Of a stretch of 57,468 nt of DNA, positions 1 through 57,468 are shown in pieces. The notes under the pieces are model-generated. The model was not told the DNA's origin, searched no databases, and was given only the letters and a program-made list of their open reading frames with translations. The translations under genes were made by a program, and so were the position numbers. Positions within the stretch are counted from its first letter, which is position 1; every line of letters starts with the position of its first letter. This DNA comes from Planctomycetia bacterium. GTDB lineage: Bacteria > Planctomycetota > Planctomycetia > Pirellulales > UBA1268. The DNA lies in NCBI GenBank assembly GCA_021414115.1, contig JAIOPD010000065.1:1-57468 (forward strand). Reading direction: 5' to 3'.

Positions 1-1010
1 GACAGGTTGCGGATGCCGGTGAAGGCCGCACCCGTGAACACGGTCGTGCCGCTGAAGTCGAGGGCCAGGTCGTAGCCGGCGCCGGAGACGCCGGTGGTGA
101 ACGTGGGCGTCGTGCCGGAGAGCGTGGCGTCGGCAGCGAGCGTGACGAGGCCGGAGTAGGCCTGCGTGCCGGTCGCAGCGACGCCCGCGCCAAGGCTCGT
201 CGTGCCGCTGACAGAGTAGTTGGTGACGCCGGAGATGGCCCCGCCGACCGACGTATTGCCGGTGATCGAGAGCGACTTGCCACCGCCGGTAACCGTCGAT
301 GACGCGGTAACGGTCGTGCCGGAGAGCGTGGTGTCGTCGGCGAGCGTGACGGCGTCGCCGTAGGTCTGGGTGCCGCTCGTCGTGATGGCGCCGGAGAGCG
401 TCGTGCCGCCGCCGTTGCCGGTCGACAGGTTGCGGATGCCGGTGAAGGCCGCACCCGTGATCACGGTCGTGCCGCTGAAGTCGAGGGCCAGGTCGTGGCC
501 GGCGCCGGCGACGCCGGTGGTGAACGTGGGCGTCGTGCCGGTGAGCGTGGCGTCGGCCGTGAGCGTGACCAGGCCGGTGTAGGCCTGCGTGCCCGTCGCG
601 GTGACGCCGGCGCCGAGGCTCGTCGTGCCACTGACGGAGTAGTTGGTGACGCCGGAGATGGCCCCGCCGACCGACGTATTGCCGGTGATCGAGAGCGACT
701 TGCCACCGCCGGTGACCGTCGATGACGTGGTGACAGTCGTGCCGGAGAGCGTGGTGTCGTCGGCGAGTGTGACGGCGTCGCCGTAGGTCTGCGTACCGGT
801 CGTCGTGATCGCGCCGGAAAGCGTCGTCCCGCCGCCATTGCCGGTCGACAGGTTGCGGATGCCGGTGAAGCCTGCACCTGTAATCACGGTCGTGCCGCTG
901 AAGTCGAGGGCCAGGTCGTGGCCCGCGCCGGCGACGCCACCCGTGAACGTGGGCGTCGTGCCGGCAAGCGTGGCGTCGGCTGTGAGGGTGACAAGGCCCG
1001 TGTAGGACTG
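1..1010 (-). repeat. 423-bp (141-codon) tandem repeat inside the giant gene
   Basis: The block beginning gacaggttgcggatgccggt starts at 1, 424 and 847, an exact 423-bp period. Two full copies and about 165 bp of a third are visible, differing at scattered single positions. The third copy diverges near 1010. The period is a multiple of three, so the unit is 141 residues and preserves the frame. The array may continue left of the window. Confidence 0.9.
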
Positions 1011-4000
1011 TGCGCCGGTCGAGCGGTAGACGGTCCCGGTGAGCGTGATCGAGCCGGGATCGGCGCCGCCGACGGCATCGACGGCGACCAGAGTGACATC
1101 GCCCGTCAGGCCGGCCGCCACGCCGCCGATGTTCGCGAGGCGGATGTCGTTGCCGGTGACGGACAGGTTCCCGAGCGGCCGGGTGCCACCGATCGCGCCC
1201 GTCACCGTGACGTCGCCGACAGCCGTCACGGTGAGGCCGTAGTTGCTGCCGCCCGCGCTGTCGATCGTCCCACCGATCACGACCGCACCACCATCGGCCA
1301 ACAGCGTCCTCGCCCCGCCGTCGAGGATCAGGTTCCCGACGTAGCCCTGGCCACCGTTCGTCGATGAGACGTTCCCCCCGAGCGTGATGCTCTCGCCGGA
1401 TCCGGCGGTCACCGCCAACCCGCCCCCGACGCTCATCGTGCCGAGCGCGATCGCATTGACATCGACGATCGCCACGTCGTTCGCGCCGGTGTTCGTCGCG
1501 CGAACCGAGCCGCGGAAATCGTTGCCGGGGTTGGTCAGGGTGATGGCGGCGGCACCGGTCTCGAAGGCCACGGCGCCAGCCCCGGCCGGCTGGACGATCG
1601 CGGCGGTCTGGGTGATGGCGCCGGTGGTGGCGACGGTGAACGTGCCGGTGCCAAGGTTCAGCGTTCCGAGGCTGGTCGTGCCCGTGTCGGTGATCCAGAC
1701 GGAGGCTGTGCCGCCGGCGGACACGTTGATCGTGCCCCCGAACGCGTTCGATCGACCAAGAATGACGTCGGCGTTGGCCGTCGATGCGGTGAACGATGCC
1801 GACCCGCCCGGCACGGAGAGCGACGTGCCGGTTTGCTGGCTGATCGCGCCCGACGCGATGATCGTAAGGGTCCGCCCGGAGGCCAGGGCGATGGCGGGGA
1901 GGTCGATGCCGCCGGTCTGGGTGATCGAAACGCTGCCGTCGGCCACCGAGAGCGTGCCGAAGGTGGTCACCGCGGTAGCGATCGAAAGCCCGGTCGGGGC
2001 GGTGGCGTTGAGCGTGCCGCCGGTGGTGATCAACCCCGTGCCGGTGATGCCCTGCTGCGAGGTGAGCGTGATCGTACCCGTGCCCGTGTTGACGGGGCCG
2101 TCGATGCCGATCCCGCCCGCGCCCGTCTGGTCGAAGGAGATCGCGGCCGAGCCAGACGTCGTCAGCGAGGTGACCGAGACGGACGTGCCGGAGGTGTTGT
2201 CGATGTCGATTGCGCCGCTGGTGGTGTCGGCCGACACGAAGAAGGCCGCGAGGTTCAGGGCGGTCGTGCCGCCGATTCCCGACGTGGCGTTCAAGTCCAC
2301 GGTGTTGGCCGTGATCAGGCCGCCCCCCTGCACGTCGCCGGCAAGGGCGGTGAGCGTCACTCTCTTGTTGGTGGCGGTGATCGCGTGCGGCACGCCGAGC
2401 CCCTGCCCCGAAGTGAACGTCACGTCGCCGGTCGCAGTGATGGCGTTCGGCACGTCGAACTGCCACACGTTGGAGACGTCGATGTCGCCCGTCGTCGAGC
2501 TGATCGTGAAGAAACCTTGCGCCATGCTCGTGTCGACATTGATCCCCGTCTGGGCCGACAAGGTCCCCCCACTGCCCGTGATGAGGCCCGAGCCGCTGAT
2601 CGCCCCGGCGGATGTGAGCGAGACGTTTCCGTCGCTCACCTGCGCGTCGATGGGGGCGGTGACCGCGATGTCGCCGGTCCCGGTGGTCGCGAGCGTGATC
2701 GTGGAGGTGGTGCCCGCGCTGGTCACGCCGTCGCCGGCGACCGTGATGCCGCCACCGGCGTTCGTCAGCGAGATCGCGCCGTACCCGGGATCGGAGCCCG
2801 CCGACGAGACGTTGTTGAACGTGACCGTGCCGCCGCCCGACTGGCTGAAAGAAAGCAGTGCGCCGCTCGGATCGCTCGTGCCCTTCGACGTCAGCGACGT
2901 CACCGTGACGGCGGTGGCGAGCGCGTTCGTGAGCCGGACCGGCCCAGCGGCCGAATCGGCGGTGATCAAGGCGGCCGCCAGGCTCAGGGCCGTCGTCGTG
3001 CCGATGCCCGTCTCCGCATCGAGATCGACCGTGCCGGCCGTGATCAGGCCCCCGCCCTCGACCGCGCCGCCCGTCGAGTCGAGCGCGACGGTGCGGCCGG
3101 CGGCAGTGATCGCATTGCCGGCGGTGATCGTGCCCGCCGCGGTGATGGAGACGTCGCCGCTCGTGGTGACGGCGCCAAGCGCGATGGCACCGGTCGCGGT
3201 GACGTCGACGTCGTTGACCCCGGTGTTTGCGAGCGAGACGGCCCCGCCGAAGCTGTTGGCGGCGTCGGCGAGCGTGATCGCGTAGCTGCCCGTCGTGAAG
3301 CTCGCCGTGCCCGTCGGCGTGATGCCGCCGCTGGCCTGCGTGATCGCACCGCCCGCCGAGACGATGACGTTCCGCAGCGTCGACTGCCGCAGCGACGGCA
3401 GGGCGTATGCGGCGTTGGGGTAGATGATCGACAGGTCACGCAGTTGCGTGGCCTCCGCATTCGTCAGGTTTGTCACCGCCCCGGCCGACGCGTTCACGTT
3501 GCGGAGCTTGAAGTCGCGGACGTTGGCGGCGGAGTTCACCGTCACCGTGCCGGCGAGATCGTTGGCCTGGGTGGCCAGATGGATGTCGGTGGCGGCCGCG
3601 CCAGCGGTCAGCGTGGTCGTGCCGGCGACGGTCAGCGCGCCCGTTTGGCTGAACGCGATCGCCGTCGCCGAGAGGTTCCGGCCGACCGAGGAGGTGCCGA
3701 GGATCAGCGCCGTCGCGTCCGTGACCGCCGCGTCGTTCAATCCGGTGGTGATCAGGCTCACCGAGCCGGTGAAGTCGTTGGCGGCCTGCGTGAGCTGGAT
3801 CGCACCGGCGCCGGCATCGAACGTGGCGGCGCCGGCACCCGCCGCCTGGATGACCGCACCGGCCTGCGTGATGCCGACGGCGGTGACCACGAGCGTGCCG
3901 CTGCCGACGCTCGAGGCCGCCAGTTGGAGGTCATCGACGTCGGTGATCGCGACGGCATTCGCCCCGGTGTTCGTGAGTGCGACGTCCCCACTGAAGTTGT

Positions 4001-7000
4001 TGGAGGCGTCGGTGAGCGTGATCACGAAGCTGCCCGTCGTGAAGCTCGCCGTGCCGGTGGGCGCGATGCCGCCGCTGGCCTGCGTGATCGCACCGCCAGC
4101 GGACACGACCACGTTCCGCAGCGTCGCCTGCCGCAGCGACGGCAGCTCGTAGCCGGCGGCGTCGTAGAGGATCGACAGATCGCGGAGGCTCGTCGCGTCA
4201 AAGCCGGTGAGGTTCGTGACCGCGCCGGCCGCCGCATTCACGTTGCGGAGCTTGAAGTCGCGGAGATTCGCGGCCGAGTTCACCGTCACCACGCCGGCGA
4301 GGTCGTTGGCGGAGGATCCGAGGTCGATGTCGGTGGCGGCCGCGGTTATGGTCAGCGTGGTCGTGCCGGCGACGGTGAGGGCGCCCGACTGACTGAACGC
4401 GGTCGCCGTCGCCGAGAGGTTCTGGCCGACCGAGGACGCGCCGAGGATCAGCGCCGTCGCGTCGGTGATCGCCGCGTCGTTGGCGCCGGTGGTCGTGAGG
4501 CCTACCCCACCGGTGAACTCGTTGCCGGGGTTGGTGAGCGTGATCGGCCCGGCCCCGCCGTTGAAGGTCGCCGTGCCGGCGCCCGCCGCCTGGGTGATAG
4601 GTGCGACCTGCGTGATCCCGACGGCCGTGACCGCGAACGTGCCGCTGCCGAGGCTCGTGGCCCCGAACTGGATCGCGTTCTGATCGCGGATCGCGACGTT
4701 GTTCGCACCTGAGGTGTTGATCGCGACGAGGCCCTGGAAGTCATTGTCGGCGTCGGTGAGGGTGACGGCGCCGCCGAGGGAGTCGAAGGTGACGTTCCCG
4801 GCAACCGTGATGCCGCTCGCGTCCTGGGTGACGCCGACCGAGGTCACTGTCATGTGCCCGCCGGCGGCGATGGCACCCAGCTGGATCGCGCTTGAGTCTC
4901 TGAGGTTGATGTACGCGGGGGCGGTCGTCGTGGCCGAGACGGCACCGCCGAAGTCGTTGCTCGACTGGTTGAAGTTGATCGAGCCTGTGCCGGGGTTGAG
5001 GACGACGGCACCGCCGGTGGTGACCCCGGTTCCCGTGTTCTGCGTGATGTTCCCCGTGGAGTTCACGGTGAACGTGCCGGTGCCGACGCTGACGGCCCCG
5101 AACTGGATGGTGTTCGCGTCGGTGATCGCCGTCGTGGCCGAGCCGGTGTTCGTGAGCGCGACCGCGCCGGTGAAGTTGTTGCCCGACCGGGTCAGCGAGA
5201 CATTCCCGCCGTTACCGGAGATCGTGCCGTTGCGGGTCGAGATCGCGCCGCCGGTCTGGTCGATCCCGGTCGCGGAGAGCGTCAGGTCGCTGCCGGCATT
5301 CGAGATGTCGCCGGTGACCGTCATCAGCCCGCCCGTGGCCGTGATCGAGGCGTGGCTGCCGACCGTCACCGGGCCGGCGACGGTGAGCGTGCCGGCGTCC
5401 ACGATGGCCAGTTCGCCGCTCGCAACCGAGATCGTGCCCAAGGTGGTCACCGCGGTCGCGATCGAAAGCCCGGTCGGGGCGGTGGCGTTGAGCGTGCCGC
5501 CGGTGATCAACCCCGTGCCGGAGATGCCCTGCGGCGAGGTGAGCGTGATCGTGCCCGTGCCCGTGGTCACCGGGCCGTCGATGCCGATGCCCCCCGCGCC
5601 CGTCTGGTCGAAGGTGATCGCGGCCGAGCCCGACGTGGTCAGCGAGGTGACCGAGACAGCCGTGCCCGAGGTGTTGTCGATGTCGATTGCGCCGCTGGTG
5701 GTGTCGGCCGACACGAAGAAGGCCGCGAGATTGACGGCGGCCGTGGTGCCGATGCCGGTGGTCGCATTGAGGTCCACCGTATTGGCGGTGATCAGGCTGC
5801 CCCCGTCGATGTCGCCGCCTTGCGCTGTGAGCGTGACCGTCTTGCCGCTCGCGGTGATCGGATTGGCGAGGCCGATCATCTGCTGCGACGTGAGCGAGAC
5901 GTTGCCGGCCGCCGTGATCGCGTTCGGCACCGCGATGCCAAACTGGTTGGCGACGGTGATGTCGCCCGCGGGCGAACTGATCTTGCCAAAACCGAAGGCC
6001 ATACTCGCATTGACGTTGATCCCGGTCTGAGCCTGCAAAAATGCTTCGCCGCCCGTGATGAGACCTGGGACGCTGATCGAACCGTCGGAGAAGAGTTCGA
6101 CTCTCCCATCACCGATGTTCGCGTCGATGAGGGTGTTGACCAGAATGTTCCCTCCCTGGGTGGTCTGGAGCGTGATGGTGGAGCCGGTCCGACTTGTCAC
6201 GCCGGAGCCACCCGCGACGGTGATTCCGCCTCCGAGCCCCTTGTTGGTCAGCGAGATCACACCGTAGCCGTCATCCGAGCCCGCCGACGACACCGTGTTG
6301 AACGTGACCGTGCCGCCTCCCGACTGGCTGAACGAGAGCAGTGCGCCGCTCGGATCGCTCGTGCCCTTCGACGTCAGCGACGAAACCGTGACGGCGGTGC
6401 CGAGCGCATTGGCCAGGTTGATCTTCCCCGCCGTCGAGTCGGCCGAGATCGTGGCCGCCGCCAGGCTCAGGGCCGTCGTCGTGCCGATGCCGGTGGTCGC
6501 GTTCAAGTCCACGGTGTTCGCCGTGATCAGGCTCGTGCCATTCACCGCGCCGCCCGTCGAGTCGAGCGTCACCGTGCGGCCGGTGGCGGTGATCGGATTG
6601 CCAACGGTGATCGTGCCCGCCGCGGTGATCGTGACGTCGCCGCCCGTGGTGACCGCGCCGAACGAGAACCCGCCCGCCGAGGTGACGTCGATGTCGTTGA
6701 CCCCGGTGTTCGCGAGCGAGACGGCCCCGCCGAAGCTGTTGGCGGCGTCGGTGAGCGTGATCGCGTACCCGCCCGTCGTGAAGCTCGACGTCCCGGTCGG
6801 CGTGATGCCGCCGCTGGCCTGCGTGATCGCACCGCCCGCCGAGACCACGACGTTTCGCAGCGTCGACGGCCGCAGCGATGGCAGCGCGTACCCGGCATTG
6901 GGATAGATGATCGACAGGTCTTGCAGTCGCGTGGCGAGCGCACCCGTCAGGTTCGTGATCGCCCCGGCCGACGCGTTCACGTTGCGGAGCTTGAAGTCGC

Positions 7001-10000
7001 GGATGTTGCCGGCCGAGTTCACCGTCACCGTGCCGGCGAGATCATTGGCGTAGGAGCCGAGATCGATGTCGTAGCCGCCGCCGTTCGCCGTAAATGTGCT
7101 ATTGCCGCCCACGGTGAGGATGCCGGACTGCACGATGCCGAGGCCAGAAAGCGTGAGGTTCCCCCCGATGCTCGACGCGCCCAGCCGGAGCCAGCCGTCC
7201 GCTGGAAAAGAGTTCCTGACGCCCGCGGACACGTCGAACGCCCCCGAGTTGGTGAGGCTCAAGGTTCCCGAAATCACGTTTGTAGAGCCCAATGCGATCG
7301 CACCGGCCCCACCATCAGCGACCACGCTGGCGGCATAGATCGTGTGGTTGCCCGCGTTCGTGATGCCCACGCCGGTCAGGGACACGGCTCGGTAGTCGGT
7401 GTTGAGGTATCCGTACGATCCGAGTTCCAGCAGTCCACTCGTCGTGAAGGACGAGGCCCCCTTGTTGTTCGTGAACGTTGCGATCGTGATTCCGCCGGTG
7501 TCGTTGAGCGTGAAACTCCCGATGTTGTCGGAGCAACTGGTGAGGCCGCTGACCTTCGAGATGGCGTTGTTCGCCGTGAGCGAGGCACCCGCCGCGACGC
7601 AACCAGTGAGCGTGCCGGTCGTGATGACGCCCGTCTGCGTAACGAGGCCGGTGATGCGATCCGCATTCACGGCGTATACGTCCCCGTAGCCGAGCCGCAG
7701 CGTGCCGGTGGCGCCGGTCGTGATCGTACCGAGCGACACCGTCGTGGCGTCCTGGATCACGACCGCGGTCGCCGAATTGCTCGTCGTCGTCAGCGCCCCG
7801 GCGAACGAGATCGTCCCGTCGTTGCCGTCGAGCAGGATCGTGCCGCTGCCGGCGTCGACGGTGACGCCCGCGTTGATCCCGATGCCGGAGCCTGCCGAAC
7901 TGCCGTTGAGGGTGATGGCCCCCGACGTGCTCGTGATGTTGTTGGTGATCGTCAGGCCGCTGGCGCCGTAGAGCGACACCGATCCGCTCGTGGTCGTGAG
8001 CGTTCCGGACGGGGACAGCACGCTGCCGTACGTCTGAAGGTCGATATTGCCCGTGCCGGTGCTGATGCCGCCGGCGGGCGTCGCGAGCGTCGTGCCGGCG
8101 ATCATGGTCACGGCGGCGTTCGTGGCCAGCGACAGGGAGCTGACCGTGAGGGCGTTCACGTCCCGGAGGAAGACCGAGGTGGCCGACGAGTTCACCGTCA
8201 CGCCGCCAGTGAAGTCGTTGATTGCACTGTTGAGCGTCACCGCGGCCCCGCCGGAGTCGAACACGCTCGAGCCCGTCACCGAGACGACGCCGCTGGTGGC
8301 CTGCGTCATCGCGCCGGAGGAGGTGAGGGCAAGGTCGCCTTTGATCACGACCGCCGACAGGACCGCCGCCCCGGTCTGGGTGATCGTCGTCGTCCCGGAA
8401 CCGAGGTTGCCGATCCGGCCGAATGCCGTGGCTTGGGTGGCGAGCGTCATCCCGGTGGCCGCGTTCGCGCTGACGCTGCTCGCCACCAGCGTGGCTGACC
8501 CGCTGATGGAGCCGGCCCCCAGCGTGATGCTGCCCGACCCCTTGGCTTTGATGGCGCTCGCAAACGACAGGCTGCTCGTGCTGCTCGCACCGCCGAGCGT
8601 GCTCAAGGTGATCGACTGATTCGCCGCACCGCCCGTGATCAGGCTCAGGTCGATCGCCCCGGAGAGCGTGGTCGCCCCGGTGCCCGACGTGGTGACCACG
8701 GCGATGCCACCGAAGGCGGTCTGCGTGGCGAGGTCCACCACCACGGTCTTGTTACCGCCCGACGTGCCGGCCGTGATGCCCCCGATGCCGCCGGAGGGCA
8801 CGAACGTCGTCGCGCCCGTGAAGCCGGTGGCGACCGGCGTGATCGTCACCGTGTTCGCACCGGAGTCGTAGGCCACCTGCAGGTCGGAGAGGCTCGCGGT
8901 CGCCGGCAGCGTGAGCACGACCTGCTTCTCGTTGTTCTGGCTGACGACGAGCCCGTCGGCCCCGGTGTAGTTGTAGGAGTAGGCGCCGATGTCGGCCGTG
9001 GTGCGGGTGAAGCCCCGCTGGTCGAGCGTGGGCGTGCCGAGCACGGTGCTGCTGATGGCCGCACTGCCGGTCACGAGCGCCTGCGTCCGCGTCGGGCCGC
9101 CGTTGTTCTGCAGCACACCGAGATTGAGCTGCCCGCTCGTGACCGTCGTCGCCCAGGCGAAGGAACCCTGGGTCACGAGGTTTTTCGTGGACGCACCGTT
9201 CGTGCCCGGGCCGGTTCCGCCGCCGCCGAGCCGGTATCCATAGTCGCCACCCCCGTTGTCGCCGAGGATCGTGCTGACGATCGTGACCGCGCTCTCGATG
9301 TAACTGTTGTAGAGGCCGCCGGCGGTCGCCGCCGCGTTGCTGGCGATGGTGGAGTTCGTGACCGAGACGGTCCGGCCGTTGAAGATGCCACCGCCCACTC
9401 CCTGGGCACGATTTCCCGAAATCGTGGAGTTGGTGACGGCGATGTCGGCGCTGCCGCCACCGTAGATGCCGCCGCCGTCGCCATTCGACGCATTGTCGGA
9501 GAGCTCGCAGGCATCGACCGTCACTCTGCCGGTTGCGTTCGTCCTGATCGCACCGCCCCAACTGGCGGCATTGCCACGGATCGTGGAGTTTGAGATCGTG
9601 ATTGGAACCGAATCGGAGTGGAACAGCCCGCCGCCGCCCTCACCGCCAGCGGAGTTTCCGACGATCACGGTGTTGGTGATCGTCGCCGTGCTGTAGTTGC
9701 GGATCCCTCCACCGCTGCCCGAACTCGAGTTCCCAGTGATCAGGGAGTTGCTGACGGAGAGAATCGCGCCTCCCCAGTGGCTGTATATGCCGGCGCCGCC
9801 CAGGCTCGCCGAGTTGTTCGCCACCGTCGTGGCATCGATCGCGAGCGTGCCGTAGTTTTGAATGGCACCGTAGTCGGTGCTGTTCACCCCGGTGACCGTC
9901 ATGCCGGAGAGCGTCGCATTGCCGCCACTCACCACCTGGAAGACGCGAAAGTTGCCGTTGTTGGCCGTGATGGTCAGCGACGCGGCCCCGGGGCCCGTGA

Positions 10001-10337
10001 TCGCGAGCGTGCCGGCGGACGACGTGGCGGCGATCGTCGGCAACCCCGAGCCGAGCGTGATCGTGCCCGCGCCACCCGCGAACAGCGACGAGGCGAACAC
10101 GATCGTGTCGGCGTCGGCCGAGGCGTTGGCCGTCGTGATCGCCTCGCGGAGCGTCGTGAAGGCGTCGCTCGTCGTGTTGTCGGCGAGCGAATCGACGGTG
10201 ATCGTGGCGAGCACACGTCGGGACTCGAGGGCCTCACCGGCCGACAGCCGACCGCGGGGGAGGGGCCGACGCGTCGGCCGTCGCCGCGGGGCGGGGCCGC
10301 CACGCCGCCCGGGAAACCCTGGAAAAAAGCTGGGCAA
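1..10337 (-). CDS. Giant repetitive surface protein, N-terminal part (beta-helix, choice-of-anchor Q-like, beta-strand repeats)
   Basis: One minus-strand frame stays open from about 10.41 kb to the left edge; I checked codon phase near 10200, 9357, 6981, 3498 and 6 and it is constant. The N-terminus is Arg-rich and ends in LSAGEALESRRVLAT, a style common in exported planctomycete giants, followed by VDSLADN. Next comes a Gly/Asn/Ser-rich right-handed beta-helix with units such as NSTISGNRAQGVGGGIFNG, then LGVLQNNGGPT, DQRGFTR and DIGAYSYN, which match the choice-of-anchor Q layout. The remaining ~2,900 residues are Thr/Ser/Val/Gly-rich beta-strand repeats. It is likely a secreted or cell-surface adhesin-like protein; function is unknown. 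No in-frame ATG follows the upstream TAG (10410-10412). The coordinate given uses a TTG at 10335-10337 with no Shine-Dalgarno. A well-placed ATG at 10391-10393 is out of frame. The C-terminus is outside the window. Confidence 0.85.
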   Translation of the reverse strand, partial: MPSFFPGFPGRRGGPAPRRRPTRRPLPRGRLSAGEALESRRVLATITVDSLADNTTSDAFTTLREAITTANASADADTIVFASSLFAGGAGTITLGSGLPTIAATSSAGTLAITGPGAASLTITANNGNFRVFQVVSGGNATLSGMTVTGVNSTDYGAIQNYGTLAIDATTVANNSASLGGAGIYSHWGGAILSVSNSLITGNSSSGSGGGIRNYSTATITNTVIVGNSAGGEGGGGLFHSDSVPITISNSTIRGNAASWGGAIRTNATGRVTVDACELSDNASNGDGGGIYGGGSADIAVTNSTISGNRAQGVGGGIFNGRTVSVTNSTIASNAAATAGGLYNSYIESAVTIVSTILGDNGGGDYGYRLGGGGTGPGTNGASTKNLVTQGSFAWATTVTSGQLNLGVLQNNGGPTRTQALVTGSAAISSTVLGTPTLDQRGFTRTTADIGAYSYNYTGADGLVVSQNNEKQVVLTLPATASLSDLQVAYDSGANTVTITPVATGFTGATTFVPSGGIGGITAGTSGGNKTVVVDLATQTAFGGIAVVTTSGTGATTLSGAIDLSLITGGAANQSITLSTLGGASSTSSLSFASAIKAKGSGSITLGAGSISGSATLVASSVSANAATGMTLATQATAFGRIGNLGSGTTTITQTGAAVLSAVVIKGDLALTSSGAMTQATSGVVSVTGSSVFDSGGAAVTLNSAINDFTGGVTVNSSATSVFLRDVNALTVSSLSLATNAAVTMIAGTTLATPAGGISTGTGNIDLQTYGSVLSPSGTLTTTSGSVSLYGASGLTITNNITSTSGAITLNGSSAGSGIGINAGVTVDAGSGTILLDGNDGTISFAGALTTTSNSATAVVIQDATTVSLGTITTGATGTLRLGYGDVYAVNADRITGLVTQTGVITTGTLTGCVAAGASLTANNAISKVSGLTSCSDNIGSFTLNDTGGITIATFTNNKGASSFTTSGLLELGSYGYLNTDYRAVSLTGVGITNAGNHTIYAASVVADGGAGAIALGSTNVISGTLSLTNSGAFDVSAGVRNSFPADGWLRLGASSIGGNLTLSGLGIVQSGILTVGGNSTFTANGGGYDIDLGSYANDLAGTVTVNSAGNIRDFKLRNVNASAGAITNLTGALATRLQDLSIIYPNAGYALPSLRPSTLRNVVVSAGGAITQASGGITPTGTSSFTTGGYAITLTDAANSFGGAVSLANTGVNDIDVTSAGGFSFGAVTTGGDVTITAAGTITVGNPITATGRTVTLDSTGGAVNGTSLITANTVDLNATTGIGTTTALSLAAATISADSTAGKINLANALGTAVTVSSLTSKGTSDPSGALLSFSQSGGGTVTFNTVSSAGSDDGYGVISLTNKGLGGGITVAGGSGVTSRTGSTITLQTTQGGNILVNTLIDANIGDGRVELFSDGSISVPGLITGGEAFLQAQTGINVNASMAFGFGKISSPAGDITVANQFGIAVPNAITAAGNVSLTSQQMIGLANPITASGKTVTLTAQGGDIDGGSLITANTVDLNATTGIGTTAAVNLAAFFVSADTTSGAIDIDNTSGTAVSVTSLTTSGSAAITFDQTGAGGIGIDGPVTTGTGTITLTSPQGISGTGLITGGTLNATAPTGLSIATAVTTLGTISVASGELAIVDAGTLTVAGPVTVGSHASITATGGLMTVTGDISNAGSDLTLSATGIDQTGGAISTRNGTISGNGGNVSLTRSGNNFTGAVALTNTGSATTAITDANTIQFGAVSVGTGTFTVNSTGNITQNTGTGVTTGGAVVLNPGTGSINFNQSSNDFGGAVSATTTAPAYINLRDSSAIQLGAIAAGGHMTVTSVGVTQDASGITVAGNVTFDSLGGAVTLTDADNDFQGLVAINTSGANNVAIRDQNAIQFGATSLGSGTFAVTAVGITQVAPITQAAGAGTATFNGGAGPITLTNPGNEFTGGVGLTTTGANDAAITDATALILGASSVGQNLSATATAFSQSGALTVAGTTTLTITAAATDIDLGSSANDLAGVVTVNSAANLRDFKLRNVNAAAGAVTNLTGFDATSLRDLSILYDAAGYELPSLRQATLRNVVVSAGGAITQASGGIAPTGTASFTTGSFVITLTDASNNFSGDVALTNTGANAVAITDVDDLQLAASSVGSGTLVVTAVGITQAGAVIQAAGAGAATFDAGAGAIQLTQAANDFTGSVSLITTGLNDAAVTDATALILGTSSVGRNLSATAIAFSQTGALTVAGTTTLTAGAAATDIHLATQANDLAGTVTVNSAANVRDFKLRNVNASAGAVTNLTNAEATQLRDLSIIYPNAAYALPSLRQSTLRNVIVSAGGAITQASGGITPTGTASFTTGSYAITLADAANSFGGAVSLANTGVNDVDVTATGAIALGAVTTSGDVSITAAGTITAGNAITAAGRTVALDSTGGAVEGGGLITAGTVDLDAETGIGTTTALSLAAALITADSAAGPVRLTNALATAVTVTSLTSKGTSDPSGALLSFSQSGGGTVTFNNVSSAGSDPGYGAISLTNAGGGITVAGDGVTSAGTTSTITLATTGTGDIAVTAPIDAQVSDGNVSLTSAGAISGSGLITGSGGTLSAQTGINVDTSMAQGFFTISSTTGDIDVSNVWQFDVPNAITATGDVTFTSGQGLGVPHAITATNKRVTLTALAGDVQGGGLITANTVDLNATSGIGGTTALNLAAFFVSADTTSGAIDIDNTSGTSVSVTSLTTSGSAAISFDQTGAGGIGIDGPVNTGTGTITLTSQQGITGTGLITTGGTLNATAPTGLSIATAVTTFGTLSVADGSVSITQTGGIDLPAIALASGRTLTIIASGAISQQTGTSLSVPGGSASFTASTANADVILGRSNAFGGTINVSAGGTASVWITDTGTTSLGTLNLGTGTFTVATTGAITQTAAIVQPAGAGAVAFETGAAAITLTNPGNDFRGSVRATNTGANDVAIVDVNAIALGTMSVGGGLAVTAGSGESITLGGNVSSTNGGQGYVGNLILDGGARTLLADGGAVVIGGTIDSAGGSNYGLTVTAVGDVTVTGAIGGTRPLGNLSVTGNDIRLANIGGVAAGLTGDVTLVAVDAVGGADPGSITLTGTVYRSTGAQSYTGLVTLTADATLAGTTPTFTGGVAGAGHDLALDFSGTTVITGAGFTGIRNLSTGNGGGTTLSGAITTTGTQTYGDAVTLADDTTLSGTTVTTSSTVTGGGKSLSITGNTSVGGAISGVTNYSVSGTTSLGAGVTATGTQAYTGLVTLTADATLTGTTPTFTTGVAGAGHDLALDFSGTTVITGAAFTGIRNLSTGNGGGTTLSGAITTSGTQTYGDAVTLADDTTLSGTTVTASSTVTGGGKSLSITGNTSVGGAISGVTNYSVSGTTSLGAGVAATGTQAYSGLVTLAADATLSGTTPTFTTGVSGAGYDLALDFSGTTVFTGAAFTGIRNL
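1961..3533 (-). repeat. Large internal duplication, copy 1
   Basis: This segment matches 5441-7016 with an offset of 3480-3483 bp, checked by the shared starts aggtggtcac (1961 and 5441), the region around 2820/6300, and ccggccgacgcgttcacg (3481 and 6964). A shorter third relative of its right end lies at about 4020-4290. It is a domain-scale duplication of roughly 520 codons within the giant gene. Confidence 0.8.
5441..7016 (-). repeat. Large internal duplication, copy 2
   Basis: This is the second copy of the 1961-3533 segment in the same orientation and reading frame. The two differ by scattered substitutions and a few in-frame indels, so the duplication is older than the 423-bp array at the left edge. 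Confidence 0.8.
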
Positions 10338-10390
10338 AAGAAGGCCGATTTCTGCGGGACGGCACCAGGCCGCGGGAGGAAAGTTCCAAG

Positions 10391-10403
10391 CATGGAGACC
10401 CTC
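10391..10403 (-). promoter_or_regulatory. Strong Shine-Dalgarno and ATG, out of frame with the giant gene
   Basis: On the minus strand GGAGGG lies five bases before an ATG at 10391-10393, the best initiation signal near the giant gene. The ATG frame reads MLGTFLPRPGAVPQKSAF and degenerates into Arg/Ser/Pro shadow sequence. The recognisable product is in the neighbouring frame. This suggests a one-base indel in the first ~60 codons, or a different true start. Confidence 0.5.
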
Positions 10404-10533
10404 CGTAGGCTAATCAGACTTGGGAGCCTCCACAACAAAATTACCACACATTTTCGGCCGGGAGGGCGAATTCCCGTGGGCAGCCCCTGCCCCTCCCACC
10501 CGTCTGGCCGTGCTCCGTGTTCCAAAAACACCG

Positions 10534-10820
10534 TCACCGGTAGTCGGCTTCCTGCCGGTAGAGCGGCAGCCCGGCGATGCGGCGGTCGATCTCGGCGAGC
10601 AGCCGCCGGGTTTCGGCGCCGCCGGGGCCGAACGTGGCGGCGACGAGGCCGCCGAGGGCGGCCCATTTCGCCGCAGGGCGAGGCCGGTGAGCCCGCCCAG
10701 AAACGCCACGACGACAATGAAGATCAGCTGCGGCCAGATGGGCATCGAGCCGAAGTTGATCCGCTTGGCCGCGAGCAGTTGGCGGCCTGCGGGATCGTCG
10801 AGAGAGTGGGGCTGGGTCAT
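10534..10820 (-). pseudogene. Small membrane protein, DPAGR family, frameshifted
   Basis: Starting at ATG 10820 behind a good AAGGAGG, the product reads MTQPHSLDDPAGRQLLAA, then a hydrophobic segment IWPQLIFIVVVAFLGGLTGLAL (about residues 28-49), after which coding quality fails. The adjacent frame continues sensibly as AKWAALGGLVAATFGPGGAE, then TRRLLAEIDRRIAGLPLY, ending at 10534. A single-base indel near 10670 (around ctgcggcgaaat on the minus strand) would join them into a ~95-residue protein with one or two membrane segments. The opening DDPAGRQLLAA resembles NDPAGRELLAA of the gene at 33045-33536, and both share a 22-bp leader. Function is unknown. A sequencing error instead of a true mutation is possible. 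Confidence 0.5.
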
Positions 10821-10821
10821 G

Positions 10822-10843
10822 GGCATCCTCCTTGATGCGTTGG
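10822..10843 (-). promoter_or_regulatory. Shared 22-bp leader with Shine-Dalgarno
   Basis: The minus strand contains AACGCATCAAGGAGGATG within a 22-bp stretch identical to 33539-33560. Both stretches precede a gene whose product begins with a DPAGR(Q/E)LLAA motif. The conservation exceeds what a bare ribosome site needs. Confidence 0.55.
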
Positions 10844-11147
10844 CTGCCGGGGCACATGAACCTCGGCGGAAATCCGTACTTTTTGAAGATTCAGATGTTC
10901 GAGACCATTCAAAACCTTGTCGTTTCTTTGCGGTTCTCGTTGCCTGATGCCTCTCATTTTAGCGCGTCGCAGGCCCTATCGCGGCATGGATTCGGGCAGC
11001 GACACACGAAATCCCACTGAATGCCGCGCGTGACGATGGGTGTTGCAGAACGCTCCACCCGAAAAGCATGTACCCAAAAAATCGGACCTCTCGTGGGGCG
11101 GCAAATCGCAGGCGGCCGCACTCGTACCCAACCTCTGCAGACCTCGA
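10844..11147. other. Intergenic stretch, no gene recognised
   Basis: About 300 bp between the frameshifted DPAGR gene and the 236-codon ORF. Open frames here are read-through shadows of neighbours. I see no tRNA, terminator hairpin with a T run, or conserved protein. Confidence 0.5.
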
Positions 11148-11858
11148 TCACGCCGACTGTGCTGCCGCGGTGTGCTTCCCGCCCACCGAAGCCGCCGAAC
11201 CCGCGATGGGCTTGGGTATGGCCGCGGGCACCTGACACGCGGCCACGATCGGCGCCTGCGTATCCATGAACACCAGAATCCCCGCCTGCAGGCCCTCGGG
11301 CAGCATCTTGAACCAATCGAGCCACCCATAGGCAGTCGTCTTGGGCACCTTGAAGAACCGGGCTACATCAATGCCGCGATAGCCCGAGCGGACGTGCAAG
11401 TAGACGGCCAACAAGCGCTGCTCGTTCTTCGTGATGGCCTTCCGAACCGTGGCGTCGTCGGGCTGTGCAAACATGGCCAGCCGGTGCTTCAGTTGCCGCT
11501 CAAGGATCTCCACCTCGAACTTCATGCGGTCCCGGTCGCGGCCGTAGAGTTCGATCAGTGGCCGGAGCGTCTTGCGGCTGGGGTCCTTGGTGAAGTTCAG
11601 GACCATCGACAAGAACTTGGTCTGCCAGTCGACCATCTGCAGCCAATACACCGTGCCCACAAGCGTCAGGGAGTCTTCGAGGAGGTATCCCCGTGATTCC
11701 GCCTGACCGAGGAGTTCCACGAGCCGGTACGTCCTGTTGGCAAGGGAATCGTGGCAGCGAATGAACTCCTGCTTCATCTCCAACACCTCTGCAATCGCCT
11801 CGGCGGCCTTGCGGATGTTGGCGTCGGTGTTTCGCGCTGGTGGTTGCGGTGTGTCCAT
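11148..11858 (-). CDS. Hypothetical protein with a possible helix-turn-helix
   Basis: The 236-residue product has a balanced composition and protein-like sequence. Residues about 10-140 are helical and charged (for example IRKAAEAIAEVLEMKQEFIR and KDPSRKTLRPLIELYGRDRD). A stretch near 160-190, YRGIDVARFFKVPKTTAYGW, has the spacing of a helix-turn-helix. The tail from about 205 is Ala/Pro-rich and low complexity. I do not recognise the family. The gene sits between two element remnants, so it is probably accessory cargo and might regulate DNA transactions, but that is inference. No Shine-Dalgarno is evident before ATG 11858. A 7-bp inverted repeat (GTAGCGC/GCGCTAC) lies just upstream. Confidence 0.65.
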   Translation of the reverse strand: MDTPQPPARNTDANIRKAAEAIAEVLEMKQEFIRCHDSLANRTYRLVELLGQAESRGYLLEDSLTLVGTVYWLQMVDWQTKFLSMVLNFTKDPSRKTLRPLIELYGRDRDRMKFEVEILERQLKHRLAMFAQPDDATVRKAITKNEQRLLAVYLHVRSGYRGIDVARFFKVPKTTAYGWLDWFKMLPEGLQAGILVFMDTQAPIVAACQVPAAIPKPIAGSAASVGGKHTAAAQSA

Positions 11859-11868
11859 ATGCTCAAAG

Positions 11869-11895
11869 GTAGCGCGCGAGTGTCGTCGGCGCTAC
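11869..11895. promoter_or_regulatory. Inverted repeat upstream of the 236-aa gene, possible operator
   Basis: GTAGCGC at 11869-11875 and GCGCTAC at 11889-11895 form perfect 7-bp arms 13 bp apart, 11-37 bp before the minus-strand ATG. The position would suit an operator. There is no T run, so a terminator is less likely. Confidence 0.3.
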
Positions 11896-11968
11896 ACTGC
11901 ACGGATGAAGCACAACCGCGCCGCCACCGTGGCCGTTCTCTGCTGCCATCGCGAATCCTTGTCCAACA

Positions 11969-12192
11969 CCGGCCACCTTCACGCTGCGTCGATATCCGCC
12001 CCACGCCGCAGTTTCGTGAATCGCTCTGGCTGGCGAGAATTTCAGACGGTTTTGACGGGCCTTCGGCGAGACTGCCCTCCAGCCCTCCCCGTCGTCGTTC
12101 GGGCTTCCTGGCTCCCCAAAACGGTGCTGGGCCAGTGCCTTCGACGCGATAAGCGGTTCGTCGTCCTTCTCAACGACGAGATGGGCGAGCCG
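11969..12192 (+). pseudogene. HEXXH zincin-like gene, N-terminal fragment (repeat of 16801-17024)
   Basis: This 224-bp block is nearly identical to 16801-17024, with a constant 4832-bp offset and only a few substitutions. It encodes VNRSGWREFQTVLTGLRRDC, then PPALPVVVRASWLP and RDKRFVVLLNDEMGEP, the part that precedes the HEWAH motif in related copies. Homology between copies stops exactly after GEP, where an IS110-like tail begins. The fragment therefore lacks the metal-binding motif and cannot be functional. Confidence 0.7.
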
Positions 12193-12300
12193 CCAAAGCT
12201 CGTGCTCACGGCCTGCATGAGGAAACTCCTCGTCATCCTCAATGCCATGCTGCGCACCGGCGAGTCCTGGGGGCCGCGGCTGGCAACCGTGACCGAGTGA
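12193..12300 (+). mobile_element. IS110-family transposase C-terminal remnant
   Basis: In frame with the preceding fragment the sequence reads PKLVLTACMRKLLVILNAML and ends in a stop at 12298-12300. The LTACMRKLL.ILNAM pattern is typical of the C-terminal Transposase_20 region of IS110 elements. Only about 35 codons remain, with no catalytic part. Its junction with the zincin-like fragment marks an insertion followed by deletion. Confidence 0.7.
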
Positions 12301-12376
12301 CTTCCCCTCCCTCATGGAAATGTCTTCTTCGGAAGCATGATCTGCACCATGCCCCCCTTGAAAACCAACACAGCCG

Positions 12377-12408
12377 CTTGGTCGTGTGTTCGAATCACAC
12401 CGGGCCTA
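12377..12408 (+). other. tRNA 3'-end fragment, att-like scar (a)
   Basis: The 32-bp stretch contains a T-arm (GTGTG-TTCGAAT-CACAC) and the 3' acceptor strand CGGGCCT plus A, identical to 15671-15702. There is no anticodon arm or 5' half. It is best read as an attachment-site remnant left by an element targeting a tRNA gene. Confidence 0.7.
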
Positions 12409-12454
12409 CTTCGATTTGGTTCCGTGATTTCCCGAACCGATGGCTTCTCCGGGG

Positions 12455-12590
12455 GGCAGCGTCAGGGAGAGGCAAGACCGTCCTGGAGGCGGTCAAGAAG
12501 ATCGGCGTGACGGAGCAGACCTACTACCGATGGAAGAAGAAGTTCGGGGGCCTGCGGATCGACCAGGCACGTGCTGCCGATGAGCCGGAG
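12455..12590 (+). mobile_element. IS3-family OrfA remnant
   Basis: A plus-strand frame reads GRGKTVLEAVKKIGVTEQTY followed by YRWKKKFGGLRIDQAR, the helix-turn-helix core of IS3-family OrfA proteins (compare SEQTYYRWRKEYGGL). Homology ends abruptly after IDQAR, so the leucine zipper and all of OrfB are missing. No terminal inverted repeats were recognised. Confidence 0.75.
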
Positions 12591-12747
12591 AATCTTTCGG
12601 GCGAGACTGGCTCCACCAACTATCCGGCCATCGGTGTAGTCATCGAGACCAAAACCGGCTTTTTGCTCCGCTCCACCTGCTGCGAGATCGCCGCCCGGCA
12701 CATCTGCGTGACTGCCTCGATCTTTCTCACATTTCTGTCCGTTGTGA

Positions 12748-13310
12748 TCATGTCGGCTCCTGCGTAAGGCATGGGCCGACAACACCATTTTGATCAGATG
12801 TCAAGGCTTGAACCGCAACACTTGAGGACTCCGCGTGCATGCGATCCGTATCTGTTTGCTGCAGTGTTCGAATGACGCGATCAATAGCTTGGGTCTCGGT
12901 CGCGGAAATCTTTCCTAATCCCATAAACCCACCAGATGCATCTGCGACCAGACGACAGAGCCTGACAATTTCATCAATCAACTCGTTATAAATCGAAGGA
13001 TTGAGACTGGCCGAGGCCGCCGCAGAAAACTCTGCCCAAATCTCCCACAGTTCTTCGGTGGGCTTTTTGCGAAACCAGTCATGAGCGATCACCCTGGAGA
13101 TGGTCTCCTGCGAGATCCCCTTGCTCACTAAAATGTCAGCGATGGCTTCCTTTTCTAATCCCGAATGCCGGTCGCATTTGCAAACAGCCGAATTTTCTCC
13201 TCTCGCTGAAGACGCTCGCCAAGCAGTTCGATCAGTTCTCGATCCACCTTGTAGAAGAACGCTTCTTCCAAGACTTTGCCACGAGTCGGTTGGGCTGATC
13301 GGGCTAGCAT
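12748..13310 (-). pseudogene. Broken conserved hypothetical gene (MLARSAQPTRG protein)
   Basis: ATG 13310 follows a good Shine-Dalgarno (AAGGAGA) and opens MLARSAQPTRGKVLEEAFFY, then KVDRELIELLGERLQREEKI and RLFANATGIRD, stopping at TAG 13155-13157 after 51 residues. The adjacent frame then resumes protein-like sequence from about 13160: LEKEAIADILVSKGISQETI, HDWFRKKPTEELWEIWAEF, ending at 12748. Two good segments in different frames imply a deletion or frameshift near 13158, and the loss of an intervening stretch is plausible. From memory, planctomycete proteins that start this way carry a TerB-like VAWADGK core that would be missing here; this is recollection, not evidence. The remaining C-terminal ~60 residues are of uncertain quality. 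Confidence 0.55.
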
Positions 13311-13537
13311 CTGATTCTCCTTTTTTAAGAATCAACAGTGCACTCCTTCTTGTCGTCGAATTTTAAACGACTCCATTACCAAAGCGCACCAGATATTTGG
13401 TAACGGATCGTTAGGTTTTTTCAATGAATAAGCGCGTCGCTGACCTCGGCGTTTCAATGCTTTCCAAACGTGATTTCCCACCACAGCGAGCCGATGCAGC
13501 AACATCGCTTCCGTAAATCGCGGTTATCGGAGGCGGG

Positions 13538-13905
13538 TCATCTGGCTTCCATGCTCGGGTAAGACCGTTCAGTTTCCCAGTCATCGCTGATTTCACTGAG
13601 GACTGCCGAGACCATCCTCAGCGGTGATGCCTCGTTTGGGAACAGCGTGGCGACGCGGGTGCGGCGTTTCATCTCCTTGTTGAGTCGCTCAAGGCCGTTG
13701 TTCGTTCGCAGTCTCCGGCGGTGGCCAGGAGCGAAGCCGATGACGGTGACGGCTTCCGCTACGTTGGCCTCACACCAGCTGGCAAGACCGGGGGTAGACT
13801 TTCGATAGCGAGCGACTTTGTCTCTTTGAGACATCGGTCGGCCTCGGTGGCGTTGAAGATTCGTTTGCTGTCCCGGGCGTCATCGACCCGCATCATCCAC
13901 GCTCA
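13538..13905 (-). mobile_element. IS256-family transposase C-terminal remnant, frameshifted
   Basis: The minus frame ending at 13538 reads RRRLRTNNGLERLNKEMKRR, TRVATLFPNEASPLRMVSAV and LSEISDDWETERSY, diagnostic of the C-terminus of IS256/mutator-type transposases. Just upstream, RIFNATEADR occurs in a neighbouring frame and matches the (D)IFNA..R.EA segment that normally precedes it, so a frameshift lies near 13830. The DDE catalytic region is gone and no terminal repeats are evident. Confidence 0.8.
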
Positions 13906-14115
13906 AGGCCGGATTTTCCGTGTCAGCGCAGACCGGCCTTGAAACCGCACTTCGCGGGCCGTCTGCTCCGTGACATGGGATCCCGTCACAGGCTGTGGAT
14001 GTCGATCACGGGCAGATAAGTCGGGTGCCGCCTGAAAGATTGCCCGGTCGTCATGGGCCTGCACAAACTCTCCCCGCATGCCCACCAAGACGCCGCGGTG
14101 ATCCGCAGGCCCAGG

Positions 14116-15036
14116 TCAGCCGTGTGCTCGAAGACCTCGCACATGGCTCGCCAGCCTCGTGCCCGAGGATAGCGCCACGACCAGCGCGAGGCCAACGCCC
14201 ACGCCCGTGGCTGCGTCCGCGGCCATCGTCAGCACGGTCATGGCGGCCGCTCCGCTCCGCACGTCCCCGAGCCACTCCGCGAGGGCACCGTGAACGGCAT
14301 GGTGCACCGCCGGAATGCCATGGGCGATAATGCCGCCACCGACCAGAAACATGGCCGCGGTGCCCGCCACCGACAGTCCGCGCATCAGCCACGGGGCGGC
14401 GGCCAGGATGACCCGACCGATGGCACGGGCCGCGGCCGACCGCCCGGACGCCATCATCGCGCCAAAGTCGTCGAGCTTCACGATGCCGGCCACAAGCCCG
14501 TAGACGCCGACGGTCATCGCCACCGAAATGGCCACGAGCACGGCGAGTTGAATCGGCAGCGGCCGGCCCGCGACGACCCCCAGCGCGATCACGATGATCT
14601 CGGCCGAGAGGATGAAGTCCGTGCGGATGGCGCCGGCAATCTTCCGCGGCTCATCCGCGGGCGGCTCGACAGGCGCAGCACCGCCGGCATGGTGGCCGCC
14701 GCGGTGCGGCAGGCCGTGCAGAATCTTTTCCATGCCCTCGTAGCAGAGATAGCCACCGCCGACCATGAGGAGCGGCGTGACGGCCCATGGGGCCAGCCCG
14801 CTGACGGCCAAGGCGGCGGGCACGAGAATCAGCTTGTTGGCCGCCGACCCGCGGGCGACGGCCCATACGACGGGCAGTTCCCGTGCGGGCCGCACGCCGG
14901 CCACCTGCTTCGCATTGAGGGCCAGATCGTCACCGAGCACTCCGGCCGTCTTTTTGACCGCGGCCTTTGTCATCACCGACACGTCGTCCAAGACGCTGGC
15001 GATGTCGTCGAGTAGGAGCAGGAGGCTCGAGGCCAT
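14116..15036 (-). CDS. yedI: DUF808 family inner-membrane protein (YedI-like)
   Basis: The 306-residue product begins [20 protein letters not shown] followed by [20 protein letters not shown], the hallmark N-terminus of DUF808 proteins such as E. coli YedI (about 305 residues). Downstream are the typical [11 protein letters not shown] segment, [20 protein letters not shown] and [11 protein letters not shown]. About seven hydrophobic segments indicate an integral membrane protein. The biochemical role of the family is not established. The gene appears intact, though its last ~40 residues are less family-like. It lies alone between an IS256 remnant and a zincin-like remnant, so it is probably passenger DNA in the scarred island. 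Codon usage looks like that of neighbouring resident genes. Confidence 0.85.
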
Positions 15037-15303
15037 GGGGATTTGGAGGCGGGCGCCACCTCCGGCAGAACGGCTGGTTCAGGAAAATTGCATCCACATT
15101 CTGCAACAAACCGACAGGGCTGTCGCTTGCCGCCACCCCGACGGGGCACTTACGAGTCATTCCCAGAAGGACAGGACGGCCAACAACACTTCCGCAAGCG
15201 TTTGACGGGTGACGAGCGGTCGATTGGGTGTGGCCCTGGGCCCTGCTCGGCACCGCTGGCTGTTTGGCGACCGCAAAACACTCCCTGAACTACCCCGCCA
15301 CGA

Positions 15304-15512
15304 GCAGTTTTTCACGTTCGGCGCAGGCCGTCGAAGGCCTTCTGCACGAATGGGCGCACGCGCTGGCCTGGAACTACTCCGTCGACCGGCTGGCTGGACT
15401 TCCCGGGCTTGACCCAGTGGCCTTCGAGCGGGCCTGCCGTGACGAGGCCTGGGGCTGCGCCTACTCGCGGGTCTGGCGGGCGTACTTGGAAGTGATCAGA
15501 GAGGCGGCGTGA
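15304..15512 (+). pseudogene. HEXXH zincin-like gene, C-terminal fragment (copy b)
   Basis: The frame reads QAVEGLLHEWAHALAWNYSV, DRLAGLPGLDPVAFERACRD and EAWGCAYSRVWRAYLEVIRE, ending at TGA 15510-15512. HEWAH fits the HEXXH zinc-binding pattern, and C-terminal acidic residues could supply a third ligand. The N-terminal half seen at 11969-12192 and 16848 is missing here. An upstream GTG could give a 94-residue ORF, but its first 25 residues look random. The stop lies 148 bp before tRNA scar (b). Confidence 0.65.
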
Positions 15513-15534
15513 CGGCGGCAGGCAGGCCTCGGCA

Positions 15535-15554
15535 CTGTTAGCCAAACTGTTAGC
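15535..15554. promoter_or_regulatory. Tandem CTGTTAGC motif, possible integrase arm site (b)
   Basis: CTGTTAGC occurs at 15535-15542 and 15547-15554, a 12-bp period. The same pair is at 33799 and 33811. In both loci the first motif starts 125 bp before the tRNA-half scar. Spacing and placement resemble arm-type binding sites of tyrosine integrases; this is inference. Confidence 0.45.
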
Positions 15555-15659
15555 AAATGCCCTCTCAACGCCGAAATCCTGCGCCGGACGACATGCGCCG
15601 TTCCCGAAGAAAACGCATGACCGCGATACGACCGTGACCTATTCTTCCGGCTCGTCTCC

Positions 15660-15702
15660 ACTCATAATCCCTTGGTCGTGTGTTCGAATCACACCGGGCC
15701 TA
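15660..15702 (+). other. tRNA 3' half (Met-like CAT anticodon), att-like scar (b)
   Basis: The sequence has an anticodon loop CTCATAA with CAT in the anticodon position, the 3' anticodon strand, variable region, T-arm GTGTG-TTCGAAT-CACAC and acceptor strand CGGGCCT+A. The sequence 5' of the loop (cgtctcca) cannot pair with the anticodon 3' strand, so no full cloverleaf exists. Homology beginning at the anticodon loop fits integration by a tyrosine recombinase that crosses over there. Confidence 0.75.
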
Positions 15703-15738
15703 GTTGTTTTTGCTGATTTTCGGAGAGGACAAAGTCCC

Positions 15739-15762
15739 AAACCCAAACTCAAACCCAAACTC
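15739..15762. repeat. Two-copy 12-bp tandem repeat
   Basis: AAACCCAAACTC is repeated twice without interruption directly after scar (b). It is a short low-complexity tract with no obvious role. Confidence 0.6.
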
Positions 15763-15852
15763 GGGTGGGTTCGGGAGGGCATGGGCAGGAGACCGGGATC
15801 GGATCCGAAGGGATCTTGGCCCACAAGAAGCCAATCCGAAACGAATGATTGA

Positions 15853-16029
15853 ATGGACGAACGCACCAACTTCTTCGTCGGCTGGGGAACCCTCGCCCTC
15901 ATCAATGCGGGGCTGGCACAGGGCAAGGGCAGGAGCGGGCTGATCTGGTGCCTCCTGTCGCTCGTCCTTGGGCCGATAGCGACCTTCCTGATCGTCGTGC
16001 TCGGCAAGGTGCCGGCAGACATTGAGTGA
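15853..16029 (+). CDS. Small membrane protein, 58 residues
   Basis: ATG 15853 opens a 58-codon frame ending at TGA 16027-16029: MDERTNFFVGWGTLALINAG, LAQGKGRSGLIWCLLSLVLG, PIATFLIVVLGKVPADIE. It contains a hydrophobic segment of about 18 residues (near 30-50) and a semi-hydrophobic one near 8-20, so a one- or two-pass membrane protein is likely. No strong Shine-Dalgarno precedes it. It lies 150 bp after tRNA scar (b) and ends two bases before the convergent integrase remnant, so it is probably element cargo. I do not recognise a named family. Confidence 0.55.
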   Translation: MDERTNFFVGWGTLALINAGLAQGKGRSGLIWCLLSLVLGPIATFLIVVLGKVPADIE

Positions 16030-16031
16030 GG

Positions 16032-16800
16032 TCAGGCGACCCCCTGCCCCTCGCTCTGATCAGCACCGTCATCCAACCTCTTTTGAAACCTCCGCCTCTG
16101 AATCGGCGTGAGTCTCTTCATGAGGGCATCCATCTCCCGCTCAACCGTGATCTCCACGGGATCACACCCAAGTCGTTCGGCCAGGGCAGGATAATCCTGG
16201 AGAGCGACGGTCATATTCTCGTAGAGGCCATCGGCGAGGAGCCTGTCCTTCCTCCCGATGCGAGCGAGGTAGTTGCGTTCCATATTGCCGACCGTGGTCT
16301 GCAGCTTCGCCGCCGCGGCCTTCCTCTTGTCCCGCATTTCCCCCTCGTTGGTCAGTTCGTGAGCCGTTCGCCGAAGGGCATGGTGGGTGATTTCGGGACG
16401 GTCGATCGCCGATGCCCCCTGCTTGATCAGTTTCTGCATTCGCCACAGCATCCGTTGCGGACTGAATGACTTGACGGCGTGGCAGGTTTTGAGCGACCGC
16501 TCCACTTCGTCCGCAAACCCCGCGAACGCGAAGGGGTTTCCCTCCACCCGAAATGATTCCAGCCTCTCTCGAATCGCGGCCGGGATTCTGACGGCCTTTC
16601 CGTTGCCCTTCTTGGCGATGGTGTGGGGGATCACGATGTAGTCCCCGACAAACCATGACCATTCGAGAAGCGATATCTCCTCAATCCGGCCGGCAGCCCA
16701 CAGGCTCGTAATGATGAAAAGTTCGGCTAAAGGTCTTCCTCGGAAGGCGTCAAGGAACTTCAGGAGCTCGCCGTTGTCCGTTCTGAACTGAACCGGGGCT
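16032..16800 (-). pseudogene. Tyrosine recombinase (integrase), catalytic domain remnant
   Basis: From about 16800 downward the frame reads FRTDNGELLKFLDAFRGRPL, TSLWAAGRIEEISLLEWSWF and later EITHHALRRTAHELTNEGEM, then TTVGNMERNYLARIGR, ending at 16032. GRIEEI supplies the first catalytic Arg, HHALRRT the H-x-x-R box, and the Tyr in RNYLARI is the likely nucleophile. The ~110 upstream codons of the open frame (to 17141) are antisense to the zincin-like gene and are not integrase sequence. The core-binding and arm-binding domains are absent, so it is a 5'-truncated integrase whose break coincides with the edge of the 224-bp repeat at 16801. It lies next to scar (b), where an element integrase is expected. 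Confidence 0.75.
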
Positions 16801-16847
16801 CCGGCCACCTTCACGCTGCGTCGATATCTGCCCCACGCCGCAGTTTC

Positions 16848-17213
16848 GTGAACCGCTCGGGCTGGCGAGAATTTCAGACGGTTTTGACGGGCCTTCGGCG
16901 AGACTGCCCTCCAGCCCTCCCCGTCGTCGTTCGGGCTTCCTGGCTCCCCAAAACGGTGCTGGGCCAGTGCCTTCGACGCGACAAGCGGTTCGTGGTCCTT
17001 CTCAACGACGAGATGGGCGAGCCGCAGGCCGTCGAGGTGCTCTGCCACGAATGAGCGCACGCGCTGGCCTGGAATTTCGCCGTCGATCGGCTCATCAACG
17101 CGCCCGACACCGACCCTGTGGAATTCGAGCGGGCCTGTCACGACGAGGCCTGGGGCTGCGCCTACTCGCGGGTCTGGCGCGCGTATCTGGACGTGATTCG
17201 GGACGCGGCGTGA
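16848..17213 (+). pseudogene. HEXXH zincin-like gene, full length with an in-frame TGA in HEWAH (copy c)
   Basis: From GTG 16848 the frame reads MNRSGWREFQTVLTGLRRDC, PPALPVVVRASWLPKTVLGQ, RDKRFVVLLNDEMGEPQAVE and VLCHE, hits TGA at 17052-17054, then continues in the same frame as AHALAWNFAVDRLINAPDTD, PVEFERACHDEAWGCAYSRV, to TGA 17211-17213. Copy (b) has TGG (Trp) at the interrupted position, so one G-to-A change destroyed the HEWAH motif. The 121-codon unit is otherwise intact and is the best template for the family: a small putative zinc-dependent hydrolase with a Trp/Cys-rich tail. An open upstream frame (SISAPRRSF) may extend the N-terminus. It sits 139 bp before scar (c). The function is unknown. 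Confidence 0.65.
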
Positions 17214-17351
17214 CGGCGGTTCCCCCGGGGGCCCGAAACTGTTAGGCGCAGGCGTTTCGGCGCAGGAATCCCGCGATCAGCCACACGCGCCGTTCCCGAG
17301 GAATTTGCACAAGCGCGAGACGAGCGCGACTTGACTGTGGGTTCTATTCGC

Positions 17352-17404
17352 ACTCAAAATCCGTTGCCCGCAAGGGCATGTGGGTTCAAGTCCCTCCTCC
17401 GGTA
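17352..17404 (+). other. tRNA-Leu(CAA) 3' half, att-like scar (c)
   Basis: The sequence has loop CTCAAAA with CAA anticodon, a long variable arm (TGCCCGCAAGGGCA, self-complementary as in class II tRNAs), T-loop TTCAAGT and acceptor 3' strand CTCCGGT plus A. No 5' half is present; the flank gttctattcgc does not pair. The T-stem has one mismatch. A single CTGTTAGG at 17239-17246 lies 113 bp upstream, the same distance as the second CTGTTAGC at scar (b). Confidence 0.75.
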
Positions 17405-17958
17405 TTGCAGAAACCACGGGAAAGAGTGGGGTTCGGGATCGGGCAGGCGGTAACGAAATCCGCCGACAGGGGGAACCCGACCCCGGCAGGGTGCATCGCA
17501 ATGAGCGAAGCCACCATTCGCTGAATCCGCTCGGGGATGTCGGCTGATTCGTTGGGCATGTGGATGCGTAACAAAACAAGCCATAAGGGTTTACGTTGTT
17601 ACTCAAAATGTGGAAATTGTTCAGGAATCCGACGGGCATGCAGAGCGGTGGCTCGGTGCGGCGCACCTGGAAGGAGCCGCCCGACGAATTTCCCGTAATC
17701 GACATCCGCAGCCACTGACGCCGCCCTCGTGCTGCAGCCTTACGCGGGGGCTCAACCGCAGGCTGGCGGCACGGAGCCTTTCGAGCGCGTCCTTCGCGGG
17801 AATCGAGGAGTTGCGAACGGCGTTCGCGCCGTCATTCAGGATCTCGACCAGGCGTCGCATTTGTCAGTCCCGCTGTGCTGGTGCCAGACGGCGTTGATAG
17901 GTATCGTCCGGGCCGACGTTTCCTGGTAGCAGCGGGCGTCGCACGGACGAACGATCGT
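17405..17958. other. Intergenic stretch, no confident gene
   Basis: About 550 bp between scar (c) and the LRR-BVMO gene. Minus-strand frames include a protein-like patch (MPNESADIPERIQRMVASLI at about 17500-17560) and another (MRRLVEILNDGANAVRNSSI near 17800-17860), but each runs into clear nonsense or the tRNA half. They may be eroded gene ends. No RNA gene or terminator was recognised. Confidence 0.4.
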
Positions 17959-20445
17959 ATGGACATAAGACAACCCGCAGGGCTGCTCGGGCCAGACGAG
18001 GCTCTGGCCCTGACCGAGAAACCGGGATTCCTTGATCTGAGCAAGGTCACGGCGCTCGGATCGGGGGCGGCTAGGCAGCTCGGCCGCCACGGCGGCCCGA
18101 TCTCCCTCGCGGGTCTCCGTCACCTCGCGCTGGACGACGCCAAGCACCTTGGGCGGCATTGCGATCTCTTGATTCTGGACGGTCTCTCGACCCTCGATGC
18201 CGAGGTGGCGGTTCTTCTTGGCCGGCATCGTGGTGGACTTTCGCTGCGCGGTATCCGCACCCTCGATCCCGCGGTCGCCAACGGGTTGGCTTCTGCCCGA
18301 GGAGACATCTGGCTCATGGGGCTGCGCTCGCTTGATGTCGACACCGCCGCGGCACTCGCCTCCGTGAGTGGCACGCTGGTGCTCGATGGGCTGACCGAGG
18401 TCACGGAAAACGTGGTGGCTGCGTTGGCAAAGCACCGCGGTGGGCTCTCGCTCGGCGGATTGCAGGCCATGAGTGAATCGCATGCCCGCCTGCTTGCGCG
18501 GCACACGGGCAGCCTGACGCTCGACGCGGTTTCGGCCATGTCCGCGGAAGCTGCGGCCGCGCTGGCCGGGCACCGGGGCGGGCTTTCGCTCGGTGGTCTG
18601 TCGGAGCTTCCGCACGATGTCGCCGGAGCGCTGGCCACGACGGCGGATGATCTGCGGCTCGATGGCCTTCGTTCGCTGCCTGACGACGTCGCGGCGGCGC
18701 TGGCGGGGCATCGAGGGTGGCTGTCGCTCAATGGCCTGAGCGTGATCGAGGCCGCCGCGTGCCGGACATTGGCTGGGCATCCCGGCTGGCTGTCGCTCAT
18801 GGGGCTCGCGGACGTTTCCGACGCCTGCGCTCTCGAGCTTGCCGATCATGCCCGCCTGAGGCTGCCGCCTAGGCTGCTCGAGGGGAAGCGATCGCGTGAC
18901 GGCGTGCAGGCAGCGGGTGCGACGGCCAGTCGCGAAGAGCCATCTTTCGGGGTAGCGATCATCGGTTCCGGGTTTGCGGGCATCGGGATGGCGATCGGCC
19001 TGCGGAATGCTGGGCGGCAGGATTTCGTGATCTTCGAAAAAGCAGCCACGCTCGGCGGAACCTGGCGAGACAACACCTATCCGGGCTGTGCGTGTGACAT
19101 CCCGTCGTACCTCTACTCGTATTCATTTTTTCCCGAGCCGAACTGGTCTTCACGCTATGCGCCGCAGCAGGAGATCCTCGCCTACATGGAGAAGGTCGCC
19201 CGGTCACACGGCATCGAGCCCTTCATTCGGTATCGTACGGCGATCACGGCGCTGGAGTGGAACGAGGCGGATCAGCTGTGGCAGCTCACGGCTGCCGACG
19301 GAAGGCAGTATCGCGCCCGAGCCGTGATCGGCGCCGTGGGAGGCATTCATCATCCACAGGTGCCCGAGATTCACGGCCTTCGCTCCTTCGCCGGACCGGC
19401 GTTTCACACGGCCCGCTGGCGGCACGACATCGACCTAACGGGTCGGAAGGTTGCCGTGATCGGCACCGGTGCGAGCAGCATTCAGGTGGTGCCCGAGGTG
19501 GCGAAGGTCGCCAGCAGGCTCATCGTCTACCAGCGAACGCCGGCATGGGTCCTGCCCCGCAAGGATCGCCGCTTCTCCCGCCTGTTCCGCTGGGCTGCGG
19601 CGCGAGTGCCCGGCGTGCACCGTTTGCGGAGGTTCGTCGACTACTGGTCGGCGGAACTGCGGGCCATTCCCCTGATCCTCGATCCTCGGTTGCTCGTGCA
19701 TGGCCAGCGGACGACCGACAAGTTTCTCAAGCGATGCATCACGGAGATGCAGATTCGCCGCAAGCTGGTACCCCGCTACTCGATGGGCTGTAAGCGGATT
19801 CTTACCTCGAACGACTACTATCCAGCGCTCGGTCGCGATCACGTCGAAGTGGTCATGGAACCGATCATCGAGGTGCGGCCATGGTCCGTGGTGACGGCGG
19901 ACGGCGCCGAGAGAGCCGTCGATGCGATTGTTCTCGCGACCGGATTCAAGCCCTTCAACATCACCGACGGCATGCGCGTCACGGGCCGGGCAGGCGCCAG
20001 CCTGGCCGCTGCGTGGCGCAATGGCCCGGAAGCTTTCCGCGGGGTCGCCGTGGCGGGATTTCCAAACCTTTTCCTGATGATGGGCCCGAACACCGCTCTC
20101 GCCCACAACTCCATCATCGTCATGATCGAAGCGCAGGTGCGTTACATCGTCCAGTGCCTGCAGTGGCTCGCCGACGGCAGGCTCGACAGCGTCGAGGTGC
20201 GGCCCGACGTGCAGCGGGTCTACAACGAACGGCTCGTCGGGCGGTTCGAACGCACGGTCTGGTCACCGGAGGTGGAGTCGCCGCGGCGTGGCCGGGCGCT
20301 GGTGCCGTGCACGACGTGGTATCGCCATCCGTCGGGGAAAAACCATGTGCTCTGGCCAGGATCCTCGGTGTCGTACTGCGCGGCTCTGCGACACGCCGAC
20401 ATCCGGGACTTCCTCCCGAAGGACGGCGGATCGCCTTCGCGATAG
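17959..20445 (+). CDS. LRR-like repeat domain fused to a Baeyer-Villiger-type flavin monooxygenase
   Basis: The 828-residue product has two parts. Residues about 24-302 are twelve 23-residue repeats of the form LSL.GL..L....A.AL..HRGG, an LRR-like solenoid common in planctomycetes. Residues about 328-828 form a flavoprotein monooxygenase: FAD site IIGSGFAG (334-341), GGTWRDNTYPGCACD (366-380), the Baeyer-Villiger fingerprint FAGPAFHTARW (477-487, FxGxxxHxxxW), NADPH site IGTGASS (501-507), and DAIVLATGF near the C-terminus. All key motifs are present, so it should be active, oxidising ketones, aldehydes or heteroatoms with NADPH and O2. The linker (303-327) is polar. I prefer ATG 17959; GTG 17875 would add 28 unconvincing residues. 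It has no clear signal peptide. Nearby glycan genes run on both strands. Confidence 0.88.
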   Translation: MDIRQPAGLLGPDEALALTEKPGFLDLSKVTALGSGAARQLGRHGGPISLAGLRHLALDDAKHLGRHCDLLILDGLSTLDAEVAVLLGRHRGGLSLRGIRTLDPAVANGLASARGDIWLMGLRSLDVDTAAALASVSGTLVLDGLTEVTENVVAALAKHRGGLSLGGLQAMSESHARLLARHTGSLTLDAVSAMSAEAAAALAGHRGGLSLGGLSELPHDVAGALATTADDLRLDGLRSLPDDVAAALAGHRGWLSLNGLSVIEAAACRTLAGHPGWLSLMGLADVSDACALELADHARLRLPPRLLEGKRSRDGVQAAGATASREEPSFGVAIIGSGFAGIGMAIGLRNAGRQDFVIFEKAATLGGTWRDNTYPGCACDIPSYLYSYSFFPEPNWSSRYAPQQEILAYMEKVARSHGIEPFIRYRTAITALEWNEADQLWQLTAADGRQYRARAVIGAVGGIHHPQVPEIHGLRSFAGPAFHTARWRHDIDLTGRKVAVIGTGASSIQVVPEVAKVASRLIVYQRTPAWVLPRKDRRFSRLFRWAAARVPGVHRLRRFVDYWSAELRAIPLILDPRLLVHGQRTTDKFLKRCITEMQIRRKLVPRYSMGCKRILTSNDYYPALGRDHVEVVMEPIIEVRPWSVVTADGAERAVDAIVLATGFKPFNITDGMRVTGRAGASLAAAWRNGPEAFRGVAVAGFPNLFLMMGPNTALAHNSIIVMIEAQVRYIVQCLQWLADGRLDSVEVRPDVQRVYNERLVGRFERTVWSPEVESPRRGRALVPCTTWYRHPSGKNHVLWPGSSVSYCAALRHADIRDFLPKDGGSPSR

Positions 20446-20466
20446 AGCCCATTCGACCTTGCTGCA

Positions 20467-20487
20467 TCGCCGGCTCGGGGGCGGCGA
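20467..20487. terminator. Hairpin between convergent genes
   Basis: TCGCCG (20467-20472) and CGGCGA (20482-20487) form a 6-bp GC-rich stem with a 9-base loop, in the 53-bp gap between two converging genes. There is no long T run. Confidence 0.35.
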
Positions 20488-20498
20488 AAGTCTCGTCG

Positions 20499-21611
20499 CT
20501 ACGCAGCGCGGGTGACGCGGGCGACTTCGGTCCGGTCTTCCTCGAGATGCCGCCGCAGGCGGGCGCGCTCGGCGGCCGCGAGACGGAGGCCCGCGCCGAG
20601 CTTCGCGAGCAGCTCAATGTCGTAGTAGCGGAGGGCGTTGCACAGCACGTAGATCTCGTGCAGCAAATCGGGTGTGCCTGCCGGCGACGTGATGTCGCAG
20701 ATGTTGTCGGAGCCGAGCCGCACGTGGATCCCCGCGTCGAGCATCTCCAGCACCCGGGCGATTGAGTTGAAGGTGGGGGTGGCGACCGTGCGGTATTGCC
20801 GCATGCTGATCGCCGCCGACGGGCAGCAGATCACGCCGAGGTTCAGCGCCGCGATCCCGGCGAGCAGCCGGGCGAAACGCCGCTCGTCGTAGGTGGAGGG
20901 GGAGATCACGTGCACCAGCCAGATCCGGGGCGGCTCGAATGGGCTCGAGCCCATGTCGAGCTCGTCCACCAGTCGCACGACCGTCTCGGTTGCCGTCTCC
21001 GCCGGATGATTCATCTGATCGACGTGGATGTGCAGCTCCTTGCCGAGTTCGGCGGCCAGGAGGATCGCCCGTCGGCAGCACTCCTCGAAGCCCACGTGCT
21101 CCGGATAGCGGCGGCGGTCATCTCGCTCCGGCAGAAGCCCGACGAAGTCGGCCAGCCTCGCGCCGTCTTTCAGCAGCGCCCAGCGGTGCGGCTCGTCGTC
21201 GCGGAAGCCGAGCGGCGAATAGGCGCCCACGGCAAGGTCGAGCGAGCCGCGGCGGGCGTCGCGAATGCGGAGCAGCGATTCGACCGCGGCGAGGCCCACG
21301 CGGTCGGCGGTCGTATCGACGACGGTCGCGGCCCGCGTCGTGCCCGCCTCCAGCATCCGATCGAGGAACCACTCGACGCGGCCGCTGAGATTCTCTGGCT
21401 CGTAGCAGGAACTCGCATGGATCGCCGGGATCAGCGAATGCTTCGCGGCCAGCGAGAGCCGCGACTCGAGCCCTCGATCCCGGGCCTCGAGAATCTCTCG
21501 CGTGGCATCAAGGGTGCCGGATCGGTCGAGGTGCAGATGGGCGTTGTAAAACCCGCCGAGTTCCATCACGCGGGCGTGCAAGGCTTCGAAGAATGGTGTC
21601 GCGTGGCGCAT
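20499..21611 (-). CDS. Cytosine deaminase-like metal-dependent amidohydrolase
   Basis: The 370-residue protein carries the amidohydrolase signature: NAHLHLDRSGT (H25 and H27 metal ligands), HIHVDQ near 195-200, a histidine in WLVHVISPS near 235, and LGSDNICDITSP near 320 supplying the catalytic Asp. These match the cytosine deaminase/AtzC-like branch of TIM-barrel hydrolases that deaminate ring amines or cleave C-N bonds. The substrate cannot be read from sequence. Start ATG 21611 follows gcaattc-poor sequence without a clear Shine-Dalgarno. It converges with the BVMO gene and is followed upstream by a glycosyltransferase on the same strand with a 35-bp gap. Biochemically it could act on a nitrogenous heterocycle; a role in the glycan locus is unproven. 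Confidence 0.75.
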   Translation of the reverse strand: MRHATPFFEALHARVMELGGFYNAHLHLDRSGTLDATREILEARDRGLESRLSLAAKHSLIPAIHASSCYEPENLSGRVEWFLDRMLEAGTTRAATVVDTTADRVGLAAVESLLRIRDARRGSLDLAVGAYSPLGFRDDEPHRWALLKDGARLADFVGLLPERDDRRRYPEHVGFEECCRRAILLAAELGKELHIHVDQMNHPAETATETVVRLVDELDMGSSPFEPPRIWLVHVISPSTYDERRFARLLAGIAALNLGVICCPSAAISMRQYRTVATPTFNSIARVLEMLDAGIHVRLGSDNICDITSPAGTPDLLHEIYVLCNALRYYDIELLAKLGAGLRLAAAERARLRRHLEEDRTEVARVTRAA

Positions 21612-21646
21612 GCGTCGAATCCCGATGATTCCCGTGGGGCCGCGGC

Positions 21647-22732
21647 TTAGGCGGCACGTCTCAGCGTCCCGCCGGTCTGACCGATCGGCGCCGGAAAGGC
21701 CGAGATTTCAGTCTGCGAGTCGGTTGTGGCGGCGTAGGCATACAGCGTCGATTCGGCACCGCAGAGCGCCTGGAGCCGTCCGGCGGCCCAGCCCAGCGAG
21801 CGCGCCGCGATGGTCAGCGAGCCGATGCCAAAAAGCGGTATGGCTAGCAGGGCGAGGCCTGCGACCGTTCGCACGACGCTCATCGCCGCGGTTGTGGCCA
21901 CGACGGTGGTCGTGATGCGGTCATGCTTCATTCGGAAATGCGTGATCGATTGCGAGGCGCCCCGCCAGAACTGGTAGCGAAGCGTGAGTCGGTCCGGCGG
22001 AATCATTTCATGCACGACTGCATCGGGCGCCCACGAGCAGCGGCATCCCGCGGCGATGGCCGCCCGGCAGAAGGCGGTATCGGAGCCGCCGGTGAGCAGC
22101 AATCGCTCATCGAACATGAGTCCGCTCGCCGCCAGCCAACGCAGGTCGCAAAGCCAGTTATTCGTCACGATCGTGTAGTGTCCGCCCGAGGCCGCGGCGG
22201 TGGCGGTACCTGCGTATTTGCGTCGGGAGCGGGAGGCAAGGCTCGCGTTGACGAGCCGCTGCCAGATCGTTGCCGTCGGGGGTGTGGGCGAGACGCCGAC
22301 CGGGCCGCCCACGAGTTCCGCGCCCGACCGCCGCCACTCGCCGGCGAGGTTCACGAGCCAGTCGGGCTCGGGCACCTCGTCGTCGTCGATGAAGCAGACC
22401 GCGTTGGCGTTGCTCGCCAGGGCTTCACGGAGGGCACGATTTCGTGCCACCGGGATACCGACCCGCGGTTCGACCACGTACTGCGTGCCCGGAATACGGT
22501 CGCGATAGGCATCGACGGTCGCACGGCCCGAGCCCTGAGCGTCGTTGTCAACCACGAGCAGTGTGACATCGGCGTCGGGAGGCAGTTCGACCCGGGAATA
22601 GCCCTCGAGAAACTCGGCAAGTTCGCGGGATCGGCGGAACGTCAGCACCGCCACCAGGATTAACTGCCGGCTGTCGCCATCCGGCACCGGGGCGGAAACC
22701 ACGCGAAGCGGAGGTCTGGGTGCCATGGGCAA
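21647..22732 (-). CDS. Family 2-type glycosyltransferase with C-terminal membrane segments
   Basis: The 361-residue protein has a GT-A fold start (LILVAVLTFRRSRELAEFLE), nucleotide-sugar region LLVVDNDAQGSG, GIPVARNRAL and the metal-binding FIDDDEVPEPDWL near 115-127. GLMFDERLLLTGGSDTAFCR near 215-235 supplies the acceptor-side acidic motif. Hydrophobic stretches near 285-330 indicate one or two membrane helices, so it likely works at the inner face of the cytoplasmic membrane. The specificity is unknown. It lies between an amidohydrolase and a pyruvyltransferase-like gene on the same strand; the 134-bp gap to the latter argues for a separate or weakly linked promoter. ATG 22732 is preferred, but MAPRPPLRV two codons on is equally possible. 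Confidence 0.8.
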   Translation of the reverse strand: MPMAPRPPLRVVSAPVPDGDSRQLILVAVLTFRRSRELAEFLEGYSRVELPPDADVTLLVVDNDAQGSGRATVDAYRDRIPGTQYVVEPRVGIPVARNRALREALASNANAVCFIDDDEVPEPDWLVNLAGEWRRSGAELVGGPVGVSPTPPTATIWQRLVNASLASRSRRKYAGTATAAASGGHYTIVTNNWLCDLRWLAASGLMFDERLLLTGGSDTAFCRAAIAAGCRCSWAPDAVVHEMIPPDRLTLRYQFWRGASQSITHFRMKHDRITTTVVATTAAMSVVRTVAGLALLAIPLFGIGSLTIAARSLGWAAGRLQALCGAESTLYAYAATTDSQTEISAFPAPIGQTGGTLRRAA

Positions 22733-22866
22733 AAGCCGGTGAGTCCGTGGTCCGAAGCTGCCGGGGGCGGTGCCCCCCCGCGACGCCTACGGGAGAAATA
22801 AGCATCGGCGGAATCGACACGACCGCTCCAATCGAACCGTGCACGGAATCGTGTTCCTGTACAGTT

Positions 22867-24228
22867 CTACGGTCCCCGGGCCTTTTCCGAGCGAGCCATG
22901 CTGGCCCGGAGCGAGGGCCGGAAATCCGTCGCTTGCCGCAGGCAACGCAGCTGCCAACGGCCAAGCATGGCCAACGGGCTGCGAGGGGCACGATTTTTTG
23001 CGACATAGAGATCATCGTGCGGGCCGGGCTCAGGGAATCTTGATGGTGCCGGCGTCAGGCATTGCGGTGTTCCGGTCACGACACCATCGGTCACGAACTG
23101 CCGAATGATGTCGCCGAACCGGGCCTGGCAGCTGCGGATCTGCCGGACGGCTGCGCGAATCCGTTGGCGGAGTTCCTCGCCGGCGTCGATGAGCCGGCTG
23201 GCCTCACTTACGATTCCCGGCACGTCGTCGCTGGAGATGACGGGAAACTCGAGCCCGAGCATGGGCCCGAGCCCCTCGGTCTTGAACGTGTTGCCCGGGA
23301 GAAGAACGACCGGCGTACCCTCAGAAAGCGCGCTGATCGACGTGTGGTATCGACCTCCGAGCACCAGCGTCGCGGCCGCGAGCAGCGGGAGAATCTGCTC
23401 GAAGTGTCCGAACTCATCGGATGAGACAACGTCACAGGGGATGCCCCCCAAGGACCTCTCCGCGGCTCGGACAATGCCCCCGTCTGCCGGCCGCGAGAAG
23501 ACGAACACCGGCCTGAGTCCATGACGGCCCGCGATCTCTCGCACCGCCGCGAGGGTCGAGCCGATGCTGTGAGCCGTGAGTACTGCGGAGCCTGAGATGC
23601 AGAAGTATGGAACGGGCGGCACTGGAGCCGGCGGCCCCGGGAAGGCCGGCGTTGCGGCGAAAGCCATGTCGGGGCAGAGGAGCAGTTCGTCGAGCCCGAT
23701 GCCTCGGGCAAAGGCGTAGGAGCGTGCCTCGCGGACGGCGACGAGGGCGAATGCGCCGAAGATGCCGGCCACGACTTCGGCATCGGCGGCACTGCACGCG
23801 TAGAGGGTCTGGTTGACGGCCAGTACGGGCTTTTGCCACAGGTGCGCGGCGAGAAAAGGCGGGCCGAACAACTGCACATTCCGCAGGTACGCCTGCGGTC
23901 CGACCGTTCCCTCGCCCTGAAATACCACGATGTCTGCTGTTTCTGCTTCTCGGAGAATGTCGCCGAAGCGCTCGCTCGTCAGGGCGTGGAGGAACCGGAG
24001 GTCATTCGCGGAGGGGGACGGGCTGGCGTACATCGCACGAATGCTCGCGCCGTGCGCTGCCGCCACCAGTCCGTCGACCGGATGGGTCTTGGGAAGCGGC
24101 ACGGTGACGATCTCGAGGTCCGGAACGCCTTCGAGGCTCGAGCGGAGAAAGCCAAGCAGGTTACGACTCGTCGCCTGGCAGCCCCAGTTCGCACGATCAC
24201 CTGTGTAGTTGAGAACGCAGATCTTCAT
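22867..24228 (-). CDS. Polysaccharide pyruvyltransferase family protein
   Basis: I start at ATG 24228, giving 453 residues. The product begins MKICVLNYTGDRANWGCQAT, an N-terminal Rossmann-like strand with the NxGD/WG pattern of this family. Later motifs are VVFQGEGTVGPQ near 100, VREARSYAFARG near 165, and GGRYHTSISALSEGTPVVLL near 300, which contains the conserved R/SYH signature. Members add ketal pyruvate from PEP to sugars or act as related polymer-modifying transferases. An upstream extension of 82 codons is Arg/Pro-rich shadow sequence and was rejected. The gene is divergent from the sulfotransferase at 24473 across a 244-bp gap that must hold two promoters. The C-terminal 70 residues are basic and lack a family match by eye. 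Confidence 0.8.
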   Translation of the reverse strand: MKICVLNYTGDRANWGCQATSRNLLGFLRSSLEGVPDLEIVTVPLPKTHPVDGLVAAAHGASIRAMYASPSPSANDLRFLHALTSERFGDILREAETADIVVFQGEGTVGPQAYLRNVQLFGPPFLAAHLWQKPVLAVNQTLYACSAADAEVVAGIFGAFALVAVREARSYAFARGIGLDELLLCPDMAFAATPAFPGPPAPVPPVPYFCISGSAVLTAHSIGSTLAAVREIAGRHGLRPVFVFSRPADGGIVRAAERSLGGIPCDVVSSDEFGHFEQILPLLAAATLVLGGRYHTSISALSEGTPVVLLPGNTFKTEGLGPMLGLEFPVISSDDVPGIVSEASRLIDAGEELRQRIRAAVRQIRSCQARFGDIIRQFVTDGVVTGTPQCLTPAPSRFPEPGPHDDLYVAKNRAPRSPLAMLGRWQLRCLRQATDFRPSLRASMARSEKARGP

Positions 24229-24472
24229 GGCGGGGCGATGTCTGCGCGAGGTCGGTCTGTGTGCGGCGGTGATACTTCGCGGCAAAAGCTCGGGCAACGG
24301 CACTTTCGCAGAGGGACCCCCCGGTTCGCCCAGCCTGCCACGCCTGCCACGCCGCATGCCGGCGGGGCCACGGTTGACGTGCCCCCGCGTGGAGCAGTAT
24401 TTCTCGCTGCCACGGTGTACCGGCCACCGGCCGCGGGCTCGGGCCGCACGTTGTTCCGCCAGGACGCTCTCC

Positions 24473-25207
24473 ATGCGGTCGATCAGGCAATTGTTGCAGT
24501 TGACGAGGCTGCGAACCGCTGCGCCGCGGAAGGTTCACTTCCTGCACGTGGGAAAATGCGCCGGCACGGCGATCAAGGATCTTGCAACGCGGATCAACGC
24601 GCTGCCGAACGGCCCGCGAATTCTCGCGCACGGGCACAGCAAGAAGCTCGCGGAACTGCCTTGCGATGCAACCTACTTCTTCTCGGTGCGGCATCCTGTC
24701 AGCCGGTTCGTGAGCGCGTTTTCCATGCGAAAGCGCAAGGAACAGCCGCGGCTCTATCGTGAATGGACGGCAGGCGAGCAGGAGGCGTTTGAGCGGTTTC
24801 CCGAGGCCAACGATTTGGCGGAGAGCCTGTTCGCCCCTTCGGCCGCGGGAAGGGCCGCCTTCGCAGCCATGCAAAGCATCGGCCACATGTCGTTTCAGCA
24901 CGGCTTGTTCAAGGTCCGCGACGTCTTGTTCGCCCGTCCGCCGCTCTGCGTGCTTCGCCAGGAGAAGCTCGCTGCCGACGTGGCCCATCTGCTTCGGCTG
25001 CTGGACATTGACCAGGAGGTCGGGCTGCCCGCCGACAGCACGCGGGCGCACCGGAACGACTATTCCCGGACGCCTCCTCTCAGCGGCAAGGCGATCGAGA
25101 ACCTGACGGCGTGGTACGCGGTGGACATCGAGTATTACCGCCTGATCGACGCGTGGGTCGACGAGTCGCAGGGGCAATCTTCCGTCTTGGAAAGGCAGAC
25201 AGCGTGA
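24473..25207 (+). CDS. Sulfotransferase family protein
   Basis: From ATG 24473 the 244-residue product has KVHFLHVGKCAGTAIKDL at 20-37, the 5'-phosphosulfate-binding loop in the H.(P/G)KCAGT form used by carbohydrate sulfotransferases, and FFSVRHPVSRFVSAF at 69-83, the 3'-phosphate-binding R.P..R..S motif. It should transfer sulfate from PAPS to a sugar hydroxyl. A longer ORF begins at 24209, but its first 88 codons are low-quality and overlap the divergent gene. The stop TGA (25205-25207) overlaps the GTG start of the next gene, so the two are translationally coupled. It opens a four-gene coupled run. Confidence 0.85.
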   Translation: MRSIRQLLQLTRLRTAAPRKVHFLHVGKCAGTAIKDLATRINALPNGPRILAHGHSKKLAELPCDATYFFSVRHPVSRFVSAFSMRKRKEQPRLYREWTAGEQEAFERFPEANDLAESLFAPSAAGRAAFAAMQSIGHMSFQHGLFKVRDVLFARPPLCVLRQEKLAADVAHLLRLLDIDQEVGLPADSTRAHRNDYSRTPPLSGKAIENLTAWYAVDIEYYRLIDAWVDESQGQSSVLERQTA

Positions 25208-26379
25208 TCCGCAAGGCTCTTGCGTCTCTTCGTGGCTGGCAGGACGCATGGCACGCGCGGCGACTTCTCGCCGAGAACTTCGCCCGGCGCCGCCATGCAC
25301 CGCTGGCGATCGAGCAGCTCTTTCCGTCGGGCGGCACGCCCCGACGGATCCTGCTCCTGGTCGAGCGGGAGGAACTCTACGGTCGGTCCTTCTTTCTCGA
25401 CAGCCTCGGCGGACAAATCGTCCGTGGGATTCCGCCGCAGACCCGGCCCGATGATGTCGCGATCTGCTTCGGCTACACGGCCCTCGAGCGGCATGCGGCC
25501 CGGCTGCGAGCCAGCGGCATCACGAACCTGCTGTTCATCGAAGCCGGCTTCCTGCGCGGGGTGCTGCTCGACAATTCCTGCTCGATCTACGACCAGGCCC
25601 TCTGCTTCTTTGTGGACGATCTCGGCTTTCACTTCGATCCCACGTCTGCCACGCGGCTGGAGTGCCTGCTCAACGATCCGCAGCTGAATCCCACGGCAGC
25701 CGACCTAGAGCGAGCCCGGGCATTGCGCACGCGGATCGTGGAGTCGCGGCTCACCAAATACAACGACCAGCCCATGGCAGTTCCGGTCGGGCCGAAGCAG
25801 TCTGGCCGCGTGCTCGTCGTCGAGCAGGCCCGTAACGACTGGGCTGTGCTCAAGAGCGGTGGCAATCGCCGGTGTTTCGACTCGATCCTGCAGGCCGCGA
25901 TCGACGAGAACCCGGATGCCGAGATAGTCGTGAAGGTGCATCCCGACTCGCTCGACGGCAAACGAGGCGGCCTGCGGCGATCGTACTTCGGCCGCCTGCA
26001 GGGAAGCGGCCGGGTCACGATCGTGAGGGAGAAGGTCAATCCGTTCGCGCTCCTGGAGAGTATCGACGCGGTGTATGTCTTTTCGTCGATGCTCGGCTTC
26101 GAAGCCGCTCTCATGGGGAAAGACGTGCACGTCTTCGGAAAGCCCTGCTACGCCGGCTGGGGCTTTACCCGGGATCGTCGCGCCGTTCCCCGGCGCGACC
26201 GCCACCGCTCGCTCGATGAACTCGTACACTTCATCTACTTCGCGTATCAACACCACAAGGATCTCGAGGGCCAGTGGTGCGAGCCCGAGGCTGCGGTCGA
26301 CATACTCCTGGCATTGCGTGAGCGGTACATGGCGGAGGCGGAGGCGGTATCGCCGGGCCGCGCGTCGGAGGCTGCCTGA
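25204..26379 (+). CDS. Capsule polysaccharide biosynthesis protein, KpsC/LipA-like
   Basis: From GTG 25204 the protein has 391 residues. ILLLVEREELYGRSFFLDSL and LFIEAGFLRGVLL fit the first Rossmann half, and VLVVEQARNDWAVLKSGGN the second. Conserved features of the capsule-synthesis family follow: VVKVHPDSLDGKRGG, FALLESIDAVYVFSSMLGFE, then DVHVFGKPCYAGWGFTRDR with RHRSLDELVHFIYFAY. KpsC-type proteins are retaining beta-Kdo transferases that make the linker of group 2 capsules; here only one unit is present. The GTG overlaps the upstream TGA by four bases, and the next gene starts two bases after this stop, which implies one operon. A role in starting or anchoring a surface polymer is inference. 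Confidence 0.8.
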   Translation: MIRKALASLRGWQDAWHARRLLAENFARRRHAPLAIEQLFPSGGTPRRILLLVEREELYGRSFFLDSLGGQIVRGIPPQTRPDDVAICFGYTALERHAARLRASGITNLLFIEAGFLRGVLLDNSCSIYDQALCFFVDDLGFHFDPTSATRLECLLNDPQLNPTAADLERARALRTRIVESRLTKYNDQPMAVPVGPKQSGRVLVVEQARNDWAVLKSGGNRRCFDSILQAAIDENPDAEIVVKVHPDSLDGKRGGLRRSYFGRLQGSGRVTIVREKVNPFALLESIDAVYVFSSMLGFEAALMGKDVHVFGKPCYAGWGFTRDRRAVPRRDRHRSLDELVHFIYFAYQHHKDLEGQWCEPEAAVDILLALRERYMAEAEAVSPGRASEAA

Positions 26380-26381
26380 CG

Positions 26382-29159
26382 ATGGATCGCTTCGTCGATA
26401 TCCCTACACTGCTCGTGACGCGCGGCCGCACGCACGCCACGCGGTCGGCGATCGAGACCCCGGCGGGCGCCGTGCTGACCTACGCCGAACTCGCCGCCCG
26501 CGTGGCCGTCATCGCCACAGGCCTGGCGGCCGCGAGGATTCGTTCGCGGCGGCGGCGACCGCGGATCGCGATCGTGATGCCCAATGGTGCGGATCTGGCC
26601 GTGGCCCTGCTCGGCGTGACCGCCGTGGGCGAGGCAGCGCCCTTCAATCCGGCGAGCACGGCCTCCGAGCTCGACCTTTACTTTCGCAACACTGGCGTCG
26701 ATGCGGTGCTCGTGCGGGCCGATGCCAACGGCGCGGCTGTCGCCGTGGCAGAGGCGAGCGGCCTGCCGCTCCTCCGGCTCACGCCTCGGCTCGAGATCGC
26801 GGGCTTCGAGCAGCCGGCGGCAGAGTTGCCGCCAGCCGCGGCCGATGACATCGCGCTCGTGCTGCTGACGTCGGGCTCCACCGGGCGGCCGAAGATCGTG
26901 CCGCTCACCCACCGGAACGTCTGCGTATCGGCCGGCGACGTGAGCCGGTCGATGCAGCTCACCGAACACGATTGCTGCCTCTGCATGTGGGAGCAGTATC
27001 ATGTCGGGGGCCTCGTGGATCTTCTCCTCGCGCCGCTCTCGACCGGCGGCCAGGTGATCGTCACGGCGGGCTTCGACGCGGCGGATTTTTTCAAGCTTCT
27101 GCACGCAAAGTCGCCCACCTGGTTTCAGGGCGTGCCCACGACGCTCAACGAACTCGTGCTCTCGGCCAGGCGGACCGGAGTGGTAACCAAGGCCAGCTCG
27201 CTCCGACTCGTGCGGTCGGTGGCCGCCGCCCTGCCGCCGACGCTCATGCACGAACTCGAGGCATCGTTCGGCGTGCCCGTGATCCAGACCTTCGGAATGA
27301 CAGAGGCCGGCCCGCTCATCACCTCGACACCGCTACCGCCCGGGGAACGAGTACCGGGCTCCGTGGGGGCGACGTGCGGGCCCGAGATCAGGATCGTGCC
27401 CGGGGCTGCGCCGACACCTGACGGTGTACCGGACGGTCGGCTCGTCGGCGAGGTGGCCATCCGCGGCCCGAATGTGTTCGCGGGCTACGAGAACGACGCC
27501 GAGGCGAACCAGAAGGCCTTTCGTGACGGCTGGTTCTTGACCGGCGACATGGGCTTTCTCGATGCCGCGGGCAATCTCCATCTTACGGGCCGGATCAAGC
27601 AGCTCATCAACCGGGGTGGCGAGAAGATCAACCCGCAGGAGGTCGACGACGCGATTCTGTGCCATCCCGCGGTCGCTGAGGCGGCCACGGTGGCCGTTCC
27701 GCACAAGACCCTTGGCGAGGATGTCGCGGCTGCCGTCGTGCTCAAGAGCGCGACGACTGCGGACGACCTCCGCCGGTTTCTCGAGACGCGGATCGCGGCC
27801 TTCAAGATTCCACGGCAACTGCTCGTGCTCGACAGACTGCCGCGGAATCCCGTCGGCAAGCTCGACAAGATCGCCATCTCCGGCGTGCTCGCCGCGGCCT
27901 GCGCCGAGACGGGCCACGTCGCGCCCCGCACACGGCTCGAAGCTCTGATCGCCGGCATCTGGGAGCAGGAGCTCGGCATTCCCGCCGTTGGCGTGCACGA
28001 CGACTTCGCCACGATCGGGGGGGATTCGCTGAGCAGCGTGCGGATTCTCCTGGCGGTCGAGCAGGCGGTCGGTAGCCGGGTTCCCCAGGCGGTGTTTGCC
28101 CACGCCTCGACGATCGCGACGATCGCCGCGAAACTCGGGGCGGCCGGCGTGAAGGCTCCCGGTCTCGATGGCCAGGCGATCGAGGCGGTGCTTTCCACGG
28201 CGCGGACGGGCACCGAATGCCTCGGCTCATCGCCCGGCGAGGCGAGCATGCGGCTTGAAAAGGCCGCATCGACGGGAGACCTGACGAGCGTTCACGACTC
28301 GATGTCGCTCTACGCCACGCCGGCGGAGCTCAAACAGCTCCTGCACGATACCCGGCGGACTCGGCCCGCGAGGTCCGCACCGGATGTCGGCTTACGGGAT
28401 GCCTGCAAGCTCTGGCAGCAGCACGCCCGCTGGCGCCGGGATGTGCTGCGGGAGATCACGGCAGCGGCTACGGCGGATGCCTGGCGGCGAGAGAGCCTGT
28501 GCCGGTCGGTGTTTCATTACTCCGCCGCCGGCCGCCCCGAGGCGAAGACGCTCGTGGTGGGCTTCGGGGGCAACTACCTGCGACTGATGGTGCCAGCGCA
28601 TCGCATCCTGATGCACCTCGATCCGCAGCGGGTGGATCTCCTGCTGCTTGCCGACGAGCGGCGGTCGCTCTTCGTGCATGGCATCGACGGGATCGCCGGC
28701 AGCCTCGCCGACCTGTGCGACCACGTGGATCGGTTCGCGTCGGCCAGGGGCTATGCACGGGTGGTTGCGCTGGGCACCAGCAGCGGCGGTCCACCGGCCA
28801 TCTACGCCGCGATTCGCCAAGGCTGGGACAAGGCGGTCGCCGTGGGGCCGGGCAGCCCGGCTCGTCATCCCGACATGGCTGTCGCCCTCCAGTCGGTCGT
28901 GCCGCTGCAGGCCACGAGGCCGACGGAGATCGTCATCGTCACGTCGGCCAACGTCCGCGACACCGACGCCGCCCACCAACTCCGCAGCCTGTTCCCGGGC
29001 ATCGTACTGGAACGAGACGATCGATTCGACAACCACAACCTACTACACGACCTGCAGAGAATGGGGGAACTGCGGTCGTTTCTCACCCGCGCGGTGCATG
29101 GGCCGCGTGGGGCCGACCACCCGGGAGCAGCGCGAGCATCGGCTCGCCCGGCGGCATGA
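26382..29159 (+). CDS. Adenylation-carrier-hydrolase protein (ANL ligase + PCP/ACP + alpha/beta hydrolase)
   Basis: The 925-residue protein has three modules. Residues 1-505 are an ANL adenylation domain: LLTSGSTGRPKIVPLTH (161-177), FGMTEAG (304-310), TGDMG (387-391), GRIKQLINRGGEKINPQEVD (403-422) and NPVGKLDK with catalytic Lys near 495. TSTPLPPGERVPGSVG recalls oxalyl-CoA-synthetase-type ligases more than canonical NRPS domains. Residues about 515-585 are a carrier domain with IGGDSLSSVRI; Ser549 is the phosphopantetheine site. Residues about 720-905 resemble an alpha/beta hydrolase with GTSSGG near 799-804 (probable nucleophile Ser801) and a late His in DNHNLLHDL. It could activate an acid, load the carrier and pass it to a sugar or release it. 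No condensation domain is present. It starts two bases after the capsule gene. Confidence 0.85.
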   Translation: MDRFVDIPTLLVTRGRTHATRSAIETPAGAVLTYAELAARVAVIATGLAAARIRSRRRRPRIAIVMPNGADLAVALLGVTAVGEAAPFNPASTASELDLYFRNTGVDAVLVRADANGAAVAVAEASGLPLLRLTPRLEIAGFEQPAAELPPAAADDIALVLLTSGSTGRPKIVPLTHRNVCVSAGDVSRSMQLTEHDCCLCMWEQYHVGGLVDLLLAPLSTGGQVIVTAGFDAADFFKLLHAKSPTWFQGVPTTLNELVLSARRTGVVTKASSLRLVRSVAAALPPTLMHELEASFGVPVIQTFGMTEAGPLITSTPLPPGERVPGSVGATCGPEIRIVPGAAPTPDGVPDGRLVGEVAIRGPNVFAGYENDAEANQKAFRDGWFLTGDMGFLDAAGNLHLTGRIKQLINRGGEKINPQEVDDAILCHPAVAEAATVAVPHKTLGEDVAAAVVLKSATTADDLRRFLETRIAAFKIPRQLLVLDRLPRNPVGKLDKIAISGVLAAACAETGHVAPRTRLEALIAGIWEQELGIPAVGVHDDFATIGGDSLSSVRILLAVEQAVGSRVPQAVFAHASTIATIAAKLGAAGVKAPGLDGQAIEAVLSTARTGTECLGSSPGEASMRLEKAASTGDLTSVHDSMSLYATPAELKQLLHDTRRTRPARSAPDVGLRDACKLWQQHARWRRDVLREITAAATADAWRRESLCRSVFHYSAAGRPEAKTLVVGFGGNYLRLMVPAHRILMHLDPQRVDLLLLADERRSLFVHGIDGIAGSLADLCDHVDRFASARGYARVVALGTSSGGPPAIYAAIRQGWDKAVAVGPGSPARHPDMAVALQSVVPLQATRPTEIVIVTSANVRDTDAAHQLRSLFPGIVLERDDRFDNHNLLHDLQRMGELRSFLTRAVHGPRGADHPGAARASARPAA

Positions 29160-29929
29160 TGCCTCTCGCAAGCCTGTTCCGATCCCGGCAAGCAGCCGAC
29201 GAGGTGCCGCGGGTGGCCATCATGGGCGGTCTCCGCACGGGCACCAACTATCTGAAGTTTCTGCTCGAGAGCAACTACGTGGTGCGGGGGGAATTCAACG
29301 GCTTCGGCTGGAAGCACGGGGGCGTGCCGATACTGCCGGCGGGCGGGCCCTGCGCCTATCCCGACATCCCGCTCTGCTACATCGTCAAGAATCCTTTCGC
29401 CTTCGTGCGCTCGCTCCATAGCTACCACTGCCGTAAGCGGGACCAGGGGCATGCGATCAGCCTCGTCGCGGCTGAGCCGTGGGACGAGTTTCTCACCAGC
29501 CCGATCGTGATCTTCGACAGCCAATTGGCCGGCTCGCCGCAGTTGCGATTTGCCAACCCGGTTCACTACTGGAACTTCTTGTATTGGAACCTTGAGACGC
29601 TCGACCGGCAGCGGTTTCGCGTCTGGGGCGTGAACTACGAGGATCTCGTCGCCGACCCGCAGCGGCTCCGGGAGATCGAAGGTGTGGCACCGCTCGTGCG
29701 TCGTCACGCTGAAATCGTGACGCCCGGTAACAAGCTCAAGCGGCTCGGCGGCGGGGCCGACGTCGCGGCGGCCAGTGGGTACGAAACTGCCGAGCGGTTC
29801 GATGCCGACGCCTACATGTCGGCCGCCTATCTCGACGCCTTCAGTGAAGCCCAGCGGGCATTCATTCGTGCCGAAACCGATCCCTGGCTGATCGACCGCC
29901 GCGGCTATGCCGACGTGCTGCGCGGGTGA
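29156..29929 (+). CDS. Sulfotransferase-like protein
   Basis: ATG 29156 overlaps the preceding TGA by four bases (ATGA), giving 257 residues. VAIMGGLRTGTNYLKFLLES at 20-39 is a P-loop-like PAPS-binding segment of the sulfotransferase fold (G..R.GTNYL). LCYIVKNPFAFVRSLHSYH near 80-98 fits the second, R/K-x-P-type phosphate-binding element. WNLETLDRQRFRVWGVNYED gives the usual late acidic motif. The family is more diverged than the one at 24473, and the donor cannot be confirmed. It is the last gene of the plus-strand coupled run and converges with a glycosyltransferase only six bases away. It may sulfate the same polymer as 24473, or act on a different acceptor. Confidence 0.75.
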   Translation: MMPLASLFRSRQAADEVPRVAIMGGLRTGTNYLKFLLESNYVVRGEFNGFGWKHGGVPILPAGGPCAYPDIPLCYIVKNPFAFVRSLHSYHCRKRDQGHAISLVAAEPWDEFLTSPIVIFDSQLAGSPQLRFANPVHYWNFLYWNLETLDRQRFRVWGVNYEDLVADPQRLREIEGVAPLVRRHAEIVTPGNKLKRLGGGADVAAASGYETAERFDADAYMSAAYLDAFSEAQRAFIRAETDPWLIDRRGYADVLRG

Positions 29930-29935
29930 ACGCTG

Positions 29936-30739
29936 CTACTCTCGCCAGATGCCGTGCTGCTCCTGAAAGTAGCGAATGCAGGCGGCGTTGGCCTGCTCGC
30001 GGTGGTGGTCGGCGTAGACGTAGTCCACGAGGGCCGCGACGTCTGCGAGGTCGGTCTTGTGCGACAGCTCGGTGGCCGATGCCTTGAGGATCGGAATCCC
30101 GGCGAGGGCCAACTGGCCGGAGAGCCAGATGTCGTCCACGGTCCAGAGCAGGTCAGGGATGTCGAATGCCGCTGGCGTGAAAAACTCCGGCCGCACGAGC
30201 ACGCCGCCGTAGCCCTTGCAGATGTCAACGCGTCCGGCCTCGACCTCGAGGGCCTTCATGCCGCGGCGGTACATCGAGCTGAAGAGCCCGAGCGTGGCGG
30301 TCGCGAGGCCGCGATAGAGGCGGGTGGACTTGAAGGCCTTTTTGAGCGTGAGAGGCACAACTTCGCCCACCTCGGCAATGCAGCAGCCAGGCTGGGTGTC
30401 GCTCGCTGCGAGGAGCCGCGCGGCCCAGCCAGGATCGTAGATTCGGTCGTCGTCGCAGTAGAGGATCCGCATGTCGTGACCGCGAAATGCCGCGCACGCG
30501 GGCAGAATTTTTGTGGCTGGCCCGTGGTCGAAGTCGCAGCGTCGCACCTCGATGCCGGCCGGCAAGGCCGGCAGTGTGAACGAGCCAAACTCCGGGCGGC
30601 GGTAGGCGCGGGGAATCCAGAGGATCACGCCGTCGATCCGGGCCTCCTGCCGCAGCAGGCTCTCGAGGGTAGGCCCGATTCGGTCCATCCGTGGCGGAAT
30701 CGATGTCAGGGAGATGATGGTGTCGGGGGCTTTGGGCAT
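29936..30739 (-). CDS. GT-A fold glycosyltransferase family protein
   Basis: I start at ATG 30739 (267 residues), where the product opens MPKAPDTIISLTSIPPRMDR; the longer upstream ORF is Arg-rich noise. Conserved elements are LESLLRQEARIDGVILWIP, TKILPACAAF, and MRILYCDDDRIYDPGWAARL near 95-115, whose DDD is the metal-binding motif. DLLWTVDDIWLSGQLALAG gives a second acidic pair. The layout matches bacterial GT-A enzymes that add sugars to surface polymers. It is divergent from 30813 with a 73-bp gap, so promoters lie back to back. No signal peptide or membrane helix is visible, which implies cytoplasmic action. Confidence 0.75.
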   Translation of the reverse strand: MPKAPDTIISLTSIPPRMDRIGPTLESLLRQEARIDGVILWIPRAYRRPEFGSFTLPALPAGIEVRRCDFDHGPATKILPACAAFRGHDMRILYCDDDRIYDPGWAARLLAASDTQPGCCIAEVGEVVPLTLKKAFKSTRLYRGLATATLGLFSSMYRRGMKALEVEAGRVDICKGYGGVLVRPEFFTPAAFDIPDLLWTVDDIWLSGQLALAGIPILKASATELSHKTDLADVAALVDYVYADHHREQANAACIRYFQEQHGIWRE

Positions 30740-30812
30740 CGGAAGTCTGCGACAGCGTCGCGGGCCGCAACTGAGGTTGCCCCCAGAAGTGGCGGTTTGG
30801 GACAATCCAACT

Positions 30813-31835
30813 ATGTTCAACCTCTTTCGCAGCCGACGCCAGTCCAAACGTCCGCACGGCCGCCGGTCGGCGCCGGACCCTCACGAGATCGTGTCGTCGT
30901 TCCGGCTGGCCGGCCAGGATGGCCACCCGGCGGCCACGTCACCCGTGTCGTTCCTGCACTACCGCACCTCGGTCTTCAATCTCGGGGATTACCTCAGCAG
31001 CCCACGGCACTATTTTCGGTTCGTGCCCCGAGCCGGCGGCCGGCCGGTGGCGGTGATCGGCGGGGGCGTCTTTGGTCGCTACGAGCGGATTCGCGGTCCA
31101 GGGGAGCCGATCGACCTCGACAACCGGTCGCGGGTGGCGTGGGGGGTGGGGCTCAGCCTCAAGGGAGAAGATGGTGGCGGCGTCGAGCGGCTTGCCGAGA
31201 TGGCGCGGTCGTTCGACGCGGTCTCTACCCGTGATCCCGATCACGTCAGCGACGCGGTGCAATTCTGTCCGTGTTCGAGCGTGCTCAACGGCATCGTGGA
31301 CATCCCGCCGGGTGAGCACACGGGGGTTCTGCTCAACTTCGACCCCCGGGCCAGCGGCCGAAATCCGCTCGCGATGCTGGCGACCTTTCGCGATGTCGTG
31401 ACGGGCGTGAATGCCGTGTCGGAGCGGGACTTTCGCCGCTATTTCGCCCGCTGTGGCCGGGTCGTCACCAACTCTTATCACACGGCGTTTTGGGGGCTGC
31501 TCTCCGGGCGGGCGGTGGCGATCATCGGCTTTTCGTCGAAGTATGACAGCATCCATTCGATGTTCGGCCTGCCGTTAGCACCGCGACGCTACGTCATGGG
31601 AGACGCGGAAAGCCTGCGGGCCGCGATCGCGGCCGCGCTCGCCGAAAACTCCTTTGTGTCGCTTGCCGACGCCCCCGCCTGGTGCGACCGGTTTCGGGAC
31701 CTGAATCGCCGGTATGCCGACCGGCTCGTGGCGGCAGGGCTCTTTGAGCGGATCGAGCCGATCGTGGACGATGACGACGCGCTCGACCGCCGGGAGGCCG
31801 AGATCTTCGCCGAGTATGTGCTCCGGGAGTGGTGA
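30813..31835 (+). CDS. Polysaccharide pyruvyltransferase-like protein
   Basis: Starting at ATG 30813 gives 340 residues. The core reads FLHYRTSVFNLGDYLSSPRH, GGRPVAVIGGGVFGRYERIR, then VAWGVGLSLKG, AVSTRDPDHVSD with a conserved SxRD pattern, and RVVTNSYHTAFWGLLSGRAV, which contains the SYH signature. FSSKYDSIHSMFGLPLAPRR follows. Members of this superfamily transfer pyruvate or related groups onto cell-wall polymers. It differs clearly from the family member at 22867, so two separate modifications are possible. The following gene starts four bases after this stop and is probably co-transcribed. The basic N-terminal 40 residues lack a signal peptide. Confidence 0.78.
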   Translation: MFNLFRSRRQSKRPHGRRSAPDPHEIVSSFRLAGQDGHPAATSPVSFLHYRTSVFNLGDYLSSPRHYFRFVPRAGGRPVAVIGGGVFGRYERIRGPGEPIDLDNRSRVAWGVGLSLKGEDGGGVERLAEMARSFDAVSTRDPDHVSDAVQFCPCSSVLNGIVDIPPGEHTGVLLNFDPRASGRNPLAMLATFRDVVTGVNAVSERDFRRYFARCGRVVTNSYHTAFWGLLSGRAVAIIGFSSKYDSIHSMFGLPLAPRRYVMGDAESLRAAIAAALAENSFVSLADAPAWCDRFRDLNRRYADRLVAAGLFERIEPIVDDDDALDRREAEIFAEYVLREW

Positions 31836-31839
31836 GGGC

Positions 31840-33147
31840 ATGCTGCCCCGTATTGGTGCCATCTCGGTTTCTGGGCTCGGGCGGCTCGACTTCCGCGCGA
31901 TCGCGCCGGCGGTGTGGCGTAGCGTCACCTCCCGGTGCGGAGATCCGCTGCGGCATCTGGCTGCCGAGTCGGCGTTCCTGGCAGGAGAGTTCGATCGTGC
32001 GCTCGCTCGTTTTCGAGGCGTGACACGTGACCCAGTGCTGGGGCCGCGGGCCCGGCTGATGGAAGACTGGATCCGGTTTCACCGCGACGATGTTTCCGTC
32101 GGCTGGCCGCGTTATCCGGGCACCGACTACCAGGAGCCCGTCGCAGGCAGGGCGACCACCGCCATGCGCGGCGTGCGCGTTGCCGATCCACGTCGCCCGG
32201 ATGAGCTGGCAACGCATCTCGGAATGCGACGTTGGACCCGGACCGATTCACTCGATGGACCACTGCTTGTGTGGTTCAACTTTCGTGACAGCCTGGGCGG
32301 CGAGATTCTCGCGAGTCGATTGATCCGGTCGTTTCGGCGGCTTCATCCCGTTCCGCTGTTCCTGGGCTGTGGTTCGCGGCTCGTGACGCTCTTCCGGGAG
32401 TCGTTCCCCGAGTGTGAGGTGATCGATAACTCGGGCCCCGTGGACGGGCTCGCCGGACGCTGCCAGCGCTACGTGCTCGCCCGCGATCTTTTGGGCATGG
32501 TGGTAGGTCGTCCGGAAGACTTCGCCGGCCCTGCGGCCGAGCGGCTCCGCGTGCCCGCGGCAGCGCTCGGCACCTTGCCCGGCAGAGCGCACCGCCCGCA
32601 GGTGGCCTTCTCGTGGAAAACGACGAACGATCACCAAGGTCGCTATCGCAACGTGCCGGTCGCCGATCTGGCACGAGTGCTGGCCCGCCACGATTGCGAC
32701 TGGCACGTGGCCCAGCATGGTGCCGTGGCAGATGATCTCGCCGTCCTGCGGCGGTCGGTAGCCAAGGACCGTCTGCACACCGACACCCTGCACCCGGCGG
32801 CCGACATGGCGACGTTCGCGGGCGAGTTGGCGGCAGTCGATGCCGTGGTCACGGTCGACAACTCCTTGCTGCACCTTGCCGGTGGCCTGGGGATCCCGAC
32901 CCTCGGCCTGCTCACCATCCCTGCGTATTGGGCCTGGCCGGTCGAAGGCCCGGAGAGTCGCTGGTATTCAGCCGTCCGGATGCTGCGGCAGCGGAAGCCG
33001 GGCGACTGGCGAGCCGTGATCGAATCGTTGGACGCCGCTCTTCTTCAAACTACGAAACGGGTTTCGGAAACCGCGGTGATGTCCCTGGTCATGTCGCGCA
33101 CCACGAAGGTGACGGCGTCGACGACCGGCATGCCCTGGAAACCGTAA
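31840..33147 (+). CDS. GT-B/family 9-like glycosyltransferase, C-terminus probably replaced at an island junction
   Basis: ATG 31840 gives 435 residues. LLVWFNFRDSLGGEILASRL near 132 and VAFSWKTTNDHQGRYRNVPV near 250 define the two Rossmann halves. VDAVVTVDNSLLHLAGGLGI near 335-355 is the nucleotide-sugar site of GT9 and O-GlcNAc-like enzymes, followed by PTLGLLTIPAYWAWPVEGPE and RQRKPGDWRAVIESLDAAL. The last ~34 residues (from about 33046) are antisense to the DPAGR-family gene and look random, so the native stop was probably lost when the island inserted. All catalytic parts lie upstream, so activity may survive. The gene is the end of the glycan locus. The first ~100 residues are not recognised. 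Confidence 0.72.
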   Translation: MLPRIGAISVSGLGRLDFRAIAPAVWRSVTSRCGDPLRHLAAESAFLAGEFDRALARFRGVTRDPVLGPRARLMEDWIRFHRDDVSVGWPRYPGTDYQEPVAGRATTAMRGVRVADPRRPDELATHLGMRRWTRTDSLDGPLLVWFNFRDSLGGEILASRLIRSFRRLHPVPLFLGCGSRLVTLFRESFPECEVIDNSGPVDGLAGRCQRYVLARDLLGMVVGRPEDFAGPAAERLRVPAAALGTLPGRAHRPQVAFSWKTTNDHQGRYRNVPVADLARVLARHDCDWHVAQHGAVADDLAVLRRSVAKDRLHTDTLHPAADMATFAGELAAVDAVVTVDNSLLHLAGGLGIPTLGLLTIPAYWAWPVEGPESRWYSAVRMLRQRKPGDWRAVIESLDAALLQTTKRVSETAVMSLVMSRTTKVTASTTGMPWKP

Positions 33148-33536
33148 TCATTGCTTGTGGGCCGGCTAGCGATCACGCGAGCTACTCTCTCATCCGGCCC
33201 CACCCAGCCCCGCGCATCCAAGTCCAGCCTCGCGTGCTCAATCCCCTCAAGGCTGCGCTGGCACTCGTAGATCGTTTCGTTCAACACCCTCACACCCGCA
33301 TTCAAATCCGCGTGCCTGACCCCATCGGCGTGAAGCGGGTCGAATTCGCAGATATTCGGCATGTGGCGGGCGTTGGTCGTGATCTCCGCCAAGAACTCCA
33401 GATACGGCGACGCGTACTCTTTCTTCGGCCGGCCTGAATGGTACTTGGGGTCGCCGGACGTCATGCGGCGGACCTTTCCAATAGCGGCCAACAGTTCCCG
33501 GCCTGCTGGATCGTTGAATGAACTTGCAGATGACAT
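33045..33536 (-). CDS. Hypothetical DPAGR-family protein, element-associated
   Basis: ATG 33536 follows AAGGAGG at good spacing and gives 163 residues: MSSASSFNDPAGRELLAAIG, KVRRMTSGDPKYHSGRPKKE, YASPYLEFLAEITTNARHMP, continuing into RVLNETIYECQRSLEGIEHA and RLDLDARGWVGPDERVARVI. Composition is soluble, balanced and protein-like. I do not recognise a family. The N-terminal DPAGRELLAA recalls the frameshifted gene at 10534-10820 (DPAGRQLLAA), and the two have an identical 22-bp leader. Both lie at the left end of a tRNA-scar island, with a HEXXH fragment 85 bp upstream here. It overlaps the convergent glycosyltransferase by 103 bp, which is unusual and marks the junction. Confidence 0.65.
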   Translation of the reverse strand: MSSASSFNDPAGRELLAAIGKVRRMTSGDPKYHSGRPKKEYASPYLEFLAEITTNARHMPNICEFDPLHADGVRHADLNAGVRVLNETIYECQRSLEGIEHARLDLDARGWVGPDERVARVIASRPTSNDYGFQGMPVVDAVTFVVRDMTRDITAVSETRFVV

Positions 33537-33538
33537 TA

Positions 33539-33560
33539 GGCATCCTCCTTGATGCGTTGG
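33539..33560 (-). promoter_or_regulatory. Shared 22-bp leader with Shine-Dalgarno (second copy)
   Basis: This stretch is identical to 10822-10843 on the same strand and contains AACGCATCAAGGAGGATG. The start ATG of the downstream gene lies 5-7 bases after the GGATGCC. Confidence 0.55.
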
Positions 33561-33621
33561 GCGTGCCGGGCTGCGTGGGCCGCGGCGAGAATCTGGACTT
33601 TTGACGTTTCGTGTGCCCGGC

Positions 33622-33774
33622 GACGTGCTCTGGAACTTTCCACTCGACCGGCTGGCCAAGACGCCGGGGCTCGATCCCGTGGAGCTCGACCGCGCGTGCC
33701 ATGACGAGGCTTGGGGCTGCGCCTATTTGCGGGTCTGGCGGGCGTATCAGGAGGTCGTCCGGGAGGCTGCGTGA
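33622..33774 (+). pseudogene. HEXXH zincin-like gene, C-terminal fragment (copy d)
   Basis: The frame reads DVLWNFPLDRLAKTPGLDPV, ELDRACHDEAWGCAYLRVWR and AYQEVVREAA, ending at TGA 33772-33774. It is the tail seen in copies (b) and (c), but HEWAHALA is missing; only the W of the following ALAWN remains. The upstream flank is unrelated, so a deletion joined this tail to the DPAGR leader. Its stop lies 150 bp before scar (d), nearly the same as at (b). Confidence 0.65.
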
Positions 33775-33798
33775 CGGCAGTGCAGTGGGTCTTCGGCA

Positions 33799-33818
33799 CT
33801 GTTAGCAAAACTGTTAGC
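33799..33818. promoter_or_regulatory. Tandem CTGTTAGC motif, possible integrase arm site (d)
   Basis: CTGTTAGC starts at 33799 and 33811, again 12 bp apart. The first starts exactly 125 bp before scar (d), as at scar (b). The ~100 bp between motif and scar are also closely similar in the two loci. Confidence 0.45.
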
Positions 33819-33923
33819 AAACACCCTCTCGGCGCCAAAATCCTGCGCCAATCGACATGCGCCGTTCCCGAGGAATTCGCATGACCGCGATACGACCGTG
33901 ACCTATTCCTCGGGTTCGTCTCC

Positions 33924-33965
33924 ACTCAGAATCCCTTGGTCGTGTGTTCGAATCCCACCGGGCCT
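33924..33965 (+). other. tRNA 3'-half scar (d), decayed relative of (b)
   Basis: The sequence matches scar (b) except for changes such as CAT to CAG in the anticodon and CACAC to CCCAC in the T-stem, which breaks a pair. No 5' half is present. A true tRNA-Leu(CAG) would have a long variable arm, which is absent, so this is a mutated copy, not a different tRNA. No gene is seen from here to 34106. Confidence 0.7.
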
Positions 33966-34106
33966 CGCGCGAGCGCGGGGTAAACGCGCTCCACTCCAAC
34001 CCGCGCCGCGACGCCAATACAGCCGAGCCGACCTGCCGCAGAGGCGAAGCTTTTCGACGCATTCACGCCGTGGCCGCTCGCCGATGCGCCGCGTACATTC
34101 CTGCAC

Positions 34107-34898
34107 ATGAGCATTCACACCACGTCGATTCGGGTCGCTTATTCGTTGCCGTTGCTGATCGGGGCCGCCCTGACGATGAGCGGCCCGACCACCACTGCCG
34201 GCGACGACGCCGCATGGCTCCGGGAGAAGGGCACGCTCCTGTTCGAAGACTCGTTCGACCGCGAGGAGGATGGCAACCTCGCGGCAGCGGTCGGCAACGG
34301 CTGGGAAAGCGCCACGGCCAACCGCGTACCAGACGTGAAGCAGGCCGACCTCGATGGCGGCGTACTCAAGGTGATCAACGAGCCGAGGGCCGGCCACGCG
34401 CCCCACATCCATCACGACGCGGGCTTCGAGGATGGTGGTGCCATCGTGCGCTTCAAGCTGCCAGACGCGGAAAAGCCCACCACGCTCACGGTCGGGTTCG
34501 TCGATCGCCAGACGCCCGGCGTCCACGCAGGCCATCTTTGTTATGCGCTCGTCTCGACGCAGCCACCGAGAATCCAGCTCGTCGACTACAAGACGGGCGT
34601 CATGAACCTCGAGATCCGCAAGCAGCGGCAGCCGTACCTCGACAAGAAGGAGCCGCTGCCAGCCGATCTCGCAGCCCTGCTCGCCACGAAAACGAAGGAA
34701 CTTCCCTGGGCAGCTGATCACGAGTGGCACGAACTCGTGCTCGTGACGCAGCAAGACGAGATGCGGGTGACGCTCGACGGCAAGCCGCTCGGGAGCCACC
34801 GCTCCGAGGGCTTTGGCCACCCGACCAAGCGCTGGTTCAGCCTTCTCATGAACCCGTCTGCCTGGATCGACGACGTGAAGGTCTACAAGGTGAAGTGA
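34107..34898 (+). CDS. Secreted DUF1080/laminin-G-like domain protein
   Basis: The 263-residue product has a signal peptide (hydrophobic core about residues 10-24, likely cleavage near residue 31 before GDDAAW). The rest, GTLLFEDSFDREEDG, followed by a beta-rich body with AIVRFKLPDAEKPTTLTVGF, DHEWHELVLVTQQDEMRVTL, DGKPLG and WIDDVKVYKVK, matches the concanavalin-like jelly roll often annotated as DUF1080 or LamG in planctomycetes. Such domains bind or hydrolyse polysaccharide, but no catalytic residues are identifiable. The protein is probably periplasmic or exported. The gene starts 142 bp after tRNA scar (d) and converges with a DUF1552 gene; a hairpin at 34944-34962 separates them. Confidence 0.75.
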   Translation: MSIHTTSIRVAYSLPLLIGAALTMSGPTTTAGDDAAWLREKGTLLFEDSFDREEDGNLAAAVGNGWESATANRVPDVKQADLDGGVLKVINEPRAGHAPHIHHDAGFEDGGAIVRFKLPDAEKPTTLTVGFVDRQTPGVHAGHLCYALVSTQPPRIQLVDYKTGVMNLEIRKQRQPYLDKKEPLPADLAALLATKTKELPWAADHEWHELVLVTQQDEMRVTLDGKPLGSHRSEGFGHPTKRWFSLLMNPSAWIDDVKVYKVK

Positions 34899-34943
34899 CT
34901 CGTGCGGCGCGACTGCTCCAGCAACAACCGGGGCGGCGAATTG

Positions 34944-34962
34944 ATCAGCCGGCACGGCTGGT
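34944..34962. terminator. Hairpin between convergent genes
   Basis: ATCAGCCG (34944-34951), loop gca, and CGGCTGGT (34955-34962) form an 8-bp stem with one G-T pair. It sits in the 100-bp gap between convergent genes, with no T run. Confidence 0.45.
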
Positions 34963-34998
34963 TGAAGGGAGTCGGCGATGCATGGTTGCTGACGCGAT

Positions 34999-36303
34999 TC
35001 AGGTGATGATCGCGGAAAGCGGGCCCGTGCTGTCGCCGAACGACTCCGCCGCGACACCCGAGCCCTGGAGGAGCGTGAGCCACGCGTTGCACAGTGGCGT
35101 GCCCTTCGGCACGACGATGTTTTCTCCAAGTTTCACGCCTGCCCCTCGGCCGGCGATCAGCGTCGGACAGTTGTCGAGCGAGTGGCCCGTGCGGATGTTG
35201 CTGCCATAGACGAGCGTGGTATGGTCGAAGAGGGTCGATCCGTCGGGCTCCTTCGTGGCCTTGAGCCGGTCGAGCAGTCCGGCCAGCAGTGTGCTCTGCG
35301 TGAGGTCGCGCTGCCGCGATGACTCCACGACGTCGCCGGGCCGCCCGTGATAGTGGCTCATGGTGTGGGCCTCCGTCTTGAGGCCCAGGCTCGTGAGCAG
35401 CGTCGTCACAGGCTGCCGGTAGGTGAGCACCCGCGTGCTGTCGGTCTGGAGTGCGGCCACGATCACGTCGTACATCAGCGCGATCTCCTCGCGGCCGGCA
35501 AGACCCGGCTTTGGCTCGTCGAGCGGCGGTTCCGGCCGCGTGGCACCGATCCACTTCTCGTCGCGGGAGAGCCGGATCTCGAGGTCGCGAATGCCCTGCA
35601 GGTATTCGTCGAGTTTGTCGCGGTCGGTGGTGCCGAGCGCCCGGCCGAGATCGCGGGCGTTCTCCAGGGCATTGTCGAGGATGCTTCGTCGCTGACGAAG
35701 CATCGCCTGCTGCTGCTCGATGGGGGTCGTTTCCTTGGCGAACAGCCGATGAAACGCCTCGACGGGGTTGCGCGGGCCGCCCACCGGCTTGCCCCGGGAA
35801 TCCCACGAGAGCGAGAGTCCGGGGCCGTGTCCGGAACCGTTCGCCGCCTCGCCGCAGTCGAGCGACAGCGACTCGAACCGGGTATCGGTGCCGAGCGCGC
35901 GGGCCGCCACCTGGTCTACGGAAATGCTGTTGAAGAAACTCTTCCCGGGCTCGCCATATTCGTTGGCTCCGGTCAGCCAGAACGTGCTGCCGTAGTGACC
36001 GTTGCCGGTGTATCGGTTCCAGAGACCCTGCACGACGCTGACATCGGCTTTATGCGCCGCGAGCGGCTCGAGCAGTGGCGGCAGCGTGTAGCCCGACCCG
36101 GCGTCGGTGCTCTTCGGATACCACTCGTCTTCGGTCACGCCCCAGCCGAAGCCGAGGAATACGAGCCGTTTCGCAGGCGTGGTCGCGGCGGTTGCCGCGA
36201 CGCACCGCCGGAAGCCCAGCGAGTCGAGGGCCGGCAGCGCGATGATGGCGCCAGCCGTCTGGATCGCGTGGCGGCGGGCCATGCGAGTGGTGAGCGGCTT
36301 CAT
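34999..36303 (-). CDS. DUF1552 family protein, Tat-type signal
   Basis: ATG 36303 follows AGGAG and gives 434 residues. The N-terminus, TTRMARRHAIQTAGAIIALP, is a twin-arginine-like signal followed by ALDSLGF. The body has the DUF1552 marks: RLVFLGFGWGVTEDEWYPK, LPPLLEPLAAHKADVSVVQG, NSISVDQVAARALG, LDEYLQGIRDLEIRLSRDEK, and MSHYHGRPGDVVESSRQRDL with TTLVYGSNIRTGHSLDNCPT near the end. The fold resembles the alkaline-phosphatase/sulfatase superfamily (DUF1501 relatives), but no reaction is established. It lies 22 bp after the DUF1592 gene on the same strand, so the pair is an operon with DUF1592 first. The product is probably periplasmic and works with the cytochrome-like partner. Confidence 0.9.
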   Translation of the reverse strand: MKPLTTRMARRHAIQTAGAIIALPALDSLGFRRCVAATAATTPAKRLVFLGFGWGVTEDEWYPKSTDAGSGYTLPPLLEPLAAHKADVSVVQGLWNRYTGNGHYGSTFWLTGANEYGEPGKSFFNSISVDQVAARALGTDTRFESLSLDCGEAANGSGHGPGLSLSWDSRGKPVGGPRNPVEAFHRLFAKETTPIEQQQAMLRQRRSILDNALENARDLGRALGTTDRDKLDEYLQGIRDLEIRLSRDEKWIGATRPEPPLDEPKPGLAGREEIALMYDVIVAALQTDSTRVLTYRQPVTTLLTSLGLKTEAHTMSHYHGRPGDVVESSRQRDLTQSTLLAGLLDRLKATKEPDGSTLFDHTTLVYGSNIRTGHSLDNCPTLIAGRGAGVKLGENIVVPKGTPLCNAWLTLLQGSGVAAESFGDSTGPLSAIIT

Positions 36304-36325
36304 GCGGGAAGTCTCCTGAGACAGG

Positions 36326-39088
36326 TCATTTTGTTCGAAACTCCTCGCTCTGCACGAGAGCATGGATGAACGGCCGCACTGTGAAGTCGCGGGCCGCGGC
36401 CGCTTTCACGATCGAGTCGACGAGCAGTTCGTCGCTGAATCCACAGGGGCGTCCCAGGGCATATTCGACGAGGGCGGCGGTGAATCCACGGGCAAACTCC
36501 TTCGGCCGCGCCGCCACGATGTCGCGCAGGCCGAAGAAATCCTCGAACGACGGACCGCCGTGGAGGGCACCCGAAGGGTCGATCGTCCATGTCTTTTTGC
36601 TTTTCGGATTCGGTTTGCCATTCGCGTCGACCGGCGTGTAACTATCGGTCGTTCGCCACGCGCCGACCGCGTCGAAGTTCTCCAAGCCGAAGCCGATCGG
36701 GTCAATCTTCCGGTGGCAGCTCGCGCACTGTGGCGCCTCCTGGTGCATCACGACCCGCTCTCGCGCGGTGAGCGACTTGCCGGCGAGCCGGGCGAGCTGG
36801 GGCACGTTTGGCGGCGCCGGCGGCGGCGGATCGTTGAGGAGCTTCCGGAGCACCCACGCACCGCGTTCCACGGGGCTCGAGTGCTCGCCATCGCTCCCCA
36901 TCGCGTGGACGGCCACCATGCCGAGAAGTCCGCCGCGTGGCGAATGTGCCGGGAGGGCGACCTTGCGAAACTCGTCGCCATGCACCCCCTCGAGGCCGTA
37001 GTAGTCGGCGAGAAGACCGTTGACGATCACGTAGTCGGCGGACAGCAGGTCGGCAAGCCGGCCGTCGTGCGCGACGAGCCAGGCAAACGTCTCGTAGACC
37101 TCGCGGCGGGCAGCCTGCTTCGTGCTGTCGTCGAACTTCGGATAGAGGGCCGGGTCGAACTGGAAAAAGTCGAGCCGATACATCGACAGCCACTGGGCGA
37201 CGAACGGCTCGACGAAGCCTGCTGACCGCGGGTCGTCGAGCAAGCGGTTGGTCTGCGACTCGAGAACAGCCGGCTCGAGCAACTGTCCGCTCTCCGCGAG
37301 CCCGCGCAGGATGGCGTCTGGCGGAGCACCCCAGAGGAAATACGAGAGACGCGTGGCGATCTCGAGGCCGTCGAGTTCACGACGGGCATCGTCGGGCCCG
37401 GGCTCCGCCCGGTAGAGAAAACGGGGCGACGCGAGCACCGACACGAGAGCCTCGGTGAGCGCCTCCTCATATGCGGCGCCGAGGCCACGGCGGGCTGAGT
37501 AGATCGCGGCCAGTCGGTCGATTTCCCCCGTCGCTGGCTTCGCGCCGCGGTAGGCCTCGGCAATGAACTGCTCCAGTGCCCGCTTCGCGTCCTCCGGCGG
37601 GATGGCAGCGGCGTCGGTGGTGTCGAGGAGCGGCCGGAGCGGTTTGATGCCCGGGGGCAGGTCGCCGTCGGGGGGCGTTCTGCGTTCGATCTCGATCCAG
37701 TCAACCCAAATCGCGAGTTCGGGGCCGATGCCGTTGGCCTTCACACCCTCATCAAACAACTTCCGCACGGCCACGGCACTGCCTGTGCCGATCTCACGAA
37801 AGGCGAATCGCCGTGCGGCGGGGTCGGAGCCGGAGTCGGTGAGCGTGTAGGGAATCTCGATCACCTGCGGAGCATCCATGGTGCCGGTCACATGGTGCGT
37901 GCTGATCGCGGGCATGCGGTCGCCGGAATGCCGATGGCCAAACTCGACGAACCGCCGATCCGGTGTTACCTCGGGCCGGGCGGCGCAGCGAAGCCGAATG
38001 ACATATTCCCCAGGCGGCCAGTCGGATGGAATGTCGCAAATCAGCCGGGAGTTTGAGTTGGGCGCGCGGGGACCGGCCGGAACGGTGAGGTAGGCCCCCG
38101 TGTCGAGGCCGGGCATCGAGAGGTAGTGCTCCTCGTAGGGAATGAACCGAGTTTCTTCGAGAATCGCCGCGAGGAACTGCGGGTTGTTTCCGCTGTTCGC
38201 GATGGCGTCGTCAGGAGGAGGTAGCCCGGCGAGCGATCGCCAATGAAATCGGAACTCCTGCTCATTCTTGAGCGTGGGCCGGGTCTTGGCGACGAACGCG
38301 GCATTTTCCGGGCTCGCCACCGCGGCAACGAGCTTCGCGAACCACTCCCGGGCCGCCTGCTGGTTGGCCTGGAGCTTCTGGTTGGCATTCTTGAGCGAGT
38401 TGAGCGTCTTTTCCACCTCCACCCGCATCTGCTTCTTGACTCCCGCAGTCGCATGCTTCTTGAAGGCGGCGGCGAGAGCGTCGCGGCCGATCGCCTCGTA
38501 CTGCTCGAACTGGCTGGCCGTCATGAACAGGCTCGCCCCGACGGTATCGAAAGAGAGCGGGCTGGTGTCGGCCGGCATGTCGCTCACGTCAACCTCGACG
38601 CCGAGGAGGTCGCGGAGCGTGTTCCTGTATTCCCGGCGGTTGAGCCGCCGCATCGCGATTCGGCCCCCCTGGTCGGCAAGGCTCTTGCGGGCGACCACCA
38701 TCGCCTTGGCGAGCACGTCGAGGAAGTCGGCCTTGGCGGCCGCCTCAGGCTGGGGCTCGTCGGCGGGGGGCATTTCGCCGGAGTTGAGCGCCCCGAGCAC
38801 CTTCTGCCACCGTTCCGCCGTGGCCACCGAGTCGATCGCGAGCGGCAGGTCGTCGATGCGGAAGTTTGCCTGCGGCTCGTCGGCACCGTGGCACCCGCCG
38901 CAGTGGGCGACGACGAACGCCCGTTGGTCCGCCGGCAGCAGGGCACGCGGAACCGCAGCCCAGACCACGCACGTCGTGGTCGCGAAGATCACCGTGATAA
39001 GACTGCGACACACAGGCTGCCTAGCGACAAGGAATCTGAGGCCTGAAGGGAACTGGAGCCCAGGATACGACACCTCATCATCCATCAT
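36326..39088 (-). CDS. DUF1592/planctomycete cytochrome-type protein (DUF1587-1592-1588-1585)
   Basis: From ATG 39088 the protein has 920 residues. A hydrophobic stretch SLITVIFATTTCVVWAAV near 29-46 is the likely signal or anchor. VVAHCGGCHGADEP near 60 is a CxxCH heme-type motif of the PSCyt domain. AMRRLNRREYRNTLRDLLGV fits DUF1587, LVSVLASPRFLYRAEPGPDD and LDGLEIATRLSYFLWGAPPD fit DUF1592, and QCASCHRKIDPIGFGLENFD is the CxxCH-bearing DUF1588. FTAALVEYALGRPCGF fits DUF1585. A ~45-residue charged segment near 240-280 (AGVKKQMRVEVEKTLNSLKN) may be coiled coil. ATG 39085 is equally possible; a longer ORF to 39256 was rejected. Members are thought to be exported c-type cytochromes; their role is unknown. 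Confidence 0.9.
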   Translation of the reverse strand: MMDDEVSYPGLQFPSGLRFLVARQPVCRSLITVIFATTTCVVWAAVPRALLPADQRAFVVAHCGGCHGADEPQANFRIDDLPLAIDSVATAERWQKVLGALNSGEMPPADEPQPEAAAKADFLDVLAKAMVVARKSLADQGGRIAMRRLNRREYRNTLRDLLGVEVDVSDMPADTSPLSFDTVGASLFMTASQFEQYEAIGRDALAAAFKKHATAGVKKQMRVEVEKTLNSLKNANQKLQANQQAAREWFAKLVAAVASPENAAFVAKTRPTLKNEQEFRFHWRSLAGLPPPDDAIANSGNNPQFLAAILEETRFIPYEEHYLSMPGLDTGAYLTVPAGPRAPNSNSRLICDIPSDWPPGEYVIRLRCAARPEVTPDRRFVEFGHRHSGDRMPAISTHHVTGTMDAPQVIEIPYTLTDSGSDPAARRFAFREIGTGSAVAVRKLFDEGVKANGIGPELAIWVDWIEIERRTPPDGDLPPGIKPLRPLLDTTDAAAIPPEDAKRALEQFIAEAYRGAKPATGEIDRLAAIYSARRGLGAAYEEALTEALVSVLASPRFLYRAEPGPDDARRELDGLEIATRLSYFLWGAPPDAILRGLAESGQLLEPAVLESQTNRLLDDPRSAGFVEPFVAQWLSMYRLDFFQFDPALYPKFDDSTKQAARREVYETFAWLVAHDGRLADLLSADYVIVNGLLADYYGLEGVHGDEFRKVALPAHSPRGGLLGMVAVHAMGSDGEHSSPVERGAWVLRKLLNDPPPPAPPNVPQLARLAGKSLTARERVVMHQEAPQCASCHRKIDPIGFGLENFDAVGAWRTTDSYTPVDANGKPNPKSKKTWTIDPSGALHGGPSFEDFFGLRDIVAARPKEFARGFTAALVEYALGRPCGFSDELLVDSIVKAAAARDFTVRPFIHALVQSEEFRTK

Positions 39089-39173
39089 GATGGGCCGCTC
39101 GGTATGCCGCGACCACCTTCGTATTCGCGGGATCTTTCTTCGGGAACGCGCCGGCCCACCGGGTTCGCCAGCG

Positions 39174-39978
39174 TGATGGGCCCGCCGACGGCATTTGAAG
39201 TGCGAACGCCGGAGCAGGTGTTTACGATCCACGCGGGAGAGCTGTCTCGGGTGCATGGATCCCGTGCATCACGGCGACTACATCCCCGGCGCCGCCGTCT
39301 CGGTGCGCGGCGCCAGCATCACGCCCCGGCCGGACGACGCTGGAAGGTTTCTCGTCAGACCATCGAGGGTGCAGACGGTGCGGATGCGGTCCTGGTCTCC
39401 GGAAACGCGGTGCAGACCGGAGATCGCGTCGCGCTGGTCAACGCGCGGCGCGGCGTCGGCGTGTCAGCCATCGCGAGGGCCGTGAACGGATCTTGCGTGC
39501 AGTTCGATCGTCCACTGGCAGAACTGCTCGCCGCAATCGCACCTCCGGCGGACGGGCGCACGGCGTGAAGTTCAACGGCACGCGGGCCTGGATCGCCGAC
39601 AACCGCTTCGAGAATATCAACGGCAACGCCGTGCTCGCTGGCTACGTTTCCGAAGTCTCCGGCCACGGTGCCCGCGATGTGCTCGTCAGCGGTAACACGA
39701 TCACGCACTGCGGCTGGACCCCGATCGACGTCCGGTCCACCTCCGGACTCGGGGGCAACATCATCGTTCGCGATAACCGCATCATCGACACGCGCGACGC
39801 CGCCGTCTCCATCAAAGGCTGTGATGGCGTAACCGTCGTGGACAATGCATTTTCATCCTCCACGCCCCCGAGCCAGGGCGGCTGGATCATCGTGGAGCGG
39901 TCCGCGAATGTCGTCGCGGCTGGCAATCGCTTCTCCGCGCAGGCCGTCGAAGTGAAACGACTCCCGGATCGCCGATAA
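39174..39978 (+). pseudogene. Right-handed beta-helix protein, multiply frameshifted
   Basis: Protein-like pieces occur in changing plus-strand frames: VHHGDYIPGAAVSVRGASIT near 39260-39350, then TIEGADGADAVLVSGNAVQT and GDRVALVNARRGVGVSAIAR near 39360-39480, then AHGVKFNGTRAWIADNRFEN, AGYVSEVSGHGARDVLVSGN, TITHCGWTPIDVRSTSGLGG and RDNRIIDTRDAAVSIKGCDG to the stop at 39976-39978. The last part, with N-x-I/F-x-N and Asp/Gly-rich turns, is a beta-helix of the pectate-lyase-like kind. Three frames for one continuous theme imply at least two indels. It could be the tail of a polysaccharide-active enzyme. An assembly error is less likely given the number of breaks. Confidence 0.55.
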
Positions 39979-40234
39979 AACCTGTTCCTTGTTCGTCGGG
40001 CTCGCTCCTGCCGCTCCGGCCGACGGTGTCCCAGCTCTCTTGGGGCAGGGTCGGGGCTTCCCAGAGCAGCTACGCCCAAAAGTCCTGGTATTCCACCAGC
40101 GGTCTCGGCGTATTTCCAAAGGTTTTCGCCGCATTTGCATCGTGGCGGCGAGGCCCGGCCGGCCATAAAGTATGGTTCGTTTGAGGCGGGGAACCAAGCA
40201 ATCGGCTGAAACTTGAAACGGTAGCGGTTTCACT

Positions 40235-43200
40235 ATGGCCATTTTTAAACGAATCGGCACCTCGGTGGCATGGGGGATTCTCGGCCTCGGGATCGCCGCC
40301 GTGCTTCCACCGACCGCGCTTGCGCAGACGAACGGCACGTGGACGAGCACGTCGGGCGGCACGTGGAGCGACTCGGCGAATTGGTCGGCCGGTATTGCCA
40401 GCGGGACGGGCGCTGTTGCCGACTTCAGCATGCTCAACATCACGGGCGTGCAAACCGTCACGCTCAATGCCCCGGTGACAACCGGCACGCTTCTCTTCGG
40501 CGATACGGGGACACCCGCCGGCGGCTGGACCCTAACGGGCGGCACGCTCACGCTCGCCACCGTGTCGGGCGTGCCGACGATCAGCGTGACGGGATTGGGG
40601 CAGTCGTCCAGTTATGGCACGGCCGCCGCTACGATCTCAAGCGTGATCGCCGGCTCCAACGGTCTCAACAAATCCGGTACGAGCGCCCTCGTTCTGTCAG
40701 GGGTCAACACGTACTCAGGCAACACGACCGTCAACGGCGGCTACCTCGTGCTCAACAACGCCTCCGCACTCGGCAATTCATCGAGCATCACCGTGTCGTC
40801 CGGTGCGCTCGCCATCGGCAACGGCATCACGATCGGCGCTGGCAAGTCGCTCACGAACAACAGCCTTGGTAACGCAAGTTACGGCGGGCTCGCGGCGATC
40901 TCCGGCGGCACCGGCACGTGGGCTGGGTCGGTCACGTACGGTGCCGGTAGCCGCATCGGCTACGAAAATAACAGCGTGCTCGTGTTGTCAGGCTCAATCG
41001 GCGGGTCGAACAACTTCCTCATCTCCGGCCTCGACGCCACACCCTCCAGGACGTCGATCAATACGCAATACGCCGTGCTCGTGACGGGAACCAACAACGC
41101 CTACACCGGCCAGACGCAGATCGCCCGCGGGGTGCTCAAGATCGGGGCCGACAACGCCCTGCCGACCACGACCACGCTTGACATCCGCACCCCCAGCGTC
41201 AACGCAAGTGAGGCGGCGGGCTTCGATCTCAACGGCTTCAATCAGACGGTCGCGGTTTTGAGCAGCAGCGGGATCTACAACGGCGGAGCGTCGATCGTTG
41301 CCAATGCTTCAGCGTTTCTCACTAATTCGGGCTCCACTGTGAAGACGTTCACCGCCAATCAGGCCACGAGCGGCACGTTCAATGGCATCATCACCGGGAA
41401 TCTGGCGTTCACGAAGAGCGGCGCAGGCAATCTCACGTTGGCCCCCATCCTGGTCACCGCCGCTGCTACGGGTACGACCGGCACGAGCACGTTCTCCGGC
41501 GACACATTCGTCTCGGCCGGCACGCTCACGCTCGGCAACGCCAACGCCCTCTTCGGCAGCACGTTCGACACGGCGAGCACCGGCACGCTTTCGCTGGGCA
41601 CACTGTCGGCTGCCACGTTCGGCGGGTTGAAAAACTCCGGTACGCTCACGCTCACGAATTCCGGCTCGGCGTTCGCCCTCTCCGTCGGCGGCAACAACGT
41701 GTCGAGTTCGTTTGCCGGTCGGCTCACCGGCCTCGGCGGCCTCACGAAGGCGGGCAGCGGCACGTTCACGCTCACGGGTGGCTCCAGCGACTACGCTGGA
41801 GCCACGACGCTCGCCGGCGGTGCCCTCGCCCTCGGCTCCGCCAACGCCATCCCTGCCTCGGGCGCGATCACGTTCAGCGGTGGCTCGCTCCAATACACCG
41901 CGAACAACACGACCGACTACACCGCCCGGATCGCGAGCAGCGGTTCGGCAGTGGCGATCGACACGAACGGCCAGAGCGTGACGTTCACCGGCGGCGTGGA
42001 CGCGACGAACACGGGCGGCCTCGCAAAGCTTGGCTCCGGCACGCTCACGCTCTCCGGGTCGAGCGGCTACACCGGCACAACCACGCTCGCAGGCGGTGTG
42101 CTAGCGCTCGGCAACGCGAACGCGATCGCTGCTGCGGGCAACGTCACCTTCACCGGCGGCACACTGCAATATTCCGCCTCCAACATGGCCGATCTCGCTT
42201 CGCGGATCGTGAGCAGCACGAGCGTGATCGCGATCGACACGAACAATCAGAGCGTGACGTGGGCGGGCAACCTCGCGAGCACCAATACGGGCGGCCTCTC
42301 GAAGACCGGCGCCGGCACGCTCACGCTCTCTGGATCGAACACGTTCACCGGCGCGGTAAGCGTGACCGGTGGCACGCTCGCGATCGGTGGGCCGAATGCG
42401 TTTCCTCAGACCGGCGTCACGGGTGTGTCGCTCAACGGCGGCACGCTGCAAGGCTCGGGCAGCGTATCGCCGAGCAATATCTCCAGCAGTTCGACGATCA
42501 CGCTCGGGGCATCCGGCGGCACGCTCGTCAACAGTCTGCCCGCAAGTACGCAGTGGTATATTTTCGCCCCGATCGTAGGCGGGGCCGGCACCGGGCCGCT
42601 TTCGCTCTCCGGCACGAGCGGCGAGTTCGTTCTGAACTCCTCGTCTTCGTCCTACTCGGGCGGCACGATCCTTTCGAACCCTCAGGTTGCCATCGGTACC
42701 GATTCCGCTCTTGGCACCGGCACGATCACGTTTGCCGGCGGCGGCCTGCGGGCCACGAGCTCCGGCGTCCGCACGCTCTCGAACGCCGTCACGATCTCGG
42801 GCGGAGCATCGTTCTACGGGAGTGGAGCCTCCAATCACCCGGATATCGTGCTCACCGGCTCAATCACGCTGTCGGGCTCCACGCAGATGGTCACGACAAC
42901 GATGGCGAGCGGTTCGACTTTCAACGGCCTGACTCAATTCAACGGCTCGATCGGTGACGGTGGCGCGGTGCTTGGCCTCACCAAGGCTGGTTCGGGCATC
43001 CTCGTCCTCGGCGGCGCGAACACCTACTCCGGCACGACGACACTCGCCGCCGGCACCTTGCGTCTCAACAACGCAAACGCCCTAGCCGGCGGCGGCAACC
43101 TGTCGTTCGCGGGTGGCACGCTGCAATACTCGGGCTCGAACCAGGGTGACTATTCCGGCAGGATTCTGGGCAGTTCCTCCGCGATCGCGATCGACACAAA

Positions 43201-46200
43201 CGGCCAGGGCGTCTCATTCGCCAGCGCCCTCGCCGCCAGCAACGTCGGCGGCCTCACGAAGAGCGGCTCCGGCACGCTCACGCTTTCCGCAAACAACGCC
43301 TACACAGGCCTGACCACGGTCTCCGGGGGCACGTTGCAAATCGGTAACGGCGGCACCACCGGCTCGATCACCGGAAACGTGACGCTCTCGAACACGAGCG
43401 GCCTCGTTTTCAATCGCTCGGATGCGCTCAACTACACCGGCTCGATCACCGGTACCGGCTCGATGACGAAACTCGGCTTGGCCACCCTCTCGCTCTCAGG
43501 ATCCAACTCGATCACCGGCAACACGACGATCGCCGGCGGCACACTCTCCATCGCGGGCATAAACGCCCTGCCGGGCACCTTCACGCTCGACGGCGGCACG
43601 CTCGTCAATGCGACGGGCGCGGCGAGTTTCGGCAAGGGTGTTGGGGCCTTCACGGTCGGGCCGGGTGGTGGAGCGGTCCGCTCCGACGTCCGCCTAGATC
43701 CAGGCGTGATTTCCGGCACATCCCCGACGGCACTCCTGACGTACGGTCCAGCCACGACCGGATCGAGCGGTGTCGTGCTCGTCATTTCCGGCAACAACAC
43801 CTATGCGGCCAACACGAAGGTCGAGACAGGCATAGATACGGTCGTGGACAACAACAACGCCTTCGGTACCGGGGCAATCGAATTCGCCGGAGCCAGGATC
43901 CGGCCGCGTCAGCAAGGCTCCTCTCCTCCGCGAACGCTGGCCAACGCCGTGACGTTTTCGGCGAACACCCAGTTCAGCGGGGGTGCGGGTGATCCCAACC
44001 TGACGTTCACCGGCTCGGCAACGCTTTCCGGCGGCACGCGAACCTTCCAGGTTGATAGCGTGATCACGAGCGCCACGAGCGCCGGCCAGCCTGGTGTGAT
44101 CTTCGCGAACACGATCGGTGACGGCGGCAATGGCTACGGCATTACGAAGACCGGTAACGGCTCGCTGGCGTTCGGAGGTGCTAACACTTACACGGGATTG
44201 ACCACCCTCAACGCCGGCACGATCCAACTGCAAAACCAAGCTGCCCTTCAAAACTCGATCCTCTCGCTCTCGGGCACCGGCGGCGTGGTCTTCGACTCCG
44301 TCGTGGCGGCCAATACGTTCACGTTCGGCGGCCTCGCCTCGTCGAGTACGACCGCGACGCTTGCCCTGCAAAACACCTCTGCGACCGCGATCTCCCTCAC
44401 GGTCGGCGGCAACAACGCGAGCACCACCTACGCCGGCACGCTCACCGGGGGCGGCTCGCTCGAGAAGGTAGGCACGGGCTCGCTCATCCTCTCCGGCTCC
44501 AACATATTCGCTGGCACGACCACCGTGACCGGCGGCACGCTCCAGATCGGCAGCGGCACCACCGGTTCGGTCGCGGGTAACGTGGTGAACAACGCGGCGC
44601 TCGTCTTCAGCAGGTCGAACGCGGCCAGCTACTCCGGTAGCATCAGCGGCTTCGGCTCCGTCACGAATTCGGGCGTCGGCACCCTCACGCTCTCAGGATC
44701 GAACGCCTACTCCGGTCCGACGACGCTCGCCGGCGGTACGCTGGCGCTCGCGAGCGCCAGCGCCCTGCCCTCCAGCGGCACCGTCACGTTCACCGGCGGT
44801 GCCCTGCAATACTCCGGGTCGTACACGACCGACCTGTCGTCGCGCATCGCCGCCAGTTCCGGCGCCGTTGCCATCGACACCAACGGCCAAGCCATCTCTT
44901 TCGCGAGCAGCCTTGCCGCCACTAACGTCGGCGGCCTCACGAAGCTCGGTTCTGGCACGCTCGCACTCTCAGCCGCGAACGCGTTGACAGGTCCGGTTAC
45001 CGTCGGCGGCGGCGTGCTCGCCGTCGGCAACGCTGGGGCCATGCCCGCAAGTGGCAACGTTTCGTTCACGGGCGGCACGCTCCAATACTCGGCGTCGTAC
45101 ACGGCCGACCTATCAGCGCGCATCGCAGGCAGTTCCGGGGCGATCGCGATCGACACCAACTCTCAGAATATCACGTTCGCCTCGTCGCTCGCAGCCAGCA
45201 ACTCGGGTGGCCTCGTGAAGAGCGGCACCGGCATCCTCACGCTCTCGGCGGCCAACGCCTATTCGGGCGCCACGACCATCAATCTCGGCACGGTTCTCGT
45301 CAACAACGCCGGCGCCCTCGGCACCGGCGCGAGCATCACGGTCAACGGCGGCGCCAACGGCAGCCTGCGAATCGGCAGCGGCATTACGGCAGGCACCGGC
45401 CAGACCGTCACGGTCAACTCGGCCCCCGGCGAAGGCGGGCTTTCGGTCTGGTCGGGCACCGGCACGTGGGCCGGCACCGTCGCCATGGGGGCTGGAGGCC
45501 GGCTCGGCTACAGCTACGGCAATCTCGTGGTCACTGGCTCAGTCGGGGGGAGCGGGCTCACGATCGCCGGCTACGGTGGCGACACCAACACGAGCGTGTC
45601 GGGCTACGCCGTGACGCTCGCCGGCCCAACTGGCTACTCGGGCGCCACGAGCATCATCCGCGGCTGGCTCAAGATCGGTGCCGACGACACGCTGCCCGTC
45701 GGCACGACACTCGACGTGTTCACCATCGCAAACGTAAGCGCTGCCGGTCAGGCCGCGACGTTCGACCTGAACGGCTTCAACCAAACCGTGGCCGGCCTGA
45801 CAAGCAGCGGCAACAACGGGAAGACCGGCTACGCCAACGGCTACGCGACGAACACCGGGACGTCAGTGAAAACGCTCACGGTGAACCAGGCCACGACCGG
45901 CACCTACGGTGGCCTGATTACCGGCAACCTCGCCTTCACGAAGGCTGGTTCGGGCAACCTCACGCTGATGCCTATTTTTGTGACCACGCCCGGCTCCAAC
46001 GCGTTTACGAGCGGCACGAACACGTTCACGGGCGACACGCTCGTCTCGGGCGGCACGCTCACGCTCTCCACCGCGACGGGCAACACGTCGCTCGCGCTGG
46101 CCGGCAGCACGTTCGATGCGAGCGGTGCCGGCACGCTCTCGTTCGGCACGATGACGGCCGCCACGTTCGGCGGCCTCAAGGGCGCCGGCAATCTCGCTCT

Positions 46201-47020
46201 GCAAAACGGTTCGAGTCAGGCGGTCGCCCTCACGGTCGGGGCCAACGGCGGCTCGACGACCTACTCGGGCGGTCTCTCTGGCGCGGGCAGCCTCGTAAAG
46301 ACGGGCGCCGGCACTTTGACGCTCTCAGGATCGAGCAGCTATGCCGGCACGACCACTGTCTCCGCCGGAGCGCTCACGGTTGACGGCTCGCTCCTCTCGG
46401 GCGTGGCCCTCGTTGCCAGCACTTCGCTCGGCGGCCACGGCAGCGTCGGGGCCCTCAGCGGCGCTGGCCTCGTCGGCCCGGGCAACTCCCCCGGCATCCT
46501 CACGGCCACGAGCGTCGATCCGTTGGGTGGCCTCGCGTTTGCCTTCGAGTACACGCAGGCCGACCCCACCTACTCGAACGCGTCGAACAGTGGCAATGAC
46601 CTCCTCAGCCTCTCGAGCGGCTCGCCATTCACGTCGTCGCTCACGTCAGCGAATGTGGTGAGCATCTATTTCACGCCCTCGGCGGTGGAGTTCGGCACGC
46701 TCACGGGTGGCTTCTTCACGTCGCAGCAGGCCGACTTCCTCAACAGCATCTCGAGCGCCACCTATCAATACTTCGTGCAGGACGCGGGCGGCTCCTTCTC
46801 CTACAACGGGCAGGCCTACAAGTCGCTCGCCCAATATGACCCGTCGAAGAGCGTGACGGTGTCCACCGTCGCCGCCAGCGGCGGTCAGGTGATGCAGTTG
46901 ATCGTCGTGCCTGAGCCCGCAACGCTTGGACTCGCCGGCCTCGGCATCGGTATCGCGGTGGGCCTGCGGGCATGGAGCCGGCGGGGGGCCTCGGCAGTTT
47001 CCAGAGCTGCCACCCCATGA
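40235..47020 (+). CDS. Giant PEP-CTERM protein with autotransporter-type beta-strand repeats
   Basis: The 2,261-residue product begins with a signal peptide (residues 1-33, GILGLGIAAVLPPTALA before QTNGTW). Its body has more than fifteen autotransporter-associated beta-strand repeats of the type GGLTKSGSGTLTLSG followed by N.Y.G.T...GG.L.L. It ends VVPEPATLGLAGLGIGIAVG with LRAWSRRG (from about 2224), a PEP-CTERM sorting signal: VPEP, hydrophobic helix, basic tail. The protein is thus exported and processed by an exosortase, not inserted by a beta-barrel domain. An internal duplication pairs 40660-41780 with 45210-46330. It is probably a surface adhesin or matrix protein. Its stop overlaps the ATG of the DUF1559 gene (ATGA). 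No strong Shine-Dalgarno precedes ATG 40235. Confidence 0.92.
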   Translation: MAIFKRIGTSVAWGILGLGIAAVLPPTALAQTNGTWTSTSGGTWSDSANWSAGIASGTGAVADFSMLNITGVQTVTLNAPVTTGTLLFGDTGTPAGGWTLTGGTLTLATVSGVPTISVTGLGQSSSYGTAAATISSVIAGSNGLNKSGTSALVLSGVNTYSGNTTVNGGYLVLNNASALGNSSSITVSSGALAIGNGITIGAGKSLTNNSLGNASYGGLAAISGGTGTWAGSVTYGAGSRIGYENNSVLVLSGSIGGSNNFLISGLDATPSRTSINTQYAVLVTGTNNAYTGQTQIARGVLKIGADNALPTTTTLDIRTPSVNASEAAGFDLNGFNQTVAVLSSSGIYNGGASIVANASAFLTNSGSTVKTFTANQATSGTFNGIITGNLAFTKSGAGNLTLAPILVTAAATGTTGTSTFSGDTFVSAGTLTLGNANALFGSTFDTASTGTLSLGTLSAATFGGLKNSGTLTLTNSGSAFALSVGGNNVSSSFAGRLTGLGGLTKAGSGTFTLTGGSSDYAGATTLAGGALALGSANAIPASGAITFSGGSLQYTANNTTDYTARIASSGSAVAIDTNGQSVTFTGGVDATNTGGLAKLGSGTLTLSGSSGYTGTTTLAGGVLALGNANAIAAAGNVTFTGGTLQYSASNMADLASRIVSSTSVIAIDTNNQSVTWAGNLASTNTGGLSKTGAGTLTLSGSNTFTGAVSVTGGTLAIGGPNAFPQTGVTGVSLNGGTLQGSGSVSPSNISSSSTITLGASGGTLVNSLPASTQWYIFAPIVGGAGTGPLSLSGTSGEFVLNSSSSSYSGGTILSNPQVAIGTDSALGTGTITFAGGGLRATSSGVRTLSNAVTISGGASFYGSGASNHPDIVLTGSITLSGSTQMVTTTMASGSTFNGLTQFNGSIGDGGAVLGLTKAGSGILVLGGANTYSGTTTLAAGTLRLNNANALAGGGNLSFAGGTLQYSGSNQGDYSGRILGSSSAIAIDTNGQGVSFASALAASNVGGLTKSGSGTLTLSANNAYTGLTTVSGGTLQIGNGGTTGSITGNVTLSNTSGLVFNRSDALNYTGSITGTGSMTKLGLATLSLSGSNSITGNTTIAGGTLSIAGINALPGTFTLDGGTLVNATGAASFGKGVGAFTVGPGGGAVRSDVRLDPGVISGTSPTALLTYGPATTGSSGVVLVISGNNTYAANTKVETGIDTVVDNNNAFGTGAIEFAGARIRPRQQGSSPPRTLANAVTFSANTQFSGGAGDPNLTFTGSATLSGGTRTFQVDSVITSATSAGQPGVIFANTIGDGGNGYGITKTGNGSLAFGGANTYTGLTTLNAGTIQLQNQAALQNSILSLSGTGGVVFDSVVAANTFTFGGLASSSTTATLALQNTSATAISLTVGGNNASTTYAGTLTGGGSLEKVGTGSLILSGSNIFAGTTTVTGGTLQIGSGTTGSVAGNVVNNAALVFSRSNAASYSGSISGFGSVTNSGVGTLTLSGSNAYSGPTTLAGGTLALASASALPSSGTVTFTGGALQYSGSYTTDLSSRIAASSGAVAIDTNGQAISFASSLAATNVGGLTKLGSGTLALSAANALTGPVTVGGGVLAVGNAGAMPASGNVSFTGGTLQYSASYTADLSARIAGSSGAIAIDTNSQNITFASSLAASNSGGLVKSGTGILTLSAANAYSGATTINLGTVLVNNAGALGTGASITVNGGANGSLRIGSGITAGTGQTVTVNSAPGEGGLSVWSGTGTWAGTVAMGAGGRLGYSYGNLVVTGSVGGSGLTIAGYGGDTNTSVSGYAVTLAGPTGYSGATSIIRGWLKIGADDTLPVGTTLDVFTIANVSAAGQAATFDLNGFNQTVAGLTSSGNNGKTGYANGYATNTGTSVKTLTVNQATTGTYGGLITGNLAFTKAGSGNLTLMPIFVTTPGSNAFTSGTNTFTGDTLVSGGTLTLSTATGNTSLALAGSTFDASGAGTLSFGTMTAATFGGLKGAGNLALQNGSSQAVALTVGANGGSTTYSGGLSGAGSLVKTGAGTLTLSGSSSYAGTTTVSAGALTVDGSLLSGVALVASTSLGGHGSVGALSGAGLVGPGNSPGILTATSVDPLGGLAFAFEYTQADPTYSNASNSGNDLLSLSSGSPFTSSLTSANVVSIYFTPSAVEFGTLTGGFFTSQQADFLNSISSATYQYFVQDAGGSFSYNGQAYKSLAQYDPSKSVTVSTVAASGGQVMQLIVVPEPATLGLAGLGIGIAVGLRAWSRRGASAVSRAATP
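40660..41780 (+). repeat. Internal duplication in PEP-CTERM giant, copy 1
   Basis: Copy 1 runs through GTGTWAGSVTYGAGSRIGYE, KIGADNALPTTTTLD, FDLNGFNQTV and GNLAFTKSGAGNLTLAPILV. Copy 2 at 45210-46330 has the corresponding blocks in the same order. The similarity is at protein level, with moderate DNA divergence. Confidence 0.75.
45210..46330 (+). repeat. Internal duplication in PEP-CTERM giant, copy 2
   Basis: Copy 2 reads GTGTWAGTVAMGAGGRLGYS, KIGADDTLPVGTTLD, FDLNGFNQTV and GNLAFTKAGSGNLTLMPIFV, matching copy 1 about 4.55 kb upstream. Copies lie near the two ends of the repeat region. Confidence 0.75.
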
Positions 47021-48009
47021 GCAACGCCAAGACCAGGCGCCGCGGTTTTACCCTCGTCGAATTGCTGGCGACAATTGCGATCATCGGCCTGCTGATCGGG
47101 TTGCTCCTTCCGGCGGTGCAGGGCGCCCGGGAGTCTTCGCGACGGATCGCGTGCTTGAACAAGCTTCGCCAGCTTTCGCTCGCATGCCAGAACTACAACA
47201 CTCAGCATGCCGCGTTTCCATCCGGTGGGGTCGTGAGGCTCGACTCGACGTTGACCGACCTGCAGGAGTGCCAACTCGTGGCGACGTCAGCAACGGCAGG
47301 CGGTCCTCCGTGGGGTGTGCTGATCCTGCCGTTCATGGACGATCAGCCCCGGTTCGACGCCTACGACGTCAACGGCACCTTCGCTCGGGCGTTCGGCGAG
47401 GCCGCCAGCGGCGTTGGAAACTACTCCAAGCAGTTCAAGTTCAACGCCGCGTTCGTCTGCCCCTCCGACACGAATACCGCGTCGGCTTCCGCCGGCAACA
47501 CGAACTACCTGGCCTGTCAGGGCGGCGGTGCCGATCCGTCAACCCCGAGCCTGCGGGCCTGTGCGGCGGCTGGCTCTTCTGACCGCTTTTTCTTCCACAA
47601 CGGCATGTTCTATGCCAACTCCAAGATCAGGGCCGGCCACGTTCTGGACGGATTGTCGAACGTCGTTTTGATCGGTGAGAGCCGGTATGCGCCGCTCATC
47701 CAGCGGGATCCCATGCCGCCAGGCATTGGCTGGGATTCGTCGCTCCGCTGGTATCCCAACGGTGATGCGGCGATGCCGCTGGGACTCTGTGCCACGAACA
47801 GGGGCATCAACTCCTCCAACACCGATCCGATGTCGTCGAACTACTGGTATGGACCGGATCTGGTTTCGACGTACGGCAGCCGCCACCCGGGCGGCGCGGG
47901 CTTTACCATGGCCGACGGATCCACGCACTTCTTCTCGGAGTCGATCGAACTCGCTCTCTATCGCACGCTGGGCCAACGCAATTCCAAAACGCCAAAATCC
48001 GGCTTTTAA
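47017..48009 (+). CDS. DUF1559 domain protein with type IV pilin-like N-terminus
   Basis: ATG 47017 overlaps the stop of the PEP-CTERM gene by three bases, giving 330 residues. RRRGFTLVELLATIAIIGLL near residues 7-26 is a prepilin methylation/cleavage site followed by a hydrophobic helix and LLLPAVQGARESSRR. The rest has the DUF1559 layout: RIACLNKLRQLSLACQNYNT, GGPPWGVLILPFMDDQPRFD, NYLACQGGGA, LDGLSNVVLIGESRY and GGAGFTMADGSTHFFSESIE. This family is expanded to dozens of copies in planctomycetes; its molecular function is unknown, but it is a pseudopilin-like exported protein. Translational coupling to the giant gene suggests that this DUF1559 protein serves its export or assembly. The small lipoprotein gene starts four bases after its stop. 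Confidence 0.93.
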   Translation: MSNAKTRRRGFTLVELLATIAIIGLLIGLLLPAVQGARESSRRIACLNKLRQLSLACQNYNTQHAAFPSGGVVRLDSTLTDLQECQLVATSATAGGPPWGVLILPFMDDQPRFDAYDVNGTFARAFGEAASGVGNYSKQFKFNAAFVCPSDTNTASASAGNTNYLACQGGGADPSTPSLRACAAAGSSDRFFFHNGMFYANSKIRAGHVLDGLSNVVLIGESRYAPLIQRDPMPPGIGWDSSLRWYPNGDAAMPLGLCATNRGINSSNTDPMSSNYWYGPDLVSTYGSRHPGGAGFTMADGSTHFFSESIELALYRTLGQRNSKTPKSGF

Positions 48010-48012
48010 TCA

Positions 48013-48444
48013 ATGAGCATCTCGAGGATGCCGTGGCGGGCTTCGCTCACGCGACGGGTGGTCGCCATCGCCATGATGGCGACCGGCACGATGGGCTGCG
48101 GCGCTCCCAGCAAGACCGGTCCACCGCGGTATCCCGTGACAGGGACCGTGACCTACGCCGGCAAGCCTCTCACCGCCGGACGGATCGCGTTTGAACCCGA
48201 CACGAAGCTCGGCAACAAAGGTCCGGCAGCCTACGGCGACATCGTCAACGGCCGCTACGAGACCTATCGGACAATGGGTGCCGTGGGCGGGCCGCACCGG
48301 GTGGTCATCGAGGGTTATGCGGGCGAGACGCCGGAACAAACGCGAAAGATGAGGCCGCTCTTTTCCCCGCACATCACCACGATCGAACTCCCACTTGAAA
48401 AGATGGTGGCCAATTTCAGCGTGCCGGCCGCCAAGGCCCGCTGA
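48013..48444 (+). CDS. Small lipoprotein with carboxypeptidase-regulatory-like domain
   Basis: The 143-residue protein has a basic N-terminus, a short hydrophobic region and the lipobox-like TMGC with Cys29 as the lipidation site. The mature part, RYPVTGTVTYAGKPLTAGRI, AFEPDTKLGNKGPAAYGDIV, NGRYETY and GGPHRVVIEGYAGETPE, is the small transthyretin/carboxypeptidase-regulatory-like beta-sandwich that is very common as planctomycete lipoproteins next to DUF1559 genes. It probably sits on a membrane facing the periplasm. It ends the three-gene unit started at 40235, four bases after the DUF1559 stop. Start ATG 48013; a second in-frame Met five codons on is possible. No enzymatic residues are apparent. 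Confidence 0.82.
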   Translation: MSISRMPWRASLTRRVVAIAMMATGTMGCGAPSKTGPPRYPVTGTVTYAGKPLTAGRIAFEPDTKLGNKGPAAYGDIVNGRYETYRTMGAVGGPHRVVIEGYAGETPEQTRKMRPLFSPHITTIELPLEKMVANFSVPAAKAR

Positions 48445-48542
48445 CGCAAAAAGGAAGATCGTTGGCGCATTCAGCCGGGCGGCTGAGGCCGCTGCGTCGC
48501 GTACCATAAGGGAGAGGTGGCGGCCCGATTGTTCCTCTCGGC

Positions 48543-49826
48543 GTGACCATCATGACGCGTGCCCCCCAGCTCGGTGCCCTTCCGCTCGATCGGCGGCAGT
48601 TTCTGCGTGCCGGGGCGACGGTGATCGCCCTGCCTGCCCTGGAGGCCCTCGCCGGTCCCTCGACGCCCGCCGGCGGACCGCGCAACTTCGTTGCCATCGG
48701 CACTTACCTTGGCTGGCATCAACATGCCTTCTTCCCCAAGCAGGCCGGCCGCGATTATGAATTACCGCCGACGCTCGCACCGCTCGCGGGTCTGCGGGAC
48801 CAGTTCACCGTGTTTTCCGGGCTGGACCATCGAGCTCCCAACGGCCATGCCGCCTGGAACAACTTTCTCTGCGGCATGACTCCCGGCAGTTGGTCGCTCG
48901 ATCAGCGGATCGCCGATGCCATCGGCCAAGAGACCCGATACCCTTCGATCGAACTCACGGCCGGCTCCGGCGAAGGCCCGCAGGCGATGAGCTTCACACG
49001 GCAGGGCGTGGGCCTTCCGCAGATCGACCGGCCAAGCGTGCTCTACAAGCGACTGTTCGCATCGGAATCCGACCGCGCGCGAACCGACTACCTGCTCGCG
49101 AGTGGTGTAAGTGCGCTCGACGTCGTCCTCGACGACGCGAAGCGGCTCGAGCGTTCGCTCCCTTCGCGTGATCGTGCTAAGCTCGACGAATACTTCGAGT
49201 CGATCCGCGCGGTGGAGAAGCGGATGGAGCGGCAACTTGCCGCTCTCGATGAGCCGGCCACCACCACGACCTATAAGCTGCCCGACTACGATCCCATCAC
49301 GCCGAATCTGCAGATCGAGGCGGAGGGTATTTTGTATGACCTGGCAACGCTGGCTCTCGAAAGCGGCCAGACCCGGGTGATCACCATGTTTCTGCACGGA
49401 CTGGGACAGGTGTTCTCGCTCGATGGCCGGCAGCTCGTGGCGGGCTACCACGGGCTGTCTCACCACGGCAACGATCCCGTCATGATCCGCGACCTGATTG
49501 CGATCGAAACCGCCCACGTCAACTGCCTGGCCCGGTTCCTCGATCAGCTCGCCCGGAAGAAGACCCCCGAAGGAAAGACGCTCCTCGATGACACGATCAT
49601 CCTCCTCGGCACCGGCATGGGCGATGCCAGTCGCCACAGCAACGCGAACCTCCCCACGCTCGTCGCGGGTGGTGGATTCCGGCATGGCAGCCACGTGGCG
49701 GTCGATCCGAAAGAGGCGAATGCACCGCTGCTCGGCAACCTCTACATCACCCTCATGCAGCGACTGGGCATCGAGGCTGGCCAGTTCTCGAACGCGTCGC
49801 GAGACATGAACGAGGTCTTTTCCTGA
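48543..49826 (+). CDS. DUF1552 family protein, Tat-type signal
   Basis: GTG 48543 or ATG 48552 gives about 425 residues. LPLDRRQFLRAGATVIALPA near 14-33 is a twin-arginine signal (RRQFL). The mature part has PRNFVAIGTYLGWHQHAFFP, LPPTLAPLAGLRDQFTVFSG, SLDQRIADAIGQETRYPSIE, LDEYFESIRAVEKRMERQLA and GYHGLSHHGNDPVMIRDLIA, with DDTIILLGTGMGDASRHSNA near the end. These are DUF1552 marks, shared with the gene at 34999, but the two are well diverged. Its TGA overlaps the next ATG by one base (TGATG), so the DUF1592 partner is coupled. An AGGGAGAGG about 30 bp upstream is too far for a ribosome site of these starts. Confidence 0.9.
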   Translation: MTIMTRAPQLGALPLDRRQFLRAGATVIALPALEALAGPSTPAGGPRNFVAIGTYLGWHQHAFFPKQAGRDYELPPTLAPLAGLRDQFTVFSGLDHRAPNGHAAWNNFLCGMTPGSWSLDQRIADAIGQETRYPSIELTAGSGEGPQAMSFTRQGVGLPQIDRPSVLYKRLFASESDRARTDYLLASGVSALDVVLDDAKRLERSLPSRDRAKLDEYFESIRAVEKRMERQLAALDEPATTTTYKLPDYDPITPNLQIEAEGILYDLATLALESGQTRVITMFLHGLGQVFSLDGRQLVAGYHGLSHHGNDPVMIRDLIAIETAHVNCLARFLDQLARKKTPEGKTLLDDTIILLGTGMGDASRHSNANLPTLVAGGGFRHGSHVAVDPKEANAPLLGNLYITLMQRLGIEAGQFSNASRDMNEVFS

Positions 49827-52468
49827 TGTGGCGGTTTCTGGTCGGTATCGCGGTGCTGGTGGACGTCCTTGCCGCCGTGCGGGCGGAAGGGCCCGCCGTG
49901 GTGCCGCAGCCCGTTCGGACGATCCTCGCCGAGACCTGCCTCGACTGCCACTCGGGCGATACAGCCGAGGCCGGCGTGCGTCTGGACCGGGAAGCAATCG
50001 ACTGGGGTGATGCTGCCGAAGTGGACCTCTGGCGGCGAGTCGTGGAGGTGATCGAAGACCACCGGATGCCGCCGTCCGATGCCGAACCCGCCACGCAGGC
50101 AGCTCGCGACACGCTCGTCGCGTTTCTTGATCCTCCGCTCGTCGCGCACACGCCGTTCGGAGGCACCGCGCCGCGTCGGCTCAGCCGCGACGAGTATGCC
50201 GCCACGATCCGCCGGCTCTGCCAACAACCGGCGTTCACGCTGCCCGTCGGATTCCCGCCCGACACCGAACGGCACGGCTTCGACAATCTGGCCGAGGGGC
50301 TCGTCCTCTCACCAGCCCATCTCGAAGCCTACGCCGCGGTCGCCAGCGTCGTGGCCGACGAGATCTTTCCACCGCCGCGTCCCGCCCCGAAACTCGCTCG
50401 CTGGGAGGCCGGCCCGCGCGATCTCGTCCTCAGCTTCTCGGCTGCCACCGTGCATGGAGACGCGCTGCGGATCGCATCCAGAAGCGTCGACATCATGCGA
50501 AGCTGCACCTGGCCGAGCCGGATCGAGATCCGGGATTCGGGCACCTACACGATCACCGTCGCAGCGTCGCAGTTTCTCTCCCCCACGGGACATCGATTCA
50601 CGGGGCCGATGAAGCTCGAGGTCTACGCCCGGCCCCTGTCGGCCACCGACCGATCCCGGGTCTCGGCCTTCCGGCTGCTGCGCACGATCGAGATTGCTTC
50701 CGAGTCGCCCGCCTCAACCTCGTTCGAGGCCGATCTCTACGAGGGCGAAACGGTCCTTTTCCGCTGGGTGAACGCGGAAATGACGCACGAGTACGACGAG
50801 CTCGCCGACCAACTGGAGGGCTGGTTTCGGGACGATCCTCGGTTCCTCGCGGCCTGGCAGCAGGCCGTGTTTCCCAGCGGCAATCCCGGCCAGGCCGAGA
50901 CCTCGCGGCTCCGCGGTCGCAATGGCTGGGACATCGTCGCACGGTATTGGGCCGACCCTCAGCTCGACCTGAGCGAGGCGACGATGGTCTCGAAGAAGAC
51001 GCGGCGGCTCCTTGAAGTGTGCCGGTCGAATTCCGGCACGTTCGAGATCGCCGACGCGCTGTGCCACTTCTACCACGAGAGGGGGCCGGCCCTCGAGATC
51101 CATCGCGTCGTGATCGAGGGCCCGGCACAACCGGTCGAGAGTCCACGTGACCGGGCACGGGCGGCCGCACGACGGGCGCTCGTCGGGGAGCGGCGGGACG
51201 GGCAGACCGACGTCGACGTGGCTCGCAGCATGCTGACCGCGTTCCTTCCCAGGGCATTCCGCCGTCCCGTCACCGACGGCACGGTCGAAAGCTTCCTCAC
51301 CATCGCCACCCGCCATTGGGATGAGGGTCATTCATTCGATGAGGGGATGCACCTGCTGCTGCGGAGCGTGCTTGTTTCCCCACGCTTTCTCTACCGGGGC
51401 ATCGAGCCGCCCGACGCGGCTGGCTGTTGCGACCAGTTCGACCTCGCCACGCGGCTCGCCTACTTCCTCACGCAAGCACCGCCGGACGCCCGACTCGTCG
51501 ACCTCGCCACGCGAGGGCGGCTCGCCGAGCCCGGTGTGCTCAGAGCAGAAGCCAAGCGGCTGTTGCCGAAGCAGCCCCACGAGCCGATGATCCGCAGCTT
51601 CGTCGGACAGTGGCTCGATACGAAGCTGCTTCCGGGCATCATGCCCGACGCAAAGTTCCGCTTCGACGAGGAGGCCACGGCCCTGGCCCGGCGGGAGACG
51701 GAGCGGTTCTTCACCGAGATCCTCCAACAGAATCTGCCGATGAAGACCTTCATCGATCCCGACTTCACGTTCTCCACGATCGCGTTCTGCCAGCGCAACT
51801 ACGGCTTTACGCCGTCGATCGCCAAGAATCAGGCCTCCCCGCTGCCAGCGGAGGAACTCACGCGGTTCCAGCGGCTCGACATCGACCGGGGTGGCCGCTA
51901 CGGCGGACTGCTCGGCCAGGCGGCGATCCTGATGGCGACGGCCAATGGTGTCGACACGCAGCCGGTGATCCGCGGCGCCTGGGTGCTCGAAAACATCCTC
52001 GGCATGCCGTCGCCGCCGCCGCCGAAGAACGTGCCGGCCCTCACGCCCGACACGCAGGGGGCCAAGACTCCGCGCGACCTGCTCGCCGCCCACACGCGAG
52101 AGGCGAGCTGCGCCGTCTGCCACCGGCGGATCGATCCCGTGGGCTTCGCACTGGAGAACTACGATCCCGTGGGCCGCTGGCGGGCGACGTGGCCGGGCAG
52201 CGGCGCCGCGATCGACGCCTCGGGCACGCTGCCTGACGGCACGGTCATCAGGAGCCCGATGGAGTTCAAGGCGTGGCTGGTTGCAAACATCGATCTGTTC
52301 TCTAACTGCGTCGCGGAAAAGCTGCTCACCTATGCGACCGGCCGCGTGCCGAACTATGCCGAGCAACGCGAGATCAAGAATATCGTGCGCGCCAATCGGG
52401 AGGCGGGCATGGGATTCCAAGACCTCGTACTCGACCTCGTCGGCAGTCGCATGTTTCACGCACACTAA
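49826..52468 (+). CDS. DUF1592/planctomycete cytochrome-type protein
   Basis: The 880-residue protein begins with a signal peptide (MWRFLVGIAVLVDVLAAVRA). ILAETCLDCHSGDTAEAGVR near 33-52 is a CxxCH PSCyt motif, APRRLSRDEYAATIRRLCQ near 115 fits DUF1587, and LVSPRFLYRGIEPP with DLATRLAYFLTQAPPD near 515-550 fits DUF1592. SCAVCHRRIDPVGFALENYD near 757-776 is the second CxxCH (DUF1588), and NCVAEKLLTYATGRVPNYAE fits DUF1585. This matches the layout of 36326-39088, though it is shorter and lacks its charged insert. Both heme-type Cys pairs are present. It is coupled to DUF1552 upstream and probably exported to the same compartment. A terminator-like hairpin follows at 52476-52501. Confidence 0.9.
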   Translation: MWRFLVGIAVLVDVLAAVRAEGPAVVPQPVRTILAETCLDCHSGDTAEAGVRLDREAIDWGDAAEVDLWRRVVEVIEDHRMPPSDAEPATQAARDTLVAFLDPPLVAHTPFGGTAPRRLSRDEYAATIRRLCQQPAFTLPVGFPPDTERHGFDNLAEGLVLSPAHLEAYAAVASVVADEIFPPPRPAPKLARWEAGPRDLVLSFSAATVHGDALRIASRSVDIMRSCTWPSRIEIRDSGTYTITVAASQFLSPTGHRFTGPMKLEVYARPLSATDRSRVSAFRLLRTIEIASESPASTSFEADLYEGETVLFRWVNAEMTHEYDELADQLEGWFRDDPRFLAAWQQAVFPSGNPGQAETSRLRGRNGWDIVARYWADPQLDLSEATMVSKKTRRLLEVCRSNSGTFEIADALCHFYHERGPALEIHRVVIEGPAQPVESPRDRARAAARRALVGERRDGQTDVDVARSMLTAFLPRAFRRPVTDGTVESFLTIATRHWDEGHSFDEGMHLLLRSVLVSPRFLYRGIEPPDAAGCCDQFDLATRLAYFLTQAPPDARLVDLATRGRLAEPGVLRAEAKRLLPKQPHEPMIRSFVGQWLDTKLLPGIMPDAKFRFDEEATALARRETERFFTEILQQNLPMKTFIDPDFTFSTIAFCQRNYGFTPSIAKNQASPLPAEELTRFQRLDIDRGGRYGGLLGQAAILMATANGVDTQPVIRGAWVLENILGMPSPPPPKNVPALTPDTQGAKTPRDLLAAHTREASCAVCHRRIDPVGFALENYDPVGRWRATWPGSGAAIDASGTLPDGTVIRSPMEFKAWLVANIDLFSNCVAEKLLTYATGRVPNYAEQREIKNIVRANREAGMGFQDLVLDLVGSRMFHAH

Positions 52469-52475
52469 CGGCCGC

Positions 52476-52501
52476 CCATCGGCCGCACCGGTCGCCGATG
52501 G
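52476..52501. terminator. Bidirectional terminator-like hairpin
   Basis: CCATCGGC (52476-52483) and GCCGATGG (52494-52501) form a perfect 8-bp stem with a 10-base loop, in the 37-bp gap between convergent genes. No T run, so Rho-independence is uncertain. Confidence 0.5.
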
Positions 52502-52505
52502 CCCG

Positions 52506-53684
52506 TCACTGGTTGCGGACGATCGTGCGGTATTTCAGTGGGGTCATGCCGGTAGCCTGGCGGAAGATCGTGGCCAGGTATTCGCCCGTGCCGAATCCGC
52601 AGGCAGCCGCCACCTTGGGGATTGGGAGGTCGGTCGTCGCCAGGAGCTGCTTGGCCCGCTCGATCCGGACGCGGCGGATTTCCTGTGCGGGCGAGCGGCC
52701 GAGCGAGTCGTGAAACATTCGCTCGAGGCTGCGGCGGGAGACGGGCACCGCCCGCAACACGTCGTCAACGTGGATCGCCTGCGTGGCGTGCTCGCGGATG
52801 TAGCCGATGGCCTGCACGAGGTCGGGGTTGTCGACGGCGAGGGTGTCGGTGCTTTGCCGCGTGATGATGCCCAGCGGCGGCAGCAGGATGGGCGTCGGTG
52901 GGAGCGGCCGCCGCTCGATCAGCAGTTGCATGAGTTCGGCAGCCTTCTCGCCAATCTGCTCGCAGGCCACGCCGATCGCCGACAACTGCGGAAAGCAGCT
53001 CTCGCAGAGCACAGGATCGTCGTCGCCACTGAGCACGGCCACGTCTTCCGGCACGAGGAGGCCCTCCTGCCGGCAGGCGTCGATGATCGCCCGCCCCTGC
53101 ACATTGCTCCAGGTCAGGATCGCGACCGGCTTGGGAAGACTGCGGAGCCATTCGATCAGCCGGCTAGGCCGCCCGGCCCGCTCCGCGGCCTGGCCGAGGG
53201 CATGCAGGTGGCAGGCGTGGCCCTCACGGTCGAGCGCCGCGGTGAAGGCATCTTGGTGCTCGCGCACATACGCCAGCTTCGGAGGACCGACATAGGCGAA
53301 GTTGCGGAAGCCGCGTTCGATGAGGTAGCGGGCCGCCATGTTGCCCGAGGCGCCGCGGTCGTTGGCCACCCGCGGCACCTTCGCCGCCGGACCGTCGAGC
53401 ACGATCCCCGAAACATTGACCACCGGCACGCCCACGCCGAGGATCGTCCGCGCGACGGTGGGCGTGGAGAGTCGGGCGATGATGCCGTCTCCCTCCCAGC
53501 CATGAGGCACCGGCCGCCGTTCGCCCTCCGGCTCGATGTGCAGATGCCAGGGGCCATGCCGGTTGGAAAAGGCCGAGATGCCCTTGATGATGCTGCGGCC
53601 CCAGCCAAGATAAGCCGGCACGAGCACCGTGACGCGGGGGCACGACGTGAGCGTCTGGGAAACCCGCTGCATGGCGACGCCCAC
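52506..53684 (-). CDS. XylR-type transcription regulator (periplasmic-binding fold + AraC HTH)
   Basis: The 392-residue protein has an N-terminal type I periplasmic-binding-like sensor (VTVLVPAYLGWGRSIIKGIS, DGIIARLSTPTVARTILGVG, VPVVNVSG, VANDRGASGNMAARYLIERG, FAYVG, VLSGDDDPVLCESCFPQLSA). Its C-terminal ~105 residues form an AraC domain: IREHATQAIHVDDVLRAVPV, SRRSLERMFHDSLGRSPAQE, RRVRIERAKQLLATTDLPIP and AAACGFGTGEYLATIFRQATGMTPLKYR, of which the last part is the second HTH. This architecture is that of XylR and its planctomycete relatives, which sense sugars. It is divergent from a DapA-like gene across 153 bp, so it probably controls that catabolic operon. ATG 53684 or 53672 is possible. 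Confidence 0.88.
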   Translation of the reverse strand: MGVAMQRVSQTLTSCPRVTVLVPAYLGWGRSIIKGISAFSNRHGPWHLHIEPEGERRPVPHGWEGDGIIARLSTPTVARTILGVGVPVVNVSGIVLDGPAAKVPRVANDRGASGNMAARYLIERGFRNFAYVGPPKLAYVREHQDAFTAALDREGHACHLHALGQAAERAGRPSRLIEWLRSLPKPVAILTWSNVQGRAIIDACRQEGLLVPEDVAVLSGDDDPVLCESCFPQLSAIGVACEQIGEKAAELMQLLIERRPLPPTPILLPPLGIITRQSTDTLAVDNPDLVQAIGYIREHATQAIHVDDVLRAVPVSRRSLERMFHDSLGRSPAQEIRRVRIERAKQLLATTDLPIPKVAAACGFGTGEYLATIFRQATGMTPLKYRTIVRNQ

Positions 53685-53752
53685 CGATCTCCAGGAACCC
53701 GGATACCCCGGTTATAGCCGCCCGAGGGCCTTCTGCCGCAATTAGGAAGATT

Positions 53753-53797
53753 TTGTGCGCGAATACAGCATGGTTTTGCGGCACGAGCTCCGCACAA
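53753..53797. promoter_or_regulatory. Inverted repeat in divergent promoter region, possible operator
   Basis: TTGTGCG (53753-53759) and CGCACAA (53791-53797) are perfect 7-bp arms separated by 31 bp in the 153-bp gap between the AraC-type regulator and the DapA-like gene. The place suits binding by the divergent regulator. The long spacing makes it uncertain. Confidence 0.25.
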
Positions 53798-53837
53798 TCG
53801 GAGCATTCATCCGCACGGCATCGCAAGGGCATGGAAC

Positions 53838-54731
53838 GTGGTCAACTCTCTTCAGGGCGTGTTTCCCATCGTCAACACGCCGTTCCATCCCGACGGCTCG
53901 ATCGACCACGCCAGCCAGGATCGGCTCGTCGAGCACCTGCTCGAGCAGGGCGCCCACGGGCTCGGACTTTTCGGAAACGCAAGCGAAGGCTACACGCTCT
54001 CTGCCGGCGAGCGGATCGACCTCATGAAGAGGATCACAAAGCGGGTGAATGGCCGCGTGCCGCTGGTGGCCTCCAGCGGCCATACGGGCACCGACGCCGC
54101 GGTCGAGCTGAGCAAGGAGCTGGGAGACCTCGGCGCCGACTGCCTGATGGTGCTGCCTCCTTACTACCTCAAGACCGACGGCGACGGCCTGCTGCACTAC
54201 TTCACCGCGATCTCTGACGCCGTCTCGATCCCGATCATGGTGCAGGATGCCCCGCTGATGACGCAGGTGGCGATGCCGCCGGCGCTGCTCGCCCGTATGG
54301 GCCGTGAGATCGAGCAGGTGCGATATGTGAAGGTGGAGGCGCCCCCCACGCCGTCGAAGATCACCGCCGTCGTGCGGCAAGCAGGCGACAGCCTGACGAT
54401 CTTCGGCGGGCTCAACTGCCAGTTTTTCATCGAGGAATGGCAGCGCGGCGCCCGCGGCCAGATGCCCGGCAGTGATCGGATTCGTGACCTCGTCTCCATC
54501 TGGGACGATCTCGAGGCCGGCCGCAGCGAGGCCGCCTGGCAGCGGTTCTCCCGCATCCTGCCGCTCCTGCGGTTCGAACTGCAGCCCGGACTCGGCGTCT
54601 CGGCGCAGAAGCACAACCTGGTCGCTGCCGGGGTGATCACGTCGCCGCAGGTCCGCCACCCGACCGCCGCGCTCGACCTCGACAGTGTCGCCGAACTCGC
54701 CTGGCTGCGCGACTTCGCCGACCGTGACTGA
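53838..54731 (+). CDS. Dihydrodipicolinate synthase-superfamily lyase/aldolase
   Basis: GTG 53838 gives 297 residues of a DapA-type TIM barrel. GVFPIVNTPFHPDGSIDHAS near 7-26 is the family start, GLGLFGNASEGYTLSAGER near 41-59 is the substrate loop, PLVASSGHTGTDAAVELSKE follows, and RYVKVEAPP places the Schiff-base Lys at 165. Relative to true DapA, the GTTGES loop is replaced by GNASEG, and the usual Tyr of LYNVP is Gln in MVQDAP (about position 136). So it is unlikely to make dihydrodipicolinate. The neighbours (MFS, enolase-superfamily enzyme) suggest a 2-keto-3-deoxy sugar-acid aldolase or a related keto-acid lyase. The next gene starts 33 bp later. Confidence 0.82.
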   Translation: MVNSLQGVFPIVNTPFHPDGSIDHASQDRLVEHLLEQGAHGLGLFGNASEGYTLSAGERIDLMKRITKRVNGRVPLVASSGHTGTDAAVELSKELGDLGADCLMVLPPYYLKTDGDGLLHYFTAISDAVSIPIMVQDAPLMTQVAMPPALLARMGREIEQVRYVKVEAPPTPSKITAVVRQAGDSLTIFGGLNCQFFIEEWQRGARGQMPGSDRIRDLVSIWDDLEAGRSEAAWQRFSRILPLLRFELQPGLGVSAQKHNLVAAGVITSPQVRHPTAALDLDSVAELAWLRDFADRD

Positions 54732-54764
54732 GAACCGCCGACCTTTCGACATGACCGTGCATCG

Positions 54765-56012
54765 ATGCGCATTCCTCATCTCCGCTGGTGGATCGCCGGA
54801 CTGCTCTTCCTCTCGACCGTGATCAACTACGTCGATCGGCAGACGCTCTCCGTGCTCGCGCCGGTGCTCAAGCAGGAACTGGGCGTCTCCGACAGCCAAT
54901 ATGCCAACATCCTCACGGCGTTCCTGGCCAGTTACACCGTGATGTACGTCGGCTCCGGTCTGCTGGTCGATCGCTGGGGCACACGGTGGTCGCTGAGCCT
55001 GTTCATGGTCTGGTGGTCGCTGGCCAACATGGCCCACGCCTTCGCCCGGGGCGCGTGGTCGCTGGGCGCGCTGCGGTTCCTGCTCGGCATGGGTGAGTCG
55101 GGCAACTTCATGGCCGCCTTCAAGGCGGTCAGCGAGTGGTATCCCGCTCGGGAGCGGGCCTTCGTCCATGGACTCGTGCAAGGCGGTGCGGCGATCGGCG
55201 CCATCCTTGCGCCGCCGGCGATCACGTGGATCAACGCGGTCTTCGGCTGGCAGTCCGCCTTTCTCGTCACCGGGGCTCTGGGGTTCGTCTGGCTTGCCCT
55301 CTGGCTGCTGCTCTACCACCCGCCCGAAACGCATCCGCTGATCACGACGGCGGAGCGGGCGTTGGTGCTCGATGGGGAGCCGGCCGTCGTCGCAACGAAA
55401 GTGCCGTGGCGGCGGCTGCTCGATCATCCACAGACATGGGGCCTGTTTCTCGCCCGGTTTCTCTCGGATCCCGTGTGGTGGTTCTATCTGTTTTGGCTTC
55501 CCAAATATCTCGTGGAGCATCGCGGCTTCACGATGGCGGAGATGGGCATGCTCGCCTGGATGCCGTATCTCACCGCCGACTTGGGCGCGCTGGCTGGAGG
55601 GTGGGCGAGCGGCAGGCTCGTGGCCCGTGGCCAGAAGCCGATCAGAGCCCGCTTGGCGGTGATGCTACCCTGCGCGTGCGTGATGCCGCTGTCGCTCGCT
55701 ATCGACCACGCCGAGTCACGGCTCCTCACGCTCGCGCTGATCTGCGTGGTGACCTTCTGCCACATGGCCTGGAAGACCTGCCAGAACACGCTCACCAACG
55801 ACGTCTACCCGAAGGCGATGATCGGCACGGCATCAGGGATGCTGGCCTTCGGCACCGGTCTTGGTGGCACACTCTTCACCTGGCTGACCGGTCAAGTCGT
55901 CGAATGGACCGGCTATGGCGCGATCTTCGTCGTCATGGCCGTGCTGCATCCGCTCTCCTTCTGGGTCACGCAGCGGCTGGTGCGCGAGCCCCTTGTGACC
56001 GGGGGTTCATGA
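54765..56012 (+). CDS. MFS transporter, ACS family (ExuT/hexuronate-like)
   Basis: The 415-residue protein has about 12 membrane helices. RWWIAGLLFLSTVINYVDRQ near 7-26 with YVDRQTLSVLAPVLKQELG is the characteristic start of anion:cation symporters such as ExuT. Further marks are LLVDRWGTRWSLSLFMVWWS (loop 2-3), ALRFLLGMGESGNFMAAFKA, VSEWYPARERAFVHGLVQGG and FGWQSAFLVTGALGFVWLAL. These proteins import organic anions, including glucuronate, galacturonate and galactonate. The gene sits between the DapA-like lyase and the enolase-superfamily enzyme, which supports sugar-acid uptake. ATG 54765; the stop is two bases before the next ATG. Substrate cannot be fixed from sequence. Confidence 0.88.
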   Translation: MRIPHLRWWIAGLLFLSTVINYVDRQTLSVLAPVLKQELGVSDSQYANILTAFLASYTVMYVGSGLLVDRWGTRWSLSLFMVWWSLANMAHAFARGAWSLGALRFLLGMGESGNFMAAFKAVSEWYPARERAFVHGLVQGGAAIGAILAPPAITWINAVFGWQSAFLVTGALGFVWLALWLLLYHPPETHPLITTAERALVLDGEPAVVATKVPWRRLLDHPQTWGLFLARFLSDPVWWFYLFWLPKYLVEHRGFTMAEMGMLAWMPYLTADLGALAGGWASGRLVARGQKPIRARLAVMLPCACVMPLSLAIDHAESRLLTLALICVVTFCHMAWKTCQNTLTNDVYPKAMIGTASGMLAFGTGLGGTLFTWLTGQVVEWTGYGAIFVVMAVLHPLSFWVTQRLVREPLVTGGS

Positions 56013-56013
56013 C

Positions 56014-57162
56014 ATGCGCATTCGGTCATTACGCGCGATTCCCGTCCGCCTGCCGCGCGACTTTGCCGATGCGCAGGGCACTGCCGGCTCACCGACCGGC
56101 GTCACCGGAAAGGGCGACTACCGCTGGTCCACCGCCTACCCGGTCCTGTATTCGGTGCGCTTCGAAACGGCGCTGGTGCGAGTGGAATTGGAAAACGGAC
56201 TCGTCGGCTGGGGCGAGGCGCAGGCGCCGCTGGCGCCGGAGGTGGCCTGCACGATCGTCGAGCTTCTTCTCCGGCCGGCCATCGAGGGCCTCGAGTTCGA
56301 CGGTGGCCCGACGCGCATCGCGGAACTCTGGGAGCGGATGTATTCCACGATGCGTGTTCGGGGCCAGTGCGGCGGCTTCATGCTCGACGCCATCAGCGGG
56401 GTCGACATCGCGCTCTGGGATCTGGCCGGCCTGATCGCCGACAAGCCGGTGTGCGAACTGCTCGCGTCGGCGCCCAGGCAGACGGTCCCGGCTTATCTCA
56501 GCGGCAGTTCCGGCGCATGCCCCCGCGAGCAGGCTGAGTGCGCCGGCAGGTATGCCGATCAGGGCATCTCGCTCGTCAAACTCTATTACGACAGCTGCTG
56601 GACCGACCTGCTCGACGTCGCGGATGCCCTACCCGACGGCATGCGGGTCGCCGTCGATGGCCTGTGGCACCTGCCTCCCGAGGAGGCGGTGGCGATGGTC
56701 CGTGAGCTCGATGCTCGGAAGGCCCGCTGGATCGAATGCCCGTTCGGTCCTGAGGAGGTCGCGCTCCACGCCCGCCTGGCCGCGCAGGTGAAGACGCCCC
56801 TGGCGCTTGGCGAGAGTTACCGCACGCTCCACGAACTCGCCCCCTTCCTCGACATCATGAACATCGCCCAGCCCGACCTCGGCCGCTGCGGCATCACCGG
56901 AGCGCTGCGGATCGCCGAGGCATTCCCTGGCGAGGTGGTGCCGCACCTGAGCATCGCGATGGGACCGCAGATCGCCGCCGCCGTGCATTTTGCGGCCGCT
57001 GCCGCGAACGGCGGCCTGTGCGAGTTCAATCCCCACGTGCTCGACACGGCCAACCGTTTCCTCACCGAGCCATTTGTCTGCGAAAATGGCACCTATCGGG
57101 TTCCCACGCGTCCCGGTCTGGGAATCGTATGGAACGGCCGCGGAGATGGAATCCTGTCCTGA
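56014..57162 (+). CDS. Mandelate racemase/muconate lactonizing enzyme-family protein (sugar-acid dehydratase type)
   Basis: The 382-residue protein is an enolase-superfamily enzyme. The N-terminal capping domain includes VRFETALVRVELENGLVGWG. The barrel has a Lys in ISLVKLYYD (K189), metal ligands D215 (AVDGLWHL), E241 (WIECPF) and E267 (LALGESYRT), then D288 in AQPDLGRCGIT and H311 in VVPHLSIAMG, which forms the usual Asp-His base pair. All catalytic residues are present. Members with this set abstract an alpha proton from a carboxylate, mostly acid-sugar dehydratases. With the keto-acid lyase and ACS transporter it makes a plausible uptake, dehydration and cleavage pathway. ATG 56014 starts two bases after the transporter stop. 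The specific substrate is unknown. Confidence 0.88.
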   Translation: MRIRSLRAIPVRLPRDFADAQGTAGSPTGVTGKGDYRWSTAYPVLYSVRFETALVRVELENGLVGWGEAQAPLAPEVACTIVELLLRPAIEGLEFDGGPTRIAELWERMYSTMRVRGQCGGFMLDAISGVDIALWDLAGLIADKPVCELLASAPRQTVPAYLSGSSGACPREQAECAGRYADQGISLVKLYYDSCWTDLLDVADALPDGMRVAVDGLWHLPPEEAVAMVRELDARKARWIECPFGPEEVALHARLAAQVKTPLALGESYRTLHELAPFLDIMNIAQPDLGRCGITGALRIAEAFPGEVVPHLSIAMGPQIAAAVHFAAAAANGGLCEFNPHVLDTANRFLTEPFVCENGTYRVPTRPGLGIVWNGRGDGILS

Positions 57163-57215
57163 CTCACCTCGTGAGTTTCGTCGCTCAGTCACTTCGCACC
57201 CGGACGGAATACCCC

Positions 57216-57231
57216 AGGAGACAAGACGATG
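57216..57231 (+). promoter_or_regulatory. Shine-Dalgarno and start of the last gene
   Basis: AGGAG at 57216-57220 lies eight bases before ATG 57229-57231, a strong ribosome site that fixes the start of the partial gene. Confidence 0.7.
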
Positions 57232-57468
57232 ATCCGCACCACCCTGACCGCCTTGATGCTCGGGGCCCTGCTCGGTACCACCGGCAACGCTACTTCTGCC
57301 GCGACGGTGCTCGTCGAAGCCGAGAGTTTCGCCGACCATGGGGGCTGGAGTCTCGATACGCAGTTCATCCGGCAGATGGGCTCGCCGTATCTCCTGGCCC
57401 ACGGCCTGGGCACACCCGTCGCCGACGCCACGACGAAGGTGGCGTTTCGCGAGGCCGGCACGTACCAC
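57229..57468 (+). CDS. Secreted FAD-dependent oxidoreductase/xanthan-lyase-like protein, N-terminal part
   Basis: Eighty codons are visible before the edge. MIRTTLTALMLGALLGTTGN with ATSAATVLVEAE is a signal peptide (cleavage near residue 24). The mature start, VLVEAESFADHGGWSLDTQF, IRQMGSPYLLAHGLGTPVAD and AFREAGTYH, is a well-known planctomycete N-terminus in proteins annotated as FAD-dependent oxidoreductase or xanthan lyase, and it resembles a small carbohydrate-binding beta-sandwich that precedes the FAD domain. The FAD part lies outside the window, so that assignment is by memory of the family. It follows the enolase-superfamily gene by 66 bp in the same direction and probably supplies polysaccharide-derived substrate to the sugar-acid pathway. 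Confidence 0.7.
   Translation, partial: MIRTTLTALMLGALLGTTGNATSAATVLVEAESFADHGGWSLDTQFIRQMGSPYLLAHGLGTPVADATTKVAFREAGTYH

Follow-up and report, generated by a model that had tools for sequence, protein, structure and literature searches.

What leaves four tRNA 3′ ends, each without its 5′ half, at one chromosomal locus, and are they the work of one family of integrative elements? We addressed this question in the whole stretch of DNA analyzed, 57,468 nucleotides of contig JAIOPD010000065.1 from a Planctomycetia bacterium (hereafter the window). A first-pass annotation had reported four partial tRNA 3′ ends of at least two types (Met-like CAT and Leu CAA), all of which we recovered on the + strand:

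12377-12409, + strand: scar a, elongator tRNA-Met(CAT) positions 42-74 (100%); left-end half of element E1, tRNA 5′ half lost
15660-15702, + strand: scar b, elongator tRNA-Met(CAT) 3′ half, positions 31-73 (100%), from the anticodon loop
17352-17404, + strand: scar c, tRNA-Leu(CAA) 3′ half, positions 31-83 (98%), from the anticodon loop
33924-33965, + strand: scar d, decayed elongator tRNA-Met(CAT) 3′ half, positions 31-72 (95%)

As reported, none of them is a complete tRNA; ARAGORN found none in the window. In agreement with the annotation, three scars (b, c and d) begin at the anticodon loop, at its 5′ edge, and scar a begins in the variable loop, with left-end sequence directly behind it. 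Scar d, in which CAT has become CAG and the T stem is altered, seems to be a Met half in decay rather than a third tRNA. The suggested search for a full tRNA matching each scar elsewhere in the genome succeeded for Met, which has an intact elongator gene at C135:100-172 (the contig ends 99 bp away), but not for Leu(CAA), whose sole match in the source draft assembly is scar c itself. A group I intron in the tRNA anticodon loop was considered as the cause of the break point and rejected, as the window had no Rfam match up to E 1 in a scan that also missed the tRNA halves.

Each scar is preceded by a copy or fragment of one gene encoding a SprT-like protein with a HEXXH motif, as the annotation had also noted:

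11926..12192, + strand: HEXXH gene 5′ fragment before scar a, fused to other sequence; 225 nt (11969-12193) are 98% identical to 16801-17025
15324..15512, + strand: HEXXH gene 3′ fragment before scar b
about 16800-17213, + strand: near-complete HEXXH gene before scar c, with an in-frame TGA inside the HEXXH motif and ~20 N-terminal residues missing
33631..33774, + strand: HEXXH gene 3′ fragment before scar d

The gaps from the HEXXH stop to scars b, c and d are about 147, 138 and 149 bp, which confirms the spacing described earlier for three sites. These three scars are right ends of one element family, which we call type A, with a fixed 150-bp end behind the HEXXH gene:

15510..15658, + strand: type-A right end at scar b; profile score 136 bits; arm-like pair CTGTTAGC at 15535 and 15547
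17211..17350, + strand: type-A Leu-type right end at scar c; profile score 104 bits; one exact arm-like repeat remains, at 17239
33772..33922, + strand: type-A Met-type right end at scar d; profile score 149 bits; arm-like pair at 33799 and 33811

The right-end profile that gave 136, 104 and 149 bits spans the 150 bp preceding these scars and was partly built from the same ends. We exclude chance as the source of the common right end because the profile scores are high and the end recurs at tRNA halves in other genomes. The proposed right end of HEXXH gene, arm sites and attachment site therefore stands for b, c and d but not for scar a, which is a left end.

Counted from the anticodon loop, the arm-like repeats of type A (CTGTTAGS) lie at −125, −113 or both; nine right ends have them at both positions and eight more at one, Met and Leu alike. 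In related genomes, the type-A right end adjoins Met and Leu(CAA) 3′ halves, and its last part is also found at no fewer than two Lys(TTT) halves (counts of Met, Leu and Lys halves are minimum values among the matches listed), which bears out the earlier suggestion of several tRNA targets. The same repeat pair occurs at left ends next to intact Met, Leu(CAA) and Lys tRNAs and, at several of them, lies inside or adjoins the 3′ end of a tyrosine-integrase gene. We detected 21 repeat pairs in 16 of the 72 family genomes and the reversed pattern three times; among the matches listed, at least 19 of the 21 pairs are located at genes or halves of Met, Leu(CAA) or Lys tRNAs. The HEXXH gene did not prove to be the strict marker that it had been taken for, as full-length type-A ends in L237, L238 and L245 have no HEXXH match. 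Several other end types use the same anticodon loop, including right-end types at Met halves without HEXXH.

The tRNA targets share a candidate core, GGA-CTNNNAA-TCC. Among 43 distinct tRNAs of G000, only elongator Met, Lys(TTT) and Phe have it, and it is also present in the Leu(CAA) tRNA of relatives. Halves of tRNA-Phe show the same break point as the type-A scars; the repeat pair was absent upstream of all eight with readable flank (L302 to L307, L310), which carry other end types. The Phe half in L308, with 13 nt of upstream flank, was left out of these eight. Because the core rule predicts Phe and these eight halves carry other end types, Phe gives no confirmation for type A.

The annotation had made enrichment of HEXXH homologs at tRNA halves the test of its proposal. 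Our census of the 72 genomes comprises 39 rows, representing 37 genes or fragments from 22 HEXXH-positive genomes; a further fragment at the right end of G039:C65 (L247) is not counted among the 37. An anticodon-loop tRNA half lies just downstream of 14, and a T-loop-type tRNA 3′ end, called by eye, downstream of four, so that 18 of the 37 have a tRNA 3′ end downstream (L077 and L087 of these are 3′-truncated). Seven are 5′ or internal fragments or are cut by a contig end, including the window copy before scar a. The association is not universal: of the 30 genes whose 3′ flank can be read, 12 lack a clear tRNA end (L067, L074 and L078; group C14, L071, L073 and L076; and five distant copies with 32 to 39% identity). 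The HEXXH gene is conserved and mobile, and was not found at some type-A ends.

Of the intact elements that the annotation had proposed to look for, parts were recovered. In four loci, an intact tRNA is paired with a displaced 3′ half in one orientation, with HEXXH or a fragment of it before the half (Met in L062 and L068, Leu in L075, Lys in L087), but no single contig combined HEXXH on the right with a full-length integrase on the left. The integrase gene of L062 is retained only at its end, L068 and L087 contain integrase remnants, and neither L068 nor L075 has an exact left repeat pair. Flank matching gave no clear type-A empty site in relatives; the flank-matched empty-site pairs involve other end types only (L246 with L194, and L226 with L169). 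Pfam searches of 30 chosen ORFs from L062, L083, L068 and the window found neither relaxase or secretion genes nor capsid, portal or terminase genes.

Full-length integrases by left repeats in L281 and L300 adjoin intact tRNA-Leu and match PF00589 (E 1.2e-8 and 2.2e-8), and the former also matches PHROG 1 at E 6.4e-29. Integrase relatives occur in eight of the 72 genomes, seven of them HEXXH-positive, compared with 22 of 72 overall (Fisher p 0.0007); those in G002:C392, G013:C166, G017 and G037 have no intact Met, Leu or Lys tRNA next to them. Integrase genes are found at left ends beside intact tRNAs, as had been supposed, but the remnant that the annotation had pointed out near scar b belongs to a different element type, X:

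15703..16801, + strand: type-X left end with integrase gene remnant, element type other than A; z 45 and 39
16032..16790, − strand: truncated type-X tyrosine integrase; PHROG 1, E 1.9e-6

This left end is 94% identical over 170 nt, and 98% over 835 nt, to L183, which in G053 follows an intact tRNA-Met, and for this reason the remnant at 16032-16790 was dropped as the cognate type-A enzyme. Its product has no Pfam integrase match; a full copy of the type-X integrase (L298, 470 aa) matches PHROG 1 at E 3.2e-16.

The other features of the locus are as follows:

11148..11858, − strand: HTH gene (HTH_23-like, weak), remnant of E0, whose right end is lost
12410..12465, + strand: type-A Met-type left-end remnant following scar a, no arm repeats left; z 22, 15 and 13 against the left ends of L233, L299 and L062
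17414..17447, + strand: type-A Leu-type left-end remnant, ~34 bp; z 7.2 to 8.8 against four Leu left ends
17875..33147, no strand assigned: probable cargo of E3; 8 of 10 ORFs with a Pfam match at E 1e-5
33045..33659, − strand: conserved 'DPAG' gene upstream of HEXXH; homologs in L061, L062, L065, L071 and L079

Judged from sequence, the window is a decayed array of an E0 remnant, E1, a chimera and E3. By the same reading, E1 is a Met left end with a Met right end, and the chimera joins the type-X left end and integrase to a type-A Leu right end. E3 probably consists of a Leu-type left end and a Met-type right end around capsule-like genes. The probable E3 cargo encodes an FMO-like protein with repeats, an amidohydrolase, a family 2 glycosyltransferase, a pyruvyl transferase, a sulfotransferase, a capsule synthesis protein, an AMP-binding/PP-binding protein and a GT9 protein. 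A defence-family search with eight proteins gave no match. On its left side, the array has no intact tRNA. Scar d is the probable array boundary, because no sequence resembling a known left end was found after it. The annotation's view that one locus was used repeatedly is supported.

We consider it very likely that the scars are junctions of a decayed array of integrative elements of the following build. At the left end, a tyrosine integrase gene reads toward the target tRNA, with the pair of 8-bp arm-like repeats in or near its 3′ end; the right end usually comprises the SprT-like HEXXH gene and then the repeats at −125 and −113 from the core. The ends and their geometry are observed, and suggest strand exchange within the anticodon loop at the core GGA-CTNNNAA-TCC. 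With such an exchange, the left end of the element would come with a fresh 3′ half for the tRNA, and the old half would be displaced to the right end. What chiefly distinguishes Met, Leu(CAA) and Lys(TTT) is the anticodon triplet within the proposed exchange region, and related integrases would, given the common core, be able to switch among the three tRNAs. Repeated insertion, recombination between neighbors and deletion may then have produced the present window, which shows layered scars left by islands at one chromosomal site.

The islands may be comparable to Tycheposons. Those likewise carry cargo and have a tyrosine recombinase where they border tRNA genes, Met among them. Their description makes no mention in the part consulted of a SprT-like right-end gene (PMC10872708). 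Islander islands, as far as that account describes them, also combine a tyrosine integrase, a regenerated tRNA, a displaced 3′ fragment and an anticodon-centered attachment site, and include tandem arrays, only four of which have three or more members (PMC4383910). In contrast to them, one terminal gene module is found here at three tRNA genes and two attachment subsites, and the two ends of some segments differ in tRNA type. The anticodon loop with flanking stem resembles the 7-bp overlap with flanking dyad described for archaeal pT26-2-type integrases, related members of which also use different tRNA genes (PMC8371274). By that description, switching is restricted within tRNAs with or without a long variable arm, whereas both kinds (Leu with, Met and Lys without) are used here, by bacterial elements with targets sharing the GGA-CTNNNAA-TCC core (PMC8371274). 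The splitting of tRNAs at the anticodon loop by islands is well known, and the type-A family and its mixed ends appear to be new. Because the boundaries of the family are clear and it comes with an integrase, repeat sites and a core prediction, target choice by an anticodon-loop integrase and tRNA switching are directly testable.

Several other explanations have to be weighed. All genomes were treated as drafts and therefore repeats may be collapsed or misjoined, and C135 and a G032 contig end beside tRNAs. Nevertheless, we find it scarcely credible that the scars are assembly artefacts from collapsed or misjoined tRNA repeats, as identical scar junctions are embedded in long contigs of other genomes (234 kb in L062 and 192 kb in L075). 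The segment at 17.4-33.9 kb could be ordinary chromosome between remnants of two separate insertions rather than cargo of one element, a serious possibility that we do not favor. Its ends differ in tRNA type (Leu left, Met right) and the left remnant is short, but left end, conserved gene, HEXXH fragment and right end follow in the expected order and orientation, repeat proteins like those of the window occur in L062, and G037 also has a mixed segment, of Lys type in its left flank and of Met type at its right end. HEXXH could also be a widespread phage-type gene present in islands by chance, with the Met loop a hotspot for many unrelated elements, the common right end just one of these, and no HEXXH element family as such. 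Consistent with this, homologs occur in 21 viral contigs, two of which, when read, had portal, head morphogenesis, exonuclease or recombinase genes as neighbors; the genes without a clear tRNA end and the variety of right ends at Met halves without HEXXH point the same way, as does a HEXXH module 89% identical over 2178 nt between two elements of one genome with different attachment ends. We nonetheless judge it unlikely, given that a tRNA 3′ end downstream of HEXXH would be expected at ~2e-5 per gene (a rough hand estimate) and was observed for 18 of 37, that the geometry from HEXXH to the attachment site is fixed and that HEXXH is present in seven of eight integrase-bearing genomes. Rather doubtful is the idea that the protease-bearing module moves as a unit between unrelated anticodon-loop and T-loop systems, with integrases that have the anticodon in their exchange region crossing Met, Leu(CAA) and Lys sites to form hybrids; if true, such crosses could in principle put one tRNA's 3′ half or anticodon behind another's 5′ half.

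The HEXXH gene and the divergent HTH gene might instead form an ImmA/ImmR-like switch controlling excision. HTH homologs adjoin HEXXH in L060, L061, L062, L064, L066, L067, L071 and L072, and the two are divergent neighbors at scar a of the window and in L061, L062, L064, L066, L067 and L071. The L062 protein has a weak Peptidase_M78 match (E 0.028), and IrrE/PprI chains give Z 5.0 to 6.1. This role seems improbable, since SprT-like is the better Pfam match in every HEXXH copy scanned, Wss1 and Spartan come nearest in fold (Z 7.1 to 8.1; the Z of 8.1 to Wss1 is at the level for which the comparison tool warns), and the 21 viral loci yielded no HTH homolog. One of five copies, viral L113 (33.4 bits), passes the PF10263 cut-off of 25.6 bits; the island copies L062 (20.9 bits, E 0.00033) and L095 (17.3 bits, E 0.0043) are below it. 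There is no NCBIfam family for the protein and no PHROG match at E 0.001 or better; its profile matches Spartan at E 0.0054. A short SprT-like protein travels with the islands and also occurs in phages, and its family leads us to guess that it may act as a protease on protein-DNA complexes. The motif residues and a downstream histidine (H116, E117, H120 and H147) are invariant across 24 aligned HEXXH sequences.

The genome comprises 4.35 Mb in 144 contigs, and the window is the whole of contig C70. We compared its four partial tRNA 3′ ends (scars a to d) by BLAST with the intact tRNAs of relatives.

Scar a, 12377-12409: Met positions 42-74
Scar b, 15660-15702: Met positions 31-73
Scar c, 17352-17404: Leu-CAA positions 31-83
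Scar d, 33924-33965: Met positions 31-72, 95%

In the Met gene, the anticodon loop has its 5′ edge at position 31/32. The first-pass annotation asked whether each scar has a full tRNA elsewhere in the genome. This is so for Met, since contig C135 carries an intact elongator tRNA-Met 99 bp from a contig end, but the assembly gave no match to tRNA-Leu(CAA) that is intact. The missing left part of an array may join at that contig end (C135:1-172). The open frames at 33903-35129 and 33814-34062 contain the antisense of tRNA halves, with peptides such as GIRTHDQGI, and look like spurious ORFs. Mirror-image scars were seen in relatives: tRNA 5′ halves (Met, Lys) that break off on the 3′ side of the anticodon loop, at positions 38-40 (L254:3300-3337, L255:2937-2974, L313, L314).

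The ~150 bp preceding scars b, c and d resemble one another, and the SprT-like HEXXH gene or its 3′ part lies upstream of each. We refer to elements with this fixed right end as type A. The HEXXH gene was found in 22 of the 146 genomes searched, and a stricter threshold gave 21 of the order's 396 genomes; every listed match belongs to one family (f1), and the records with relatives of the gene are mostly planctomycete, one being Pirellulales. The proposal that this gene recurs beside tRNA ends in other genomes was partly borne out. Of 37 HEXXH genes or fragments, 14 are followed by a tRNA 3′ half that begins at the anticodon loop.

Met half: window b and d, L060, L062, L064, L065, L068
Leu half: window c, L066, L070, L075, L080
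Lys half: L077, L087

Four more copies (L061, L063, L069, L083) lead, by eye, into the T-loop-to-3′-end part of another CAT tRNA. Of the other 19, 7 are fragments or are cut by a contig end, and 12 have a flank that can be read and shows no clear tRNA end. By a rough hand estimate, from at least some 53 halves across 72 genomes (~3.5 Mb each), a half would fall within 200 nt after any one gene with a chance of ~2e-5.

A right-end profile, trained on 13 of these end sequences, was used to scan 1.08 Mb of fetched loci. Where a match reaches the profile's last positions it adjoins a tRNA half, including at three ends without a HEXXH match (L238, L245 and L237, the last with only ~200 bp of contig left before the end), and one shortened match (L257/L316) does not adjoin a half. 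Both Lys ends fit only the last part of the profile (49 and 52 bits), and weaker relatives (29 to 54 bits) occur at other halves (L223, L228, L239 to L242, L248). Nine ends (window b and d, L060, L062, L064, L065, L068, L070, L228) carry the 8-bp arm-like repeat CTGTTAGS at both -125 and -113 from the half start, and eight (window c, L066, L075, L080, L237, L238, L245, L247) carry it at one of these positions. A scan of 72 family genomes gave 21 occurrences of the repeat-pair pattern, spread over 16 genomes, and 3 of the reversed pattern. By our own reading, 9 of the 21 pairs lie ~62 to 75 nt downstream of an intact tRNA: Met (G018, G013), Leu (G024, G025, G002, G012, G070) or Lys (G008, G060). 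The remainder are 9 at right ends, 1 at a truncated right end, 1 after a Met half and 1, with no tRNA, near the end of a contig.

A tyrosine integrase gene reads toward the tRNA at several left ends, with the repeat pair inside or beside its 3′ end. Full-length integrases occur in L281 (428 aa; PF00589, E 1.2e-8; PHROG 1, E 6.4e-29) and L300 (444 aa; PF00589, E 2.2e-8). A copy in L299 gave a weak Pfam match to the SAM-like domain only, and its alignment retains R, HxxR, H and Y, which we take to be the tyrosine integrase motifs. Of 72 genomes, 8 carry relatives of the L281 integrase, and HEXXH is present in 7 of these 8 (p 0.0007, taking the 72 genomes as contained in the 146 searched for HEXXH). 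These integrase relatives adjoin tRNA-Leu (G025, G002, G044, G003), tRNA-Met (G013, G008) and tRNA-Lys (G008). Other relatives lie next to a Met half bearing another end type (G017), on the same contig as a Lys half (G037), and directly before a cut-off tRNA-like sequence at the end of a contig with a distant HEXXH gene (G013:C166); one (G002:C392) had no tRNA match.

The first-pass annotation also asked for intact elements with a complete tRNA and an integrase at the other end. Four loci have the complete tRNA, HEXXH or a fragment of it, and the half; the opposite integrase survives only as a remnant, in three of them.

L062: tRNA-Met with left repeats, then 16 kb, then HEXXH followed by right repeats and a Met half; only the end of the integrase gene is left (by eye against L265)
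L087: tRNA-Lys with left repeats, remnant of the integrase gene, then 4.5 kb, then a HEXXH fragment and a Lys half
L068: tRNA-Met, integrase remnant (PF00589, E 2.3e-5, below the curated cut-off), then 12 kb that include an ArsA-like ATPase as well as an SBF-family transporter, then HEXXH and a decayed Met half
L075: tRNA-Leu, 2.2 kb, HEXXH fragment, Leu half

We compared the 80 nt downstream of each scar with known left ends. A Met-type type-A left end follows scar a (z 22, 15, 13), and a Leu-type left end follows scar c (z 7.2 to 8.8). Scar b is followed by the left end of a second element type, type X (z 45, 39); this stretch runs on, at 98% over 835 nt, into an integrase gene adjoining an intact tRNA-Met in G053, where the integrase is complete (470 aa; PHROG 1, E 3.2e-16; no Pfam match). 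No known left end matched the 80 nt after scar d. These assignments therefore give the following order.

E0: remnant with HTH and a HEXXH 5′ fragment
E1: Met left end, Met right end
Chimera: type-X left end with integrase, fused to HEXXH and Leu right end
E3: Leu left end, Met right end, with an FMO-like protein and polysaccharide-type genes

E3 may be one element, or chromosome between two remnants. After left end a, 12470-12600 resembles, by eye, part of an IS3-type OrfA.

Type-A targets observed are Met, Leu(CAA) and Lys. Among the 43 distinct tRNA sequences of the window's genome, GGA-CTNNNAA-TCC occurs only in Lys(TTT), elongator Met and Phe, and the relatives' Leu(CAA) also carries it. 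We hypothesize from these sequences that this core may be the target rule of type A. Phe 3′ halves broken at the same point (31/32) occur in L302 to L308 and L310, two in tandem in L307, and those whose flanks were read have other right-end types. The anticodon loop and stem are described as fitting a 7-bp overlap flanked by a dyad, and integrases that are related but differ in their tRNA targets are on record (PMC8371274). Islander (PMC4383910) catalogues 3919 islands, of which 2083 have an anticodon-centred site, and records 4 tandems with at least three members; this kind of island is therefore already known. In the titles and abstract openings of the matches listed, outside subscription journals, there was no type-A description, either for planctomycete or Pirellula islands with tRNA or integrase or for SprT with islands.

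Two elements in G018 (L061:15729-17895 and L062) share a module of an unknown gene, an HTH gene and HEXXH, 89% identical over 2178 nt. The identity ends where HEXXH ends, and the ends beyond lead to different tRNAs. The HEXXH tree, with weak support in places, intermixes Met, Leu and T-loop types (L061 with L062, L065 with L066, L069 with L070). The island copies form two groups at a fork that the tree leaves unresolved, and thus need not be one clade. SprT-like was the best Pfam family in all five HEXXH copies scanned, with a viral copy (L113, E 4.4e-8) above the cut-off and L062 (E 0.00033) and L095 (E 0.0043) below it. An AlphaFold model (24 sequences) has pLDDT 80.5 overall and 89 to 98 at residues 51-170. 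Foldseek returned nothing below 0.001, the two best rows being Spartan entries (E 0.08 and 0.17), and a profile search reached Spartan at E 0.0054. VIA-align scored Wss1 (Z 8.1 and 8.0), Spartan (7.4) and IrrE (6.1), in a range where common arrangements also score. Phage homologs neighbor a portal protein, exonuclease and head morphogenesis protein (L113) or a UvsX-like recombinase (L109).

The sole near-complete HEXXH copy in the window (16803-17210) has an in-frame TGA at a Trp codon within the HEXXH motif. Another HEXXH group, away from tRNA halves (L028:6400-8253, L071, L076), has two more open frames downstream, the second lysine-rich. In L079 (8984-9229 and 9878-10315), a distant HEXXH copy (39%) has as its neighbor a 'DPAG' gene nearly identical to that of L062 (88%).

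Follow-up and report, generated by a model that had tools for sequence, protein, structure and literature searches.

A gene cassette of an adenylation-carrier-hydrolase protein and a cytosine-deaminase-like amidohydrolase, with a possible role in glycan acylation

What does a protein that joins an adenylation domain and a carrier to a hydrolase-like domain do in the middle of a capsule and sulfotransferase operon? The question was raised by a contig of a Planctomycetia bacterium (JAIOPD010000065.1; its positions 1-57,468 were analysed and are called the window here), for which a first-pass annotation had proposed that the hydrolase-like domain moves a carrier-bound acid onto a sugar. Bacterial polysaccharide acylation is usually ascribed to CoA-dependent or membrane-bound acyltransferases; if the proposal is true, one protein able to activate an acyl group, carry it and transfer it unaided would represent a new route of polysaccharide acylation.

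Domain structure of the window protein

The gene, called the A-carrier gene below, and the parts of its product have the following window positions:

26382-29159, plus strand: adenylation (A)-carrier-alpha/beta hydrolase protein, one ORF with ATG start, 925 aa
26433-27488, plus strand: AMP-binding core of the A domain, aa 18-369 (PF00501, E 7.7e-61)
27639-27860, plus strand: AMP-binding_C subdomain, aa 420-493 (PF13193, E 1.4e-15), with the lysine-bearing NPVGK at aa 489
27948-28130, plus strand: carrier domain, aa 523-583 (PF00550, PP-binding, E 9.3e-11; GGDSL)
28161-28472, plus strand: helical linker, aa 594-697 (helices alone in the AlphaFold2 secondary structure)
28473-29111, plus strand: predicted alpha/beta-hydrolase domain, aa 698-910 (AlphaFold2, structure matches, conservation)
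28779-28781, 28959-28961 and 29034-29036, plus strand: candidate catalytic triad Ser800, Asp860 and His885
28866-28868, plus strand: His829, an extra invariant residue of the hydrolase domain

The A domain contained the ANL core motifs LTSGSTGRPK, GWFLTGD and NPVGK, with both PF00501 and PF13193 above the cut-off, and its best PDB matches were oxalate-CoA ligases (5ie0, E 9.2e-85) followed by malonyl-CoA synthetases, in agreement with its first description as an oxalyl-CoA-synthetase-like domain. The A-domain family departed from the oxalate-CoA ligases in two places, the TEATHLM stretch and the residues directly following the motif His, and the fused carrier suggested that the carrier, rather than CoA, was the target of thiolation. 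The phosphopantetheine residue of the carrier, Ser549 (codon 28026-28028, motif GGDS549L), had its equivalent in essentially all relatives, and the Pfam scan of the 925-aa protein gave no match to a condensation domain, both as originally annotated. Full-length relatives shared 38-98% identity with the protein, the closest being the protein of a same-genus relative (98% identical) with mostly synonymous codon differences. Asp213 was invariant in the A domain and, as a lead, may hint at an amine-bearing substrate.

No Pfam family, the PF00975 thioesterase included, matched the C-terminus in the Pfam scan. The AlphaFold2 model of aa 594-925, built from an alignment of 16 sequences, reached a pLDDT of 88.6, and its structure matches (Foldseek, VIA) were alpha/beta hydrolases (1tqh, Z 16.8, rmsd 3.3 over 181 residues), upholding the hydrolase-like character ascribed to this region; the nearest solved structures were ordinary esterases. 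In the model, Ser800 occupied the nucleophile elbow; strand 7 was directly followed by Asp860, and His885 came after strand 8. Assigned from sequence order and predicted secondary structure, the three residues make a plausible triad in the nucleophile-acid-histidine order of the alpha/beta-hydrolase fold. Loss of such a triad had been named at the outset as evidence against acyl transfer; Ser800 was present in 16/16 aligned window-type sequences (those sharing the hydrolase-like end), and the window protein and 14/16 of the alignment also had Asp860 and His885. In two window-type proteins from Roseobacter genomes (L041:7215-9953 and L042:7145-9946), the Ser was the sole triad residue left, Asp and His both being lost, and a P450 gene adjoined the gene. 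The hydrolase domain alone had no match in viral contigs or plasmids, and its weak matches in genomes G212, G091, G210, G513, G466 and G652 were of partial coverage and fell in other kinds of ORF.

Operon, partner amidohydrolase and occurrence of the cassette

The genes around the A-carrier gene in the window were assigned as follows:

20499-21611, minus strand: partner amidohydrolase, 370 aa, predicted cytosine-deaminase fold (co-occurrence with the A-carrier gene, AlphaFold2, residues)
21647-22732, minus strand: family 2 glycosyltransferase (PF00535, E 4.6e-11; homologs in loci L021 and L025)
22867-24228, minus strand: polysaccharide pyruvyl transferase family gene (PF04230, E 3.1e-17)
24473-25207, plus strand: sulfotransferase (Sulfotransfer_2, PF03567, E 2.1e-9), first of a four-gene run
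25111-26379, plus strand: Capsule_synth (KpsC/KpsS-type) gene (PF05159, E 2.2e-29; homolog in the Bauldia MAG locus L032)
29156-29929, plus strand: sulfotransferase-like gene (start codon 29156; P-loop-like N-terminus by eye; weak Sulfotransfer_3 match, E 0.029)
29936-30847, minus strand: glycosyltransferase-like gene (cluster c14, common to L025 and L032; function by eye; no Pfam match)
31840-33147, plus strand: family 9 glycosyltransferase (PF01075, E 2.1e-6; homolog in L033)

The Sulfotransfer_2, Capsule_synth, A-carrier and sulfotransferase-like genes formed a co-directional run of four. The Capsule_synth gene, whose real start is probably somewhat 3' of 25111, ended at 26379, leaving a gap of 2 bp before the A-carrier gene, and the sulfotransferase-like gene started at 29156, overlapping the A-carrier gene by 4 bp; thus the tight coupling to a KpsC-like gene upstream and a sulfotransferase gene downstream was real, although the sulfotransferase assignment of the downstream gene is weak, its Sulfotransfer_3 match falling under the cut-off. 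The stretch 24298-29939 was 96% identical to L009:4514-10159 of the same-genus relative L009/L018, compared to 84% for the left flank (20503-22851, with the amidohydrolase and glycosyltransferase) and 80% for the right flank up to 31836, and the pyruvyl-transferase-family gene at 22867-24228 had no blastn match in L009. By these identities, the four-gene block looks like one unit that was recently exchanged. The scan of the closest neighbouring genes in the window showed no DltB-type gene. An 856-aa ORF at 17875-20445 matched neopentalenolactone/pentalenolactone D synthase-type flavin monooxygenases in its C-terminal half, which was preceded by a repetitive leucine-rich stretch.

The partner amidohydrolase was encoded 4.8 kb from the A-carrier gene on the opposite strand. 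Its AlphaFold2 model (pLDDT 88.7) had the E. coli cytosine deaminase 3o7u as best match (Z 33.8, rmsd 2.4 over 299 residues), with Foldseek and profile comparison in agreement. The metal ligands H25, H27, H196 and D302 were found in at least 46 of 47 relatives, and the active-site His234 was also conserved. The catalytic Glu of CodA (Glu217 in CodA numbering) corresponded to Gln199, and Gln occupied this position in 46/47 relatives, a frequency that is partly biased because Gln belonged to one of the two search patterns. Ordinary hydrolysis by the enzyme is possibly impaired because the catalytic Glu is replaced. This recurrent amidohydrolase with its Gln poses a defined, testable puzzle.

An alignment of the amidohydrolase, used to scan 84,980 species genomes, identified 44 loci; 41 of them, spread over several phyla, were at ~43% identity or above. 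In 37 of the 41, the A-carrier gene was within the fetched locus (36 via BLAST with the window protein, L054 via clustering), and in L032, L044 and L051 it was elsewhere in the genome, apparently on the same contig in L032. The link between the two genes is not a selection effect, since the loci were gathered by the amidohydrolase gene. In a sample of 296 genomes from the window's order, 5 had the hydrolase domain at strong E-values, 6 had the amidohydrolase and 5 had both. The A-carrier protein had full-length relatives in L010, L011 and L012, from three further genomes of the order, and a partial one in L016, a Gemmobacter aquarius plasmid; an amidohydrolase homolog preceded each of the four. 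In a genome of the same family (L073, G195:C146), the amidohydrolase at 9087-10199 had a possible sulfotransferase just upstream, and no A-carrier gene was found in that genome (88% complete).

Phyla were intermingled on the amidohydrolase tree; throughout the analysis, the taxon labels of metagenome genomes are possibly wrong. Taken together, the amidohydrolase and A-carrier genes constitute a widespread and apparently undescribed gene cassette: our limited literature searches on carrier-based capsule acylation, amidohydrolase and sulfotransferase clusters, and NRPS-like enzymes with polysaccharides, with most subscription journals outside their coverage, returned no description of the cassette or of its exchanged end domain. 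Questions about it are testable because several cultured bacteria carry it, among them Gemmobacter straminiformis and Aquibium carbonis.

End domains, gene neighbourhoods and possible products

Clustering of the tails following the carrier resolved three groups: the window-type tail in 17 proteins and 1 more from the genome search, a thioesterase tail in 12 A-carrier proteins (PF00975 matched the scanned examples, with a weak match in L050), and a sulfotransferase tail in 6 (PF13469 in L046). The sulfotransferase-tail proteins were accompanied by a second protein consisting of a condensation domain, an AMP-binding_C-like remnant, a carrier and a thioesterase, with an additional TubC_N docking domain in L046. 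The NRPS genes L046:6780-9923 and L061:7596-9992, and similar ones in L048, L049 and L056, ran from condensation through what is apparently the A-domain C-terminal subdomain alone to carrier and thioesterase. Placed on the amidohydrolase tree, the end-domain label with its three states required at least 5 changes, indicating ready exchange of the ends. Near the active site, the A-domain motifs were alike across the three groups, suggesting, as far as motifs can tell, related substrates; if this is true, the swapped ends would show the routing of one building block to different products.

The neighbourhood genes were called by conservation, with parts of some loci hidden by contig ends. The 115 neighbours of window-type genes included 12 Sulfotransfer_2, 6 Sulfotransfer_3, 8 Glycos_transf_2, 5 GT92, 3 GT8, 2 NeuB and 2 cytidylyltransferase genes. 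Since the whole 4.35-Mb genome of the window had only 3 Sulfotransfer_2 and 9 Sulfotransfer_3 genes, the sulfotransferase enrichment near window-type genes was large, though it does not identify the sulfated molecule. With profiles built for this analysis, a sulfotransferase was present in 13/18 window-type loci and a sulfotransferase or recognised glycosyltransferase in 14/18, so that the homologs did not occur mainly in unrelated loci, the other finding named beforehand as adverse; L012, L041 and L042 had neither, and L041 and L042 carried a P450. The invariant partner, missed in the first-pass annotation, is the amidohydrolase rather than the capsule and sulfotransferase genes themselves. 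The thioesterase-type loci were mixed, several having a P450 and no recognised glycan genes, and the sulfotransferase-type loci featured Stf0, APS kinase, phosphopantetheinyl transferase, UDP-sugar dehydrogenase and glycosyltransferases.

Five loci (L029, L030, L035, L036 and L043) in Rhodobacteraceae, Aquibium and Methylotenera shared a recurrent mini-cluster of several sulfotransferases with GT92 and GT8, together with c7, possibly sialyltransferase-like, and c10, membrane alkaline-phosphatase-like (both by eye). In L025, L032 and L038, a NeuB with a cupin domain, a CMP-sugar synthetase and a Gfo/Idh/MocA oxidoreductase were near the cassette; this gene content suggests a nonulosonic acid in some of the cassette-associated glycans.

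We tentatively favor, at a probability of about 0.4, a reading in which the cassette loads a small acid, probably nitrogen-containing, on the carrier, and the hydrolase domain moves the acyl group to a glycan. The A domain would activate a small carboxylic acid with ATP and pass it to the phosphopantetheine of Ser549, the amidohydrolase would make or reshape the nitrogen-containing part of the acid before or after loading, and Ser800 would accept the acyl group and, by transfer as opposed to hydrolysis, deliver it to a cytoplasmic glycan intermediate, at a hydroxyl or an amine; this intermediate would also be sulfated. The search of the window's genome for condensation domains found none, which leaves release to the fused domain or to another enzyme. 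The fold, the triad and the glycan context are consistent with carrier-based polysaccharide acylation as first proposed, and CsaC of Neisseria meningitidis A, a capsule O-acetyltransferase of the alpha/beta-hydrolase fold, is a precedent for the transfer step (PMC7501274); the transfer to a sugar is itself what we infer. Several points argue against it: the end domain is swapped for a thioesterase or sulfotransferase in related cassettes, of which those with a thioesterase end or condensation domain point to a small-molecule pathway; L041 and L042 combine the lost Asp and His with a P450 and no recognised glycan gene; and the one phosphopantetheinyl transferase found in the window's genome was AcpS-like. 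This last point is compatible with loading of the carrier, since AcpS is reported to interact with the DltC carrier (PMC9338922).

A strong competing explanation, only somewhat less probable, is that the product is a small nitrogen-containing metabolite, with the hydrolase domain acting as the equivalent of a thioesterase and releasing the acid from the carrier by hydrolysis or cyclisation, and with the sulfotransferases and glycosyltransferases decorating the product or merely adjoining. This explanation owes its standing to relatives that employ ordinary thioesterases and condensation domains: the same amidohydrolase occurs with a canonical thioesterase or with the extra TubC_N-condensation-carrier-thioesterase protein, the ends are readily exchanged, an APS kinase gene lies in one of the sulfotransferase-type loci, and the P450-bearing thioesterase-type loci fit as well. 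However, the glycosyltransferase, capsule and nonulosonic-acid genes of the window-type loci, and the tight coupling of the window A-carrier gene to a capsule gene within one conserved block, speak against it. A scheme spanning both outcomes, in which the amidohydrolase assembles or modifies a nitrogen-containing acid while the carrier bears it, and interchangeable ends direct this one building block to peptides, free small molecules or sulfated surface glycans, we regard as less likely than not.

An improbable third explanation assigns the amidohydrolase a synthetic role: it would close a heterocycle or make a C-N bond in the chain while this is still tethered to the carrier, prior to sugar transfer or release. 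The cytosine-deaminase fold with all metal ligands and Gln for the catalytic Glu would suit such a carrier-tethered reaction, and the cylindrospermopsin cluster, for which ring formation with thioester cleavage was proposed, combines the amidohydrolases CyrG and CyrH with the sulfotransferase CyrJ and the APS kinase CyrN (PMC2885083). However, the likeness to CyrG and CyrH is one of cluster content, and the Glu-to-Gln replacement, its count partly biased by the search pattern, may just mean a different chemistry. The least probable explanation is that the polysaccharide genes simply lie beside an A-carrier gene with which they have nothing to do, in a variable part of the genome. Carbohydrate regions do gather unrelated genes through transfer, and the cassette is rare and patchy, with phyla mixed on the amidohydrolase tree; against this explanation, the window gene is tightly coupled on both sides and 14/18 window-type loci have sulfotransferase or glycosyltransferase genes across phyla.

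Comparison with known systems

The partner amidohydrolase has its fold in common with CodA and AtzC (Z 33.8) and metal ligands of the same type, and differs from them in sequence (~23% identity), in genetic setting and in the replacement of the catalytic Glu by Gln. NRPS-like enzymes of the atromentin synthetase type have an A-T-TE organisation. As in the window protein, the adenylation, carrier and thioesterase order comes without a condensation domain, and some cassette relatives carry a PF00975 thioesterase; the window protein is set apart by the lack of a Pfam thioesterase, by the constant amidohydrolase partner and by the glycan setting.

The Dlt system of teichoic acid D-alanylation (DltA-DltC-DltB-DltD) likewise uses an adenylation enzyme to place an acid on a carrier for delivery to a cell-surface polymer (PMC9338922 and PMC11035591). 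Dlt consists of separate proteins with the membrane-bound DltB as the acyltransferase, whereas the window protein unites the A domain, carrier and hydrolase-fold domain in one chain, and its A domain is oxalate-CoA-ligase-like. CsaC of N. meningitidis serogroup A transfers an acyl group to capsular polysaccharide by means of an alpha/beta-hydrolase fold and a Ser-His-Asp triad (PMC7501274). Its structure 6yuo was among the Foldseek matches of the C-terminal model, as one of many alpha/beta hydrolases, at rank 39 with general esterases as high or higher; the PDB sequence search gave no significant match between the window protein and CsaC, and the donor of CsaC is acetyl-CoA in place of a fused carrier. 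In lincosamide synthetase, the acid activated by an A domain and a carrier is finally joined to an amino sugar as an amide (PMC4351081), with other condensing proteins (LmbD, LmbE, LmbF and LmbV) and without a fused hydrolase domain. Thus, every part of the window protein has a known relative, with the logic found in Dlt, the transferase fold in CsaC, the domain order in the A-T-TE enzymes and the carrier-to-sugar chemistry in lincosamide synthetase, and the cassette would combine carrier-based acylation as in Dlt with NRPS-like enzymes.
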